DNA of 56,131 nt from Megamonas hypermegale (GTDB taxonomy: Bacteria; Bacillota; Negativicutes; Selenomonadales; Selenomonadaceae), in assembly GCA_002314325.1 (NCBI GenBank), contig DCFC01000044.1, positions 589 to 56,719 of the forward strand, read 5' to 3'. Both the position numbers and the translations under genes were made by a program. The notes beneath the pieces were generated by a model, which saw nothing but the letters and a program-made list of their open reading frames with translations, was not told where the DNA came from and searched no databases. Positions 1-56,131 of this stretch are shown one piece after another (positions within the stretch are counted from its first letter, which is position 1; each line of letters opens with the position of its first letter).

Positions 1-101
1 TGGGTAAATCTATTCGATATAGAAAGAATACGTGTTAAATCTTTAAAAGGATTTCAACTCAGATTAGAGCAATGCTTTTTAGTATATACAGTGCAACTAT
101 T

Positions 102-120
102 AGAAATTAACTAGCACAAT
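102..120. repeat. Isolated end of an NP element (remnant)
   Basis: The sequence here matches the outer end of the NP elements found through the window (AAATCAACTAGCACAAT in the copy near 13870). No inner 21-bp arms or loop are recognisable upstream, so this is either a solo end left by deletion or a chance match. Apart from this and the terminator at 243-279, I see nothing in bases 1-289. Confidence 0.35.
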
Positions 121-242
121 GGGTATAGTTTTAGTAAATTATATTCTGCATGGTTCAACTGATATTAATTTTAGTGGATATTGTCGTATGTTTGATATCA
201 TGTTTAAGAAAAATTTTTATAAAAATACTGTAAATTATTCAT

Positions 243-279
243 AAAAAAACTGCCATACATTATAAGTATGACAGTTTTT
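243..279 (-). terminator. Rho-independent terminator of mrp
   Basis: An inverted repeat (ACTGCCATAC / GTATGACAGT, one mismatch, 7-nt loop) is flanked by runs of A and T. Read leftward it follows the mrp stop codon by about 10 nt and ends in a U-tract. The A-tract on the other side makes it potentially bidirectional. Confidence 0.8.
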
Positions 280-289
280 GTTTTGTATA

Positions 290-1117
290 CTATTTTCCTT
301 CAAGAATACTGCCGAGTGCTTTGAGAAAATCACCTTCAAATTCTTCAAATGTACCGGCATCGCATCTTTGTGCCAAAGATGGGTCTATTGGCAATGATGC
401 GGTATTAGTGATATTGTATTTTTCAGCTTCTTCCTGCAGTTTGGACTGACCGAAAATATAGTGTTTTTCATTACAGTTAGGACAGATAAAATAGGACATG
501 TTTTCCACGATGCCCAAAATCGGAATGCTCAAAAGACCCGCCATGTTGACAGCTTTTTCCACAATCATGGAAACGAGTTCCTGCGGCGTCGTAACGACGA
601 TGATGCCGTCAATCGGCAGCGACTGATATACAGTGAGCGGCACATCGCCCGTTCCCGGAGGCATGTCGACGAACATATAATCGACTTCACCCCAGTTTAC
701 GTCGGACCAGAACTGTTTTACTACGCCGCCGAGAATTGGACCGCGCCATACGACAGGGTCTGTTTCGTTGTCCAAAATGAGGTTGGTGGACATGATTTTT
801 ATGCCGGATTTCGTAACGGCAGGCGTCATGCCGAGTTCCGTTCCCGTTACTTTGCCTTTCAGATGAAAGACTTTCGGGATGGACGGACCGGTGATATCAG
901 CGTCCAAAACGGCCGTTTTGTAGCCGCGGCGCTGCATTGTCACTGCCATCATGGAAGTTACGAGGGATTTGCCGACACCGCCTTTACCGCTCATGACGGC
1001 GATAACTTTCTTTATATGGGAGTTCGGATTTGCCGGAGCTAAAAGACTCTGCGGTTCGGTACGGTCGCCGCATGTTGCTCCGCAGCTGGAACAATCGTGA
1101 TTGCAATTTTCGCTCAT
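290..1117 (-). CDS. mrp: Mrp/ApbC/NBP35-type Fe-S cluster carrier ATPase
   Basis: A 275-residue P-loop ATPase of the Mrp family, cytoplasmic scaffolds or carriers that pass Fe-S clusters to apo-proteins. The deviant Walker A motif GKGGVGKS is at residues 44-51. The family CPNC pair that bridges a cluster between subunits is at about 212-215. A Cys-rich N-terminus (CNHDCSSCGATCG) is like that of Nbp35 and many clostridial Mrp proteins and could hold a second cluster. The start ATG is preceded by an AG-rich ribosome site. The gene stands alone, reads away from glmM, and has its own terminator. Family assignment is firm; the client proteins are unknown. Confidence 0.93.
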   Translation of the reverse strand: MSENCNHDCSSCGATCGDRTEPQSLLAPANPNSHIKKVIAVMSGKGGVGKSLVTSMMAVTMQRRGYKTAVLDADITGPSIPKVFHLKGKVTGTELGMTPAVTKSGIKIMSTNLILDNETDPVVWRGPILGGVVKQFWSDVNWGEVDYMFVDMPPGTGDVPLTVYQSLPIDGIIVVTTPQELVSMIVEKAVNMAGLLSIPILGIVENMSYFICPNCNEKHYIFGQSKLQEEAEKYNITNTASLPIDPSLAQRCDAGTFEEFEGDFLKALGSILEGK

Positions 1118-1158
1118 TATGAATAGCCACCTCTAGTTTAAAATTAATATTTTCATTA

Positions 1159-1281
1159 CTTGTTGTGCCAATTTCCCAAAGCAGTATAATAGTTTATATT
1201 TGTTCGATGTTGTCACTTAACCTCACTAAATATAGACTATTATGCTGCTGGTTGCAGACTCGATGTTTTGCTGGCACAATG
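1159..1281 (+). repeat. NP element copy 1 (loop inverted)
   Basis: Outer ends TTGTGCC (1163) and GGCACAA (to 1279). Inner arms are 1180-1200 and 1229-1249, whose two departures from perfect pairing are both U-G wobbles in rightward RNA. Flanking near-perfect direct repeats AATATTTTCATTA (1146-1158) and AATATCTTCATTA (1282-1294) look like a target duplication. The flanks are in forward orientation but the loop is reversed. It lies in the divergent mrp-glmM intergenic region, upstream of the glmM promoter. Confidence 0.85.
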
Positions 1282-1333
1282 AATATCTTCATTATACTAT
1301 AAATCCATTTTGCGTAAAAGTAAACTAAATATA

Positions 1334-1363
1334 TTGGTGTATCAGCCGTATCTATGGTATTAT
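1334..1363 (+). promoter_or_regulatory. Probable glmM promoter
   Basis: TTGGTG (1334-1339), an 18-bp spacer and TATTAT (1358-1363), about 50 bp before the glmM start. A second -10-like TATAAT lies at 1367-1372. It sits between NP copy 1 and glmM, so the element is not in the glmM leader if this promoter is used. Confidence 0.45.
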
Positions 1364-1414
1364 AGATATAATTTGAAAATATGAATTAATCAAGATTTTG
1401 AGAGGGGTTTTTCC

Positions 1415-2764
1415 ATGGCTAGAATGTTTGGTACTGACGGTGTCAGAGGTAAGGCGAATGCGGAGCTTACGCCGGAGCTGGCGTATAAGCTGGGACGTGC
1501 CGCAGCAATTTATTTCACGAAGAAGAACGGAGAAAGTGCGACGATTTTTATCGGACGCGATACGCGCCTGTCCGGCCCGATGTACGAAGCGGCGCTTACG
1601 GCCGGAATTTGTTCTGCCGGCGGTCATGCCGTAATACTGGGCGAGCTGCCGACGCCTGCCGTGGCATTTTTGGCTCGCAAACATGAAGCTGATGCCGGTA
1701 TTGTTATTTCCGCTTCCCATAATCCGTTTCATGATAACGGCATAAAATTTTTCGGCGGCGACGGTTACAAACTGCCGGACGCTGTAGAGGATAAAATTGA
1801 AGCATTAGTGCACAGAATTGAAGAAAACGACGATTTATACCGTCCGACGGATGAAAAAATCGGCTATCTGACGTATCGCCACGATTTGCTGGAAGAATAC
1901 ATCTCTTTCGTTGTCGGTACGACCGATATCGAGCTGGAAGGCATGAAAATCGTGCTGGACTGCGCCAACGGCGCCGCTTATGAAGCTATGCCGCGTATTC
2001 TGCGCCGTCTCGGAGCCGACGTGATTGTCATCAATGATAAGCCGAACGGTGTGAATATCAACGATAACTGCGGTTCGACGCATTTGGAAATGCTGCAGAA
2101 AGCTGTTGTGGAAAACAAAGCCGATATCGGTATCGCTCACGACGGTGATGCGGACAGATGCCTGTGCATTGATGAAAACGGTCAGTTTATCGACGGCGAC
2201 CATATGATTGCAGCCTGTGCGATTTACATGATGGGCAAAGGCACGCTCAAAAACAATACGGTTGTAACGACGGTAATGGCGAATATCGGTTTCCATAAAG
2301 CAATTAAGGAAAACGGCGGACGCACGGAAATCACGGCTGTCGGCGACCGCTACGTACTGGAAAATATGCTGGCGAACAATTACAATCTGGGCGGCGAACA
2401 GTCCGGTCATATCATCTTCACCGATTTTTCCACGACGGGCGACGGTCCTGTTACGGCGCTGCAGGTACTGTCCTACTTAAAACGCACCCGCCGCAAAGCA
2501 TCCGCCATCACCAACATCATGACAAGCTATCCGCAGCTGCTCGTCAATGTGAAGGTGGCGACGAAAGAAGGCTGGGAAGATAACGGCAATATCAAGCTGG
2601 CAATAAAAGAAGGCGAAAAGCAGCTCGGAGAAAACGGCCGCATTCTCGTCCGCCCGTCCGGCACGGAACCGTTAATCCGCGTCATGGCGGAAGGACCGGA
2701 CCAGCAGGAGCTGGAAGAAATCTGTCAGAAAATAGCCGATGTGGTAAAAAAAGAACAGGGCTGA
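1415..2764 (+). CDS. glmM: Phosphoglucosamine mutase
   Basis: 449 residues, the usual GlmM length. It interconverts glucosamine-6-phosphate and glucosamine-1-phosphate, the middle step of UDP-GlcNAc synthesis for peptidoglycan and outer-membrane glycans. The N-terminal GTDGVRG, the active phosphoserine loop SASHNP (phospho-Ser at about 101), the Mg-binding DGDADR (243-248) and the C-terminal phosphate-binding RPSGTEP are all visible. The ATG follows GAGAGGGG. glmS lies directly downstream, so consecutive pathway steps are neighbours, but a promoter and a ribozyme separate them. Confidence 0.97.
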   Translation: MARMFGTDGVRGKANAELTPELAYKLGRAAAIYFTKKNGESATIFIGRDTRLSGPMYEAALTAGICSAGGHAVILGELPTPAVAFLARKHEADAGIVISASHNPFHDNGIKFFGGDGYKLPDAVEDKIEALVHRIEENDDLYRPTDEKIGYLTYRHDLLEEYISFVVGTTDIELEGMKIVLDCANGAAYEAMPRILRRLGADVIVINDKPNGVNINDNCGSTHLEMLQKAVVENKADIGIAHDGDADRCLCIDENGQFIDGDHMIAACAIYMMGKGTLKNNTVVTTVMANIGFHKAIKENGGRTEITAVGDRYVLENMLANNYNLGGEQSGHIIFTDFSTTGDGPVTALQVLSYLKRTRRKASAITNIMTSYPQLLVNVKVATKEGWEDNGNIKLAIKEGEKQLGENGRILVRPSGTEPLIRVMAEGPDQQELEEICQKIADVVKKEQG

Positions 2765-2776
2765 AAGGCAAATCTA

Positions 2777-2805
2777 TTGACAAAATCATAAGTTATATTT
2801 AAAAT
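2777..2805 (+). promoter_or_regulatory. glmS promoter
   Basis: TTGACA (2777-2782), exactly 17 bp, then TAAAAT (2800-2805): near-consensus sigma-A spacing, 13 bp past the glmM stop. The expected start at about 2812 falls inside the hairpin at 2808-2836. glmS therefore has its own transcript as well as any read-through from glmM. Confidence 0.7.
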
Positions 2806-2807
2806 AT

Positions 2808-2836
2808 GAGCATGCACGGAAGAAAAGTGCATGCTC
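2808..2836 (+). terminator. 10-bp hairpin between glmM and glmS
   Basis: A perfect stem GAGCATGCAC / GTGCATGCTC with a 9-nt loop, followed by ATTATATTTAT rather than a clean T-run. It could be a weak glmM terminator. It also overlaps the start expected from the promoter at 2777-2805, so it may instead shape the 5' end of the glmS leader RNA. Confidence 0.5.
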
Positions 2837-2867
2837 ATTATATTTATCGGATACTTAGCAAAAAGGT

Positions 2868-3045
2868 TATAAACTTTAGCGCTGGCTCTGCCGCAGCAGA
2901 GTACGAGGAGAAAGCCGTCGAAATATCAGCGGATGCTTTCCGGCCCGGTCTGGTCGACATAAACTGGCAAAACTTTCAAGCGATTGAAAGGACAATACAG
3001 CAGATGACCGCGGTAAATATAATCCGAGCAAAATTTCATATTTTT
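2868..3045 (+). ncRNA. glmS ribozyme (glucosamine-6-phosphate-activated)
   Basis: The leader of glmS carries the hallmark segments of this self-cleaving riboswitch. The cleavage-site context is TTTAGCGCTGG, with predicted scission between A2878 and G2879. The conserved core ACGAGGAGAAAGCCGTCG is followed by GCGGATGCTTTCCGGC. A downstream pairing region ends just before the glmS ribosome site. In the known class, binding of GlcN6P triggers cleavage and decay of the glmS message, giving product feedback. Position, strand and core match the Bacillus type; the 3' limit is approximate. Confidence 0.9.
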
Positions 3046-3060
3046 GAGGAGGACATATTT

Positions 3061-4890
3061 ATGTGCGGTATTGTAGGTTATGTTGGTGAAAAACAGGCAG
3101 CCGATTTCTTAGTTGACGGCTTGACTAAATTGGAATACAGAGGATATGACTCTGCTGGTATTGCCGTTTTCGACGGTGAAAAAATCGACATCGAAAAAAC
3201 GGTGGGTCGTCTGGCTGCATTGAAGGAAAAAATCAAGGAACATACGCCGCAGGGTGTTATCGGTATCGGTCATACGAGATGGGCAACGCACGGCCGTCCA
3301 TCCGACGTGAATGCGCATCCGCATACGGACTGCTCCGGCAAATTCGCTATCGTTCACAACGGCATCATCGAAAACTTCATGTCTTTGAAGGAAGAATTAA
3401 TCGAAAAAGGTCATAAATTCGTTTCCGAAACGGATACGGAAGTTGTGGCTCACTTAATTGAAGATGTTTACGAAGGCGATTTTGTAAAAGCGGTAAATGC
3501 AGTGCTCGACCGTATCGAAGGTTCTTATTCGCTCGTGTTCATGTGCCAGGATTATCCTGATACGCTCATCTGCACGAAAAAAGACAATCCGCTTGTAATC
3601 GGTCTGGGCGAAGGCGAAAACTTCATCGCTTCCGATATCCCGGCAATTATTGCGTATACGCGCCGTACCTACATCATGAACGATGGTGAAATCGCCGTAG
3701 TTAAAAAAGACAGCATCTGGGTAACGGACAGAAAAGGCAATCCGATTACGAAAAAAGTATTTGAAGTAAACTGGAATGCGGAAGCTGCGGAAAAAGGCGG
3801 CTACGAACATTTTATGCTCAAGGAAATCTTTGAACAGCCGAAAGCCGTAAGAGATACAATCTCCCCGCGTTTGAAAAAAGACAATACGGCCGTTGTGCTC
3901 GACGAACTCAAATGGACGAAAGAATATGTGGAAGCGTTCAACAAAGTATATATCATTGCCTGCGGTACGGCTTACCATGCCGGTCTTGTAGGTAAATACT
4001 ACATTGAAAAACTGGCTCGTATCCCGGTAGAAATCGACATTGCTTCCGAATTCAGATACAGAGACCCGATTATTGACGAACATACGCTGACTATCGTAAT
4101 CAGTCAGTCCGGCGAAACGAGCGATACGCTGGCAGCATTGAAAGAATCCAAACGTCTCGGCGCGAAAACACTTGCCGTTACGAACGTGGTAGGTTCTTCC
4201 ATCGCCCGTGAAGCTGACCAGGTTATGTACACTTGGGCAGGTCCAGAAATCGCCGTAGCATCCACTAAAGCATATACGACTCAGCTCGTTACAATGTTCA
4301 TGCTGGCTATGTATATGTCCGGCTTGAAAGGCACGATTGCGCCGGAAAGAGCGCATGACCTCCTGACACAGCTGCGCCATCTTCCGGACCAGGTAGGCCG
4401 CACGCTGGAAGATGTGGAACCGATTAAGACGTTTGCGAAAAATTACGCTTACAATAACGACGTGTTCTATATCGGCCGTTCGCTTGACTATTATGTAGCA
4501 CTTGAAGGTGCGCTAAAATTAAAGGAAATTTCCTATATCCATGCGGAAGCATATGCTGCCGGCGAACTTAAACACGGTACACTCGCTCTGATTGAAAGTG
4601 GCGTGCCGGTAATCGCTCTCGCTACGCAAAAGAGCGTTTATGAAAAAACACTGAGCAACATCAAAGAAGTTAAAGCACGTGATGCTGTTATCATCGGTAT
4701 CGCAGCGGCGGACGATACGGAACTGGAAAAATACGTTGACCACGTAATCAAAGTTCCGACGACGGACGAACTGTTAATTCCGCTGCTTACGGTTGTACCG
4801 CTCCAGCTTCTGGCTTATTATGCGGCAATCACCCGCGGCTGCGATGTTGACAAACCGAGAAATCTGGCAAAATCTGTAACAGTAGAATAA
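3061..4890 (+). CDS. glmS: Glutamine-fructose-6-phosphate aminotransferase
   Basis: 609 residues. It makes glucosamine-6-phosphate from fructose-6-phosphate using glutamine nitrogen, the committed step to UDP-GlcNAc. The start is the ATG after GAGGAGG because the mature enzyme must begin with the catalytic Cys (MCGIVGYVG). A longer in-frame extension upstream would run through the ribozyme and is rejected. An N-terminal class II glutamine amidotransferase domain (about 1-220) precedes two SIS sugar-isomerase domains containing SQSGET. The C-terminus ends KSVTVE, as in the family. Expression is probably set by the upstream ribozyme. Confidence 0.98.
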   Translation: MCGIVGYVGEKQAADFLVDGLTKLEYRGYDSAGIAVFDGEKIDIEKTVGRLAALKEKIKEHTPQGVIGIGHTRWATHGRPSDVNAHPHTDCSGKFAIVHNGIIENFMSLKEELIEKGHKFVSETDTEVVAHLIEDVYEGDFVKAVNAVLDRIEGSYSLVFMCQDYPDTLICTKKDNPLVIGLGEGENFIASDIPAIIAYTRRTYIMNDGEIAVVKKDSIWVTDRKGNPITKKVFEVNWNAEAAEKGGYEHFMLKEIFEQPKAVRDTISPRLKKDNTAVVLDELKWTKEYVEAFNKVYIIACGTAYHAGLVGKYYIEKLARIPVEIDIASEFRYRDPIIDEHTLTIVISQSGETSDTLAALKESKRLGAKTLAVTNVVGSSIAREADQVMYTWAGPEIAVASTKAYTTQLVTMFMLAMYMSGLKGTIAPERAHDLLTQLRHLPDQVGRTLEDVEPIKTFAKNYAYNNDVFYIGRSLDYYVALEGALKLKEISYIHAEAYAAGELKHGTLALIESGVPVIALATQKSVYEKTLSNIKEVKARDAVIIGIAAADDTELEKYVDHVIKVPTTDELLIPLLTVVPLQLLAYYAAITRGCDVDKPRNLAKSVTVE

Positions 4891-4908
4891 AAATCTGGTA
4901 AAAAATGT

Positions 4909-4938
4909 AAAACGGCTGTATTTTTCAGCCGTTTTTCT
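4909..4938 (+). terminator. Rho-independent terminator of glmS
   Basis: A perfect 10-bp stem AAAACGGCTG / CAGCCGTTTT with a 7-nt T-rich loop, followed by TCTTT. It lies 18 bp past the glmS stop. Confidence 0.85.
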
Positions 4939-5040
4939 TTAAATGTGCACAGGCAGTTGACAGAGCGCGAAAAAAAGCTTTTATTCGTTTTATTTTTAGG
5001 GTATACTTATATTAATAAACAAAGGAAAGAGGTATTTGTT

Positions 5041-6549
5041 GTGGCATACTATTTTAAAGAACCATCTCATACTTTTGGTGAATATTTACTGGTTCCTGGT
5101 TATTCTTCAGATAAATGTATTCCGGCGAATGTTTCTCTGGAAACGCCGCTGGTAAAATTTGCAAAAGGTGAAGAACCGAAAATCAAAATGAACATACCGA
5201 TGACTTCTGCCATCATGCAGGCCGTATCCAACGATACGATGGCTATCGCTCTGGCAAAAGAAGGCGGTATTTCCTTTATTTACGGTTCGCAGACGATTGA
5301 AGAACAGGCTGCAATGGTAAGCCGTGTAAAAAATTACAAATCCGGTTTCGTAAGCAGTGACTCCAACATCATGCCGTCCACGACGCTCGGCGAAGTGCTG
5401 GCATTGAAAGAGAAAACCGGTCATTCCACCATGGCTGTCACCGAAGACGGTACGCCGACCGGCAAACTTTTAGGTATCGTTACGAGCCGCGATTACCGCA
5501 TCAGCCGCATGGGCATGGACACGAAAGTGGAAACGTTCATGACTCCGTTTGAAAAATTAATCTATGCGGATGCGGAAACAACGACGCTGTCTTTGGCAAA
5601 TGACCTCATCTGGCAGCATAAGCTCAATATGCTTCCGCTTGTTGATAAAAATCAGCGTTTACGCTATATGGTATTCAGAAAAGATTATACTGACAATAAA
5701 GAACATGCCTTGGAACTTACGGATAAGAACAAACGCTATCTCGTAGGCGCAGGTATCAACACCCGCGATTATGCTCAGCGTGTTCCGGCTCTGTTGAAAG
5801 CCGGTGCGGACGTACTGTGCATTGACTCTTCCGAAGGTTTTTCCGAATGGCAGAGAATTACTTTGAAATACATTCATGAAAATTTCGGCGAAGACGTAAA
5901 AGTCGGTGCTGGTAACGTTGTTGACCGTGAAGGTTTCCGCTTTTTGGCAGAAGCAGGCGCCGATTTCGTAAAAGTAGGTATCGGCGGCGGCTCCATCTGT
6001 ATTACGCGCGAAACGAAAGGTATCGGCCGCGGTCAGGCTACGGCCGTAATTGATGTAGCGCAGGCGCGCGATGAATATTATGAAGAAACGGGCATTTACG
6101 TGCCAATCTGCTCCGACGGCGGTATCGTACACGATTACCATATGACGCTGGCTCTGGCTATGGGAGCAGACTTCTTAATGCTCGGCCGCTACTTCTCCCG
6201 CTTCGACGAAAGCCCGACGAACCGTGTGCGCATCAACGGCACGTACCTCAAGGAATACTGGGGCGAAGGTTCCAACCGTGCGCGCAACTGGCAGCGTTAC
6301 GACCTCGGCGGCGACAAGAAACTGTCCTTTGAAGAAGGCGTTGACTCCTACGTTCCGTATGCCGGTCCGCTTCATGACAACGTAGCGCTTTCACTAAGCA
6401 AAATGCGCTCCACCATGTGCAACTGCGGCGCGTTAAATCTGGCGGAATTCAGAGATAAAGCCAAACTTACGCTTGTATCCGCAACGAGTATCGTGGAAGG
6501 CGGCTCGCACGACGTTATCCTCAAAGATAAATTTAGAGGAAACGACTGA
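5041..6549 (+). CDS. guaB: IMP dehydrogenase (Tritrichomonas-like type)
   Basis: 502 residues. It oxidises IMP to XMP with NAD, the rate-limiting step to GMP. I chose the GTG at 5041, just after AAGGAAAGAGG, because the protein then begins [17 protein letters not shown], as relatives do; an upstream extension lacks family similarity. The catalytic loop [12 protein letters not shown] places the nucleophile at Cys320. The flap Arg-Tyr pair (NWQRY, R419-Y420) is present. A CBS-pair insert lies at about 95-220. From memory, the sequence is strikingly close along its length to the IMPDH of the protozoan T. foetus (Cys319, R418-Y419), rather than to the ordinary approximately 485-residue GuaB. Confidence 0.95.
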
Positions 6550-6566
6550 TTAAATTAGTATAAAAC

Positions 6567-6607
6567 AAAAGACTGCAGGGAAAATTTTCCGTTGCAGTCT
6601 TTTTTTA
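6567..6607 (+). terminator. Rho-independent terminator of guaB
   Basis: Stem AAAAGACTGCA / TGCAGTCTTTT around a 15-nt loop that itself contains GAAAATTTTC, followed by seven or more T. It lies 18 bp past the guaB stop. Confidence 0.88.
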
Positions 6608-6673
6608 TTGACTTGGAGGTTAATCCAGGTGATATTATAAATAAGATATATTTTTCCGGAAAGGATGATTTTT

Positions 6674-7672
6674 ATGGGTATGAAAAAATATTTGCGCGGA
6701 CTGATTGCCGTTCCGGTAGTGGCGACGGTGCTGCTGACGGGAATGCAGTTTTCACAGGCGCGGGAAAATCCGTTTTCCGATGTGCAGACAGTGCAACTGT
6801 CGGATGAAGCCAAAGCGGCTTATATTAATGAAAAAACTTTTAAATTCTTTAATTCGCCGAGCCGGCCGGCAGGTGAATACGTAGTGCCGGACGGCTGGCA
6901 GCAGGAAAAGTTGTCGTTTGACGGCACGCCGGTGGAAAAATACACCTCAACTACAGGAGAAAGCGACCGAATTCTGCTGTTTTTGCACGGCGGTGGCTAT
7001 GTGGGAAGTCTGAACAATTTGTATCGCGACTGGGGTCTGCATAAGGCGGAAGTTGCCGGTGCGGGAACGGTATTCATGGTAGACTACCGTTTGGCGCCGG
7101 AAAACGTATATCCGGCAGCGCTTGAAGATGCGGCCAGTGCTTATAAAGGGCTGCTTGCCGCAGGCTATAATCCGAACAAGATAATCCTAATGGGCGATTC
7201 CGCAGGCGGCAATCTGTCGCTTGCTCTTGCCGTATATCTGCGTGACAACAATATTCCGCAGCCGAAGGCAATCGTGCTGCTTTCGCCGTGGACTTATGTA
7301 GGCACACAACTACCTTCGCGCACGCTCAATTATGAAAAGGATAAAATGCTGGGCGCCAACAATAAATTCATGTCGGGCGAAGTAGCAAATCCGTCCTACG
7401 CTAAGGGAGCCGACATAAAAGACCCGTATTTATCCCCTGCTTATGCCGATTTGACGGGAATTTCTCCAATGCTTGTCATTGCGGGTGGTGACGAACTGCT
7501 TTTAGACGATGCGGCACTGGTGATAACTCATGCGGAAGTTGCCGGAGTCGATGTAACGGAAAAAATCTATGACGGCATGTCGCACGACTGGGATATCCTT
7601 CTGCCGGAACTGCCGGAGTCCAAAGTGATGAATGAAGATATCGCGGCATTTGTAAATGAGCAGATGAAATAA
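6674..7672 (+). CDS. Exported alpha/beta-hydrolase of the HSL/family IV esterase type
   Basis: 332 residues. The HSL-family oxyanion motif HGGG is at 105-108, the nucleophile elbow GDSAGG (Ser176), the acid Asp273 in GGDELLLDD, and His304 in SHDWD: a complete catalytic set for a carboxylesterase or short-chain lipase. An N-terminal hydrophobic segment (about 11-23, ending SQA) looks like a signal peptide, so the enzyme probably works in the periplasm. Two earlier in-frame starts exist; the ATG at 6674 has the best spacing from GGAAAGG. It is a single-gene unit between terminators. The substrate cannot be told from sequence. Confidence 0.85.
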   Translation: MGMKKYLRGLIAVPVVATVLLTGMQFSQARENPFSDVQTVQLSDEAKAAYINEKTFKFFNSPSRPAGEYVVPDGWQQEKLSFDGTPVEKYTSTTGESDRILLFLHGGGYVGSLNNLYRDWGLHKAEVAGAGTVFMVDYRLAPENVYPAALEDAASAYKGLLAAGYNPNKIILMGDSAGGNLSLALAVYLRDNNIPQPKAIVLLSPWTYVGTQLPSRTLNYEKDKMLGANNKFMSGEVANPSYAKGADIKDPYLSPAYADLTGISPMLVIAGGDELLLDDAALVITHAEVAGVDVTEKIYDGMSHDWDILLPELPESKVMNEDIAAFVNEQMK

Positions 7673-7681
7673 AATATACTG

Positions 7682-7790
7682 TTGTGTTAATAAAACATCA
7701 AGCAGTATAATACTTTATATACGTTCGGTGTTGTCACTTAACCTCACTTAATATAAAGTATTATACTGCTTGAAAAATCAGCTGGCACAA
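7682..7790 (-). repeat. NP element copy 2
   Basis: A reverse-oriented copy between two convergent genes. Outer ends are TTGTGTTA and TGGCACAA. Inner arms 7701-7721 and 7750-7770 pair except at one innermost base. It is the shortest copy (109 bp), lacking about 12 nt of the flank next to its left arm. I found no convincing flanking direct repeat. Confidence 0.85.
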
Positions 7791-7804
7791 TAGATTAAAG
7801 CAAA

Positions 7805-7844
7805 AAAACGGTAACAGAAGTTTTATATTCTGCTACCGTTTTTT
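7805..7844 (-). terminator. Terminator of the ABC transporter operon
   Basis: Stem AAAACGGTAACAGAA / TTCTGCTACCGTTTT with one A-C/G-U position, flanked by A and T runs. Read leftward it starts at the stop of the last ABC gene. It is symmetric enough to stop rightward transcripts from the esterase too. Confidence 0.85.
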
Positions 7845-8602
7845 CATATGGTTGAACGGATTAAAAGTTTTGTATATTCCTGCTGCGGATTGTTGATAAT
7901 CTGTTCCGTCGTGTTTTCTTCAATGATTTTTCCCTGATACATGACGAGTACGCGGCTGCATAGCTGCTGAACGAGCGCTAGGTCGTGCGTGATGAGGATG
8001 AGGGAAAGATTGAAATCGCGTTGCAGTTTTTGCAGTAAATCGACAATTTGTTTCTGGCTGATGACGTCGAGCGCGGAAGTCGCTTCGTCGCAGATGAGAA
8101 TTTCCGGCTTTACGGCGAGGGCGCGGGCGAGGGCGGCGCGCTGACACTGACCGCCGCTCAGTTCGCGGGCGTATCGGCCGTCTACGAGTGAATAATTAAG
8201 CCCGACAAGATTTAAAAGCTGCGGCAGGTGTTTTCGTGCTTTTGTTTTGCTCATGCCGCCGTTAATCAGCGGTTCGATAATGGCGCTGTCGAGTTTCTGG
8301 TGCGGATTGAATGAGTCCTGCGGAAACTGAAACACCATCTGCATTTTTTTGTAAATATCGCGCAGTGATTTTCCCGTTGCCTGCGTAATATCCCTGCCGC
8401 CGAGATGAATTTTTCCGCTGTCGGCATCGATAAGGCGCGTTATCAATTTGACCGTCGTTGATTTGCCGCAGCCTGACTCGCCTACAATGGCAAAGCAGTC
8501 GCCGGGAAACAGCTGAAAGCTGATATTGTCGACGGCGAAAAAATCTGAGCCGTCCTGCGTGTATTTTTTGGTGAGATTTTCTACAGTTAATATAGGCTCC
8601 AT
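7844..8602 (-). CDS. ABC transporter ATPase, peptide/nickel class (second ATPase)
   Basis: A 252-residue nucleotide-binding subunit of the Dpp/Opp/Nik class, cytoplasmic and paired with the ATPase encoded just upstream. Visible are Walker A GESGCGKST, the signature LSGGQCQRAALARAL, Walker B ILICDEATSALD and the switch His in LITHDLALV. Its N-terminus and size resemble NikE/DppF. It starts 4 bp after the preceding gene, so it is tightly coupled. It is shorter than typical OppF because it lacks the C-terminal oligopeptide extension with Cys cluster, which favours nickel or metallophore cargo over long peptides. Confidence 0.92.
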   Translation of the reverse strand: MEPILTVENLTKKYTQDGSDFFAVDNISFQLFPGDCFAIVGESGCGKSTTVKLITRLIDADSGKIHLGGRDITQATGKSLRDIYKKMQMVFQFPQDSFNPHQKLDSAIIEPLINGGMSKTKARKHLPQLLNLVGLNYSLVDGRYARELSGGQCQRAALARALAVKPEILICDEATSALDVISQKQIVDLLQKLQRDFNLSLILITHDLALVQQLCSRVLVMYQGKIIEENTTEQIINNPQQEYTKLLIRSTI

Positions 8603-8606
8603 GAAA

Positions 8607-9395
8607 TCAGCTCCGCTTCAAATTTAAGTGAAATATGGAATTTAACAGCTCTTTCGTATAGGCATGGCGGGGATTGCGCATAATCTGCGCCGTTTCGCCG
8701 TATTCGACGATTTTTCCGCTTTGCATGATGGCTGTTTTTTTGGCGATGCGTGCCACAAGGCTCAGGTTGTGCGACACGAATATGATGCCCGTATGAAACA
8801 GCCGCTGCAAATTCAGCATTTCCTCAATCACCTGTGCCTGCGATACGACGTCGAGCGCGGAAGTCGGTTCATCCGCCAAGAGAAGTTTCGGCTTTAAGAG
8901 CATGGCAAGTACGATGGAAATGCGCTGGTTCATGCCGCCCGACAGTTCAAACGGATAGTTTTGCAGTATTTTTTCGCCGTCCGTCAGACGTATTTTTGCC
9001 AGCAGGTTAAGCGCTTCGCCGATGATTTCTTTTTTAGTGCAGTTTTGGCGGTGCGCTGCTACACTTTCTACAAGCTGCTGACCGATTGTCCGTACGGGAC
9101 AGAGCGTTGTTTGGGCATTTTGAAATATCATGCCGATTTCTCCGCCGCGAATATGCTGCATATTTTTTTCCGTCAAGCGGGTTATATTGGCGTCATTGTA
9201 GAAAATATCGCCGCCTGTCAAATGTGCTTCGGGCGGCAGTATATGCAGGATTGTTTTCAGCAAAGTGGACTTGCCGCAGCCCGACTGTCCCACAATGCCG
9301 AGAATTTCGCCTGCGTTCAGGGAAAGATTTATGTCGGACAGAACGTTTTTTTTATTATAGGCTACGTTCAAACCGCGAATTTCCAGTAATGTCAT
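8607..9395 (-). CDS. ABC transporter ATPase, peptide/nickel class (first ATPase)
   Basis: 262 residues with Walker A GQSGCGKST, signature LSGGMNQRISI, Walker B LLLADEP and the H-loop in VSHNLSLVA. It is the NikD/DppD-like partner of the next ATPase; the pair powers uptake through the two permeases upstream. It is separated from the binding-protein gene by an NP element (copy 3), so any operon transcript carries that structure between them. Family is firm; substrate is inferred only from context. Confidence 0.92.
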   Translation of the reverse strand: MTLLEIRGLNVAYNKKNVLSDINLSLNAGEILGIVGQSGCGKSTLLKTILHILPPEAHLTGGDIFYNDANITRLTEKNMQHIRGGEIGMIFQNAQTTLCPVRTIGQQLVESVAAHRQNCTKKEIIGEALNLLAKIRLTDGEKILQNYPFELSGGMNQRISIVLAMLLKPKLLLADEPTSALDVVSQAQVIEEMLNLQRLFHTGIIFVSHNLSLVARIAKKTAIMQSGKIVEYGETAQIMRNPRHAYTKELLNSIFHLNLKRS

Positions 9396-9425
9396 AGAGC
9401 TTCCTTCTTAGATTTATCAATTATA

Positions 9426-9554
9426 TTTTTTGTGCTAGTTAATTTTTCAAAGCAGTATAATAGTTTATATTTAGTGAGGTTAAGTGACAACATCGAATGA
9501 ATATAAACTATTATCCTGCTGGCTACAGGCTCGATGTTTTTCTGGTGCAAAAAG
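9426..9554 (+). repeat. NP element copy 3, inserted at a stop codon
   Basis: 129 bp between perfect 11-bp direct repeats TATCAATTATA (9415-9425 and 9555-9565). The right repeat overlaps the binding-protein stop codon (TGA at 9559-9557 on the minus strand). Outer ends are TTGTGCTAG and CTGGTGCAA. Inner arms 9451-9471 and 9500-9520 have one mismatch. Forward loop, inside a leftward operon. Confidence 0.9.
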
Positions 9555-9556
9555 TA

Positions 9557-11098
9557 TCAATTATAATTCAGCGCCGCTGTAATTTCGTAGTAGTCGGAAG
9601 GATGAGCGGCAAATCCCGTTACATTGCTTTTCATTATAAAGGACATTTTCAAATGAGATGCGAAGATAAAGGCGCAGTCGTCGAGAATAATCTGCTGCAT
9701 TTTAACGGACAGTTCGGCGCGTTTGTGCGGGTCAAATTCCGCATGAAGCTGCTGTGCAAGCTGTTCCAATTCTTCATTGTAATAATGACCTCTGTTTTTG
9801 GCGGAATTTTTTAGGCAGTGCGTCGTGAAGAAATATTCCGGATCACCTGTCGGTGCCGTTACAAAGGCACTGGCGAAAATATCCCATTCGCCTCTGTCGA
9901 GGAAATCCTGCTGATTTGCCGTATTATTGACGATGACTTCGATACCGGCTTGTTTGAGCGTGGCCTGAGCGGCTTCCGCCAGAAGCGGCAGTTCCTGTCT
10001 GCCCGGATATGTCAGCCAGCGGATAGTCAGTTTTTGCCCGTTCTTATCGACATAGCCGTCGCCGTCCGTATCATTCCAGCCGGATTTGGCCAGCAGATTT
10101 TTTGCTTCCTGTAAATTAAATTCCGGCGCAGTTACATTTTCATTGCCGAAGGCGAAGTTGGACGGAAAAGCACCGACGGCCGCACTACCGTTGCCGTGCA
10201 GCAGATTGTCGGTGAAGCTTTTTTTATCAATGCTCATGGCGATGGCGCGGCGGACATTGTAATCCTGTAATATCGGATTTTCAAGGTTCAGCTGGGCGAA
10301 AAAGCAGCGGGAAGTGTCCGTCGTGCTTATGCGGTATCTGTCGCTGTCGCGGAACAGTTTCAGGCTGGCATACGGAAGCCCCTGCACGGCGTCAAGCTCG
10401 CCGGACTGCATCGCCATAGTGAGTGTGTCGCCGTCGATTATTTCCGTGACGATTACTTTATCCATGCCGACATTGCCGTTCCAGTAGTTCGGATTTTTTT
10501 TCAGCGCTATTTCCGTATCGGAAATTTTCGTAGCGATGAATGGACCCGTTCCAGCGACGTTCCGCTCGTCCGTTATGCCGTAGTCCATATCAATGATAGC
10601 GCCGTACGGGTCGCTGAGATAATTGAGCAGTGCCGGTACTTTTTCAGCCGATTTTATGGTAACGGTCTGTCCGTCAGCGGTGATTTCCTGTATTTTCAAG
10701 TCGTCCGGCGCGCGGTCATGAACGGCGATTAAATGTTCCAGACACTGTTTTACCGCCTGCCCGTCAAGCGCGTGTCCGCTGGAAAATTTGATGCCGTCCT
10801 TCAGTGTTATTTTCACCGTATAGTCGTCGAGCTGTTCATAACCTGCGGCGAGCCACGGTTCCAGCTCCATTTTATCGTTGAATTTAAACAGCGTTTCGCC
10901 TACGCCGTAACGCACCGCCGACCAGCCGGAATAATCGCTGTGCGGATTAAGCCCCGTATTGCCCATTTCCACGCCGTAGGCAGTCGTGCCGTAGCGGAAA
11001 ACTTTCTCGCCGCTGTCTGCCGTTTCCGAGTCGCTGCCGCAGCCGGAGAAAATGAACAGTGACAGCAGTAAAGAGCAAATTAGACAGATTTTAGACAT
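9557..11098 (-). CDS. Substrate-binding lipoprotein of a nickel/peptide/metallophore ABC importer
   Basis: 513 residues, solute-binding protein family 5 (DppA/OppA/NikA fold). The N-terminus carries a lipobox (FSGC, Cys about residue 20), so it should be anchored by a lipid and face the periplasm. The characteristic stretches EPWLAAGYE, GTGPF and DYNVRRAIAMSID are typical of the family. GLNPHSDYSGW near the N-terminus recalls NikA/CntA-like members rather than oligopeptide binders, but this is a resemblance, not proof. It sits between permease and ATPase genes with NP elements on both sides (copies 3 and 4). AGGAGG precedes the ATG. Confidence 0.88.
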   Translation of the reverse strand: MSKICLICSLLLSLFIFSGCGSDSETADSGEKVFRYGTTAYGVEMGNTGLNPHSDYSGWSAVRYGVGETLFKFNDKMELEPWLAAGYEQLDDYTVKITLKDGIKFSSGHALDGQAVKQCLEHLIAVHDRAPDDLKIQEITADGQTVTIKSAEKVPALLNYLSDPYGAIIDMDYGITDERNVAGTGPFIATKISDTEIALKKNPNYWNGNVGMDKVIVTEIIDGDTLTMAMQSGELDAVQGLPYASLKLFRDSDRYRISTTDTSRCFFAQLNLENPILQDYNVRRAIAMSIDKKSFTDNLLHGNGSAAVGAFPSNFAFGNENVTAPEFNLQEAKNLLAKSGWNDTDGDGYVDKNGQKLTIRWLTYPGRQELPLLAEAAQATLKQAGIEVIVNNTANQQDFLDRGEWDIFASAFVTAPTGDPEYFFTTHCLKNSAKNRGHYYNEELEQLAQQLHAEFDPHKRAELSVKMQQIILDDCAFIFASHLKMSFIMKSNVTGFAAHPSDYYEITAALNYN

Positions 11099-11127
11099 AA
11101 TAAACCTCCTTTTAATTAAATTATGTA

Positions 11128-11247
11128 TTGTGTCAGTCGATTTCTCAGGCAGTATAATACTTTATATTTAGTGAGGTTAAGTGGCAACATCGAACGAATA
11201 TAAAGTATTATACTGCCGATTACAGGCTGAGTTTTTTACCGGCACAA
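11128..11247 (+). repeat. NP element copy 4
   Basis: Outer ends extend to GTATTGTG and CACAATAC. Inner arms 11148-11168 and 11197-11217 pair perfectly, with an outermost G-C pair where most copies have A-T. Forward loop. It lies between permease and binding-protein genes of the same leftward operon. Confidence 0.88.
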
Positions 11248-11253
11248 TACATA

Positions 11254-12045
11254 TTATAAATTGAATTTGTCGCGTATCGTGTCGCCAAGAATATTGAACA
11301 GACTGACAGACAGGAAAATAGCGCAGCCGGGAGCGAGAATGACCCACAGCGCCGTTTGGAGCATGCTGCGGCTGCCGCTCATCATCGCGCCCCATTCCGC
11401 CGTCGGCGGCAGTGCGCCCAGTCCCAGAAAGGAAAGCCCCGCTATTTCCATTATCATTGTACCGATATCGAGAATTGCCGTTATTAAAATTATGCCGATT
11501 ATATTGGGGAATATATGATAAAACATGATTTTCGCGTCGCTGCAGCCGCTCAGTCGGGCGGCGGCGACAAACGGAGCTGTTTTTACGGTCAGAACCTGCG
11601 CGCGGGCAAGGCGGGCGAATTTCGGCCAGGAGATGAAGGCAAGCGCAATTACGGCATTTAGGATACTGCCGCCTAGAACACCTGCCACGGCGAGGGCGAA
11701 CACCATGCCGGGAAAGGCGAGAAAAATATCGGAAGTGCGCATTAAAAGCGTATCGATTTTGCCGCCGCAATAGCCGCAGACAATGCCGACCGCTGTACCG
11801 ATTAATGTAACCGCGCCGACGAGTGCCAGGGAAGATAAAATCGTCGTCTGCGCTCCCATGATGACGCGCGACAGCAAATCCCTGCCGTACTGGTCGGTGC
11901 CAAGCAGATGAACACTGTTCGGTGCTTGAAGTGCCTGCGATAAATTCTGCGCATACGGGTCAAACGGCGTCAAAAAGGGTGCAAACACGGCAACAAGCAG
12001 TAAAGCGCCGACGAGTACGCATAAAATAGTGAGTTTTACATTCAT
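11254..12045 (-). CDS. ABC transporter permease, DppC/NikC type
   Basis: A 263-residue inner-membrane permease. It has an N-terminal membrane segment (about 5-25), the oligopeptide-permease N-terminal motif (NLSQALQAPNSVHLLGTDQYGRDLLSR), further hydrophobic segments, and the EAA-type cytoplasmic loop near LARAQVLTVKTAPFVAAA. It pairs with the permease gene upstream (gap 16 bp). The ATG follows AAGGAATAACTT. Part of the 13.7-7.8 kb importer operon. Confidence 0.92.
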   Translation of the reverse strand: MNVKLTILCVLVGALLLVAVFAPFLTPFDPYAQNLSQALQAPNSVHLLGTDQYGRDLLSRVIMGAQTTILSSLALVGAVTLIGTAVGIVCGYCGGKIDTLLMRTSDIFLAFPGMVFALAVAGVLGGSILNAVIALAFISWPKFARLARAQVLTVKTAPFVAAARLSGCSDAKIMFYHIFPNIIGIILITAILDIGTMIMEIAGLSFLGLGALPPTAEWGAMMSGSRSMLQTALWVILAPGCAIFLSVSLFNILGDTIRDKFNL

Positions 12046-12061
12046 AAGTTATTCCTTCAAA

Positions 12062-13003
12062 TTATTTTTTCGCGCCGAGCCGAATGCGCGGGTCCAGATA
12101 ATGGTATAAGATATCCGTGATTAAGTTGAAAATTACATAAATGATGGCGAGCCATACGACATAGGCAAGGATAATCGGATAATCGCGCATTAAAATAGCA
12201 TCGACAGCCATTTTGCCGACGCCGTCCCACATGAAGATACTCTCAATAATGGCCGTACCGCCGAGCAGTGAGCCGACAGACAAAGACAGGAGCGTTATAA
12301 ACGACAGTAGCGTAACTTTCATGACGCTCGTCAGTATGATTGTCCTGTAGGGTATGCCGCGGGCCTTGGCGGCGATGACGTAGTCCTTATTAAGTTCAGC
12401 CAGGACGACAGCGCGGATTTGGCGGATGTATTTGGCGCTCATAGCTATGGTCAGCGTCATAGTCGGCAGGATTATGCCCTGCCAGCCGCCGGAAGTATTC
12501 ATGACCGGCAGTAAATTCAGTTTAAGCGAAAAAACATAGATGAGTAAAAGCGAGACGAAAAAACCGGGCAAAGAATTGCCGACAAAGCTGAAAAAGCGGA
12601 TAAGGTAATCGCTCCAGCCGTTGCGGTTCAGCGCGGCGATAATGCCGAGCGGAAAAGATATTATAATTGTGCATAATATCGAAGTAATCGTTAATAAAAT
12701 CGTCGCCGGCAGTTTTTGCAGAAAGGTGGAAAATACGGGCTTGCCGGAAACGTAGGACGTGCCCATATCGCCTGATACCATGTCTTTCAGCCAGATACCG
12801 TACTGAACGAGAAACGGCTTGTCCAGATTGAGCTCGCTGCGCAGCCGGTCCTTCGCTTCTTCGGAGAGAACAGTGCCGCGGTTAGCTTCCATGACATCAA
12901 TCGCATCGCCGGCCACCGTGTGCATAAGACCGAACGATAAAAGCGTTATGCCCAGCAGTATGGGAATTAAATGCAGAATGCGCTGGGCAATATATGTTTT
13001 CAT
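12062..13003 (-). CDS. ABC transporter permease, DppB/NikB type
   Basis: 313 residues, six predicted membrane segments, beginning with the family's N-terminal helix (ILHLIPILLGITLLSFG). The EAA-like loop YVIAAKARGIPYRTI is present. It forms the heterodimeric channel with the NikC-type partner. It starts 4 bp after the methyltransferase stop codon, so the two are almost certainly cotranscribed and translationally coupled. Confidence 0.92.
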   Translation of the reverse strand: MKTYIAQRILHLIPILLGITLLSFGLMHTVAGDAIDVMEANRGTVLSEEAKDRLRSELNLDKPFLVQYGIWLKDMVSGDMGTSYVSGKPVFSTFLQKLPATILLTITSILCTIIISFPLGIIAALNRNGWSDYLIRFFSFVGNSLPGFFVSLLLIYVFSLKLNLLPVMNTSGGWQGIILPTMTLTIAMSAKYIRQIRAVVLAELNKDYVIAAKARGIPYRTIILTSVMKVTLLSFITLLSLSVGSLLGGTAIIESIFMWDGVGKMAVDAILMRDYPIILAYVVWLAIIYVIFNLITDILYHYLDPRIRLGAKK

Positions 13004-13007
13004 GGTG

Positions 13008-13727
13008 TTATTTCACCGCCCTGATTAAAAACAGCGGCGTCGGATTGTAAAATTCGTCATGCTGGCTGTAGATACGTTTGCCGACCGTTTCGTCCGTATC
13101 CACATGGGCAAAGCCGATTTGCTGCAGGACACTGCTGTCCCATTGCGGGCGGTGCAGCTGCGAAATATCGAGATTGGCTTTAATAGAGTCGCATTCTGCC
13201 AGCAGGTCGGAATTTATATTGTGATGAGCATGATTTTGCGGCAGTGAATTTAAATCCTGCACGAGATGTTCCTTGCCGTAATCAGCGTCGAAATTGAGCA
13301 GCATACCGCCTTTTTTCAAGACGCGGTGCCATTCGCTGTAAGCCTTGCGCGGGTGCGGCAGTGTCCAGGTCAGATTTCGGCTCAGAACGATATCGAAACT
13401 TTCGTCGGGATAAAGCAGATTTTCCGCGTCCATAACTTTAAATACGCTGTTTACGCCGGATTTTGCCGCCAATAGTTTCGCTTCTTCAATCATGGAAGCC
13501 GTCAGGTCGATACCTTCCACATAATGACCGGCTTTTCCCAGCAAAATGGCAAAAAAACCGGAGCCAGTGCCAATATCGAGAATTCTGCACGGTTTATCCG
13601 GCATGTATTTTCGGATTTCTTCAAGCCATAAATCGGCCATATAACTATTCAGTTCATCGCGGCGCAGCCGGGCAAAATCGCCGCTGCGTCTGCTCCAGTA
13701 ATTGATAATGCGGTTTTTTATTTCCAT
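13008..13727 (-). CDS. Class I SAM-dependent methyltransferase, first gene of the ABC operon
   Basis: 239 residues. SAM-binding motif I is ILDIGTGSGFFA, followed by an acidic residue ending strand 2 (EGIDLT) and a motif IV-like region around SFDIVLSRN. A histidine-rich patch (NHAHHNI) lies in the C-terminal third and could be substrate- or metal-related. I chose the ATG after GAGGAG rather than a GTG 12 nt upstream that overlaps it. Being the promoter-proximal gene of a nickel/peptide-type importer suggests it modifies a chelator or small molecule handled by that importer; this is inference. The methyl acceptor is unknown. Confidence 0.85.
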   Translation of the reverse strand: MEIKNRIINYWSRRSGDFARLRRDELNSYMADLWLEEIRKYMPDKPCRILDIGTGSGFFAILLGKAGHYVEGIDLTASMIEEAKLLAAKSGVNSVFKVMDAENLLYPDESFDIVLSRNLTWTLPHPRKAYSEWHRVLKKGGMLLNFDADYGKEHLVQDLNSLPQNHAHHNINSDLLAECDSIKANLDISQLHRPQWDSSVLQQIGFAHVDTDETVGKRIYSQHDEFYNPTPLFLIRAVK

Positions 13728-13763
13728 AAATATATACACTCCTCAAAAACAAATTAATTATCT

Positions 13764-13886
13764 ATTGTGTTAGTAAAACATCCAGTCTATAGCCAGCAGT
13801 ATAATACTTTATATTCGTTCGATGTTGGCACTTAACCTCACTAAATATAAAGTATTATACTGCTTTAGGAAATCAACTAGCACAAT
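13764..13886 (-). repeat. NP element copy 5, in the leader of the ABC operon
   Basis: A full reverse-oriented copy. Outer ends are TTGTGTTAGT and ACTAGCACAA. Inner arms 13795-13815 and 13844-13864 are a perfect 21-bp inverted repeat. Only a weak 6-bp flanking repeat (AATTAT) is seen. It lies between the MerR-type promoter and the methyltransferase start, so a transcript from that promoter carries the whole element in its 5' leader. Confidence 0.9.
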
Positions 13887-13906
13887 AAGCAAAATGAATT
13901 ATAATC

Positions 13907-13937
13907 AGTCTAAAACTTGAAGTGAACACCAAGTCAA
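13907..13937 (-). promoter_or_regulatory. MerR-type promoter with overlong 19-bp spacer
   Basis: On the minus strand: TTGACT (13937-13932), a 19-bp spacer and TAGACT (13912-13907). The spacer holds a dyad, ACTTG...CAAGT with inner ACTTGGTGTT/AACACCAAGT-like halves. The 19-bp spacing plus spacer dyad is the signature of promoters activated by MerR-family regulators. It faces the methyltransferase-importer operon. No merR gene is present in this window. Confidence 0.7.
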
Positions 13938-14011
13938 TAGATATATGCGATATATTCAGTATAATAAGTGAATTTGATGTATACAAGCTCCCCTAGGGGA
14001 TACGGCGGTAT

Positions 14012-14041
14012 AAAAAAACAGCAGCGGAGAATTGCTGCTGT
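14012..14041 (-). terminator. Rho-independent terminator of the acetyltransferase gene
   Basis: Perfect 8-bp stem ACAGCAGC / GCTGCTGT with an 8-nt loop. Leftward reading ends in a run of T directly after the GNAT stop codon. A separate 12-bp palindrome TCCCCTAGGGGA sits just beyond, at 13989-14000. Confidence 0.85.
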
Positions 14042-14044
14042 AAA

Positions 14045-14491
14045 TCATTTTTTCTGCATATGCAGGATTGGGAACGGACGGCCGTCGCTGTCGAGCGGTG
14101 AACGTTCAATTACGGAAAAGCCCTGTCGTTGATAAAATTTAAATGCACGCGGATTTTGCTCGTTGACATCGACGAACTGAATGTTATACTGCTCGAAACA
14201 GTAGTTTATCAGCTTATAACCCATTCCCTGACCGAAATAGGCAGGGTCGACAAAGAGCATTTCCAGTTTATTTTCGTAAATACCGGCAAAGCCGATAACT
14301 TTGTCATCATCTATTGCCACGAGTAAAACGGGTATCATTTTGAATGCCGGTGCAACCTGCTCGCGGATTTCAGTAATATCTTTCTCCGTCAGAAAAAAAT
14401 GCGAAGCGCGCACCGATTTTTCCCAGACGGAAACGAGCTCATTTATTAAATCATCAGAGCGGTCATTGGTTTTTAAATCGATAATGTCCAT
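14045..14491 (-). CDS. GNAT-family N-acetyltransferase
   Basis: 148 residues. The acetyl-CoA pyrophosphate-binding signature is GQGMGYKLI, following the beta-4 strand (LEMLFVDPAY). The C-terminal FYQRQGFSV is the usual GNAT end strand. I take the ATG at 14491, seven nt after AAGGA; an upstream in-frame start would add 23 residues without a ribosome site. It is monocistronic with its own terminator. The acyl acceptor cannot be predicted. Confidence 0.85.
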   Translation of the reverse strand: MDIIDLKTNDRSDDLINELVSVWEKSVRASHFFLTEKDITEIREQVAPAFKMIPVLLVAIDDDKVIGFAGIYENKLEMLFVDPAYFGQGMGYKLINYCFEQYNIQFVDVNEQNPRAFKFYQRQGFSVIERSPLDSDGRPFPILHMQKK

Positions 14492-14602
14492 AAGAATTCC
14501 TTTCTGTCGTAAATTGTTTAAAAGCAGTCTAATTATACTATATCTCATTGTGATTGGCAAAAATAAAGTGTAAAATTATAAAAAAGAAATGAGGCGATAA
14601 TA

Positions 14603-16240
14603 ATGAATAATGAACAGAAATGGTGGCAGAAAGTGGTGGTCTACCAGATTTATCCGCGCAGTTTTTACGACAGCAACGGCGACGGCATCGGCGATATCAA
14701 CGGTATCAGGGAAAAGCTGCCGTATCTGACAAAACTCGGCATCGGTGTAATCTGGCTCAGTCCCGTGTACTGTTCGCCGAATGACGATAACGGCTACGAT
14801 ATATCCGATTATTACGATATATCGCCGGATTTCGGCACGCTGGACGATATGAAGGCATTGATTAAGGAAGCCGATAATTTCAGCATAAAAATCATCATGG
14901 ATTTGGTCGTAAATCACACCTCCGACGAACACGCATGGTTTATTGAAGCAAAATCGTCCAAAGGCAGCAAATACCGTGATTACTACATCTGGCGCAGCGG
15001 CGATGAAAATACGCCGCCGAATGATTTAAAATCGTGTTTCGGCGGCTCGGCTTGGGAATACGATGCAAAGACAGGCGAATATTATCTGCATTTTTTCAGT
15101 AAAAAACAGCCCGATTTAAATTGGGAAAATCCGCAAATGCGGCGCGATATTTGGAAAATGATGAATTTCTGGATTGATTTGGGTATCGGCGGTTTTCGTA
15201 TGGACGTCATCGACTTAATCGGCAAAAATCCCGATTTGAAAATCAAGGAAAACGGTCCGAAACTGCACGATTACATTCAGGAAATGTATCAAAATACGCT
15301 GGCAGGCAAAAATCTGCTGACTGTCGGCGAATGCTGGGGTGCGACGCCGGAGATTGCCAAGCTGTTTTCAGCGCAGAAGCGGCATGAGCTCAGCATGGTA
15401 TTTCAGTTTGAACATATTATGCTCGACCAGAACGGCGGCGATAAATGGAATTTAAAGCCGCTCAATCTGCTGGACTTAAAGCGAGTTTTCACTAAATGGC
15501 AGACACAGCTGGCAAACGAGGGCTGGAACAGTCTGTTCTGGAATAATCATGACCTGCCGCGCATCGTGTCGCGCTGGGGCGATGATGGGAAATACCGCGT
15601 ACAGTCGGCGAAAATGCTGGCGATACTGCTGCACGGTATGAAAGGAACGCCGTATATTTATCAGGGAGAGGAAATCGGCATGACGAATATCGAATTTAAC
15701 ACGATTGACGATTTTGCCGATATTGAAGCCGTCAATATGTATAAGGAACGCATTGCCGCCGGTTGTGACAAAGAAAGCGTACTACGTTCACTGCGGGCTA
15801 AAGCGCGCGACAATGCCCGTACGCCGATGCAGTGGAACGACAGTGAAAATGCCGGATTTACACAGGGGAAACCGTGGTACCGCGTAAATCCGAATTATCC
15901 GCAGATTAACGTTGAAAATGCGCTTGCTGATGAAAATTCCGTATTTTACTGCTATCAGAAATTAATTAAGTTGCGCCGGGAAAATCCGATTATGGTCTAC
16001 GGCGATTATGCGTTATTGCTGCCGGATGATGAAAATATTTATGCTTATACACGAACGTATCAGGATAAAACATGGCTTGTAATCTGCAATTTTTATAAAA
16101 ACAGCGTAGAATTTTCCTTAAACGGCACGGGAAAAGTTCTTATCAGCAATTACGAAAATTCCTGTACTGACTTGAAAAACGGCAGACTGCGACCGTATGA
16201 AGCCGTTATTTATGAATGGACAAATTTTTGCTGGTTTTAG
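14603..16240 (+). CDS. GH13 alpha-glucosidase, probably oligo-1,6-glucosidase
   Basis: 545 residues, the usual length for GH13 subfamily 31. Catalytic residues are visible: nucleophile Asp201 (GFRMDVIDL), acid/base Glu243 (VGECWG), and third Asp317 (NNHDLPR), within a (beta/alpha)8 barrel preceded by the family start QIYPRSFYDSNGDGIGD. The residue after the nucleophile is Val. In characterised members Val there goes with alpha-1,6 specificity (isomaltose, panose), while Thr or Ala goes with alpha-1,4. There is no signal peptide, so it acts on imported oligosaccharides. The ATG follows GAGGCGATAATA. A LysR gene follows 40 bp later. Confidence 0.93.
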   Translation: MNNEQKWWQKVVVYQIYPRSFYDSNGDGIGDINGIREKLPYLTKLGIGVIWLSPVYCSPNDDNGYDISDYYDISPDFGTLDDMKALIKEADNFSIKIIMDLVVNHTSDEHAWFIEAKSSKGSKYRDYYIWRSGDENTPPNDLKSCFGGSAWEYDAKTGEYYLHFFSKKQPDLNWENPQMRRDIWKMMNFWIDLGIGGFRMDVIDLIGKNPDLKIKENGPKLHDYIQEMYQNTLAGKNLLTVGECWGATPEIAKLFSAQKRHELSMVFQFEHIMLDQNGGDKWNLKPLNLLDLKRVFTKWQTQLANEGWNSLFWNNHDLPRIVSRWGDDGKYRVQSAKMLAILLHGMKGTPYIYQGEEIGMTNIEFNTIDDFADIEAVNMYKERIAAGCDKESVLRSLRAKARDNARTPMQWNDSENAGFTQGKPWYRVNPNYPQINVENALADENSVFYCYQKLIKLRRENPIMVYGDYALLLPDDENIYAYTRTYQDKTWLVICNFYKNSVEFSLNGTGKVLISNYENSCTDLKNGRLRPYEAVIYEWTNFCWF

Positions 16241-16280
16241 GGGAAATTACAGTCAAAAATATTTTAAATGAGGAATATTC

Positions 16281-17177
16281 ATGAAAGAAAAACCCAGTAT
16301 TCAACAGATAGAAAATTTTATTATTTACGGCAAGGTCCGCAATTTTGCTATGGCAGCCAAACGGGCTAATATCACGCAGTCCGCATTCAGTTTTCAAATG
16401 AAAAGGTTGGAAGAAATTGTCGGCGTTCAGCTGATTACACGTTCCAGCCGTGGCAGTGATTTAACCCGCGAAGGTGAATTTTTTCTGCCGAAAGCAGTTA
16501 AAATAATCAATGATTTGGATGAAACGATAAATGAATTGCAGAAATTCAGCGGGAAAACAGTTTCCTTAAATATCGGCGCACTGATGTCTCTGGGTGATGT
16601 TCTGATGAACAGGCATGTAAGTTATTTTAAACGACATAATCAAAATATAGATATTAATGTGTATAATTTAGAGGCAAAAACACTGCTTCACAAGCTGAAA
16701 AGCGGCGAAATCGACATAGCATCGTCTTTTTTACTGCCGCAGATGTCGCTGGATGGCTACGTAAAGGATTTTTTCTATAAAGATGAGCTTGTTTACTATG
16801 CACCCGCTTTAAATTTGCCGCAAACGGATTTCTCTTTACAAATTATCAAACAGACTCCTTTTGCCAGCTATTCGCCCGATTATTTCATATCGGCAGTCAT
16901 AGAAGATTATTTTACCCGGATAAATATCAATCCCGATATTGAAGCACGCCTTTCTACACCGTACGCCATTATGCAATACTGCAAGGATAATAAAACCGGT
17001 TCACTTTTATCAAAGCGTATTCTGATGGAAATGGGCGAGAAAACAGGTTATTATTCATTGCAGGAACCTTTATGTTTCAATGCGTATCTGATTTACAATC
17101 ATGAAAATCATAAAATAAGCAGCATAAAAGTTTTTGTCGATTACGTTTTAAATCTGTATGAGGCGATGAAACATTAA
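16281..17177 (+). CDS. LysR-family transcriptional regulator
   Basis: 298 residues. The N-terminal winged helix-turn-helix (about 5-64) contains the family pattern NFAMAAKRANITQSAFSFQM and RLEEIVGVQLITRSSRG. The rest is a periplasmic-binding-protein-like effector domain. It lies between the glucosidase and an MFS permease, all on the same strand. LysR regulators commonly control neighbours, and palindromes just upstream of the MFS gene are candidate sites. The effector is unknown. Confidence 0.9.
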   Translation: MKEKPSIQQIENFIIYGKVRNFAMAAKRANITQSAFSFQMKRLEEIVGVQLITRSSRGSDLTREGEFFLPKAVKIINDLDETINELQKFSGKTVSLNIGALMSLGDVLMNRHVSYFKRHNQNIDINVYNLEAKTLLHKLKSGEIDIASSFLLPQMSLDGYVKDFFYKDELVYYAPALNLPQTDFSLQIIKQTPFASYSPDYFISAVIEDYFTRININPDIEARLSTPYAIMQYCKDNKTGSLLSKRILMEMGEKTGYYSLQEPLCFNAYLIYNHENHKISSIKVFVDYVLNLYEAMKH

Positions 17178-17204
17178 ATTATTTTATGAGCTCCATCAAT
17201 TTTT

Positions 17205-17236
17205 TTGGCTATACAAAAACGTATACAGTGTATAAA
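17205..17236 (+). promoter_or_regulatory. Palindromes and promoter-like boxes upstream of the MFS gene
   Basis: An inverted repeat TATAC-N6-GTATA (17210-17225) overlaps a second one, GTATACAGTGTATA (17221-17234). They lie between a TTGGCT (17205-17210) and a TATAAA (17231-17236) with a rather long 20-bp spacer. Position and symmetry fit an operator for the adjacent LysR protein; this is inference. Confidence 0.4.
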
Positions 17237-17282
17237 ATAAAGAACACTAAAAAACATAAATAAAAAATTGGAGATGGAGTTT

Positions 17283-18512
17283 ATGAGTTCTTACTCGAAG
17301 GAAAGTTTATGGACAAAGGATTTTATTTTAGATACGGGGATAAATTTTCTCGTATATTTAATTTATTATTTATTGATGGTAATAATCGCGGTGGTTGCCA
17401 AAAATGATTTGCACGCTTCGCTCGCGGAAGCCGGTCTTGCCTCCGGTATATTCATTGTCGGCACATTGATTGCGCGTCTTCTCGCCGGTCAGCAGATTGA
17501 ATTATTCGGCCGCAGAAAAATGCTCTATGGCGGCGTTGCACTTTATTTGGTAACAACACTGTTTTATTTTTATATTCCGAACTTATCCGTTATGTATTTA
17601 ATCCGTCTGGCAAACGGCTTCGCCTACGGCGTTGTTTCTACTGCCACCAGCACAATCATTGCCAGCTGCATACCTGCTTCCCGCCGCGGTGAAGGCATCA
17701 ACTATTACGGTCTTTCCACCAGTGTTGCCGCAGCAGTCGGCCCGTTCATTGGTATGTTCATGATGATGCGCACCAGCTTTGAAGCTATTATTGAACTGTG
17801 CGTAGTTTTAATTGTATTATGTGTTGCCGCCTGCTTCATGCTTCATGTTGAAGAAATCAAGCTTACGGATACTGAAAAAGCCCGTCTGCGCAAAATTTCC
17901 TTTAATAATTTCGTGGAAAAACGTGTTTCCGTTATTTCGTTCATCGGTTTCTGGGTTGCCTTCTGTTATGCAAGTGTACTGAGTTTCTTGGCTGCATATT
18001 CACAGGAAATAAATCTGGTGGAAGCCGGTACGTTCTTCTTCGTTGTTTATGCCGTAGTAATCACGATTTCCCGTCCGATGACAGGCGTCATCTTTGACCG
18101 TAAGGGTGAAAATTATGTTATGTATCCATGCTTTATCTGCCTGGCAATCGGTCTTTTCATGCTCAGTATTACAAATTCATCCTGGCTGTTGCTTTTATCC
18201 GGTGTTTTTGTCGGTTTAGGTTACGGTACATTCATGTCCAACGGTCAGGCCGTCTGCATAAAACTGACTCCGGTTCATCGCGTGGGGGTCGGCATTTCCA
18301 CTTATTTTGTGGCTCTTGATTTAGGTCTGGGTGTCAGTCCGTATATTCTCGGTGAACTCCGTCCTGTAATCGGCTTTAATGGAATTTATGAACTTGTTGC
18401 CTTTATGTCGGTAATCTGCTTTATCATGTACCATTTTATGTACGGTTCCAGAAAACAGCAGTATATTGTTGCCGAAGAAACTTCCGTTTCCAGAATGCCG
18501 GTAGAAGAATAA
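17283..18512 (+). CDS. Major facilitator superfamily permease
   Basis: 409 residues, about 12 hydrophobic segments, inner membrane. The motif A-like loop RLLAGQQIELFGRRKMLYGG between segments 2 and 3, and its second-half echo RPMTGVIFDRKGENYVM, identify the superfamily. I use the ATG at 17283, seven nt after GGAG, not an earlier ATG that overlaps the ribosome site. It resembles drug/sugar-efflux-type members, but substrate and direction are not determinable. It is probably controlled by the LysR gene upstream. Confidence 0.88.
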   Translation: MSSYSKESLWTKDFILDTGINFLVYLIYYLLMVIIAVVAKNDLHASLAEAGLASGIFIVGTLIARLLAGQQIELFGRRKMLYGGVALYLVTTLFYFYIPNLSVMYLIRLANGFAYGVVSTATSTIIASCIPASRRGEGINYYGLSTSVAAAVGPFIGMFMMMRTSFEAIIELCVVLIVLCVAACFMLHVEEIKLTDTEKARLRKISFNNFVEKRVSVISFIGFWVAFCYASVLSFLAAYSQEINLVEAGTFFFVVYAVVITISRPMTGVIFDRKGENYVMYPCFICLAIGLFMLSITNSSWLLLLSGVFVGLGYGTFMSNGQAVCIKLTPVHRVGVGISTYFVALDLGLGVSPYILGELRPVIGFNGIYELVAFMSVICFIMYHFMYGSRKQQYIVAEETSVSRMPVEE

Positions 18513-18544
18513 TTGATTTGTTAAACTATTAAACAAGATAAAAG

Positions 18545-18577
18545 AAAAAGGATAGGTATTTTACCTATCCTTTTTTG
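18545..18577. terminator. Bidirectional terminator between the MFS gene and pyrR
   Basis: 10-bp stem AGGATAGGTA / TACCTATCCT with a 3-nt loop, flanked by A-run and T-run. It serves the converging MFS gene (rightward) and pyrR (leftward, stop at 18585). Confidence 0.88.
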
Positions 18578-18584
18578 TATGCAC

Positions 18585-19136
18585 TTATTTTACGTATTCG
18601 CCGATAAATACTTTTTCGCAGTCGTCGGTGTCCGTAAGTTTCACTTCAACAGCTTCGCGCATTGCTGTCGGTACGTTTTTGCCTACATAGTCGGCGCGTA
18701 TCGGCAGTTCGCGGTGGCCGCGGTCAATCAGCACGGCAAGCTGGATTTTTTTCGGTCGGCCGAGGTCGATGAGCGCGTCGAGAGCGGCGCGAATGGTGCG
18801 GCCCGTATATAATACGTCGTCGACGAGCACGAGTGTTTTATTGGTGATATCTTCGGAAATCTGCGTTTCCTGAATGAGCGGCTGGTACGACATATGCGAC
18901 AGGTCGTCGCGGTACAGCGTGATGTCCAGAATGCCGATAGGCACTTTCACACCTTCAATATCATTGATTATTTTCGATAAACGTTCGGCAAGCGGAACGC
19001 CGCGTTTTCTGATGCCGACAATGATTAAATCTTTCGTACCCTTGTTTTTTTCCACGATTTCATGCGCAATGCGCGTCAGTGCTCGCTGGATGGCCTGAGC
19101 ATCCATGACGGTCGTTTTCTCTATGAGTTGAGCCAT
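18585..19136 (-). CDS. pyrR: PyrR bifunctional pyr-operon regulator / uracil phosphoribosyltransferase
   Basis: 183 residues with the PRPP-binding loop [16 protein letters not shown] at 103-116 and the PyrR-specific [10 protein letters not shown]. In relatives it binds the pyr leader RNA when UMP is high, and has uracil phosphoribosyltransferase activity. The ATG after AAAGGA at 19136 is used. It is the last gene of the leftward ylm-lspA-rluD-pyrR series, 23 bp after rluD. No pyr biosynthetic genes or anti-antiterminator leader are in the window, so its target must be elsewhere. Confidence 0.95.
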
Positions 19137-19159
19137 AAGCCCACGTCCTTTCTTTATTT

Positions 19160-20077
19160 TTAAATGGTTTGGCGGAAATATTTCAGCAGTTTCTGCATAT
19201 CCTGCGGAATTGGTGCGGTGAATGTCATTTCCTGATTGGTGCGCGGATGAATGAGTGTCAGACTTAGTGAATGAAGCGCCTGTCCCTGTATGTCGAATTT
19301 GTTCTTGCTGTTGCAGTATTTCGGGTCGCCAATCAGCGGGTGGCCGATATATGCCATATGCACGCGGATTTGGTGCGTGCGCCCCGTGAGCAGGCGGCAT
19401 TTGACAAAAGTGCAGTTTTTGAACCGTTCCAGTACGTGGAAAACAGTCGTCGCTGGTTTGCCGCCGGAGGTTACGACAGCCATTTTCTTGCGGTCGACGG
19501 GATGTCTGCCGATATTGGCCTCGATAATGCCTTTTTCTTCCGTGATATTGCCGTGCACGAGCGCGACATATTCCTTAACAGCCGTCTTACTGCCGATTTG
19601 TTCGGCAAGGCTGTTGTGCGCAAAGTCATTTTTGGCGACGACCATGACGCCGGAAGTGTCCTTGTCAAGGCGGTGGACGATGCCGGGACGTATTTTGCCG
19701 TTTATGCCGGACAGTTCATCGCCGCAGTGATATAAAAGCGCGTTGACGAGCGTACCCGTATAGACGCCTGCCGCCGGATGAACGACCATGCCGCGCGCCT
19801 TATTGACGACGATGATGTCGCTGTCCTCGTAGAGAATATCGAGCGGGATATCCTCCGGCACGGCTTCGATTTCCTGCGGCGGTTGATACGTCATTACGAT
19901 ATTGTCGGCGGGGCGCAGTTTGTAATTGGCGCGTTTTACCTGCCCGTTTACGGAAACGTTTCCCTCCGTTATCATTTTCTGGATATTGGAACGGGAAGGA
20001 TTATCCGGCTGGGCAGACAGGAAAACGTCAAGGCGGCTGCCCGCGTCTGAGTCAGTAACAGTGTATTCCTTGTTCAT
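19160..20077 (-). CDS. rluD: RluA/RluD-family 23S rRNA pseudouridine synthase
   Basis: 305 residues. An N-terminal S4 RNA-binding domain (about 14-60) precedes the catalytic domain, whose Asp138 is in HRLDKDTSG; a second family motif [10 protein letters not shown] is present. Homologues modify helix 69 of 23S rRNA, but RluA-family specificity is not readable from sequence. Its ATG overlaps the lspA stop (ATGA), showing tight translational coupling. Confidence 0.93.
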
Positions 20078-20517
20078 GCTTTATAGCTCCGTTCCGTTTT
20101 GAATAATAGGTTGAATGCGATGATTGCACAGCCGGAAACAATAGCGATATCCGCCAGATTGAATACCGGCCAGATGCGGAAATCCATATAGTCGATTACT
20201 CTGCCGATAAAAATGCGGTCAATCATGTTGCCGATTGCTCCGCCGAACAGTAGTGCAATGCCGACTTGGAAAAGTTTAGACAGCTGTATGATTTTTTTAT
20301 AGAAATAAATTACAGCGACGATTAAAACGGCAGCAATCAATATGAACAGATAGCGCTGATTTTCCAGAATGCCGAAAGCGGCTCCCGGATTTTGAATGTA
20401 GGTCAGATGGAAAATCTGCGGCAGGACGGGAATGCTCTGTCCCAGAAACATATTGGTGCTGACGAAATATTTGATAAGTTGGTCAAGTAGAATAATGAAT
20501 AAAACTAATAATAACAA
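20074..20517 (-). CDS. lspA: Lipoprotein signal peptidase II
   Basis: 147 residues, four membrane segments. Conserved catalytic aspartates are Asp100 (GNMIDR) and Asp123 (FNLADIAI), with the NPGAAFG motif at 43-49. It cleaves prolipoproteins before the lipidated Cys, and would process the two lipoprotein binding proteins in this window. The start is TTG, read from AGAGGG about 9 nt upstream. In related genomes ileS often lies between ylmH and lspA; here it does not. Confidence 0.94.
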   Translation of the reverse strand: MLLLVLFIILLDQLIKYFVSTNMFLGQSIPVLPQIFHLTYIQNPGAAFGILENQRYLFILIAAVLIVAVIYFYKKIIQLSKLFQVGIALLFGGAIGNMIDRIFIGRVIDYMDFRIWPVFNLADIAIVSGCAIIAFNLLFKTERSYKA

Positions 20518-20535
20518 AATACAGCCCTCTTGATT

Positions 20536-21321
20536 TTAAATATAGCGTTTTAACAGGACTACGGTGCGTCCTTTTTTCGTTTTGCCGCGGATTTCGGCAA
20601 CTTCCAGACGGCCGCGTCCTCTGATAGAGATGACGTCGCCTTCTTTTATTGCCTGCGAGGCGCTTTTCACCGACTGCCAGTTCAGTTTCAGTTTATCGGT
20701 GTCGATATTTGCCGCCATTTTGCTGCGGGACGAGCCGAAGCCTGCCGCCGCAATGGAGTCGATGCGCAGTGAAGCGACCGTTGCGGTGATTTCCTTGCAG
20801 CGTTCCTCGCGCGGTGCGATGGAGTCGAGGCTGTCCGTTTCACAGCTTACATTGGCGGAGCCGATTTGCGTCAAATTCTGCAAAATGAATTCTGCCATTT
20901 TTTCTGTACAGATAATTTTCACACTGCCGAGTGTAACGAGCAAATCGCCAATCTGTTCGCGTTTTATGCCCAGCCCCATCAATGCGCCGAGCACGTCGCG
21001 GTGCGACAGTCGGTAGAATTTGTCGTTCCATACGGCTTTGACGACGGCAATCGGATAGGTCGCCTTGCCCATGAAATCATCGTGCACGAAGCAGGCGCAC
21101 TGTCTTTCAGCACCCATGTAGCCGCCATTGAAATTAACGGATATATTTTCATAATGAGCAGCAACGGTTTCAGCAATCTCGCAGCCGTACGGGTCGAGAA
21201 AATCAGTCGTGCGGAATTTGCGCGTCTTGTTGACGGCTTCGATGGCATCGACTAATTTTACGACGATTTCCTCGCCTTCTGTTCCTTTATAAAAACGGAT
21301 TATTTTTTCACGGTCAGCCAT
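20536..21321 (-). CDS. ylmH: YlmH-type S4-domain RNA-binding protein
   Basis: 261 residues. The N-terminal domain has the family pattern FLDPYGCEIAE and FNGGYMGAERQ. A C-terminal S4 domain (about 180-250) includes VKSASQAIKEGDVISIRGRGRLEV. Recent work links YlmH to rescue of stalled 50S-peptidyl-tRNA complexes in Bacillus; that role is from the family. It belongs to the division-adjacent ylm cluster. An NP element separates it from sepF, where ylmG (YggT family) usually lies. Confidence 0.92.
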   Translation of the reverse strand: MADREKIIRFYKGTEGEEIVVKLVDAIEAVNKTRKFRTTDFLDPYGCEIAETVAAHYENISVNFNGGYMGAERQCACFVHDDFMGKATYPIAVVKAVWNDKFYRLSHRDVLGALMGLGIKREQIGDLLVTLGSVKIICTEKMAEFILQNLTQIGSANVSCETDSLDSIAPREERCKEITATVASLRIDSIAAAGFGSSRSKMAANIDTDKLKLNWQSVKSASQAIKEGDVISIRGRGRLEVAEIRGKTKKGRTVVLLKRYI

Positions 21322-21371
21322 TGTGTTAAATCATTCCTTTATTTCTGTAGTGTATTATTTATTATGCCGAT

Positions 21372-21491
21372 TTATGCCGATTGATTTCTGAAGCAGGATA
21401 ATATTTTATATTCAGTGAGGTTAAGTGACAACATTGAACGAATATAAAATATTATCCTGCTGTTGCGGATTGGATATTTGTATCGGCACAA
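21372..21491 (+). repeat. NP element copy 6
   Basis: Inner arms 21392-21412 and 21441-21461 pair perfectly despite two changes from the majority sequence (GCAGG/CCTGC and ATATTTTA/TAAAATAT), each compensated in the other arm. The outer ends TGCCGAT and ATCGGCA also match each other. The left end is duplicated in tandem (TTATGCCGAT twice, 21362-21381). It lies between ylmH and sepF. Confidence 0.9.
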
Positions 21492-21500
21492 TACGTTATA

Positions 21501-21947
21501 TCAGTCTTCCCACGGCATGGTGGTGTTTTGCGGTTGTTTTTTACTTTCTTCCGAGAAATTGACGCTGACATTATCCGGTGCGCACATGAATACATTCTTG
21601 CCGACTTTCTTGATGTCGCCGGACAGAGCGTACGTTGTGCCGCTGATAAAGTCGATAATGCGTTTGGCGATATCGCCGTTCGTGTTTTCAAAATTCACGA
21701 CGACCGGTTTGTGATTTCTGATATGGTCGGCAACCTGCTGAGCGTCATCGAAAGAAACAGGTTCAATAACCATTACTTTCATCTGATTGTTTGCTTTGGC
21801 CTTGTTTTTGAAGTCGACCACGTTATCAGCCTGCTGGTAATTCGTGTCGGCCGGTTCTTCCGAAACAGCAGCCGTCTGTTCTTCCACGTACTCTTCGTTT
21901 TCCTGGTTCATTCCCATTTTATTGCGAAATTTGTCTACGATACTCAT
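21501..21947 (-). CDS. sepF: Cell-division protein SepF
   Basis: 148 residues with an N-terminal amphipathic helix (SIVDKFRNKMG) for membrane binding, a variable acidic linker (about 20-50), and a C-terminal SepF core containing VVNFENTNGDIAKRIIDFISGTTYALSGDIKKVG. SepF polymerises and anchors FtsZ to the membrane. Its presence supports a Firmicutes-type division machinery. yggS lies 27 bp upstream; an NP element follows the stop codon. Confidence 0.95.
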   Translation of the reverse strand: MSIVDKFRNKMGMNQENEEYVEEQTAAVSEEPADTNYQQADNVVDFKNKAKANNQMKVMVIEPVSFDDAQQVADHIRNHKPVVVNFENTNGDIAKRIIDFISGTTYALSGDIKKVGKNVFMCAPDNVSVNFSEESKKQPQNTTMPWED

Positions 21948-21974
21948 TTTTTTATCTCCTTACAGTTTTATGAG

Positions 21975-22676
21975 TTAATATTGACGAGGTCCGAAAATAG
22001 CAGTGCCGACGCGGACAATATTGGCGCCTTCCTCAATGGCTATCTGGTAATCATGCGTCATGCCCATGGACAGATATTTGATATCGGCATGAGCCAGCGG
22101 CATTTTCTGAACCTTGATGAACAGATTGTACATCTGATTGAACATAGGACGGACGTCTTCCGGATTTTCCGCGATAGGCGCAATGAACATAAGTCCCATG
22201 AGTTTTAAATTATCCATACCGTCAATAGCGGTCAGAAGTTCCGGCAAATCCTCCAGATATACGCCCGTTTTGGAAGCTTCCTTGACGAGATTTACCTGCA
22301 CGAGGATTTTTTGCACTTTGCCGAGTTTGGCGGCTTCTTTATTAATCGCCTCAGCCAGTTTGATACTGTCTACGGATTCAATCATATCGAAAATTTTTAC
22401 GGCGTGTTTTACTTTGTTTGTCTGTAAATGGCCGATTAAATGCCACGTAACATTGCGGTCGAGCACGGCGTATTTCTGGGAAGCTTCCTGCACGCGGTTT
22501 TCACCGATAACGGCGGCTCCGGCGTCAATAGCTTCGCGCATCGCTTCGACATCGTGGTTTTTCGTGACGGCTACGAGTAAAACATCCTGACTGATGATAT
22601 TATGACGTTTCTGTATGCTTTCCTTAATATTATTCTGTACAGTTTTCAAATTTTCCACTATCATAATGGAGTTCAC
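21975..22676 (-). CDS. yggS: YggS-family pyridoxal-phosphate homeostasis protein
   Basis: 233 residues, single-domain alanine-racemase-like barrel. The PLP-binding Lys is in LLVAVTKNHDVEA, and the phosphate-binding end includes SMGMTHDYQIAIEEGANIVRVGTAIFG. Homologues bind PLP without known catalysis and balance B6 vitamers. It is the ylmE position of the Firmicutes ylm cluster, directly before sepF. Confidence 0.95.
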   Translation of the reverse strand: MNSIMIVENLKTVQNNIKESIQKRHNIISQDVLLVAVTKNHDVEAMREAIDAGAAVIGENRVQEASQKYAVLDRNVTWHLIGHLQTNKVKHAVKIFDMIESVDSIKLAEAINKEAAKLGKVQKILVQVNLVKEASKTGVYLEDLPELLTAIDGMDNLKLMGLMFIAPIAENPEDVRPMFNQMYNLFIKVQKMPLAHADIKYLSMGMTHDYQIAIEEGANIVRVGTAIFGPRQY

Positions 22677-22701
22677 CTTCTGATTTAATAGTCTATTTTA
22701 T

Positions 22702-22830
22702 CTATTGTGCTAGTTGATTTTTCGAAGCAGTATAATAGTTTATATTTAGTGAGGTTAAATGCCAATATCGAACGAATATAAACTATTATACTGCTGGCTA
22801 TAGGCTCAATGTTTTACTAGTACAACGAAC
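22702..22830 (+). repeat. NP element copy 7 with 10-bp target duplication
   Basis: 129 bp between perfect direct repeats TCTATTTTAT (22692-22701 and 22831-22840). Outer ends TTGTGCTAGT and ACTAGTACAA. Inner arms 22726-22746 and 22775-22795 are perfect. Forward loop, between yggS and pgeF on the leftward strand. Confidence 0.92.
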
Positions 22831-22881
22831 TCTATTTTATAATATAATATTTGGCTGAATTTATCCATAGCTGAGCCAAAT

Positions 22882-23700
22882 TTATTTTAATGCGATAATG
22901 CAGACAATGCGCCCCGTTTTGCCCCTGTCGGCGCGGTACGAGAAAAATATGCCGCTGTTGCAGGCGGTGCAGGTATCGGCTGTATCGATATTCTGCGCCT
23001 TCAGACCGGCTTTTTGCAGAGTGAGCACGTTGGCTTTCTGCAAATCAAGATGGTATTTCTGCGAAGTTTCATCGCGCCGCAAAATCATAGAGCTGTCTTT
23101 TTCGTACAGATTTTTGAATATCTGCGCCACCTCGTCGCCGATTTCGTAGCAGCATGAGCCGATATTAGGACCGACGGAAGCCAGACAGTCGGCAGGATTT
23201 GTATCGAATTTTTCGTGCATCATCTTGAGGGTGTGCAGCGATATTTCACCGGCCGTGCCGCGCCAGCCGCCGTGCGCCGCGCCGATTGCATGATGAACGG
23301 GGTCGTACAGCATAATCGGCGTGCAGTCAGCAAAAAACAGCGTCAGCGCCGCACCTTGCAGATTGGTAATGAGTGCATCGGTGTCTTTTATGGTATCATT
23401 CAGCGAAAAAGCGCCGGCGCCGATATTTTCCTTTGTAATGCAGGCTACTTTGTTGCCGTGAACCTGCTGGCAGGTGGTAATATAGGACGGTTCAAGCCCG
23501 AGCCCTGCGGAAAAAAGGCGGCGGTTTTCCAGCACGGCTGTTTCATTGTCGCCGACATGCAGAGCGAGATTTAAGCCGTCGAAAGGTGCTGAGCTTACAC
23601 CGCAAAAACGCGTCGATACAGCATGAATGACTTTGTCCTGCGGGAAAACGGAAAATCTGCCGTACCAGAGATTATCGGCAGTATGGTATAACGAAAACAT
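22882..23700 (-). CDS. pgeF: PgeF/YfiH-family peptidoglycan-editing multicopper-type oxidoreductase
   Basis: 272 residues of the YfiH (DUF152) family. Active-site Cys and His are in FFADCTPIMLYDPVHHAIGAAHGGWRGT, with an upstream His in QQVHGNKV. E. coli YfiH removes misincorporated L-Ser from UDP-MurNAc peptides; other members are reported as purine nucleoside phosphorylases. It occupies the ylmD position beside yggS and sepF. It lies 12 bp downstream of the radical SAM gene and starts after AGGAGG. Confidence 0.92.
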   Translation of the reverse strand: MFSLYHTADNLWYGRFSVFPQDKVIHAVSTRFCGVSSAPFDGLNLALHVGDNETAVLENRRLFSAGLGLEPSYITTCQQVHGNKVACITKENIGAGAFSLNDTIKDTDALITNLQGAALTLFFADCTPIMLYDPVHHAIGAAHGGWRGTAGEISLHTLKMMHEKFDTNPADCLASVGPNIGSCCYEIGDEVAQIFKNLYEKDSSMILRRDETSQKYHLDLQKANVLTLQKAGLKAQNIDTADTCTACNSGIFFSYRADRGKTGRIVCIIALK

Positions 23701-23712
23701 AGTAAACCTCCT

Positions 23713-25440
23713 TTATTTGCATACGCCGCAGCGTTTGCAGCCGTCGAAGCACTGGACGGTGTGCTTTTCCTGCATGGCCATATCAAGCTCGCGCGCGAGA
23801 TATTCTTTCGTAAAGCCCATATCAAGGCTGTCCCACGGCAGGATTTCAGTGCGGCTGCGCTCACGGTATAAATATGTGTCGCCGTTTAAGCCCAGCTGTT
23901 TTAAAGCCCGCTTAAAGGCCTTAGCACCGCCGTTTAAATGGGCTTGCAGCAGCGCTTCGCTCACAAGGCGGCCGCCGCGTGCCAGTATGCCCTGAATGTA
24001 TGTTTCTTTTGTTGACTCAAATTGTACCTCGATATTCTTATATTTTTTCAGGCTCGTTTTTATCAGTTTAAAATATTTTTCCGTCTGTTTCAAATCAGCC
24101 ATCGGCAGCCACTGAAACGGCGTGCACGGTTTGGCGATAAACGGATTTATGCTGAGCGTGAGCGTTCCCTTCGAGCCGAGCTCTTCCATGTATTTTTTCA
24201 GGCGGACGGTCATGTCGATTATGGCGTCGATGTCTTCGCTCGTTTCCTTCGGCAGACCGACCATGATGTACATACGGTAGTTTTTTACACCAGCTTCTAC
24301 GCCAAGTTTAACGGCATGGAATAAGTGTTCTTCTTCAATGCCTTTGTTGATTACGTTGCGGATTTTCACGCTGCCTGCTTCTGGTGCCAGTGTCAGTGTG
24401 CGCTGCCCGCTCTGCGCCAATGCTTCGACCAGCTTCTCCGTTACGGAGTCGGCGCGGAAGGAGGCGACGGACATCGGCAAATTCATTTCGCGGATTTGGC
24501 GGCACAGCTCGTCTATCTGCGGATAATCGGAAATGGCAGGACCCATAAGACCGACTTTTTTGTTCAGTTTCGCCGCTTCCGGCAGTAGAGCAGTTAATTT
24601 GTCCAGACTGCGGTGGCGCGGTTTGCGGAAACAGTAGCCAGCCATGCAGAAACGGCAGTGACGGCCGCAGCCGCGCGATGTCTCAATCAAAAACAGATTG
24701 AACTCCGTGTTCTGCGTGGTGATGACCGTTTTGCCGCTGTAATCGTCGAGGTTGCGTATCCACTGGCGCGCAACTTTAATCGGCACGCGGCTGTCCGCCT
24801 TAATGGCGGTTAAATTTCTGTTTGCATCGCAGATATGCTCATAAAAGCGCGGCACGTATACGCCCGGAATTTGCGCCAGCTGCAATAATAGCTCTTCGCG
24901 CGACAGATTTTTATTTTTTTCCCGGTGGTACACATCGAGAAAACGGTTAATCGTTTCTTCACCTTCGCCGATAATGAATGCGTCAATGAACAATGACAGC
25001 GGTTCGGGATTGAAAGTGGCGCACGGACCGCCCGCGATGACAATCGGGTCTTTTTCCGTGCGGTTTTGCGCCAGCAGTTCCACTTTGCCGAGCGAGAGCA
25101 TTTTGAGCACGTTGAAGTAATCCATTTCAAATGAAACGGCAAAGCCGATTAGCGGAAATTCATACAGCGGCAGTTGATTTTCAATGCTCATAAGCGGCGT
25201 GGCAGTGCGTTCGTATTCGGCAAGCTCCGCTTTCTCCGGCAGGAAAAAACGCTCGCAGGCGCTGTCCTTGCGGCTGTTTATCTGTTCATAGATGATATGA
25301 AAGCCGAGATTGGACATGCCGACGAAATAGGAGTTGGGATACAAAAGGGCAAACGGCGTGCGCGCGCCTGCCGGAAAGATATAATAACCCTGTTCATCTG
25401 CCAGGATTTTTTGCAGGTTCTGTTTCAATTTCCAAGTCAA
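23713..25440 (-). CDS. B12-binding-domain radical SAM protein (TIGR03960-like)
   Basis: 575 residues. An N-terminal B12-binding-like region (about 20-180, with GGPCATFNPEPLSLF and IIGEGEE) precedes a radical SAM domain whose cluster cysteines are in SRGCGRHCRFCMAGYC. A C-terminal Cys cluster (CFDGCKRCGVC) may hold a second Fe-S centre. I set the start at the TTG at 25440, 8 nt after AGGAGG. An upstream ATG is in frame but runs through NP element copy 8. Biochemical role unknown; relatives are often placed near rng and ribosomal genes. pgeF follows at 12 bp. Confidence 0.82.
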   Translation of the reverse strand: MTWKLKQNLQKILADEQGYYIFPAGARTPFALLYPNSYFVGMSNLGFHIIYEQINSRKDSACERFFLPEKAELAEYERTATPLMSIENQLPLYEFPLIGFAVSFEMDYFNVLKMLSLGKVELLAQNRTEKDPIVIAGGPCATFNPEPLSLFIDAFIIGEGEETINRFLDVYHREKNKNLSREELLLQLAQIPGVYVPRFYEHICDANRNLTAIKADSRVPIKVARQWIRNLDDYSGKTVITTQNTEFNLFLIETSRGCGRHCRFCMAGYCFRKPRHRSLDKLTALLPEAAKLNKKVGLMGPAISDYPQIDELCRQIREMNLPMSVASFRADSVTEKLVEALAQSGQRTLTLAPEAGSVKIRNVINKGIEEEHLFHAVKLGVEAGVKNYRMYIMVGLPKETSEDIDAIIDMTVRLKKYMEELGSKGTLTLSINPFIAKPCTPFQWLPMADLKQTEKYFKLIKTSLKKYKNIEVQFESTKETYIQGILARGGRLVSEALLQAHLNGGAKAFKRALKQLGLNGDTYLYRERSRTEILPWDSLDMGFTKEYLARELDMAMQEKHTVQCFDGCKRCGVCK

Positions 25441-25464
25441 AAATTTTTCCTCCTGTCTGGTATT

Positions 25465-25588
25465 TATTATGCCAGTTGATTTTCTGAAGCAGTATAATAC
25501 TTTATATTTAGTGAGGTTAAGTGACAACATCGAACGAATATAAAGTATTATACTGCTTATGCAGGCTCGATGTTTTACTAACATAACA
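25465..25588 (+). repeat. NP element copy 8
   Basis: Inner arms 25488-25508 and 25537-25557 are perfect. The terminal TTATG / CATAA pair differs from the usual TTGTG / CACAA but still matches itself. A short direct repeat GGTATT flanks (25459-25464 and 25589-25594). It lies between the nrdR terminator and the radical SAM ribosome site; the element's left edge is about 15 bp from the AGGAGG. Confidence 0.9.
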
Positions 25589-25610
25589 GGTATTAATTTG
25601 GTCTTAATAA

Positions 25611-25637
25611 GAAAAAAGCTCACCGAAGTGAGCCTTT
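25611..25637 (-). terminator. Rho-independent terminator of nrdR
   Basis: Read leftward: AGGCTCAC, tetraloop TTCG, GTGAGC, then six T. It lies directly after the nrdR stop codon. Confidence 0.9.
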
Positions 25638-25638
25638 G

Positions 25639-26106
25639 TTAATTTTTATCTTTATTGGCAGCGTTGAGATTTTCCAGTTCCTGTTTGAAATTGTCGATGT
25701 CCGAGAACTTGCGGTAGACGGACGCGAAGCGGATGTAAGCGACTTTGTCGAAGGTCTTCAGGTATTTCATGACGACCTCACCGATTGTCTTGCTCGATAT
25801 TTCATGGCGCATCATATTCCGCAGTTCTTTTTCAATTTCATCGGCCAGTTTTATTATTTTTTCAGCGGGAATATCCCTTTTGTAACAGGAACGGATAATG
25901 CCTTTCAACAGTTTTTCCTTATCGAAAACGGCGCGGCGGCCGTCATTTTTTATGACCATTAAAGGCACTTTTTCCACAGCTTCGTAAGTGGTGAACCGTT
26001 TGCCGCAAACTGTACATTCACGGCGTCGTCTTATAGAATTACCATCATCGGTAGTACGCGAGTCTACCACACGGCTGTCGGGAGCTGCACAGAACGGGCA
26101 TTTCAT
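25639..26106 (-). CDS. nrdR: Transcriptional repressor NrdR
   Basis: 155 residues. An N-terminal zinc ribbon (Cys 3, 6, 31 and 34, in CPFC and CTVC) binds NrdR boxes. An ATP-cone domain (about 50-135, [20 protein letters not shown]) senses ATP/dATP. It represses ribonucleotide reductase genes. I use the second in-frame ATG (MKCPFC), as in the family; the first lies too close to AAGGTG. The gene lies 32 bp after the rodZ-like gene and has its own terminator. Confidence 0.95.
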
Positions 26107-26138
26107 AAAATCATTCACCTTCCTTGAGAATTTCTATA

Positions 26139-27074
26139 TTATTGATTTTGCTGCTGTGTCGGCTGTTGAGCGGCTGCGTTTGCCGGCGGCTGAGCTGCTG
26201 GAGCATTCTGCTGAGCTGGTGTTGCATTCGGTGCCGTGAACGCTTTCGTTACGACAGCGCCGACATCGCCCATTTTGCCCTGCGCCTGTCCGTTAAAGGT
26301 GATATCAACGGCTCCGGCATTGCCGACCGTTACTTCAACCTGATTGTTGCCTTTCCAGTTCAACGTGGAACCGGCTTTAACCGTTTCGGACAGTACGGTA
26401 TTGCCGTCAACTTTTACTTCCGTCCAGCAATCCTGGCTGAATACGGCGCTTACTTCGCTGCCGCTAACCGGTGCAGGAGCTGGTGCCGGAGTAGCCGGCT
26501 GCTGCGGTGCTTGTTCCTGCTGCGTTTTCGGCTCGTTGTCGGCTGCCGGCTGGCTGTCGGAACCCTGACTGGACAGGAAGGCAATCGCACCGGCGATAAT
26601 TGCTATGATGATAACAGCAATTATAATGATATTTTTCTTGCTGCCGCCGGAATTTTTCGTTTCCAGATATTTTTTGCTGTCATTGAAATTATCAATATTC
26701 GGTACAGGTTTAGCAGCCGGTTTATTCGGTTTGGCGTTTTTTTCCGGCTGTTTATCCTCTTTTACTGTTTCCGTCTTGTCCGGTGCGGCAGGTTCAGGCG
26801 CAGGCGGCGCTGCTTGTGCTTTCGGTTCGGCGTCTGCTGAAACGGCCGGATTTTTTTCGGCTTTGTACTGCTCAATAAGCTTCTGTCCGTCCAGTCCTAA
26901 AAATTTGCCATAAGTTTTGATAAATCCTTTTAAGAAAACTTCTCCCGGAAGTTTGTCATAATTGCCGTCTTCGATGGCTTTGATGTAGAGTTTGCGGATA
27001 TTGGTACCCTTTTCAACATCATCCAGTGATAAATTTTTCTGTTCACGCGTTTGGCGTAATAAATCCCCTAACAT
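26139..27074 (-). CDS. rodZ: RodZ-like helix-turn-helix membrane protein
   Basis: 311 residues. An N-terminal XRE-like HTH (about 1-70, MLGDLLRQTREQKNLSLDDVEKGTNIRKLYIKAIEDG) faces the cytoplasm. A Pro/Ala/Lys-rich linker precedes a single membrane helix (about 145-168, IIIIAVIIIAIIAGAIAFL). Outside is a DUF4115-type domain (about 215-285, CWTEVKVDGNTVLSETV), then a Q/A/P-rich tail. RodZ links MreB to the elongation machinery. The ATG at 27074 follows AAGGAG by six nt; a start 18 nt upstream overlaps that site. In sister genomes RodZ is often beside pgsA/cinA, not nrdR. Confidence 0.87.
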   Translation of the reverse strand: MLGDLLRQTREQKNLSLDDVEKGTNIRKLYIKAIEDGNYDKLPGEVFLKGFIKTYGKFLGLDGQKLIEQYKAEKNPAVSADAEPKAQAAPPAPEPAAPDKTETVKEDKQPEKNAKPNKPAAKPVPNIDNFNDSKKYLETKNSGGSKKNIIIIAVIIIAIIAGAIAFLSSQGSDSQPAADNEPKTQQEQAPQQPATPAPAPAPVSGSEVSAVFSQDCWTEVKVDGNTVLSETVKAGSTLNWKGNNQVEVTVGNAGAVDITFNGQAQGKMGDVGAVVTKAFTAPNATPAQQNAPAAQPPANAAAQQPTQQQNQ

Positions 27075-27203
27075 TGCGTTCTCCTTCTTCATTTAATATG
27101 ACATATATTTCCGGTTTTGAGCCGGTGATTATAACAAGTGTCGGTCTGCGCTGTCAAAAAAGCGCAGGTAATAACTTTACAAACAATTATACAATAAGCC
27201 AGT

Positions 27204-27794
27204 TTATAAATAAAGCTCTTCTTTGCGAATATATTGCTGAACTTGTTCGGTGGTTATGTATTGAATGGAATAGCCTTTTTTTATGCGCTGGCGAATGTCG
27301 GTGGAAGAGATTTCCAGCTCCGGTGTTTCCAGTAACTGAATGTTATAATCACTGAATTCTTTTGCAATAATGCTTAAATCTAATTTATAACTAGGTCGTT
27401 TTGTCGCGATGAATTTGCAGATTTTCAGGAGTTCGTCTATTTTGTGCCAGGACGGCAGTTCATGAATGCAGTCGGCACCAATGATGAAGTAAAAATCCGT
27501 ATCATCGCCGTATATTTTTTTTAATGCTTTAATTGTGTCAATGGTGTAAGAAGGGCCTGTGCGGTCCATTTCGATAGATGATACTTCAAAATGCGGATTG
27601 GAACATGTAGCGAGCAGCGTCATGTTGAAACGATGTCTGGCGGAAGTCATCACATCGTGCTTGTGCGGCGGGTTCGCCGAGGGAATGAATAAAACCTTCT
27701 CCAGTTTGTATTCATCCCATACAGCTTCCGCTATCATTAAGTGCCCTACATGAATAGGGTCGAAAGTACCACCCATAATACCGATTTTTTTCAT
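27204..27794 (-). CDS. nadD: Nicotinate-nucleotide adenylyltransferase
   Basis: 196 residues. The nucleotidyltransferase signature GGTFDPIHVGHL at 9-20 and the C-terminal SSTDIRQRI motif are both present. It converts NaMN and ATP to NaAD in NAD synthesis. It lies downstream of proA and a 48-residue gene in the usual obgE-yhbY-proB-proA-nadD order. The usual following genes (yqeK, lytR, rsfS) are absent; a rodZ-like gene follows instead. Confidence 0.95.
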   Translation of the reverse strand: MKKIGIMGGTFDPIHVGHLMIAEAVWDEYKLEKVLFIPSANPPHKHDVMTSARHRFNMTLLATCSNPHFEVSSIEMDRTGPSYTIDTIKALKKIYGDDTDFYFIIGADCIHELPSWHKIDELLKICKFIATKRPSYKLDLSIIAKEFSDYNIQLLETPELEISSTDIRQRIKKGYSIQYITTEQVQQYIRKEELYL

Positions 27795-27809
27795 ATGTTG
27801 CTCCGTATA

Positions 27810-27956
27810 TTATAAGATAAAATATGCTAAAATCAATGAGATTATGACGGACACGACGACAATGAGCACGGCCGCGCGGGCGTAATCATTGATATCATGT
27901 CTGCCTTTCGGCGTGGCGTAGTAATTTTTAAGCAGTTTCAAAAGAGAGCGAAGCAT
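27810..27956 (-). CDS. Small single-span membrane protein (48 aa) coupled to proA
   Basis: A 48-residue reading frame, MLRSLLKLLKNYY then ATPKGRHDINDYAR and a hydrophobic C-terminus (about 28-48, ending AYFIL). Its ATG overlaps the proA stop (TGATG), the arrangement expected for translational coupling, and it ends 16 bp before nadD. The basic N-terminus and single C-terminal helix suggest an inner-membrane peptide with its N-terminus inside. I do not recognise the family. Coding is supported by position and by a full open frame filling the gap exactly, not by homology. Confidence 0.65.
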   Translation of the reverse strand: MLRSLLKLLKNYYATPKGRHDINDYARAAVLIVVVSVIISLILAYFIL

Positions 27957-29215
27957 CAGCGGATTTGACCTTCACCGTAGATTAAATATTTCATGGTCGT
28001 GAGGGCTTCCAGTCCCATCGGTCCTCTGGCGTGCAGTTTCTGCGTGCTGATACCGATTTCCGCGCCGAAGCCGAATTCATTGCCGTCGGTGAAGCGGGTC
28101 GAAGCGTTCACATATACGGCTGCGGCATCGACGTTTTGCTGGAATGACAGGGCATTCTGGTAGCTGTCCGTGATAATCGCTTCGGAATGGCCGCTGCCGA
28201 ATGTGTTGATATGGTCGATGGCTTCCGTAATGTCAGCGACGATTTTTACGGAAAGGATTAAATCGCCGTATTCCGTTGCCCAGTCCTCATCTGTCGCCTG
28301 TTTTAAATCAGGGCAGATTTGGCGGCATTTTTCGCAGCCGCGGATTTCCACTTTATGTTCTTTAAGGCTGTCGCACAGTTTCGGTAAAAACTCATCTGCG
28401 ATATCCTGATGGATTAATACGGTTTCGACTGAATTACATACGGCCGGACGGGTCGTTTTGGCGTTGATGATGATTTTAGTCGCCATGTTTGTATCGGCCT
28501 TATCGTCGATATAGATGTGGCAGATACCGACACCCGTTTCGATGACAGGAACGGAGCTGTTTTCCACGACGCGCTTGATAAGCCCTGCTCCGCCGCGCGG
28601 AATGATGACGTCGATGTATTTATTCAGGCGCATCATCACGTCGACGGCGCTGTGGTCAGTGATGCTTACAAACTGAATAGCGCCTTCCGGAATACCGGCG
28701 CTGTAGGCTGCGTCTGCCAGAATGGAAGAGAGTATTTTATTGGAAGTAATCGCTTCCGAGCCGCCGCGCAGGATGACAGCATTGCCCGATTTCAGGCAAA
28801 GACCGATAGCATCGGCCGTAACGTTCGGACGGGCTTCGTAGACAATGCCGATTAACCCCAGCGGAACGCGGATACAGCGGATATCCAGACCGTTCGGACG
28901 GCGGTGCGACATGATGCCGTTGCCTACAGGGTCGTTGAGAGCGGCAATCTGGCGCAGGCCGTCCGCCATCTGACCGATGCGTTCCGTTGTCAGTAGCAGT
29001 CTGTCCAGAACAGCCGCCGACAGACCTTTCTGACGGCCGTTTTCCATATCTATCGTATTGGCTTTTAAGATGGTAGGTGTTTTGGTTTCGAGAGCATGGG
29101 CCATAGCGTACAGTGCCTTGTTTTTTTCGGCTGAAGACAACAGCGCCAATTTTTTTGCGGCCTGTTTAGCTTTGGCAGCCTGTTCCACAATCGTAGTTTT
29201 AATATCCAAATCCAT
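27956..29215 (-). CDS. proA: Glutamate-5-semialdehyde dehydrogenase
   Basis: 419 residues. It reduces gamma-glutamyl phosphate to the semialdehyde, the second step of proline synthesis. The catalytic Cys is in TTRPAVCNSVETVLIH, and the NADP-binding segment IPLGLIGIVYEARPNVT is typical. I use the ATG at 29215 after AAGGTG; an ATG 15 nt upstream has no site. It follows proB by 23 bp. Confidence 0.96.
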   Translation of the reverse strand: MDLDIKTTIVEQAAKAKQAAKKLALLSSAEKNKALYAMAHALETKTPTILKANTIDMENGRQKGLSAAVLDRLLLTTERIGQMADGLRQIAALNDPVGNGIMSHRRPNGLDIRCIRVPLGLIGIVYEARPNVTADAIGLCLKSGNAVILRGGSEAITSNKILSSILADAAYSAGIPEGAIQFVSITDHSAVDVMMRLNKYIDVIIPRGGAGLIKRVVENSSVPVIETGVGICHIYIDDKADTNMATKIIINAKTTRPAVCNSVETVLIHQDIADEFLPKLCDSLKEHKVEIRGCEKCRQICPDLKQATDEDWATEYGDLILSVKIVADITEAIDHINTFGSGHSEAIITDSYQNALSFQQNVDAAAVYVNASTRFTDGNEFGFGAEIGISTQKLHARGPMGLEALTTMKYLIYGEGQIR

Positions 29216-29238
29216 GAAAATCACCTTCATTAATAAAA

Positions 29239-30372
29239 TTAAATCATGATAACCATATTATCACGGTGAACAACTTCTTTTGAAAGCGGGTAATCTATAT
29301 CTTTCAGCAGGGATTTAAATTCGTTCGTATGATGTCCTTGTATTTTTTGCAGTGCTTCGGTGTCGTAATTTACGCTGCCGCGGGCAATTTCACTGCCATC
29401 CTGCGTGATAATCCGCACGGTGTTGCCGACAGCAAAATTGCCGTTTACCGATTTTATACCGGCGGCAAGTAAACTGGAACCGGCAAGCACAGCCTGTTTA
29501 CAGCCTTCGTCGACGATGATGTCGCCGCATATCGGCTTGCCGAAAGCCAGCCATGATTTGCGCCGTTTCAGATGAATTTCCTTTGCCGGGAAAATCGTTC
29601 CCAATAATTCGCCGGCTAACAGGCGGCGCAGGATATTGCGCTCGGAGCCGGAAGCGATTACCATTGTCGTACCGGAATTAACGGCGATTTTTGCCGCCTT
29701 GATTTTCGTGCTCATACCGCCCGTGCCCATGGATGAGCCGGCACCGCCCGCCATTTTTTCGATTTCCGGCGTGATATGCGCCACTTCGTATAACAATCGT
29801 GCATTTTTGTCTTTGGCGGGATTGGCCGTGTACAGCCCGTCAATGTCGGAAAGAATGATGAGCGTATCGGCGTCGACAAGTGTCGCCACCGTGGCGGACA
29901 GGGTGTCATTGTCGCCGATTTTCAATTCGTCGACGGCTACAGCGTCATTTTCATTGATAATAGGTATAACACCCATCGCAAGAAGTGTCAACAGTGCGTT
30001 GCGGGAATTGATGAACTGGGAATACTGGCGGGAATTTTCCTTCGTCAAAAGAACCTGCGCCACCGTCTGTCCGTATTCGGCAAACAGTTTTTCGTAAAGG
30101 TGCATTAAAATTCCCTGTCCCACGGCGGCGAGAGCCTGTTTTTCCGGAATGGTTTTCGGCCGCTCAGTTTTCTTCATGCGTTCCAGCCCTGCTCCGACAG
30201 CGCCGGAGGATACGAGGATGATTTCCCGTCCCTGATTGGCAAGGTCGGATAATTCCCGCACGAGCAGTTCGATTTTTTCGATATTCAGTTTGCCTGTAGC
30301 ATAATTTAAAGTGCTGGTGCCGACTTTGACGATTATGCGTTTGGCCTGTTGCAATTGTTCACGGGAGGACAT
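29239..30372 (-). CDS. proB: Glutamate 5-kinase
   Basis: 377 residues: an amino-acid-kinase domain (about 10-260, beginning IIVKVGTSTL, with SSGAVGAG and GTGGMSTKIKAA) plus a C-terminal PUA domain (about 275-365), the long form of the enzyme. It phosphorylates glutamate for proline synthesis and is normally inhibited by proline. The gene lies between yhbY and proA in one leftward unit. Confidence 0.96.
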   Translation of the reverse strand: MSSREQLQQAKRIIVKVGTSTLNYATGKLNIEKIELLVRELSDLANQGREIILVSSGAVGAGLERMKKTERPKTIPEKQALAAVGQGILMHLYEKLFAEYGQTVAQVLLTKENSRQYSQFINSRNALLTLLAMGVIPIINENDAVAVDELKIGDNDTLSATVATLVDADTLIILSDIDGLYTANPAKDKNARLLYEVAHITPEIEKMAGGAGSSMGTGGMSTKIKAAKIAVNSGTTMVIASGSERNILRRLLAGELLGTIFPAKEIHLKRRKSWLAFGKPICGDIIVDEGCKQAVLAGSSLLAAGIKSVNGNFAVGNTVRIITQDGSEIARGSVNYDTEALQKIQGHHTNEFKSLLKDIDYPLSKEVVHRDNMVIMI

Positions 30373-30395
30373 ATTTATTCCTCATTTCTTTATTA

Positions 30396-30701
30396 TTATT
30401 TCGGAAACTCGATTTTCGGTTTTTTGAAGTTGCGGCGCCATAAAAGACCGTTGCGGCCGATAATCTGGACGATATCGCAGTTGGTGCGTTCCGCCAGCGT
30501 ATATACGGCCATCTCCACGTCTTCCGGGCAGTTTTGCAGTACGCGGACTTTAATCAGCTCGCGTTTTTCCACCGCTTCATCGGCGCTGTTTACGACCGCC
30601 GGAGTGATGCCGTCTTTACCGATAGGCACGACTGGTTCCATTGTCATGCCGAGAGAACGTAAATATCTTTTCTGTTTGCTTGTAAGAGAATTTTTAATCA
30701 A
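30396..30701 (-). CDS. yhbY: YhbY-family CRS1/CRM-domain RNA-binding protein
   Basis: 101 residues covering one CRM domain: LTSKQKRYLRSLG at the start and the GxxG-type loop with IVQIIGRNGLLWR at the end. Homologues associate with pre-50S ribosomes. The start is TTG, 8 nt after GGAGG. It lies between obgE and proB, a standard neighbourhood. An NP element (copy 9) sits between it and obgE. Confidence 0.92.
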   Translation of the reverse strand: MIKNSLTSKQKRYLRSLGMTMEPVVPIGKDGITPAVVNSADEAVEKRELIKVRVLQNCPEDVEMAVYTLAERTNCDIVQIIGRNGLLWRRNFKKPKIEFPK

Positions 30702-30739
30702 AAAATAACCTCCATATATATTTTTATTATTTTTTACTT

Positions 30740-30862
30740 AATGTGCTGATTGATTTCCTAAGGCAATATAATACTTTATATTTAGTAAGGTTAAGTGCCA
30801 ACAGGCAGCGGATATAAACTATTATACTGCTGGCTTAAAGTTTCGATATATTACCAGCACAA
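30740..30862 (+). repeat. NP element copy 9 (degenerate)
   Basis: A diverged copy. The arms at 30762-30782 and 30811-30831 disagree at several positions (the left has the ACTTTATA type, the right the TAAACTAT type), and the loop's ACATCGAAC is changed to ACAGGCAGC. The outer ends GTGCTG and CAGCAC still match. It may be an old insertion or a product of recombination between two arm types. Confidence 0.8.
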
Positions 30863-30876
30863 TGAATATCTAATTA

Positions 30877-32160
30877 TTAATTTTTATATTCAAATTCCAT
30901 TTCGCCGATGAATACGCTGTCGCCTTCCTTAATGCCTTTTTCGCGCAGTTTTTCATCAATGCCTTTAAGCCGCCAGATGTACTGGAAGCGGCGAATGGCT
31001 TCGTCGTTGGCGAAGTTCGTCATAGCGACAAGTTTTTCCAGCGATTTGCCGGAAACGACAAATCCTCTGCCGGACATGTCGCGTTTAATTGTGATATCGT
31101 CATCCGTATCTTCTTCTGCCTTGTAGATTTTTTCCGGATTTTCCTCTTCGGCTTCTTCCACGTAATCCTGAAGCATCTGGTAGACGCAGCGCATTAAATC
31201 GCCGAGCCCTTCTTTGGTGGCGGCGGAAACGGGATAAACTTCCAGCCCTTCTTTTTGCGCCATTTCCTCAATGCGTTTCAGATTTTCCTCCGACTGCGGC
31301 AAATCCATCTTGTTGGCGGCGATTACCTGGTGGCGTTTGGCAAGCTTAGCGCTGTAAAGCTCCAGCTCCTTGTTGATTTTGTAAAAATCCTCCACCGGGT
31401 CGCGTCCTTCGATGCCGGAAGCGTCGAGCACGTGAATGATGACTTTCGTCCGTTCGATATGGCGCAGGAAATCGTGGCCAAGGCCGACGCCTTCGGAAGC
31501 ACCTTCGATAAGTCCCGGGATGTCTGCCATCACGAAGTTTTGAGCATCGCCGAGACTTACGACGCCGAGCACTGGTGTTATCGTCGTGAAATGGTAGTCG
31601 GCGATTTCCGGACGGGCCGCCGAAACGCTGGCGATAATGCTGGATTTGCCGACGCTCGGGTAGCCGACAAGACCGACATCGGCGAGCAGTTTGAGTTCCA
31701 AAAGCAGAGTGCGGCCTTCGCCCGGTTCGCCGAGTTCGGCGAATGTCGGCGCACGGTTGGCGCTCGTGGCGAATTTGGCATTGCCGCGCCCGCCGCGTCC
31801 GCCTTTGGCTACGACAGCCTCATCTCCTTCGTGGACGAGGTCGGCGAGCACTTCACCCGTTTCGGCATCTTTAACGAGCGTTCCTGCCGGAACTTTTATG
31901 ATGCAGTGCGGCGCGTTTTTGCCGTACTGGTTTTTAATGTCGCCGTTGCCGCCGTTTTTGCCTATGAATTTGCGGTGATAGCGGAAATCGAGCAGTGTAT
32001 TCATATTGCGGTCGACTTTTAAAATAACGTCTGCGCCGCGACCGCCGTCGCCGCCGCTCGGGCCGCCTTTCGGCACGAATTTTTCACGGCGAAAGGCAGA
32101 TTTTCCATGTCCGCCGTCGCCGGCTTTTACGATAATTTTTGTTCTGTCAATAAATTGCAT
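30877..32160 (-). CDS. obgE: GTPase ObgE/CgtA
   Basis: 427 residues with three domains: the glycine-rich Obg fold (about 1-158), a GTPase domain (P-loop GYPSVGKSS at 166-174, DIPGLIEGASEG, NKMD) and the C-terminal OCT domain (about 350-425) typical of Firmicutes. It acts in late 50S assembly and stress response. It is the first gene of the leftward obgE-yhbY-proBA series here; rplU and rpmA, its usual upstream partners, are not adjacent because transcription diverges to a glycosyltransferase. Confidence 0.96.
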   Translation of the reverse strand: MQFIDRTKIIVKAGDGGHGKSAFRREKFVPKGGPSGGDGGRGADVILKVDRNMNTLLDFRYHRKFIGKNGGNGDIKNQYGKNAPHCIIKVPAGTLVKDAETGEVLADLVHEGDEAVVAKGGRGGRGNAKFATSANRAPTFAELGEPGEGRTLLLELKLLADVGLVGYPSVGKSSIIASVSAARPEIADYHFTTITPVLGVVSLGDAQNFVMADIPGLIEGASEGVGLGHDFLRHIERTKVIIHVLDASGIEGRDPVEDFYKINKELELYSAKLAKRHQVIAANKMDLPQSEENLKRIEEMAQKEGLEVYPVSAATKEGLGDLMRCVYQMLQDYVEEAEEENPEKIYKAEEDTDDDITIKRDMSGRGFVVSGKSLEKLVAMTNFANDEAIRRFQYIWRLKGIDEKLREKGIKEGDSVFIGEMEFEYKN

Positions 32161-32199
32161 TGCATTCCTACCTTATTATATAAAATAAAACTAAAAATA

Positions 32200-32330
32200 C
32201 CTATTGTGTTAGTTGATTTCTAAAAGCAGTATAATAGTTTATATTTAGTGAGGTTAAGTGACAACATCGAACGAATATAAACTATTATACTGCTGGCTTA
32301 AAGGTTCGATATTTTACTAGCACAACAAGT
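32200..32330 (+). repeat. NP element copy 10 with 8-bp target duplication
   Basis: 131 bp between direct repeats TAAAAATA (32192-32199 and 32331-32338). Outer ends TTGTGTTAGT and ACTAGCACAA. Inner arms 32225-32245 and 32274-32294 are perfect. The loop ATCGAAC can alternatively pair with GTTCGAT in the right flank. It lies in the divergent obgE / glycosyltransferase region. Confidence 0.92.
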
Positions 32331-32373
32331 TAAAAATATTCCATGGCACTAAACATACCAAAAAAACACGATT

Positions 32374-32405
32374 TTGTAAATAGTATAGCATTTTTGTAGT
32401 ATAAT
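32374..32405 (+). promoter_or_regulatory. Promoter-like -10 upstream of the TagA-type gene
   Basis: A consensus TATAAT at 32400-32405 with a TTGTAA at 32374-32379 (spacer 20, too long) or TAAATA at 32377-32382 (spacer 17, poor match). The rest of the gap 32331-32522 is AT-rich and shows no further structure I can support. Confidence 0.4.
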
Positions 32406-32522
32406 ATAAATAGGAAAGAAAATGCAAGTGTATTTCATTGCTGAACACAGTGCTTTATGATAGAATATATATCTATGAATTGTGAATTTAAATATGATTA
32501 GATATGAAAGGAAGAGTTCTTC

Positions 32523-33278
32523 TTGAATTTTCGTAAAGCTGATATTTTAGGCATTGAAGTCGCTTCGCTCACTATGCAGGAAGCGGTGGCTGAAGCGGAG
32601 AAATTTATGGACGGCACTGCGCCGCGCCTGATTGCTACGGCCAATGCCGAAATGATAATGCGTGCTACGCATGACGATGAATTGAAAAATATTTTGAATA
32701 CGGCCGACCTTGTCGTTCCGGACGGAGCGGGAACGGTCTGGGCATCAAACTATCTGGGCATTGAAATGCCGGAGCGCGTCGCCGGTTTTGATTTGGTGCA
32801 AAATCTGTTTGCCAATGCGCCGGCGAAAAAACGGCGTATATTTTTCTTCGGTTCTGCACCGGGAGTGGCGGAAAAAGCCAAAGCGAAAGCTGAAAAGGAT
32901 TTTCCGGGTATTCAGATTGTCGGCGTGCGCGACGGCTATTTCAAGCCGGAGGACGAACCGGCCATCATTGAACAGATAAAAAAGGCTCAGCCGGATTTAC
33001 TGTTGGCGGCGCTCGGCGTGCCGAAGCAGGAAAAATGGCTTAAAGCGCATATGGAGGAAATCGGCTGTCCGCTTTCCATCGGTGTCGGCGGTACATTTGA
33101 CGTTATGGCGGGAGTGATGAAAAGAGCGCCGCTGTGGATGCAGAAAGCAAAGCTGGAATGGCTGTTCCGCGGTATGCTCCAGCCGAAGCGCATCGGCAGA
33201 CTGATGGCGTTGCCGCGCTTCGTGTTTGCGGTGAAAGCGTATAAAAAAATGGTCAATAAAAAAGCCTTAAATGGGTAG
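32523..33278 (+). CDS. WecG/TagA/CpsF-family glycosyltransferase (GT26)
   Basis: 251 residues. Family landmarks: TANAEMIMRA near residue 40, VVPDGAGTVWAS (about 63), ERVAGFDL (about 82), then GVPKQEKWL and a GVGGTFDVMAG block (about 170-205). Members transfer ManNAc or similar sugars onto lipid-linked GlcNAc in teichoic acid, ECA or capsule synthesis. The start is TTG at 32523 after AAGGAAGAG. The donor and acceptor here are unknown; it is followed by phospholipid genes rather than a glycan cluster. Confidence 0.88.
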   Translation: MNFRKADILGIEVASLTMQEAVAEAEKFMDGTAPRLIATANAEMIMRATHDDELKNILNTADLVVPDGAGTVWASNYLGIEMPERVAGFDLVQNLFANAPAKKRRIFFFGSAPGVAEKAKAKAEKDFPGIQIVGVRDGYFKPEDEPAIIEQIKKAQPDLLLAALGVPKQEKWLKAHMEEIGCPLSIGVGGTFDVMAGVMKRAPLWMQKAKLEWLFRGMLQPKRIGRLMALPRFVFAVKAYKKMVNKKALNG

Positions 33279-33304
33279 ACAAACATTTAGGGCTAGAATA
33301 TAAT
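33276..33304 (+). promoter_or_regulatory. Probable psd-pssA promoter
   Basis: TAGACA (33276-33281), 17 bp, TATAAT (33299-33304), overlapping the stop codon of the glycosyltransferase. A hairpin GCCTTAAATG / CATTTAGGGC (33263-33292) spans the same bases, without a T-run, and could attenuate read-through. Confidence 0.55.
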
Positions 33305-33353
33305 TGGTGTAAAGGATTGTATTAAAAAAATAATATTTATAGGAGGGGTTGGA

Positions 33354-33992
33354 GTGTTGAGATTACCCATTGTTAAAGAAGGGTTCCCGTTTATCGGCAT
33401 AGGTTTAGTGGTTACCTTTCTGCTGGGTTATTTTGTGCATCCTGTAGCTGCTGTTTTTCCGGGCGTACTGACGGCGTTCTTCACGTATTTCTTCCGCAAT
33501 CCGCGCCGCAATATTCCGCAGGAAAAAAATATTCTCGTATCTCCTGCTGATGGGACTGTAATGGAAATCTCCGATGTGGAAAACGATGAATTTGTCAAAG
33601 CACCGGCTCGTAAAGTAGTGATATTCCTGTCGGTATTCAATGTGCATGTAAACCGCAGCCCGATAGCAGGTGAAATCAAATGTCAGCAGTACAGCTGCGG
33701 CAAATTTGACCCTGCGTATAAAAAAGATGTGGGCTTTGAAAATGAACGCCATATGATTGGCATTGAAAATGGTGATTTGCGTATTACGGTAACTCAGATT
33801 GCAGGTATTTTGGCACGCCGGATTGTTTCTTGGGTTACACTTAACGACGGTCTTACAAAAGGCGAACTGTACGGTATGATTAAATTCGGTTCATGTACGG
33901 AAGTTGTAGTGCCGAAAAATGTAGAACTGCTCGTTAAAAAAGGCGACAAAGTCGTCGGCGGAGAAACAATTATCGGGAGGATTAAAGATTAA
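33354..33992 (+). CDS. psd: Phosphatidylserine decarboxylase, short (archaeal-type) form
   Basis: 212 residues, the short Psd class. Self-cleavage to the pyruvoyl enzyme is expected between Gly179 and Ser180 (KFGSCTEV). N-terminal hydrophobic segments (about 10-48) place it at the membrane; SPADGTV and FLSVFNVHVNRSP are conserved. It makes phosphatidylethanolamine. The start is GTG after AGGAGG. Its stop overlaps the pssA start (TAATG), so the two consecutive enzymes are coupled. Confidence 0.95.
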   Translation: MLRLPIVKEGFPFIGIGLVVTFLLGYFVHPVAAVFPGVLTAFFTYFFRNPRRNIPQEKNILVSPADGTVMEISDVENDEFVKAPARKVVIFLSVFNVHVNRSPIAGEIKCQQYSCGKFDPAYKKDVGFENERHMIGIENGDLRITVTQIAGILARRIVSWVTLNDGLTKGELYGMIKFGSCTEVVVPKNVELLVKKGDKVVGGETIIGRIKD

Positions 33993-34708
33993 TGAATTAT
34001 AGAGTGATTATACCAAATATGTTCACTTCGGCAAATTTGGTATTTGGCATGTGTTCAATTATTTCGACATATTCGGGAAATATTTTCTGGGGAGCCGTTT
34101 TCATTCTGCTTGCGCTGCTGGCGGACGGCATGGATGGGCGAACGGCTCGCTTTTTCGGCGTGAGCAGTGAAATGGGCAAGGAAATGGATTCGCTTTGCGA
34201 CTGCGTTTCCTTCGGAGCGGCGCCGGGATTTTTAGCTTATGCGTTTGTTCTGCACAATTTCGGTCTTTTGGGCTGGATTTGTGTTATTATTTATGCCGTA
34301 TGCGGTATGTGGCGATTGGCACGCTTCAATGTAAATGCTTCTGTTATACACGGTTATTTCATGGGCGTGCCTATTCCGGCGGGCGGCTGTCTGATTGCCA
34401 CCTGGGTGCTTTTGTCCACGGCGATAAATATCACACCGCAGATGCAGCTGGAAACGCTCGGCTATGCTCTGCCCGTACTTATTTTAATAGACGGTTATCT
34501 GCTTGTCAGCACGTTTAAATATCCTGATTTCAAAGGTAAAGGCGAAAAAATCAGCAAAGTTGCTCTGATTATCGTGGCAATATTTGCCGTATGTGTATTG
34601 TATTTTGGTCGTGATGCTATCGGCTACGCAATTTTATTTGATATTTTCATTTCTTATGCGTTGCTGGGTATTTTGAATACTGTGTTTACTTTTTTCGGCC
34701 GTAATTGA
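33992..34708 (+). CDS. pssA: CDP-diacylglycerol-serine O-phosphatidyltransferase
   Basis: 238 residues, multi-pass membrane protein. The CDP-alcohol phosphotransferase signature DG-x2-(A)R-x8-G-x3-D-x3-D is seen as DGMDGRTARFFG, then GKEMDSLCD. It makes phosphatidylserine, the substrate of Psd encoded just upstream; the gene order is reversed relative to the pathway. Start overlaps the psd stop. Confidence 0.95.
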   Translation: MNYRVIIPNMFTSANLVFGMCSIISTYSGNIFWGAVFILLALLADGMDGRTARFFGVSSEMGKEMDSLCDCVSFGAAPGFLAYAFVLHNFGLLGWICVIIYAVCGMWRLARFNVNASVIHGYFMGVPIPAGGCLIATWVLLSTAINITPQMQLETLGYALPVLILIDGYLLVSTFKYPDFKGKGEKISKVALIIVAIFAVCVLYFGRDAIGYAILFDIFISYALLGILNTVFTFFGRN

Positions 34709-34736
34709 TAAAATAAAGAGCTAAAAGGGGATTTAT

Positions 34737-35966
34737 ATGCTTATTCTTGATTGGATTATGGTGCCGATACAGGTAATAATTTTTCTGTTTACCGTGTATT
34801 ATTTTTTAATCGGTGTAAACGGATTGTGGCGCCGTAAGGAAAAGAAAATATTGACTCCGCAGAAAAGCTTCGCCGTAATCGTGGCCGCACACAACGAGTC
34901 GGCGGTAATCGGTCAGCTCGTGGACAATCTGAAAGCACTTGATTATCCGCAGAAACTGTACGATATTTTCGTTATTGCGGATAACTGTAGCGACAATACG
35001 GCACAGATTGCCCGCGACTGCGGAGCGATTGTCTGTGAACGTTTCAATGATAAGGAAAAAGGCAAGGGCTTTGCGCTGGAATGGATGTTTGCCAAACTGT
35101 TCGAGATGGAGCGTCAGTACGATGCCGTAGCTATTTTTGATGCGGACAACCTGGTGGACAAACGCTTTTTGCTGGAGATGAACAACCGCCTGTGTAAGGG
35201 CGACAAACTCGTTCAGGGTTATCTTGATTCCAAAAATCCGTACGATACATGGGTTTCCGGTACGTTTTCCATTGCTTTTTGGGTTATTGACCATATCTGG
35301 CATTTGGCGAAGACGAATATCGGTCTTTCCTCTGTGCTCGGCGGTACGGGCATGTGTATTACGACGGACGTGCTGAAAAGACACGGCTGGGGTGCAACAT
35401 GCCTCACGGAAGATATGGAATTCACCATGAAATCGCTGGTGGAAGGCATTAAGACGACATGGGCGCATGACGCTATTGTTTACGATGAAAAACCGCTTAC
35501 GTTCAAGCAGTCATGGAACCAGCGCAAACGCTGGGCGCAGGGACAGTTTGACGTGGCGCACCGCTTCATTCCGAAAATGCTTAAGGAAGGTATCCGCCGC
35601 CACGATATCCGCATTCTGGACGGTTGTCTGCATCTGCTGCAGCCGCATTTCTTGCTGGTATCCACTCTATACGTTATTCTGTCATATGTGCAGATGGGCA
35701 CGGGATATCCGCTGTTTACGAATATCTATCAGTTCATTCCGTCCAATCTGCTTACGGTAATCACTATGGGGCAGTATATCCTGCCGATAATCATACTTGC
35801 TAAAATTCGTGTAAAATGGAAAGCATGGTTTTATCTGATTTTGTATCCGGTGTTTATTTACAGCTGGATACCGATTGTATTTTTAGGTTTTCTGCACCGC
35901 AATGACCATGAATGGTCGCACACGAAACATACGCGCGCAGTCAGCTATGATGAACTGACACGTTAA
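34737..35966 (+). CDS. Membrane glycosyltransferase family 2, processive type
   Basis: 409 residues. One N-terminal membrane segment (about 5-25), a cytoplasmic GT-A domain with VVAAHNESAVI, the DADN metal-binding motif and TEDMEF, then QRKRWAQGQ (QxxRW, the mark of polymerising GT2 enzymes), and C-terminal membrane helices (about 300-390). Relatives include N-glycosyltransferases and cellulose- or hyaluronan-like synthases; the polymer, if any, is unknown. It follows pssA by 28 bp and ends the psd-pssA unit. Confidence 0.85.
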   Translation: MLILDWIMVPIQVIIFLFTVYYFLIGVNGLWRRKEKKILTPQKSFAVIVAAHNESAVIGQLVDNLKALDYPQKLYDIFVIADNCSDNTAQIARDCGAIVCERFNDKEKGKGFALEWMFAKLFEMERQYDAVAIFDADNLVDKRFLLEMNNRLCKGDKLVQGYLDSKNPYDTWVSGTFSIAFWVIDHIWHLAKTNIGLSSVLGGTGMCITTDVLKRHGWGATCLTEDMEFTMKSLVEGIKTTWAHDAIVYDEKPLTFKQSWNQRKRWAQGQFDVAHRFIPKMLKEGIRRHDIRILDGCLHLLQPHFLLVSTLYVILSYVQMGTGYPLFTNIYQFIPSNLLTVITMGQYILPIIILAKIRVKWKAWFYLILYPVFIYSWIPIVFLGFLHRNDHEWSHTKHTRAVSYDELTR

Positions 35967-35973
35967 AAATTTT

Positions 35974-36030
35974 AATACCTTTTATCCGATAAGTCGAAGA
36001 CATTATTAAACGGATAAAAGGTATTTTTTA
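35974..36030 (+). terminator. Rho-independent terminator
   Basis: 15-bp stem AATACCTTTTATCCG / CGGATAAAAGGTATT with a 22-nt loop and a T-run, 7 bp past the glycosyltransferase stop. Confidence 0.88.
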
Positions 36031-36054
36031 TTTTTGATAAATTTGTGTTATAAT
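36026..36054 (+). promoter_or_regulatory. Probable queD promoter (extended -10)
   Basis: TGTTATAAT (TATAAT at 36049-36054 with an upstream TG) and a weak TTTTAT at 36026-36031. The leader to the queD start is about 40 nt; no preQ1 aptamer is apparent in it. Confidence 0.5.
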
Positions 36055-36099
36055 CTTGATGTTGGAATATAAATCAGAATACAAGAAGGAGGAATTTTT

Positions 36100-36477
36100 T
36101 TGTTTGAATTGGTAGTAAACGGAGCTTTTGAAGCAGCTCACCGTTTAGTGGACTATCCGGGAAAATGCAACAGACTGCACGGACACAGCTGGACAGTAGA
36201 ATTGTCTGTTGTTGGCAATAAATTAAATAAAATAGGCATGGTGGCGGATTTTAAAACGCTAAAGGCGCTGCTCATGGAAGTGCTGGACAAAATGGACCAT
36301 CAGTATCTCAATGAACTGCCGCAGTTTAAAGAGGTAAATCCTACAGCGGAAAATCTGGCACAGTATATTTATCATACATTGAAGCAGAATGAAATTTTTG
36401 CGGAAAACGTAAAACTGAATTACGTAAAAGTCTGGGAGTCGCCGAAATCCGCCGTTATCTATAGAGAGGACGACTGA
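36100..36477 (+). CDS. queD: 6-carboxytetrahydropterin synthase
   Basis: 125 residues, the PTPS/QueD fold. Zinc ligands are His14 (FEAAHRL), His27 and His29 (LHGHSW); catalytic Cys23 is in GKCNRLHGH. It converts dihydroneopterin triphosphate to 6-carboxytetrahydropterin in queuosine synthesis. The start is TTG, 7 nt after AGAAGGAGG. queE follows 1 bp after the stop codon; queC, queF and tgt are not in the window. Confidence 0.94.
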   Translation: MFELVVNGAFEAAHRLVDYPGKCNRLHGHSWTVELSVVGNKLNKIGMVADFKTLKALLMEVLDKMDHQYLNELPQFKEVNPTAENLAQYIYHTLKQNEIFAENVKLNYVKVWESPKSAVIYREDD

Positions 36478-36478
36478 G

Positions 36479-37219
36479 ATGCAAGTGGGAATTTCGGAAA
36501 TTTTTTCCTCCGTGCAGGGAGAGGGAAAATACGTAGGCTGCCGTCAGCTGTTTATCCGCCTCATTGGCTGCAATATGGACTGCCCGTACTGCGATACGAA
36601 TACGCTGGCGCATACGGCGTCCGTTCCGTGTCTGCTGGAGGAAGTGGAAGGCCATCAGGGAAAAACGGAACTTATTAATCCTGTAAAGCCGGAAGATGTA
36701 CTGCCGTATATAAAATACCGCCTGCAATCGCCGCACCATTCGGTCAGCATAACGGGCGGCGAACCGCTGCTGTTTACGGATTTTATCCGCATTCTGGCGC
36801 AAGAGATAAAACCGCTTAACGTGCCGCTGTTTCTGGAAACGAACGGCACACTGCCGAAACAGCTGGAAAAAGTAATAGATATCGTAGACATCATCAGCAT
36901 GGACATGAAACTGCCGAGCGATGTGCAGGCGGAATACTGGCGCGAGCATGAAGAATTTCTGCATATTGCGGCCCGGAAAGACGTTTATGTTAAAATCGTA
37001 GTTTCCGAGCAGTCAACAGAAGCCGATTTTATCAAGGCGCTCGATATCATTAAACAAGTGGACGAGAATATTCTGCTTGTGCTGCAGCCGATAACACCGC
37101 AGGGCGGACTTTGCGCCGCATCGCCGCAGAAAATGCTCGACTGGCAGGATTTGGCGCTGCGGACGCTGAAAAACGTGCGCGTAATCGGACAGACGCATCG
37201 TTTGCTGGATTTACGTTAA
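36479..37219 (+). CDS. queE: 7-carboxy-7-deazaguanine synthase (radical SAM)
   Basis: 246 residues. The cluster cysteines 31, 35 and 38 (GCNMDCPYCDT) fit CX3CX2C; SITGGEPL supports SAM binding. It rearranges the QueD product to the deazaguanine core. Translational coupling with queD is likely. The C-terminal codons and stop run directly into NP element copy 11, whose left end is not clearly separable from the coding sequence. Confidence 0.94.
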   Translation: MQVGISEIFSSVQGEGKYVGCRQLFIRLIGCNMDCPYCDTNTLAHTASVPCLLEEVEGHQGKTELINPVKPEDVLPYIKYRLQSPHHSVSITGGEPLLFTDFIRILAQEIKPLNVPLFLETNGTLPKQLEKVIDIVDIISMDMKLPSDVQAEYWREHEEFLHIAARKDVYVKIVVSEQSTEADFIKALDIIKQVDENILLVLQPITPQGGLCAASPQKMLDWQDLALRTLKNVRVIGQTHRLLDLR

Positions 37220-37331
37220 TTATTTTTCTAAAGCAGTATAATAGTTTATATTTAGTGAGGTTAAGTGATAACATCGAACGAATATAAACTATTATACTGC
37301 TGGCTATAAGCTCGACGTTTTACGAGCACAA
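37220..37331 (+). repeat. NP element copy 11, abutting queE
   Basis: Inner arms 37232-37252 and 37281-37301 are perfect; the right end is GAGCACAA. The left end would fall inside the last codons of queE (TTACGTTAATTATTTTTC compared with TTGTGCTAGTTGATTTTT), so either the gene end was built on element sequence or the left end is lost. No clear direct repeat. Confidence 0.85.
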
Positions 37332-37363
37332 TAGATTAGAATTAGCAGAAAGGTGGTGTTTCA

Positions 37364-38113
37364 GTGCGGATATTATTGGTGAATGACGACGGTATTCACG
37401 GTGAAGGTCTGCTTGTGCTGGCAAAAGAGCTTGCTGGGCGGCATGATGTGTACGTCTGTGCGCCGAACAGGGAGCAAAGCGGCATGTCGCAGGCTTTATC
37501 CGTAGGCGTGCCGCTGCGAGTGAGCGATGAACGGCTTGATTTGCCGGTAAAAAAAGCACTGAGTGTTGACGGCAGACCGGCGGACTGCACGAAGCTGGCG
37601 CTGGAGATACTGTTCAAGGACGAGCAGATAGACATGGTGATTTCCGGTATCAATAAAGGCGCCAATCTCGGGACGGATGTGCTTTACTCCGGGACGGTCG
37701 GCGCGGCGCTGGAAGGATACAATCACAATGTCCGTTCGCTCGCCGTGTCCGTGTCCGGCAAAGCGGCAGTGTCGTTTGAGCAGATAGCCGAAATCATTGC
37801 CGCAAAACTCGATTATTTTTATCAGACAGGAGAAAAATTCATGTATAATATAAATTTTCCTCTGGCGCTGAATAGTGATAAAATAGAATTTGTATTCACA
37901 AAGCAGGGCTTCCGCCGCTATGAAAACGAATTTCATACCGTAGAATTATCCGACGGCTCGACTGCCTATAAAATGCAGGGCAATGCACAGGATATCGGCA
38001 ATGACGAATTTACGGACATTGCGGCGGTAAAACGGGGCTGTATCTCGGTAACGCCTCTGACTTTGGAACGCACCGATTTTGCAAAGCTGAATAAATTAAA
38101 CAGTTTAAAGTAA
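37364..38113 (+). CDS. surE: 5'/3'-nucleotidase SurE
   Basis: 249 residues starting MRILLVNDDGIHGEG, the metal-binding N-terminus of SurE (Asp8, Asp9). NREQSG and SGINKGANLGTDVLYSGTVGAALEG are the other family blocks. It dephosphorylates nucleoside monophosphates. The start is GTG after AAAGGTGGTG. It lies upstream of ahcY and the SAH/MTA deaminase gene, all handling nucleosides. Confidence 0.95.
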   Translation: MRILLVNDDGIHGEGLLVLAKELAGRHDVYVCAPNREQSGMSQALSVGVPLRVSDERLDLPVKKALSVDGRPADCTKLALEILFKDEQIDMVISGINKGANLGTDVLYSGTVGAALEGYNHNVRSLAVSVSGKAAVSFEQIAEIIAAKLDYFYQTGEKFMYNINFPLALNSDKIEFVFTKQGFRRYENEFHTVELSDGSTAYKMQGNAQDIGNDEFTDIAAVKRGCISVTPLTLERTDFAKLNKLNSLK

Positions 38114-38130
38114 ATTGGAGGTATTAGTTA

Positions 38131-39375
38131 ATGAAATCTGTAATAAAAGACATTACGCTGGCACCGTCCGGCCATGACAAAATCGCATGGGTAAAAAACT
38201 TTATGCCTGTGCTTCGCCATATTGACGAAGAATATTCCAAGACAAAACCGTTTGCGGGTAAACGCATGGTTATGACAATGCACCTCGAAGCGAAAACGGC
38301 TTATCTGGCACTCGTGCTGAAAAATGCCGGTGCGGAAGTAATTGCAACGGGCAGCAATCCGCTTTCCACGCAGGACGACGTTGTAGCGGCTCTCGTGGAA
38401 GACGGCATTACCGTATTCGCCAAATACGACTGCACGCCGGAAGAATACGACGAATATATTGATATGGCGCTTGCCACCAAACCGGACATGATTATGGACG
38501 ACGGCGGCGATTTGGTATACCGCATTCATAATCAGCACCCGGAACTCATTCCGCATATCATCGGCGGCAGTGAAGAAACGACGACGGGCGTTATCCGCGA
38601 CAAGGCGCTTGCCAACGAAGGAAAATTGAAATTCCCGATGCTTGCAGCCAATGACGCTTACTGCAAATATCTGTTCGACAACAGATACGGTACAGGTCAG
38701 TCCACATGGGACGGCATTATGCGCACCACCAATCTCGTTGTTGCCGGTAAAACGGTCGTTATCGCAGGCTACGGCTGGTGCGGCAAAGGCGGTGCAATGC
38801 GTGCCAAAGGGCTCGGCGCTAATGTAGTAATCACGGAAGTCGACCCGATTAAAGCGATTGAAGCCGTATTCGACGGTTTCCGCGTAATGCCGATGCACGA
38901 AGCGGCTAAAATCGGCGATATCTTCCTCACGCTGACAGGCGATGTGAATGTTATCGATGCCGAAGATTTTGCCGTAATGAAAAACGGTGCAATGCTCGCC
39001 AACTCCGGTCATTTCGATGTGGAAATCAACAAAAAAGCGTTGCTGGAAAGTTCCGTATCGCACCGCGTAGTGCGCAAGAATATCGAAGAATACGTCCAGA
39101 AAGACGGCCGCAAATTATATCTTTTAGCTGAAGGCAGACTCGTAAACCTTGCTGCAGGCGACGGCCATCCAGCGGAAATCATGGATTTATCCTTCGCCGT
39201 ACAGTTCTTCAGTGCACTGCACATTGTAAATCATCATCAGGAACTGGAAAACAAAGTATACGTTATGCCGGAAGAAATCAATACGGAAATCGCTAAAATC
39301 AAACTGAAAGATTTAGGCGTTTCCATTGATGAACTCACAGAAGAACAATATAATTATTTAAATAAAGCTAATTAA
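38131..39375 (+). CDS. ahcY: Adenosylhomocysteinase
   Basis: 414 residues, the shorter form without the approximately 40-residue insert of many proteobacterial and eukaryotic enzymes. The NAD-binding loop GYGWCGKG is near 210-217. DDGGDL, the GGSEETTTG substrate loop, and C-terminal GDGHP are present. It splits SAH to homocysteine and adenosine. It lies 17 bp after surE, and the family-2 repeat follows 6 bp after the stop. Confidence 0.95.
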   Translation: MKSVIKDITLAPSGHDKIAWVKNFMPVLRHIDEEYSKTKPFAGKRMVMTMHLEAKTAYLALVLKNAGAEVIATGSNPLSTQDDVVAALVEDGITVFAKYDCTPEEYDEYIDMALATKPDMIMDDGGDLVYRIHNQHPELIPHIIGGSEETTTGVIRDKALANEGKLKFPMLAANDAYCKYLFDNRYGTGQSTWDGIMRTTNLVVAGKTVVIAGYGWCGKGGAMRAKGLGANVVITEVDPIKAIEAVFDGFRVMPMHEAAKIGDIFLTLTGDVNVIDAEDFAVMKNGAMLANSGHFDVEINKKALLESSVSHRVVRKNIEEYVQKDGRKLYLLAEGRLVNLAAGDGHPAEIMDLSFAVQFFSALHIVNHHQELENKVYVMPEEINTEIAKIKLKDLGVSIDELTEEQYNYLNKAN

Positions 39376-39381
39376 TGAGAT

Positions 39382-39856
39382 GTTCATTTTTCTTTGATGC
39401 AAAGAAAAACGAACCAAAAAGAAACTTTTTAACGTTTCGCTAACGCTGCACTGGGCGAGCCTTCGCAGCCCTTGCAGATAAACAGGCGGTACGAAGGTTC
39501 GAACCGTTTGGAATTTGGCTCGAGCCTTCCATTTTCAGCAGAAACTTAAATTGAGTTGTTGGTACAATATTGTGCTAGTCATGCTGAATTTTTGTCTGCG
39601 TTGGGAATTTTTACGGTAGCTTCAGCTATTAAGAAAACAATTTTTTATTTCTGTTTTTAGTTCAAATGTTTGAGCAAAGCGAGTTTTTGAACGTTAGAAA
39701 TAAAAAATTGTTTTCTTAAAGTAAAAATTTCTTAGCAGTACACGAACCAAGGCACTTTCTTTTTCGGCAACTTTTCTTTGTGCCAGCAAAGAAAAATTGC
39801 CCGGCGCAATATAAGAATAAATTAAGAAATTAAATCTCTTTATCTTATATTGTGCC
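39382..39856 (+). repeat. Long structured repeat (LSR) copy A
   Basis: This gene-free stretch shares about 300 bp with 55777-56131, including ACGTTTCGCTAACGCTGCAC. Four hairpins are visible. 39382-39414 has arms GTTCATTTTTCTTTG / CAAAGAAAAACGAAC. 39629-39652 pairs perfectly with 39696-39719 (24 bp), with an inner GTTCAAA / TTTGAAC. 39766-39801 has arms GGCAACTTTTCTTTG / CAAAGAAAAATTGCC. 39803-39856 has arms GGCGCAATATAAGA / TCTTATATTGTGCC. The first could terminate ahcY. No reading frame of note; the remainder to 39923 shows only the next gene's leader. Confidence 0.8.
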
Positions 39857-39923
39857 GAATGGGTATTTTCTTTAATTCGATTTTTTTTAAACAAAGAAAT
39901 CAGCAAATAGAAAAGAGTAAGAT

Positions 39924-41201
39924 ATGAATATTTTAATAAAAGATGTAAACGCCATCCTGCCGGAAGGCGTGGTTAAACAGACGGATATCGGCGTGAAAGA
40001 TGATAAAATTGCCTTTATCGGTGATGTTCCAGCAGATTTCACGGCTGATAAAATCATCAGCGGCAAGGACAAACTGGCAACGCCGGGTTTTGTCAATGCG
40101 CATACTCATGTTTCCATGACACTGTTGCGCAGTTATGCCGACGATATGCAGCTTATGGACTGGCTGGAAAATAAAATCTGGCCGATTGAAGCAAAAATGA
40201 AAAAAGAGGATATTTACTGGGGCGCAATGCTCGGTATTGCAGAAATGCTCAAAGGCGGTACAACTGCTTTTGCCGATATGTACGGCGATATGGAGCAGGT
40301 TGCGCAGGCTTGTATTGATACAGATATCCGTGCTGTGCTTTCACGCGGTATGATTGGTGTTGCACCGAACGGTATGCAGGCATTGGAGGAGAACAAAGAG
40401 CTTTTCCGCGATTTTAACAATGCCAATGATGGCAAAATTACGGTAATGTTCGGGCCGCACGCGCCGTATACCTGTCCGCCGGATTTTCTGCGCAAGGTTA
40501 TAGCAGCGAGTGAAGAATATAATGCTGAAATTCATATTCATCTGGCTGAAACGAAAGGTGAAGTGGAAAACTGCCTGAAAGAGTACGGAAAAACGCCGAT
40601 TGCTCTGATGGAGGAAGTCGGTATTTTAAATCGTGGCGTCCTGGCGGCGCATTGTGTCCATGTTACGGACGAAGATATTGCTATCATGAAAAAGCATAAT
40701 GTAAGAGTAGCACATAATCCGGGCAGTAATATGAAACTTGCCAGCGGCGTTGCCCCTGTGCCGAAAATGCTTGCGGCAGGTCTTTGTGTCGGTCTGGGTA
40801 CAGACGGAGCTTCCAGTAATAATAATCTTGATATGCTTGAAGAAATCAATCTGGCGACGCTTTTGCACAAGGTTCACAACCTTGACCCGCTGGCTGTTCC
40901 TGCATTTAAAGGCGTGCAGATGGGAACGCAGTACGGAGCTGAAGCTGTCGGTATCAAAAATGCAGGCTTGATTAAGGAAGGCTATAAAGCCGATATCGTA
41001 CTGTTCGATTTAAATGAGCCGCAGTGCTGTCCGCGCCATGACCTGATTTCGCTTTTGGCCTACAGTATGAATTCTTCCATGGCCGACACTGTACTTGTTG
41101 ACGGTAAGGTACTGGTGGAAAACAAACAGTTCACTACAATTGATGAAGAAAAAATCAAATATGAAGCAAATCGCTGTACGAAAAATCTGCTGAATAGATG
41201 A
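39924..41201 (+). CDS. mtaD: 5-methylthioadenosine/S-adenosylhomocysteine deaminase
   Basis: 425 residues, amidohydrolase superfamily. Metal ligands HTH (about 60-62, VNAHTHVSM), a further His in HIHLAETKGE, AAHCVHV, and catalytic Asp in GLGTDGASSNNNLDM are all seen. It deaminates SAH and MTA to inosyl forms. With ahcY just upstream, the cell has two outlets for SAH. The gene lies beyond the LSR element, so it probably has its own promoter. Confidence 0.93.
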   Translation: MNILIKDVNAILPEGVVKQTDIGVKDDKIAFIGDVPADFTADKIISGKDKLATPGFVNAHTHVSMTLLRSYADDMQLMDWLENKIWPIEAKMKKEDIYWGAMLGIAEMLKGGTTAFADMYGDMEQVAQACIDTDIRAVLSRGMIGVAPNGMQALEENKELFRDFNNANDGKITVMFGPHAPYTCPPDFLRKVIAASEEYNAEIHIHLAETKGEVENCLKEYGKTPIALMEEVGILNRGVLAAHCVHVTDEDIAIMKKHNVRVAHNPGSNMKLASGVAPVPKMLAAGLCVGLGTDGASSNNNLDMLEEINLATLLHKVHNLDPLAVPAFKGVQMGTQYGAEAVGIKNAGLIKEGYKADIVLFDLNEPQCCPRHDLISLLAYSMNSSMADTVLVDGKVLVENKQFTTIDEEKIKYEANRCTKNLLNR

Positions 41202-41208
41202 TATGAAT

Positions 41209-41247
41209 AATCTCCGGTAATTAAAAAAATAATTATCGGAGATTTAT
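41209..41247 (+). terminator. Rho-independent terminator of the deaminase gene
   Basis: 15-bp stem AATCTCCGGTAATTA / TAATTATCGGAGATT (one G-U/A-C site), 6-nt A-rich loop, followed by TATT. Confidence 0.8.
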
Positions 41248-41286
41248 TATTGATAATCATATAAAAATATACTATAATAAATATAA

Positions 41287-41315
41287 TTGATTAAATACGT
41301 ATTTAAAAATTATAT
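41287..41315 (+). promoter_or_regulatory. Possible promoter of the first autotransporter
   Basis: TTGATT (41287-41292), 17 bp, TTATAT (41310-41315), in a very AT-rich gap where such matches are common by chance. The leader to the gene would be about 85 nt. Confidence 0.35.
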
Positions 41316-41405
41316 AAAAAATATAGGGATAATTGTTCTTGTGAATTTTCTTTATTATATACATAGTAAATAAGTATTTCAGATATAAATATCAAAAAGA
41401 AAGAG

Positions 41406-44400
41406 ATGACTTTAGTGCAAAGAAAGAAAATGGAAAGAATAATTATCCTTAGTTTATTTTTGGGGATAACCAATACAGGATTTGCCCAGACGACGTCAAG
41501 CACGGGTATTAATGGAAATTTTGCTCACATATACGATGATGACTTAAAGATATCGGTAAATAATGGATATTACGGTATTCAAGCACTGGACAGCAATATT
41601 GATTTGACGATGCAGAACATGGAAATAGACAATAAGGGAAACAGAAGAAACAGTAAATTCAACGGTATATATGCAGACGGATTAAGTGTAATTAATATAA
41701 ACGGAACGAATCTCCAGATGAATATCAATAATACGGATAATTCCACAGGAATAGAAGCAGAAGAGGGTTCTATAATAAAAATTGATGTCAAAAAATCGAA
41801 TAATGTGAATATAAAGGGTATAAGGCAGAATACTTCTGGTGGAATAGAGGTTAGGGACAAAGCGTCTGTTTCTTTAAAAGCAGGAAATTCAAATATGATA
41901 AATGCTGATTTTGTAGGAATATCGGCAGATGAACAATCTCAGGTGGATTTGATTGCAGGTAATGACAATATTATTGCAGCCAATAATGCAATTGTAAGCT
42001 GGACGAATGGAAGAATTAATTTAACGGCATTAAATGGCAGTAATGTATTAAACGGTATATATTTTGGTATAAGCGGATATGATAATTCAGATATAACGCT
42101 AAACGCGCCAAGCGGCAGAAATATTATTAACGTGACGGACGGAGCCGGTATTCTGGCGGATAATACAAAGATACGGCTTAAAGCGGAAAACAATAGTATT
42201 ATTTCGCAAAAAGGAATAGCTGTGGATGCTACAGTCGGCAGCAGCGTCAATATTATAGGTAGGCAGAATAACTATATTGACGGATTGATTTATGTAAAGG
42301 ATAAGGGAACGGTCGTAAATATCGGAAATTTTTTCGGGGCGGGTAATGTAAAAGACAGTGGTAACAATTATATAATCATTAATATTGACGGCAACAATAC
42401 AAACGATATCGATATGAATAACAGTAATGCTGTTTCAGCGATATATGCAGGTGATGGAGCGGTTATTAATATCGGAGCAGATGAACGGCACGGAAATTAT
42501 ATAATGCGTACTTTAAATAACCGACAAAAACAGAGCCGACTGGTCTGGGTTAGTGAAGGAAGCGTCAATATACAGGGACGGTCTGATTTGTATGCAACGG
42601 ATGATTGGTCGGTAAGCAGTAAACAGATTGCATTGGCAGCCGGTACGGTAAATCCGAATGAAGAAAAACAAAAGGCATTACTGAATTTGAATTTTGGCAG
42701 TGGCAGTAAAATTATTGGAGATATTACAGCCGGTAAAAACGGTTATATAAATATAACGCCGCAAAACGGAGCCGATATAAATATGCAAAGCAATATATTG
42801 GCAGCAAACGGCGGCAGTATCAATATCGATACGGGCGACAATAGCTTTTTGACGGGACGCATTGACGATTACAGCGACGCTGCAGTCAAATTGAGCCACG
42901 GTGGAGAAATGTTCAAACCGGAATACAGCGACAAAATCATATCGAGCGGGAATATAAATCTTACGCTGGGGAAAAATTCACAATGGAATGTTGCGGGACA
43001 GTCATGGGTATCGCAGCTGAATTTGAAGGAAAACAGCATAGTCAATCTGGTCAGTGCCAATACGGATGAAAGAAATAAGCCGCATGCGCTGCTGATAGAA
43101 AATTTAAGCGGCGACGGCAATTTTGTAATGAGTTTGAAAGATAACAGAAACCTAAGCGACATGTTGTATTTGAAAAAAGCAACCGGTGTATATAATATAG
43201 TTCTGACCGATGTTTTGACTAACCAGGAATTGGGAAAGACAGGTCTGCGTTTTGCTACAGTCGGGGCCGGTTCGAATATTATTTTTAAAAATGTTGTAGC
43301 ATACGATAAAGGCGCATACGATGTCAAATATGTAATAAATACAGATAAGTATTTAAATAATGCGGAGAACAACGATTATAATAATGATGAAAACCATGCT
43401 GACGGCAGTTTCGGTCAATATCGTCCGGGAAATGAAGCAGTTGGGAACTTTTTGGAAAGTGGCGGACAAAACGACAGTGAAATTCTGGATTATAAAATTT
43501 CTGCAGTGGAAAACAGAGAATTATCAAATGTCGGCAATACGATACTGAATATGAGCAAGGCGAATTACAGCCAGGCCGTATATATGGACAGATTGAGCAA
43601 ACGAATGGGTGAATCTCATTATATAAACGGTAATGAAGGTTTATGGGTAAGAATGCGTTATGATGAAACGGATAAGGATAAAGCGTTTAAGATATCCACC
43701 AATATGTATGAAATAGGTTATGATAGAAAATCTGATAGCAAGGATAAAAACGGTTATCACAGACGCGGTATTGCTTTTGATTATATGGACGGCAATACAA
43801 GTTATGATGATATTGCCGGCAGCGGTGAGACGAACCGTAAAGGCATATGGTTTTATGATACATGGTTCGGCAACAAAGGCCACTATACCGATTATGTAGT
43901 AAAATGGGGACACCTTGAAAACAATTTCGACCTCTATACCAGAATGCACAATGAAAAAGTGAACGGTGAATATGATAATGATGTGTATTCGGTGAGCGGA
44001 GAGTGGGGATATAAGAATAAACTTAATGGAGGCTGGTATATTGAACCGCAGCTGCAGATGCAGTATGCACATGTAACAGGTGAAAATTATAAGACGACGC
44101 AGGAAACGGAAGTATCGGCAGACGGTATTGACAGTCTGATTGCAAGAGCCGGTTTCAGGTTCGGTCGAGATTTCGGCAAGGATGGAAAATCAACATTCTA
44201 TGTAAAAGCGGATATACTGCATGAGTTTTTTGGTGAACAGAATATCACAGTCAGGGATAAGAGTACTGAATATCTGAAACGAAGTATAGATTATGACAAC
44301 GGCGGAACATGGTATACAATAGGATTGGGCTTAAGCACGGAGCTGACAGACCATTCATATGCTTTTCTGGATATTGAAAAGACATTCGGCAGCGATAATA

Positions 44401-44444
44401 ATAACTCGTACCAGATTAACGGCGGAATGCAGTGGGCATTGTGA
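41406..44444 (+). CDS. Autotransporter 1 (type Va), beta-helix passenger
   Basis: 1012 residues. A signal peptide ends at about GFAQ (residue 28). A long Asn/Asp/Gly/Ile-rich passenger (about 30-690) has short repeats of the SVNIIG / AVINIGAD kind expected of a right-handed beta-helix. An autotransporter barrel (about 710-1012) starts after ILNMSKANYSQAVYMDRL and ends QINGGMQWAL. It should be exported and inserted in the outer membrane. The ATG at 41430 (MERIIILSLFLG) aligns better with the neighbouring paralogue; neither candidate has a strong ribosome site. No protease or adhesin motif is evident. Base composition is more AT-rich than the flanking genes. Confidence 0.9.
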   Translation: MTLVQRKKMERIIILSLFLGITNTGFAQTTSSTGINGNFAHIYDDDLKISVNNGYYGIQALDSNIDLTMQNMEIDNKGNRRNSKFNGIYADGLSVININGTNLQMNINNTDNSTGIEAEEGSIIKIDVKKSNNVNIKGIRQNTSGGIEVRDKASVSLKAGNSNMINADFVGISADEQSQVDLIAGNDNIIAANNAIVSWTNGRINLTALNGSNVLNGIYFGISGYDNSDITLNAPSGRNIINVTDGAGILADNTKIRLKAENNSIISQKGIAVDATVGSSVNIIGRQNNYIDGLIYVKDKGTVVNIGNFFGAGNVKDSGNNYIIINIDGNNTNDIDMNNSNAVSAIYAGDGAVINIGADERHGNYIMRTLNNRQKQSRLVWVSEGSVNIQGRSDLYATDDWSVSSKQIALAAGTVNPNEEKQKALLNLNFGSGSKIIGDITAGKNGYINITPQNGADINMQSNILAANGGSINIDTGDNSFLTGRIDDYSDAAVKLSHGGEMFKPEYSDKIISSGNINLTLGKNSQWNVAGQSWVSQLNLKENSIVNLVSANTDERNKPHALLIENLSGDGNFVMSLKDNRNLSDMLYLKKATGVYNIVLTDVLTNQELGKTGLRFATVGAGSNIIFKNVVAYDKGAYDVKYVINTDKYLNNAENNDYNNDENHADGSFGQYRPGNEAVGNFLESGGQNDSEILDYKISAVENRELSNVGNTILNMSKANYSQAVYMDRLSKRMGESHYINGNEGLWVRMRYDETDKDKAFKISTNMYEIGYDRKSDSKDKNGYHRRGIAFDYMDGNTSYDDIAGSGETNRKGIWFYDTWFGNKGHYTDYVVKWGHLENNFDLYTRMHNEKVNGEYDNDVYSVSGEWGYKNKLNGGWYIEPQLQMQYAHVTGENYKTTQETEVSADGIDSLIARAGFRFGRDFGKDGKSTFYVKADILHEFFGEQNITVRDKSTEYLKRSIDYDNGGTWYTIGLGLSTELTDHSYAFLDIEKTFGSDNNNSYQINGGMQWAL

Positions 44445-44529
44445 AAATAGTGATAAAATGATTGACACTGTTTCAGCGGACATGTTAAGGCTACGTATAG
44501 TTTTTAAAATAGAATAAGTATTAAAGAAG

Positions 44530-44570
44530 ACCACCAACAAGGGATTAATGATTTTTGTTGGTGGTTTTTT
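44530..44570 (+). terminator. Rho-independent terminator after autotransporter 1
   Basis: 11-bp stem ACCACCAACAA / TTGTTGGTGGT with a T-run. The rest of the gap to 44696 is AT-rich and contains only the AAAGGA site of the next gene. Confidence 0.85.
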
Positions 44571-44696
44571 GTATTTTTTGAGTGAACAAACTTAACGATT
44601 GTTTTAAATAAATCATTAAAACATATTTATTTAATATAAAATATATGTTAAAATTATTTTATAGGATTATTAATGGATTAAAGAAAGGATTATTTT

Positions 44697-47600
44697 ATGA
44701 AAAAAGCAATTATTTTAAGTCTATTTTCATCAATGAACGCTGTAACAACAACTTTTGCTGCAAACATAAATCCTATTGATATTCATGAAGGACAAATATA
44801 TGAACAGGCAATGGATGATGATACAACATTAATGATAGACGAGGGGAAAGGAATAGGTATCAGTGTTCTTGGGGGAAGTAAAGTAAATCTTGCAGGAAAT
44901 GGCGCTTTCCGCATGAAGACGTTGGAGGCTGATAATGAAAGAAACTTTGTCAGATATGGAATACGTGTACAAGATAGTTCTTCTGTTGTAAAAATAAAAT
45001 CAAATGACGGCAATATCGAAATGGATATGAAGAATATGTATAGAATTTCTCCTACTTTTAATGGGATATACACAGGTTTTTTTGGATTAACGGATATTGT
45101 TACTGAAAAGAATTTTAATATGAGTATGGAGCAGAATGCTGCTAAAGTAAAGAATTTTTATGGAATAGAGGCTGATAAGGGCGTCATAAATATAAAAACA
45201 GGAGAAAATCTGGAGTTAAATTTAATTGATAAATCCAGCGGAGTGAATAATAATAATAGGTATTTTTATGGATTGTATGCTAATGATAAAGGTGTATTGA
45301 ATATTGAATCAAACGGAAACATAAATTTAAATATGGTTGAAAATGTTGACTCCTCTTATACCAGAGGAATATATGCTTACGGTGACAGCCAAATAAATAT
45401 GAAAGCAGCTAAAGACTTGAATATAAATATCACTTCTGCTGATAATGCTGCAACTAATGCACGCGGAATATTGGCATGGAAGTCAGCTGTTGTTAATGTG
45501 CAGGCTGAAAATATCAATATCGATATGAATACGGCAGGTAAAGAAGATAATGGTCCGTCTGGAATAAAAGCAAGCGGCGGGCTGGTGAATATTGAGAATA
45601 CGTCTAATTTGAAGATTAATTCAGTAGGAAGAAACAATGGCAGTAATGAAGCAATAATGGCAGATTCTTCTGTGAAAATGGAAGATGGACGGTTATCAAA
45701 GATAAGTATGAATTTATCCGGTGATATGGATATAAATTTAACGGCTGATAATATGACAGAGACGACGGGTGTGTATTCTTATGCAAATTCAGGAAAGACA
45801 GCAGTCATTGACATTAATAATGAAGGCGATAATAAAATCAATATTAAAAGTGAAAATTTAACAAAGAGTGCTTCCGGTATTAATCTTGAAACTGATAATA
45901 GAGAAAGTAAAGCGGATAAAACATTTTCAGCAGAGTTGACGATGCAGGGGAAAAATATGTTGATTGATGTAAATAGCAATAAAAATGCGGCTTACGGCAT
46001 ATATGAGCATATCAACAGTAGTAACAGCGTAGCAGTAGGAAATATAATATCAGCCGAACAAAATAAGATAAATGTAAATGTAGCTAATTCAGATAAAGAA
46101 GCTGTCGGTATATGGATGGAAAATACTGTCAGTGATGCGGAAAATACTTCAGCACAGCTTGATTTAAAAGGAAACAGTCTGACGCTTAATGCACATAATA
46201 GCAGTGGTATAAACGGTACAGGCATAAAAGTGCAGAACAAGGGCGAATTTGCTCGTTTAAATATTAATAGTACACAGGATAATACGATAACGGCTGATGA
46301 TATGGGGATATTGGCGGAAGGCGAAAAAGCATATGCGAATATTACTTCTGAAAATGGAAATAATACCGTTTCTGTAGGTAAAGATACAGCTGTGAAAGCT
46401 GCAAACGGAGGTACGGTGCATCTTGCTTCAGCAAAGAATAATGATATTCACGGTATGATTGAAGCAGATGGAAACGGCAGCAGTGTTGACCTTTTTGGCG
46501 GAGGTAACAATATTATCACTGTGGACGGCAATAATACGGTAAATAAATCGGATACTGTTTCGGCTGTTTATGCAGTTAATGGCGGTACAGTCAATATTAC
46601 GGCCGATGAAGGAAAAATAAATAGTATATCCGAAAGTAATTCAGTAGGCGATAAAAAAAGCCGGCTCGTTTTAGCAAATGACGGAACGATAAATTTAGCA
46701 GGAACGAGCATTTTAAAAAGCAGTCGGACAGCTTTGGCGGCAGGCGTGTCTGATTTAAACGAGGCGACAGATGCGAAAGCATATATTAATTTTGACTATG
46801 GAGCAGGAAGTTCAGTAACCGGCAATATTGTTGCAGGCAAGAACGGAATGATAACGGTTGTCCCTCAAGTTGAAATGCAAAACGGCGGACTTAATCTGCA
46901 AGGAAATATTTTAGCTTCAAACGGAGGTACTGTTAATATAAATATCGGTAAGAATACAGTATTTACAGGCAGAACGGACGATTTTTCCGATATTAACGTC
47001 AATGCAAATCACGGCAGTGATGTCTTAAAACAGGATTATAGTAAGACTATTGCTGAAAAAGGAAATATATATTTGACGCTGGAGGACAATTCACGTTGGA
47101 ATGTTACGGGGCAGTCATGGGTAACTTATCTTAATCCGAATGGCAGTACGATTGACCTTGTGGCGGCTAATAAGGATAGAAAGACGAATTCCCATGCGCT
47201 CACAGTTGGCAGATTGCAGGGCGATGCTACTTTTAATATGAGTCTTGACCGAAACAGAAATATAAGCGATATGCTTTATGTAAAAAAAGCTGACGGTGTA
47301 TATAATATTAATGTGTTTGACCCGGTGACGACAGATGATATGTATGCGGATAATTTTGACGGTTTGCGGTTTGCTACAGTAGGGAAAGGTTCCAATGCAC
47401 AGTTTAAGGCGTATACAATAGATGCCGGAGTTATGAATATCGAATATGAAGTCGGCAGTGATAAGTACAGTAATAATAAAGAAAATGATGCTTATAACGG
47501 CGGAATGAATATAAATGAAGATAAACCGGGTTCACGCGGAGTGGATGAATTTTTTGCAAGAGAAGAAAATTCGTCAGGCGCAGCTAAAATGAGAGTGGCC

Positions 47601-48713
47601 CAAGAAGCTGCAGATTATGAAAATGCAGCGGTTAACAACTCGGATACAGCTGTTGAAGCAGCAGATAAAAAGGAAAACGAGATTACAAATTATAAACTTG
47701 TAGCCAGAAAAAATGAACCGGATAAACCGAATGAAGGAGAGCATATTCCAGAGAAAAATCTTTCCGATGCCGGTAAAACTATTTTGAATATGGCAAAAGC
47801 CAATTATAATAGAGCCGTGTATATGGACAGACTTAATAAGCGCATGGGAGAAGCACGATACATTGAAGGTGATGAAGGCTTATGGGTGCATATGCGTCAT
47901 GACAGAACAGATAAAGAGACAGGTTATAAAATATCGTCAAATATGTATGAACTCGGTTATGATAAGAAATACGACAGCAAGGACAGTAATGGGTATCATA
48001 GACGCGGTGCAGCTATAGACTATATGGATAGTGATACTGGTTTTGATGATATCATAGGTAATGGGGAAACACATCGCAAAGGTATTTGGCTCTATGATAC
48101 GTGGTTCGGCAACAAAGGCCACTACACCGATTATATAGCAAAATGGGGACATCTTGAAAACAGTTTCGACCTCTATACGAAAACTCGCGGTGAAAAAGTA
48201 AGCGGTGAATATAATAATAATGTATATTCGCTCAGTGCTGAATGGGGCTATAAGGATATCCTGAATGAAGATAAGGATAATCTGGAAAACAATAAGGATA
48301 AATGGTATATCGAGCCGCAGCTGCAAATGCAGTATGCGCGCGTAACGGGAGCAGACTACACCACGAGCCAGGGAACGGATGTTTCCGTAGACGGCATTGA
48401 TAGCCTTATTGCCAGAGCAGGTTTCCGTTTCGGTAAGGATTTCGGCAGTGATAGAAAATCCACATTCTATGTAAAAGCGGATGTATTGCATGAATTCATG
48501 GGCGACCAGGATATTACCGTAAGAGATAAAACTACGGACGGTATAGCAAGAACAATTGGCTACGATAATGACGGAACATGGTATACGGTAGGGCTCGGCT
48601 TCAGCACCATGCTCAGCGACCATTCGTATGCTTTCCTCGATGTGGAAAAAGTATTCGGCAACGACAATGACAACTCGTACCAGATTAATGGCGGAGTTCA
48701 GTGGGCGCTTTAA
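44697..48713 (+). CDS. Autotransporter 2 (type Va), paralogue of autotransporter 1
   Basis: 1338 residues. Signal peptide MKKAIILSLFSSMNAVTTTFA. The passenger (about 25-960) is rich in Asn, Asp and Ile with beta-helix-like repeats (VNIENTSNLKINSVG, NINLNMVENV). An Ala/Glu/Lys-rich linker (about 960-1025) is absent from the first protein. The barrel (about 1030-1338) begins ILNMAKANYNRAVYMDRL and ends QINGGVQWAL. The two barrels are much more alike than the passengers: GIW-YDTWFGNKGHYTDY and KWGHLEN are shared. AAAGGA precedes the ATG. Possible roles are adhesion or aggregation; none is shown by sequence. Confidence 0.92.
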   Translation: MKKAIILSLFSSMNAVTTTFAANINPIDIHEGQIYEQAMDDDTTLMIDEGKGIGISVLGGSKVNLAGNGAFRMKTLEADNERNFVRYGIRVQDSSSVVKIKSNDGNIEMDMKNMYRISPTFNGIYTGFFGLTDIVTEKNFNMSMEQNAAKVKNFYGIEADKGVINIKTGENLELNLIDKSSGVNNNNRYFYGLYANDKGVLNIESNGNINLNMVENVDSSYTRGIYAYGDSQINMKAAKDLNINITSADNAATNARGILAWKSAVVNVQAENINIDMNTAGKEDNGPSGIKASGGLVNIENTSNLKINSVGRNNGSNEAIMADSSVKMEDGRLSKISMNLSGDMDINLTADNMTETTGVYSYANSGKTAVIDINNEGDNKINIKSENLTKSASGINLETDNRESKADKTFSAELTMQGKNMLIDVNSNKNAAYGIYEHINSSNSVAVGNIISAEQNKINVNVANSDKEAVGIWMENTVSDAENTSAQLDLKGNSLTLNAHNSSGINGTGIKVQNKGEFARLNINSTQDNTITADDMGILAEGEKAYANITSENGNNTVSVGKDTAVKAANGGTVHLASAKNNDIHGMIEADGNGSSVDLFGGGNNIITVDGNNTVNKSDTVSAVYAVNGGTVNITADEGKINSISESNSVGDKKSRLVLANDGTINLAGTSILKSSRTALAAGVSDLNEATDAKAYINFDYGAGSSVTGNIVAGKNGMITVVPQVEMQNGGLNLQGNILASNGGTVNINIGKNTVFTGRTDDFSDINVNANHGSDVLKQDYSKTIAEKGNIYLTLEDNSRWNVTGQSWVTYLNPNGSTIDLVAANKDRKTNSHALTVGRLQGDATFNMSLDRNRNISDMLYVKKADGVYNINVFDPVTTDDMYADNFDGLRFATVGKGSNAQFKAYTIDAGVMNIEYEVGSDKYSNNKENDAYNGGMNINEDKPGSRGVDEFFAREENSSGAAKMRVAQEAADYENAAVNNSDTAVEAADKKENEITNYKLVARKNEPDKPNEGEHIPEKNLSDAGKTILNMAKANYNRAVYMDRLNKRMGEARYIEGDEGLWVHMRHDRTDKETGYKISSNMYELGYDKKYDSKDSNGYHRRGAAIDYMDSDTGFDDIIGNGETHRKGIWLYDTWFGNKGHYTDYIAKWGHLENSFDLYTKTRGEKVSGEYNNNVYSLSAEWGYKDILNEDKDNLENNKDKWYIEPQLQMQYARVTGADYTTSQGTDVSVDGIDSLIARAGFRFGKDFGSDRKSTFYVKADVLHEFMGDQDITVRDKTTDGIARTIGYDNDGTWYTVGLGFSTMLSDHSYAFLDVEKVFGNDNDNSYQINGGVQWAL

Positions 48714-48723
48714 AAATTTATTT

Positions 48724-48759
48724 ACAAAGAAGGAGCAAAACAGCTCCTTCTTTGTTTTC
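48724..48759 (+). terminator. Rho-independent terminator after autotransporter 2
   Basis: Perfect 13-bp stem ACAAAGAAGGAGC / GCTCCTTCTTTGT, 6-nt loop, TTTT. It lies 10 bp past the stop. Confidence 0.92.
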
Positions 48760-48883
48760 AGAGTAAAATAATTTGGTTTTTTGAAGGAAAATATAAAATT
48801 ATGTAGAATGTTATATCTATGTTAAAGAGGGTAGGCCGGATATCTTCTTTATCGTACTACATTTAAAAAGGAAGGTATTTATT

Positions 48884-49303
48884 ATGAATAATAAGGCTGC
48901 TAAATTTCAGGAATATTTGACAGCAAATAATATTACAGGATTTAATCATGAAGAATTCAGTGATGAATTCCATACTGTAATGTTCCGTTCCCGCATTGTG
49001 ATTAAAGGGCAGGAAATTCCTATGGCGATAATTTTGGATGACAGTATTTACCGTATGATACGTATTCAGCTTGTATCGAGTGTGGAAAATACAACTGAGG
49101 TGGTAAGTTATCTGAATAAATTAAACGCTAAATATAAATCCTATAAATTTTATTTAACGGAACAGAATAACTTGATTTTAGATAGCTGTGTCATGGGTAA
49201 AGATGAAGATGAAAGCGAAGTTATAATCGCTGTTTTGAATAATATAATAAAACAGATGCAGGATGAATATTCCGATTTAATGCATGTTGTTTGGAGCAAG
49301 TAA
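48884..49303 (+). CDS. YbjN-like small cytoplasmic protein
   Basis: 139 residues with no signal peptide or membrane segment. An alpha/beta pattern with SYLNKLNAKYKSYKFYLTEQNNLILDSCVM resembles the YbjN / type III-chaperone-like fold, in which the central sheet carries Y-F-x-L segments. Function in this lineage is unknown. AAGGAAGG precedes the ATG. It is followed 14 bp later by a secreted protein gene, so the two are probably cotranscribed. Confidence 0.65.
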   Translation: MNNKAAKFQEYLTANNITGFNHEEFSDEFHTVMFRSRIVIKGQEIPMAIILDDSIYRMIRIQLVSSVENTTEVVSYLNKLNAKYKSYKFYLTEQNNLILDSCVMGKDEDESEVIIAVLNNIIKQMQDEYSDLMHVVWSK

Positions 49304-49317
49304 AGGAGATTTTGAAG

Positions 49318-49782
49318 ATGAAAAAATTAATTCTGGTTTTAACGGCTGTAATGATGATGGCGTTTTCCGGTATTTGCATGGCGTCGGACAGTGGCGATTT
49401 GAGTAAGGAACAGAAAGCAGTTGATACGTTTATCAGCGCTATCAGCACGGATAAAGTTACGTATGAAAAATTTGCTGTCAATATGAATGATGGTTTGAAA
49501 GCAAAGCTGGACGCTAAAACTTTTGAACAGCTGAAAAACAATGTGAAGAACAATTTCGGCGATTACAAAGACAGTAAACTGTATATTTTTGAACGTTCGC
49601 TGACTGGAGATAAAGATGTAGTGATGTATGTGGCTTCTTTCAGCAAAGAAGAACATGTATTGATGGTGTTCGGCTTCGATAAGGATGCGAAAATGTCGGA
49701 AATCGGTCTGAACATAATGCAGCAGCAGAATGCTGAACAGGCACAGAATACTGAACAGCAGGCGCAAGCGGCACAACAGTAA
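49318..49782 (+). CDS. Secreted or periplasmic protein of unknown function
   Basis: 154 residues. Signal peptide MKKLILVLTAVMMMAFSGICMA. The mature part (about 23-135) looks like a DUF3887-type small domain (TFISAISTDKVTYEKFAVNMNDGLKAKL...FGDYKDSKLYIFE), followed by a Gln/Ala-rich tail. The ATG at 49318 after AAAGGAGATTTTG is used rather than one nine codons upstream that overlaps the previous gene. I do not recognise a specific function. Confidence 0.7.
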   Translation: MKKLILVLTAVMMMAFSGICMASDSGDLSKEQKAVDTFISAISTDKVTYEKFAVNMNDGLKAKLDAKTFEQLKNNVKNNFGDYKDSKLYIFERSLTGDKDVVMYVASFSKEEHVLMVFGFDKDAKMSEIGLNIMQQQNAEQAQNTEQQAQAAQQ

Positions 49783-49802
49783 TACATTAATAATGTAAAA
49801 AT

Positions 49803-49833
49803 AAAAAGCCCTGGGAATTTCCCGGGGCTTTTG
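49803..49833 (+). terminator. Rho-independent terminator
   Basis: Stem AAAAGCCCTGGG / CCCGGGGCTTTT with a 5-nt loop; T-run at the end. A TATAAT with TGTGG before it (49837-49842) follows at once and may start transcription of the next unit. Confidence 0.88.
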
Positions 49834-49855
49834 TGGTATAATTAGCTTATTTAAA

Positions 49856-49984
49856 CTTGTCGTGCTAATAAAATATTTAGCCTATAGCCAGCAGAATAAT
49901 AGTTTATATTTGTTCGATGTTGGCACTTAGCCTCACTAAATATAAACTATTATCCTGCTTTGGAAAATCAAATGGCACAACAAG
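49856..49984 (-). repeat. NP element copy 12 with 9-bp target duplication
   Basis: 129 bp between direct repeats TTATTTAAA (49847-49855 and 49985-49993). The extended ends CTTGTCGTGC and GGCACAACAAG show the inverted end reaching the duplication. Inner arms 49890-49910 and 49939-49959 have one mismatch. Reverse-oriented, 31 bp before the serine hydrolase gene. Confidence 0.92.
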
Positions 49985-50015
49985 TTATTTAAATGTATTT
50001 AAAATGTAAGGACTG

Positions 50016-50810
50016 ATGATTTTGGATTTGAGAATTCTGGATATCTATCTTCAAGGCAAGGTACTGTCGTTTGCCGGCAACTGGTCGTATTTAATTCAGC
50101 GTTATGATGCGGCGGATTTGCCGAAGATTTCGTATCAGGAAGATTATGTGCATAAATCGGCTAGCATGATTAAGGTTCTGATTTTGGCGGCGCTTTGCGA
50201 CAGTGATATTGACTTGGCGGAGAAAATCCGTATCGACGCTGTGCCGCGCGTGGAAGGCGGGGGCGCATTGCAGGAGATGAACGGCGATGCGCAGCTTACA
50301 ATGCAGGCGCTGGCTTCGCTGATGATTGTGCTCAGCGACAATCTGGCGACCAATCTGCTGATTGACAGACTAGGCAGGGAAAATATTCAGGCGTATGCTG
50401 ATAAGCTGGGTTTAAAGCAGACAAAACTGCAGCGGTGCATGATGGATTTTACGGCGGCGCAAAATGGCAGGGAAAATTATATGAGTGTTGCCGATTATAA
50501 TAAACTGCTTCATTATATTTATACGAAACGTGAAGAGCTGCGTTTTGCAAAGGCGTGGGAAATTCTGGCGCGCCAGCAGTTTCGCGATCGTATTCCGTAT
50601 TATTGGGATGAAGATATAGTTTTTCACCATAAGACGGGGATGCTCGACGGTGTGGAGCATGACGGCGGCGTATTTGAAGGAAGAAACGGCATGTACGGTA
50701 TTACGATTTTTGCTTCCGATTTGCCGTCGAATGCTTTGGGCGGGCGGCAGATAGGAGAGCTGGGCCGATTTATTTTCGACTTTTTAAACGCCCGCCAGAG
50801 AAGGAGCTGA
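50016..50810 (+). CDS. Beta-lactamase-fold serine hydrolase without signal peptide
   Basis: 264 residues of the class A beta-lactamase / DD-peptidase fold. Visible are SxxK (Ser50-Met-Ile-Lys53), SDN (107-109) and KTG (206-208). The Glu166-type ExxLN motif needed for rapid deacylation in class A enzymes is not recognisable; the region reads RCMMDFTAAQNGREN. There is no export signal, so it would be cytoplasmic. It lies 4 bp before a peptide-binding lipoprotein gene and near LD-carboxypeptidase and epimerase genes, which favours a peptide hydrolase role in cell-wall salvage over drug resistance; this is inference. Confidence 0.8.
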   Translation: MILDLRILDIYLQGKVLSFAGNWSYLIQRYDAADLPKISYQEDYVHKSASMIKVLILAALCDSDIDLAEKIRIDAVPRVEGGGALQEMNGDAQLTMQALASLMIVLSDNLATNLLIDRLGRENIQAYADKLGLKQTKLQRCMMDFTAAQNGRENYMSVADYNKLLHYIYTKREELRFAKAWEILARQQFRDRIPYYWDEDIVFHHKTGMLDGVEHDGGVFEGRNGMYGITIFASDLPSNALGGRQIGELGRFIFDFLNARQRRS

Positions 50811-50814
50811 TAGT

Positions 50815-52404
50815 GTGAGGAAAATTCTCGTATTGATAATGATATTATGCGCGTGGATTACGGCCGGATGTGGTGATACCGTGAATAATGATACGGTGCG
50901 CTATGCGCTGGAAGCGGAACCGGCTACGCTCGACCCGGCGAAAAGTACGGCTCTTGCCGAATCGAACGTGGAGCTGGCTCTGTTTGAGGGACTTACGCGC
51001 CTGGATGAGAACGAACAGCCGCAGCCTGCCGCTGCGGAGCGTTGGGAGGTTTCAGCTGACGGCACGGAGTACACGTTTCATCTGCGCAGCGGACTTGTCT
51101 GGAACGACGGCACGCCGCTGACGGCTCACGATTTTGAATATGCGTGGAAGCGGGTGCTCAATCCGCAGACGGCTTCGGAGAATGCTTATATGATGTATCC
51201 GCTATTGAACGGCGAAGAGTATTTTAAGCAGGAAAAGACGGCGGATGAAGTCGGCGTGAAGGCGCTTGATGATAAAACGCTGTTTGTAAAACTGAAAGCG
51301 CCGATAACGTATTTTCTCAATCTGACGGCGTTTCACTGTTATTATCCCGTGCCGAAGCATGTAGTGGAGAAAGACCCGGAAATCTGGGCGGCGAACGATA
51401 AAATTGTCTCGAACGGGCCGTTTGTACTGACGCGCTGGATACATTCCAATCAGCTGCAGTTTGTGAAAAACGACAAATACTGGGACAAGGACAAAGTAAA
51501 ACTTGCCAATATGCTTTGGCCGATAAGCGAGTCGCAGAGCACGCGCGTTTCCATGGTGGAGAGCGGGCAGGCGAATTTGACGGTGGAGCCGCCGATATCC
51601 GAGCAGGAGCGGCTGACGAAGGCGGGGCTTTACCATATAAGCCCGTATCTCGGCGCATATTATTACAGTTTCAACACGGCGAAAGCGCCGTTTGACAATC
51701 CGGATGTCCGCCGGGCTTTTTCGCTGGCGGTGGACAGGGAAATGCTCGTCAATAATATCATTAAAGGCGGCAAGAAACCGGCGTATGCCTGGGTGCCGCC
51801 GGGGCTTATTAATCCGGCTACGGGGAAAGATTTCCGCGCGGAAGGCGGCGACTTTGTCGAATACAATCCGGCAAAAGCACGGGAACTTTTGGCGCAGGCA
51901 GGCTATCCCGACGGGAAAAATCTGCCGCCGATAACGATTTTGTACAATACGAATGAGATGAACAAGGCTGTCGCGGAAGTAATCCAGTCCATGTGGAAGG
52001 AAAATCTGAACGTGGAAGCGGAACTGTTAAATCAGGAAACGAAAGTGTATCTCGACGCGCGAAATCAGGGCAATTTCCAAATCGCCCGCGCTTCCTGGAT
52101 TGGCGATTATGCCGACCCGATGACTTTCATGGATGTGTATCTCGATGAGAATAACGATGCGCAGTATCATAATCCTGCTTATAATGAACTCGTGCTGGTG
52201 GCGCAGCATACGAACAATCAGGCTGTACGCATGGATAAAATGCACACGGCGGAAAAAATTCTCCTGGACGACGCCGTTGTCCTGCCGATTTACTACACGA
52301 CGCAGCCGTATATCGTTCAGCCGTATGTGAAAGGATACCGCTGGTCCATTCTCGGTACGATTGACTTCAAGGAAGCGTATGTTGAACCGGAAAATCAAAG
52401 TTAA
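50815..52404 (+). CDS. Peptide-binding lipoprotein (OppA/MppA-like)
   Basis: 529 residues, solute-binding family 5. Lipobox ITAGC (Cys19) after a hydrophobic segment. Core motifs LDPAKSTALAESNVELALFEGL, SNGPFVLTRW, NPDVRRAFSLAVDREML and DQ-like C-terminal PQYSW equivalents fit OppA-type oligopeptide binders. The start is GTG after AGAAGGAG. No permease or ATPase gene is adjacent, so it probably delivers to an Opp system encoded elsewhere, as MppA does for murein tripeptide in E. coli. Context supports that role; specificity is unproven. Confidence 0.87.
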   Translation: MRKILVLIMILCAWITAGCGDTVNNDTVRYALEAEPATLDPAKSTALAESNVELALFEGLTRLDENEQPQPAAAERWEVSADGTEYTFHLRSGLVWNDGTPLTAHDFEYAWKRVLNPQTASENAYMMYPLLNGEEYFKQEKTADEVGVKALDDKTLFVKLKAPITYFLNLTAFHCYYPVPKHVVEKDPEIWAANDKIVSNGPFVLTRWIHSNQLQFVKNDKYWDKDKVKLANMLWPISESQSTRVSMVESGQANLTVEPPISEQERLTKAGLYHISPYLGAYYYSFNTAKAPFDNPDVRRAFSLAVDREMLVNNIIKGGKKPAYAWVPPGLINPATGKDFRAEGGDFVEYNPAKARELLAQAGYPDGKNLPPITILYNTNEMNKAVAEVIQSMWKENLNVEAELLNQETKVYLDARNQGNFQIARASWIGDYADPMTFMDVYLDENNDAQYHNPAYNELVLVAQHTNNQAVRMDKMHTAEKILLDDAVVLPIYYTTQPYIVQPYVKGYRWSILGTIDFKEAYVEPENQS

Positions 52405-52471
52405 AACTAAAGTTAGAATTAAGGATATGAGCCGCCGATGGAAATAAATTCTGCCGGCGGTTTCCGTCTAA

Positions 52472-52500
52472 TTGACGAGTATAAAATCACATGGTATGCT
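52472..52500 (+). promoter_or_regulatory. Promoter of the ldcA-M20-epimerase group
   Basis: TTGACG (52472-52477), 17 bp, TATGCT (52495-52500), 40 bp before the LD-carboxypeptidase start. A stem CCGCCG / CGGCGG at 52432-52460 just upstream may be a weak terminator of the lipoprotein gene; its T-run is poor. Confidence 0.6.
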
Positions 52501-52540
52501 AATAAAGTATACTATTTTAATAAAAAAGGGGGCTCTTCCG

Positions 52541-53494
52541 ATGATAAATCCGCGTCATAAAGGAAAAGTTCTACAGGCCGGCAGTTGTATCGGTATCGTT
52601 GCACCTGCCTCCGCTTGCGAAGATTTTGATTATACGGCAGGTATAAATCTGCTGCATGAATGGGGATATAAAACGAAACTGTCAACGACTCTACAGGTAA
52701 ATGAGGGATATCTGGCGGGCAGCGATAAACTGCGTGCCGATGAGCTGAATAAATTTTTTGCTGATAAGGAAGTTGATGCTATCTTGTGCTTCGGCGGCGG
52801 CTACGGCTGTACGAGAATACTCGATTACCTCGACTATCAGCTAATCCGTCAAAATCCCAAACTGCTCGTCGGTTTCAGCGATGTTACGGCACTGCATACA
52901 GCAATCGGACAGAAAAGCCGTCTTGTTACAGTGCACGGACCAATGCTTAAAACGCTGTCGCAAAATCCGACAAAATACACGATTGCTTCACTTTGCCGCG
53001 GGCTGTGCCTGTCTGTACCGCTCGGTGCTTTTTTAATGCCGAAAAAACAGAAATTGGAAGCTCTTTACCCGGGCAATGCCTTCGGCAGGCTTATCGGCGG
53101 CAATCTGAGCGTTATTGCGGCCATGTGCGGCACGCCGTATGAATTGAAAGGCGAGAATTCCGTTTTATTTCTGGAAGATGTCGGCGAGGAAGCATATGCG
53201 ATAGACAGGATGCTTCAGCAGCTCTGGCAGAACGGACTGCTCAAAGAGGTCAAAGGTATTGTTTTCGGTCAGTTTACGCACTGCACACCGACAAAGCAGT
53301 CCAAATACGAATTTACCGTCAGGGAAATTCTGACGCAGTACGCAAATCTTGCCAAAGTGCCGACGATTTACGGCTTTCCGGCAGGTCATGAAAAAACGAA
53401 TGCTTTTCTGCCGCTCGGCGTAAATGTTAAAGTAAATGTTGCCGACAGTCGCGTGGAATTTTTCATCAGCGAAGCGCATTGCAAGATACGCTGA
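52541..53494 (+). CDS. ldcA: LD-carboxypeptidase (LdcA/MccF family, S66)
   Basis: 317 residues. The S66 triad is visible: Ser113 (GFSDVTALH), Glu212 (LEDVGEE) and His283 (PAGHEKTNAFLPLG), at spacings like Pseudomonas LdcA. No signal peptide, so it acts in the cytoplasm, trimming D-Ala from murein tetrapeptide so that tripeptide can be re-used. The alternative is a MccF-like immunity peptidase, but the epimerase and peptide-binding neighbours argue for salvage. I use the ATG at 52541; an extension upstream would overlap the promoter. Confidence 0.92.
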   Translation: MINPRHKGKVLQAGSCIGIVAPASACEDFDYTAGINLLHEWGYKTKLSTTLQVNEGYLAGSDKLRADELNKFFADKEVDAILCFGGGYGCTRILDYLDYQLIRQNPKLLVGFSDVTALHTAIGQKSRLVTVHGPMLKTLSQNPTKYTIASLCRGLCLSVPLGAFLMPKKQKLEALYPGNAFGRLIGGNLSVIAAMCGTPYELKGENSVLFLEDVGEEAYAIDRMLQQLWQNGLLKEVKGIVFGQFTHCTPTKQSKYEFTVREILTQYANLAKVPTIYGFPAGHEKTNAFLPLGVNVKVNVADSRVEFFISEAHCKIR

Positions 53495-53538
53495 AAATAT
53501 TATTAATTATTTAAGATATTTAGGAAGAAATTTATTTT

Positions 53539-54696
53539 ATGTATAAACAGAAACAGGAATTAAAACAAAAAGTCTGCGCCCAAATTGAACAGCTCGCGCC
53601 GCTACTGTATCAGCTGGCTGATTTTCTGGCGAAAAATCCTGAACTGAGCGGCAGGGAGATAAAGGCAGCAGCTTATTTACAAAAAATTTTAAAACAATTT
53701 AATTTTAATTTTACGCCGATTTTGCAGGACAAATTCGCTGCGGCTTTTAAAGCGGCGAGAGGGAACGGACAGAAAAAAATCGGCTTTATGGCGGAATATG
53801 ACGCTCTGCCCAAAATCGGGCACGGCTGCGGGCATAATCTCATTGCCATGATGAGTATCGGCGCCGGAGTTGCCTTCAATCAGGTTACGGATAAAATCGC
53901 TCAGACGGTCATCTTCGGCTGCCCGGCGGAAGAAACGGTCGGCGGCAAAATAGATATGGCGGACGGCGGCTATTTTGACGATATCACGGCCGCCTTGATT
54001 ATTCATCCCGACGACAAGACGACGGTCGGCGGGACGTCGTTCGCCTCTCACCCGCTGGAGGTAACTTTTCTGGGCAAAGAGGCGCATATTGCCGACCCTG
54101 TGTATCACGGCGTGAATGCGCTGGATACGCTGGTCGATTTTTATGCCAGATTGAAACGGCTACAGACAACGTTTACTGAAAAAAATCTCATCGGTACGAT
54201 AATAACGGAGGGCGGAACGGCGCCGAACATCATTCCGGCAAAAGCCGTACTGCGTTCGACAGTCCGCGCGCTCGACAGCGATTATCTGGAAAATACCATG
54301 CTGGTGCAGATAAAAGAACTGGCGCGCCAGGTGGCAAAAGAACACGCAGCGGGCGTACAGATGCGCCACTATGAACCGCTGTACAAAAATCTGCGCAGTG
54401 ACGAACGTTTAAACCGGTATTATGAGCAGAATTTTGCTCTGCTCGGCGAAAAATATGAAGTCATTCCGGCCGATTTCGCGGACGGTTCGACCGATGTCGG
54501 CAATGTCAGCCACGTAACGCGCACCTGCCAGCCGACAATTCGTATCGGCAATAATATATTTACGCATACGGAGCAGTTTGCCTGCGCCGCCAACTCCGAT
54601 TTCGGCAGACGGCAGGCACTGTTAGGTGCAAAAGCAATGGCCATGACGGCGATAGACATTTTATGCGAGGACGGGATAACAGATGAAAATCAGTAA
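53539..54696 (+). CDS. M20-family amidohydrolase / dipeptidase
   Basis: 385 residues. Metal ligands in EYDALPKIGHGCGHN (His95, His99 region) and the Glu pair in CPAEE (131-132), with a dimerisation insert from about 180 to 290. It is the AbgB / N-acyl-amino-acid amidohydrolase branch. In this setting it may cleave muropeptide-derived dipeptides or amides; substrate unknown. Its stop lies 14 nt past the start of the epimerase gene, so translation is coupled. Confidence 0.88.
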   Translation: MYKQKQELKQKVCAQIEQLAPLLYQLADFLAKNPELSGREIKAAAYLQKILKQFNFNFTPILQDKFAAAFKAARGNGQKKIGFMAEYDALPKIGHGCGHNLIAMMSIGAGVAFNQVTDKIAQTVIFGCPAEETVGGKIDMADGGYFDDITAALIIHPDDKTTVGGTSFASHPLEVTFLGKEAHIADPVYHGVNALDTLVDFYARLKRLQTTFTEKNLIGTIITEGGTAPNIIPAKAVLRSTVRALDSDYLENTMLVQIKELARQVAKEHAAGVQMRHYEPLYKNLRSDERLNRYYEQNFALLGEKYEVIPADFADGSTDVGNVSHVTRTCQPTIRIGNNIFTHTEQFACAANSDFGRRQALLGAKAMAMTAIDILCEDGITDENQ

Positions 54697-55777
54697 AATA
54701 GAAATCGGCAAAGTGAAAATTCCGCTGAAAAAACCGTTTATAACGGCATTGCGCTGTGTTGACTTTGCCGAAGACATCATTATAAAAATCATCACCGATA
54801 CAGGCAATATCGGCTACGGCAGCGCGCCGCCGACCGCTGTCATCACGGGCGACAGCCAGATGTCGATTGTGTCGGCGATAAAGACGGTAATCGCGCCGCA
54901 GCTTATCGGACTGGAAATCTGCGAAACGGAGGAAATATTTAAGCGTATCGACAAATCCATGCTGCACAATTCCTCCGCCAAAGCATGCGTGGATATGGCA
55001 GTGTACGATTTGCTCGGTCAGCTGTGCTGCTTGCCGCTGTATAAACTGCTGGGCGGCTACCGCGGCAGTTTCACATCCGATTTGACTATCAGCCTGCGCG
55101 AACCGGAAGTGATGGCGCGTGATGCCGTTGAAGCTGTAAACGGCGGTTATACCGACCTGAAGCTGAAAGTGGGCGGCGATGCCGAGCTGGATTTTGCCCG
55201 TGTAAAGGCAATCCGCAATGCAGTCGGCGATAAAATAAATATCCGTCTTGACGCCAATCAGGGCTGGAAGCCGAAAGAAGCCGTGCGCTTAATCCGCCGC
55301 TTTGAAGATAAGGGATTGAATATCGAGCTGATTGAGCAGCCGGTCATTGCGCATGATATACAGGGACTGAAATTTGTGACGGATAATGTGGATACGCCGA
55401 TTATGGCTGATGAAGCCGCTTTCGGTACATATGAAGTGTTCGAACTGCTCGCCGCGCGTGCCTGTGATTTAATCAATATCAAGTTGATGAAAGCGGGCGG
55501 CATTCACAATGCGCTCAAAATCGCCGATATAGCTGCAATCTGCGGCGTAGAGTGCATGATGGGCTGTATGCTTGAGTCTAAACTCGGCATTACGGCAAGC
55601 GCCAGCCTAGCCGGAGCAAAATCCGTCATCACCCGCGCTGACCTCGATGCAGCCGATTTGCTGCTGAAAGACCCGATAAAAGGCGGTATCAGCTATGATA
55701 AGAACAGAATTATTCTAAACGAACAGCCAGGGCTGGGGATAATAGAAATTAAAGATTGGCAGAATTTCTATTTATAG
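54683..55777 (+). CDS. L-Ala-D/L-Glu epimerase (enolase superfamily)
   Basis: 364 residues. The muconate-cycloisomerase-type catalytic set is complete: Lys160 and Lys162 (LKLKVGG), Asp190 (RLDANQGW), Glu218 (IEQP), Asp243 (MADEAAFG) and Lys267 (INIKLMKAGG). The numbering matches Bacillus YkfB almost exactly. It converts L-Ala-D-Glu from murein into L-Ala-L-Glu. With LdcA and an M20 hydrolase in one transcript this forms a salvage route analogous to ykfA-ykfD. An LSR element begins at the last base of the stop codon. Confidence 0.93.
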   Translation: MKISKIEIGKVKIPLKKPFITALRCVDFAEDIIIKIITDTGNIGYGSAPPTAVITGDSQMSIVSAIKTVIAPQLIGLEICETEEIFKRIDKSMLHNSSAKACVDMAVYDLLGQLCCLPLYKLLGGYRGSFTSDLTISLREPEVMARDAVEAVNGGYTDLKLKVGGDAELDFARVKAIRNAVGDKINIRLDANQGWKPKEAVRLIRRFEDKGLNIELIEQPVIAHDIQGLKFVTDNVDTPIMADEAAFGTYEVFELLAARACDLINIKLMKAGGIHNALKIADIAAICGVECMMGCMLESKLGITASASLAGAKSVITRADLDAADLLLKDPIKGGISYDKNRIILNEQPGLGIIEIKDWQNFYL

Positions 55778-56131
55778 TTCATTTTTCTTTTGAAAGGTCA
55801 AAAGAAAAACGAACCCAAAATCACCTAAAGGTATAACAGGCTCTAATTACTAAAGCAATAAGAGCCTGTAAAAAAACTCCTTTTAACGTTTCGCTAACGC
55901 TGCACTGGGCGAGCCTTCGCAACTCTTTTATAAATACAGCCAATACACCGGCTCGAAACATTTGGAATTTGGCTTGTGCCTTCCGTTTTCAGCAGGAACT
56001 TAAATTGAGCTGTTGGCACTGTAATTTGCTAGCCATGCCAAAATTTTCATCCATGTTAGAGATTTTCACGGTAGCTTTAGCTATTAAAAAGAAAAAGATT
56101 TAGATATGTTTTTAGTTTAAATGTTTGAGCG
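55777..56131 (+). repeat. Long structured repeat (LSR) copy B, cut by the window end
   Basis: Homologous to 39382 onward. It opens with hairpin GTTCATTTTTCTTTTGA / TCAAAAGAAAAACGAAC (55777-55814), whose arms differ from copy A but still pair. It also carries an extra hairpin ACAGGCTCT / AGAGCCTGT (55836-55869) absent from copy A, then the shared block from about 55885. The element runs past the window edge. No gene is visible in this stretch. Confidence 0.8.

Follow-up and report, generated by a model that had tools for sequence, protein, structure and literature searches.

What are the short nested palindromes (NP) that recur between the genes of this Megamonas hypermegale DNA, and what does their conserved interior do? 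In the window, which is the whole 56-kb stretch of DNA analysed (56,131 nucleotides), we found 12 such elements (Table 1), sited where a first-pass annotation had placed them. A 20-nt pattern from the NP loop, with up to three mismatches, matched 12 times in the window and not at all in 100 shuffles. A covariance model, the check which that annotation had proposed, was built from 11 copies, excluding the inverted copy at 1.2 kb, and recovered all 12. A further, partial match of the model (35974-36025) was rejected; it is a hairpin followed by T's and resembles an ordinary terminator. From TTGTG to CACAA the elements measure 109-122 bp, or 119-132 bp counting five extra nucleotides per end. The inner arms are indeed 21 bp long, perfect in seven of the 12 copies and matched at 17-20 of 21 positions in the remaining five. 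About 90% of the window is coding by our gene list, and all 12 copies are intergenic, as had been described, with the copy at 37.2 kb overlapping at least the nine final bases of queE. Nine lie between co-directional genes and the others in convergent and divergent spacers. A scan for pairs of terminal inverted repeats (TIRs) gave, among the matches listed, at least 34 pairs in the window versus 2-11 in controls.

Table 1. Positions of the IS982 remnant, the NP copies and a representative NP core in the window
Feature	Position	Strand	Details
IS982-family transposase, C-terminal 37 codons and stop	1..114	+	gene runs off left window edge; tblastn match 4-96; P0128 identity
Right end of the same IS982	105..124	unstranded	reverse complement ACCCATTGTGCTAGTTAATT
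NP copy 1	1158..1284	-	hybrid; core 1180-1249 inverted relative to its own outer arms and spacers
NP copy 2	7677..7795	-	shortened right spacer; between convergent genes
NP copy 3	9425..9555	+	9-bp flanking direct repeat ATCAATTAT
NP copy 4	11123..11252	+	nikC-like gene on one side, nikA-like on the other
NP copy 5	13760..13890	-	imperfect flanking repeat AAATTAATTAT/AAATGAATTAT, by eye
NP copy 6	21367..21496	+	part of left end tandemly duplicated just outside
NP copy 7	22700..22830	+	8-bp flanking direct repeat TCTATTTT
NP copy 8	25462..25591	+	between nrdR and TIGR03960 radical-SAM gene
NP copy 9	30736..30867	+	core most diverged; between obgE and yhbY
NP copy 10	32199..32330	+	7-bp flanking direct repeat TAAAAAT
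NP copy 11	37206..37336	+	overlaps final queE codons; decayed left end
NP copy 12	49855..49985	-	7-bp flanking direct repeat TATTTAA
Representative core (copy 10)	32225..32294	+	arm 32225-32245 (21 bp), loop 32246-32273 (28 nt), arm 32274-32294 (21 bp)

The origin of the elements is indicated by their ends. The statement in the first-pass annotation that no transposase is nearby was wrong, as the window opens inside an IS982 transposase gene, and the end of that IS matches the NP ends. The 37 residues encoded at the left edge are all identical to the end of the full-length protein P0128, which scored 236 bits against NF033520 (transpos_IS982; cut-off 130). A parent-type IS982 is thus present in the window's own genome, positions 1-124 being the end of one copy. 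Four IS copies supplied seven IS982 ends (one in the window and two each in G043, G073, and G081), which read ACNNRTTGTGCTARYT when counting begins 5 nt outside TTGTGC, and all seven start with AC at this chosen position. The 24 NP ends resemble them, starting with AC in nine cases and AT in 10, with the TTGTGC-type repeat inside. Like MITEs, the elements are short, contain no coding gene, and have terminal inverted repeats. Exact direct repeats of 7-9 bp border four of the 12 copies and are absent from the ends of the other eight; repeats of 7 bp or more occurred in one of 132 mismatched flank pairs. The hybrid copy has the 7-bp sequence TTCATTA on each side, not abutting the element.

Comparison with a close relative, G044 (ObgE 95% identical), gave a consistent picture. 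At the 12 orthologous sites, which include two where the neighbourhood is syntenic only in part, G044 carries no NP; nothing is inserted at 11 of them, and the other one is occupied by a different, shorter insert. The two genomes thus show the presence and absence at orthologous sites that is looked for in MITEs. The obgE-yhbY spacer is 175 bp long in the window, and its median length in 63 relatives is 23 bp. On these sequence features, the NP copies are most readily explained as MITEs of an insertion sequence from the IS982 family. In G044, which has NP, the IS982 search gave no match, and in G043, which has IS982, the NP search gave none.

Further copies outside the window, whose absence the first-pass annotation would have counted against the element, exist in G044, where we found two intact and several decayed ones. 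It was the sole relative found with NP, and its copies are few. The loop pattern with two mismatches gave five singletons (one in G044) in 189 genomes of the family versus three in controls. In the TIR-pair scan of G044, most stretches were near the control among the matches listed, and the stretch at 350-446 kb had at least 51 pairs versus 18-38. The window clearly exemplifies DNA densely loaded with MITEs, alongside a close relative that carries very few.

The interior of the elements is better conserved than their ends. Among the 11 copies other than the inverted one, 5.5% of the cells in the core deviated from the consensus, versus 17.7% in the ends and 19.1% in the spacers (column permutation: ends versus core, p ~5e-4; ends versus loop, p ~1e-3); the well-conserved loop reported earlier is thereby borne out. 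Pairing of the outer 12-bp arms persists in 82% of cells, and part of the variation in the ends may predate insertion; to that extent, the contrast between core and ends would weaken. Eight NP pairs changed on both sides, a count matched by 128 of 500 shuffles, unlike the NP cells and covariation score, which the shuffles did not reach. A pseudoknot between AACATCGA in the loop and TCGATGTT in the right spacer was rejected, with none of its eight pairs changed on both sides.

The same loop recurs on other stems. In Methylomusa anaerophila, a distant member of the same class, about 20 copies of a loop 66-78% identical to the NP loop of the window were present in the 800 kb sampled. The loop motif with up to three mismatches matched 22 places there (reversed control, three), and one more place had four to five mismatches and a stem. 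Because the patterns used in this search, and in the viral, class-wide and 80-locus searches below, were partly shaped by Methylomusa loops, the mismatch counts favour Methylomusa. The 17 matches with both arms fell into three stem sets of eight, six, and three members, after five of the 22 had been set aside (one at the sample edge, three half elements, and one stemless). A similar loop occurs once in G293, another genome of the class. Among hand-picked representatives, the loops other than NP were 79-91% identical to one another, and the NP loop of G044 was only 59-72% identical to those of Methylomusa and G293. In register, and for representatives chosen in the same way, the NP stem agreed with the other stems at 4-6 of 15 positions, which is the chance level (matched by 14-64% of shuffles), and 7-11 of the 15 pairs were kept through changes on both sides. 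Methylomusa sets a and b agreed at nine of 15 positions (0.9% of shuffles); their stems are partly related and they are thus not independent, so the idea of three unrelated stem sets was dropped.

Elsewhere the loop was rare. It was found in one of 25 other, thinly sampled genomes of the class, and the first 80 loci examined, mostly from Selenomonadaceae, had no match to it with up to three mismatches. Searches with the exact loop pattern in genome_contigs and with loop patterns in viral_contigs gave no matches. BLAST against plasmids gave none; against phages, it gave one 35-base match for NP (E 0.1) and none for the Methylomusa element. An outer-arm search of the 800-kb sample revealed no IS that could be parent to the Methylomusa elements. 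Because other genomes have the loop on different stems, it looks like a recognition site, which supports the binding site putatively proposed in the first-pass annotation. Its recurrence on other stems and ends suggests recognition of the loop by some component of these cells.

We consider it likely, on the basis of these sequence comparisons, that NP elements are IS982-carried MITEs with a hairpin cargo whose loop serves as the recognition site for a shared factor. An IS982-family transposase would act in trans, using ends with the pattern ACNNRTTGTGCTAGTT, and transposition would duplicate 7-9 bp of A+T-rich target. Copies landing inside genes would be lost, and the surviving copies would therefore be intergenic. 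The cargo would be the hairpin, a 21-bp stem that presents a 28-nt loop. Since nested palindromes with other stems and ends carry a like loop in M. anaerophila and once in G293, the loop may be recognised as a single strand by a factor that these bacteria share, and pairing may be the main requirement on the stem. We regard RNA (an mRNA read through the element) and DNA as about equally probable for the folded strand. More tentatively, a conserved single-stranded loop of about 30 nt on any pairing stem might be an autonomous recognition module. Putative MITEs of several Negativicutes lineages, whose different ends make different transposases probable, would carry it because it is bound by a host factor that these lineages have in common, either a protein that binds RNA or ssDNA or else an RNA, and this binding might make the insertions tolerable or aid their spread.

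A version of this explanation that is possible, at somewhat less than even chances, makes the element a cis-acting RNA: a long stem in mRNA read through the element would be cut by RNase III or set mRNA stability, as for Correia elements, whose transcripts are cut by RNase III according to the part of PMC10969869 consulted, and the loop would bind a protein or small RNA. The nine copies between co-directional genes, the pairs in which both partners differ between stem sets, and the stability of the folds (z -3.7 to -8.7 in six folds of four copies) are consistent with it, the folds being stable on both strands. However, copies also lie in convergent and divergent spacers, and the excess of G-U mismatches that would mark an RNA strand is absent: the arms have 14 G-U and 18 A-C mismatches in NP, and two and four in M. 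anaerophila, showing no bias in either. Rfam 15 likewise has no matching family, and the earlier failure to assign NP to a known family holds to that extent; at the gathering threshold only glmS was matched in the whole window, and at a relaxed threshold an NP stretch and L128 gave only weak microRNA-type matches below threshold. No rho-independent terminator was found in any of the three elements that the scanned stretch contains.

Rather unlikely is a plain IS982 MITE with an inert core, in which the loop is conserved through a recent master and the likeness to Methylomusa reflects old common descent or transfer. IS982-derived MITEs are known (sections consulted of PMC9769881), and the ends, empty sites, direct repeats, and balanced G-U and A-C mismatches fit. 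However, this reading fails for the core, because a dead passenger should decay like the ends, and the deviation in arms and loop is only a third as high; moreover, M. anaerophila and G293 keep the loop on stems unlike that of NP.

We give less credence still to a mobile promoter. An outward promoter-like TTGNCA-17-TAAANT lies on the strand opposite the loop, matched at nine or more of 12 positions in all 12 copies versus 25% of Markov sequences, and seven of the nine co-directional copies point with the genes, a hand tally that is not significant and in which one flank (13.8 kb) is an ORF taken as a gene by reading only. However, the copies are related, so the 12 matches count as one observation; the loop strand also reaches nine or more in seven of the 12 copies, three of which score 10; the -10 is weak; and the hexamers miss most of the invariant columns of the loop.

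REP/BIME sequences are associated with the RAYT transposase. Palindromes of this type, with a Y1 transposase recognising the hairpin itself, would account for a hairpin core at intergenic sites, but are very improbable here and already disfavoured given the IS982-like ends, the direct repeats, and the DDE transposase sharing the same ends; REP/BIME are, in the portion of PMC3733652 consulted, 20-40 bp palindromes with a GTAG or CGTC tag, and NP differs in length and in its ends, where such tags were not seen.

The usual definition of a MITE rests on its ends, and the interior is often seen as filler, whereas in NP the interior is the better conserved part. If the preferred explanation, a hairpin cargo with a recognised loop, is true, small transposons pass round a common signal, and the loop could be used as bait for its reader.

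Among known systems, IS982 itself (NF033520, PF13612; PMC7335449) shares with NP the ends with 5' AC and short direct repeats of variable length; unlike it, NP lacks a transposase gene and measures about 125 bp, versus 1 kb. MITECca01 of Cardinium, derived from IS982, is likewise short, non-autonomous, provided with IS982 ends, and amplified in one lineage, but it is about 240 bp long, and the sections of PMC9769881 consulted mention no loop-sharing hairpin. As described in the sections of PMC2229807 consulted, the CIR elements of Caulobacter resemble NP in a hairpin that exposes a conserved loop motif, but there the motif is GANTC, a short methylation site, and the structure has two arms and lacks terminal repeats. 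In the same sections, Correia/NEMIS, ERIC, RUP, and YPAL are, like NP, MITE-like repeats of 100-200 bp that form long folds and in several cases have target duplications, and a protein site sometimes lies inside such repeats, as with the internal IHF site of the 155-bp Correia form. Their ends are mostly TA, whereas those of NP are mostly AC or AT with repeats of 7-9 bp, and NP differs from them further in having a loop common to elements with other stems.

The loop described in the first-pass annotation, which had reported twelve copies of a nested palindrome (NP), was recovered at 12 places in the window with up to three mismatches, and at none in 100 shuffles. In the copy alignment, NP consists of outer inverted repeats (TTGTGCYAGT / ACTRGCACAA), spacers of about 11 nt (left) and about 20 nt (right), inner arms of 21 bp, and a loop of 28 nt; the arms and loop are here called the core. 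A covariance model, the check that the annotation had suggested, was trained on 11 copies and found all 12. Copy 1, at 1.2 kb, was matched in full by the model on one strand (80 bits) and in its core alone on the other (74.6 bits); it is thus a hybrid, with core and ends in opposite orientations. Rfam gave only weak, chance-type matches to the element; the sole Rfam match within the window was a glmS ribozyme (Table).

The window is chromosomal, with housekeeping genes among its ORFs (40 of about 47 gene-sized ORFs were searched). The nearest species in genome_contigs by full-length ObgE are Selenomonadaceae (up to 75% identity), and relatives of PgeF showed 97, 84, and 76% identity. The ObgE of a single-contig genome, G044, is 95% identical to that of the window, and the two organisms are probably congeneric; one further genome of this genus, G043, was in the collection. 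Despite the ObgE identity, the G+C content is 45% in the window and 35% in a 96-kb stretch of G044.

Both neighboring genes are syntenic in G044 at 10 of the 12 NP sites, and the neighborhood is only partly so at the other two (13.8 kb, where one ORF is absent from G044, and 49.9 kb, right side only). None of the 12 sites carries NP in G044. The obgE/tagA site of G044 contains a different palindrome of 50 bp with TTGTGC ends and its own 7-bp direct repeat (TTATTTT); this palindrome is therefore probably an independent insertion. The obgE-yhbY spacer is 175 bp in the window; over 63 loci its length varies from 3 to 390 bp, with 23 bp as the median. With ends fixed at 5 nt, four of the 12 window copies lie between exact direct repeats 7 bp or longer (ATCAATTAT, TCTATTTT, TAAAAAT, and TATTTAA), versus 1 of 132 mismatched flank pairs; pooled over the window, G044, and IS elements, the counts are 7/20 versus 4/380. 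The comparison with G044 demonstrates insertion, and NP is an inserted non-coding element with terminal repeats and IS982-like ends. G044 (2.23 Mb) has two intact NP copies and several decayed ones, and a search of it for an IS982 transposase gave no match. The family either expanded in the lineage of the window or shrank in that of G044; because the sites are empty in G044, expansion is favored.

The earlier remark that no transposase is nearby was not borne out, as the window opens with the last 37 residues of an IS982 transposase, identical to the C-terminal end of P0128, a full-length IS982-family sequence (236 bits). The right end of this IS reads inward as ACCCATTGTGCTAGTTAATT. G043 contains two IS copies, 99.3% identical to each other, with the ends CTCATTGTGCTAGTTCATTTT and TTTTAACTAGCACAATACG; their transposase matched the IS982 family model NF033520 at 249.9 bits (cut-off 130) and also PF13612, and its relatives (E ≤1e-20) occur in 4 of 189 genomes of the order. 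The IS ends in two other genomes, G073 and G081 (32% identity), are again of the form ACCTGTTGTGCTAGTTGATT. The IS982 copy of G073 is flanked by the repeat TAATGTA in the same geometry, and the other three IS copies tested had no exact repeat. When starts are taken 5 nt outside TTGTGC, all seven IS ends begin with AC, a feature described for IS982 in the available text of PMC7335449 and also present in 9 of the 24 NP ends (10 begin with AT). The carrier of NP thus looks like an IS982 MITE.

If NP were a MITE only, the ends should be the best-kept part. Over 11 copies, cells off consensus amounted to 42/769 (5.5%) in the core, 39/220 (17.7%) in the ends, and 71/372 (19.1%) in the spacers (column permutation, p ~5e-4 for ends versus core and ~1e-3 for ends versus loop), and the lower deviation of the core persists within every single consensus base. 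Accordingly, the carrier leaves the core unexplained. Within NP, eight pairs changed on both sides (five in the outer arms and three in the inner arms), a number matched or exceeded in 128 of 500 shuffles; the cell count was reached by one of 500 and the covariation score by none of 500. Part of this signal may reflect subfamily history. Arm mismatches (14 G-U versus 18 A-C) favor neither strand as RNA. Since the inner hairpin at L089, a locus of G044, differs within NP-like ends, cores seem exchangeable inside one set of ends.

The search for copies outside the window found more in G044, but class-wide (380 genomes, strict filters) only one further genome, Methylomusa anaerophila (E 8e-4 for that genome). 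Taken alone, this match is weak. The element has a loop close to that of NP on an unlike stem. Allowing up to three mismatches, the loop motif was located at 22 places in 800 kb of the M. anaerophila chromosome (three in the reversed sequence), and the 17 loops with both arms fall into three stem sets, a (n=8), b (n=6), and c (n=3). In register, sets a and b agree at 9/15 positions, a level found in 0.9% of shuffles, and are therefore partly related; their remaining six pairs are changed on both sides. Set c agrees with either at 5-6/15 positions, the shuffle level. Read by eye, sets a and b have similar ends, mostly ...TTCCATATA or near variants, set c has different ones, and sets a and b also have outer arms and are thus nested palindromes like NP. 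When 25 genomes of the class were surveyed (760 kb), the sole match was a loop-bearing element in G293; over 420 kb of this genome, no other match had a long stem, and two further ones were near the control level.

Loop identity to those of M. anaerophila and G293 is 66-78% for the window NP and 59-72% for a G044 copy, and 79-91% among the M. anaerophila and G293 loops themselves. NP and set a loops match at 25 positions (2000 shuffles of this pair: mean 17.4, maximum 22), whereas NP stems match the others at 4-6/15 positions, the shuffle level, with 7-11/15 pairs preserved through changes on both sides. The core is better preserved than the ends, and the loop is found again on different stems and between different ends.

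We propose that an IS982 transposase would mobilize NP in trans, that the stem would serve to present the loop, and that a putative factor common to these bacteria would bind it. Read-through mRNA could display the loop, with the binder affecting processing or polarity; alternatively, a hairpin could form in single-stranded DNA, with the binder aiding transposition or protecting the site. An outward promoter on the strand opposite the loop is a weak third option.

Coordinates of features in the window and in G044
Feature	Coordinates	Remarks
IS982 transposase end	window 1-114	
Inverted-core NP copy	window 1158-1284	1/12; recombination or strand switching between inner arms would fit
glmS ribozyme	window 2867-3016	RF00234, 63.9 bits; upstream of glmS
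NP copy 11, left end	window 37206-37219	seems the source of the last codons and stop of queE
Second repeat	window 39416-39675, 55870-56130	unrelated to NP; ~450-550 bp, begins GTTCATTTTTCTTT..AAAGAAAAACGAACCAAA; four further whole or partial copies in G044; no convincing Rfam match
Two large adjoining ORFs	window 41406-48713	1012 and 1338 aa; several common repeated stretches (DNA 71-78% identical); unmatched in those parts of G044 that were compared
TIR-like pairs	G044:C1:350001-446000	51 versus 18-38 in five Markov controls
L089	G044:C1:890759-890850	hairpin within NP-like ends
L087	G044:C1:1814302-1814419	NP copy with shortened loop; retains TTGATA-17-TAAACT spacing on the opposite strand (by eye)

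Among the matches listed from the open-access literature, none described an element of this kind in Negativicutes or elements with a common loop on different stems; the loop module is the aspect of NP that deserves further attention. MITEs with internal protein sites are known, as far as the available text of PMC2229807 describes them. IS982-derived MITEs are likewise known: MITECca01 of Cardinium, in the portion of PMC9769881 available, has the origin that NP would have.
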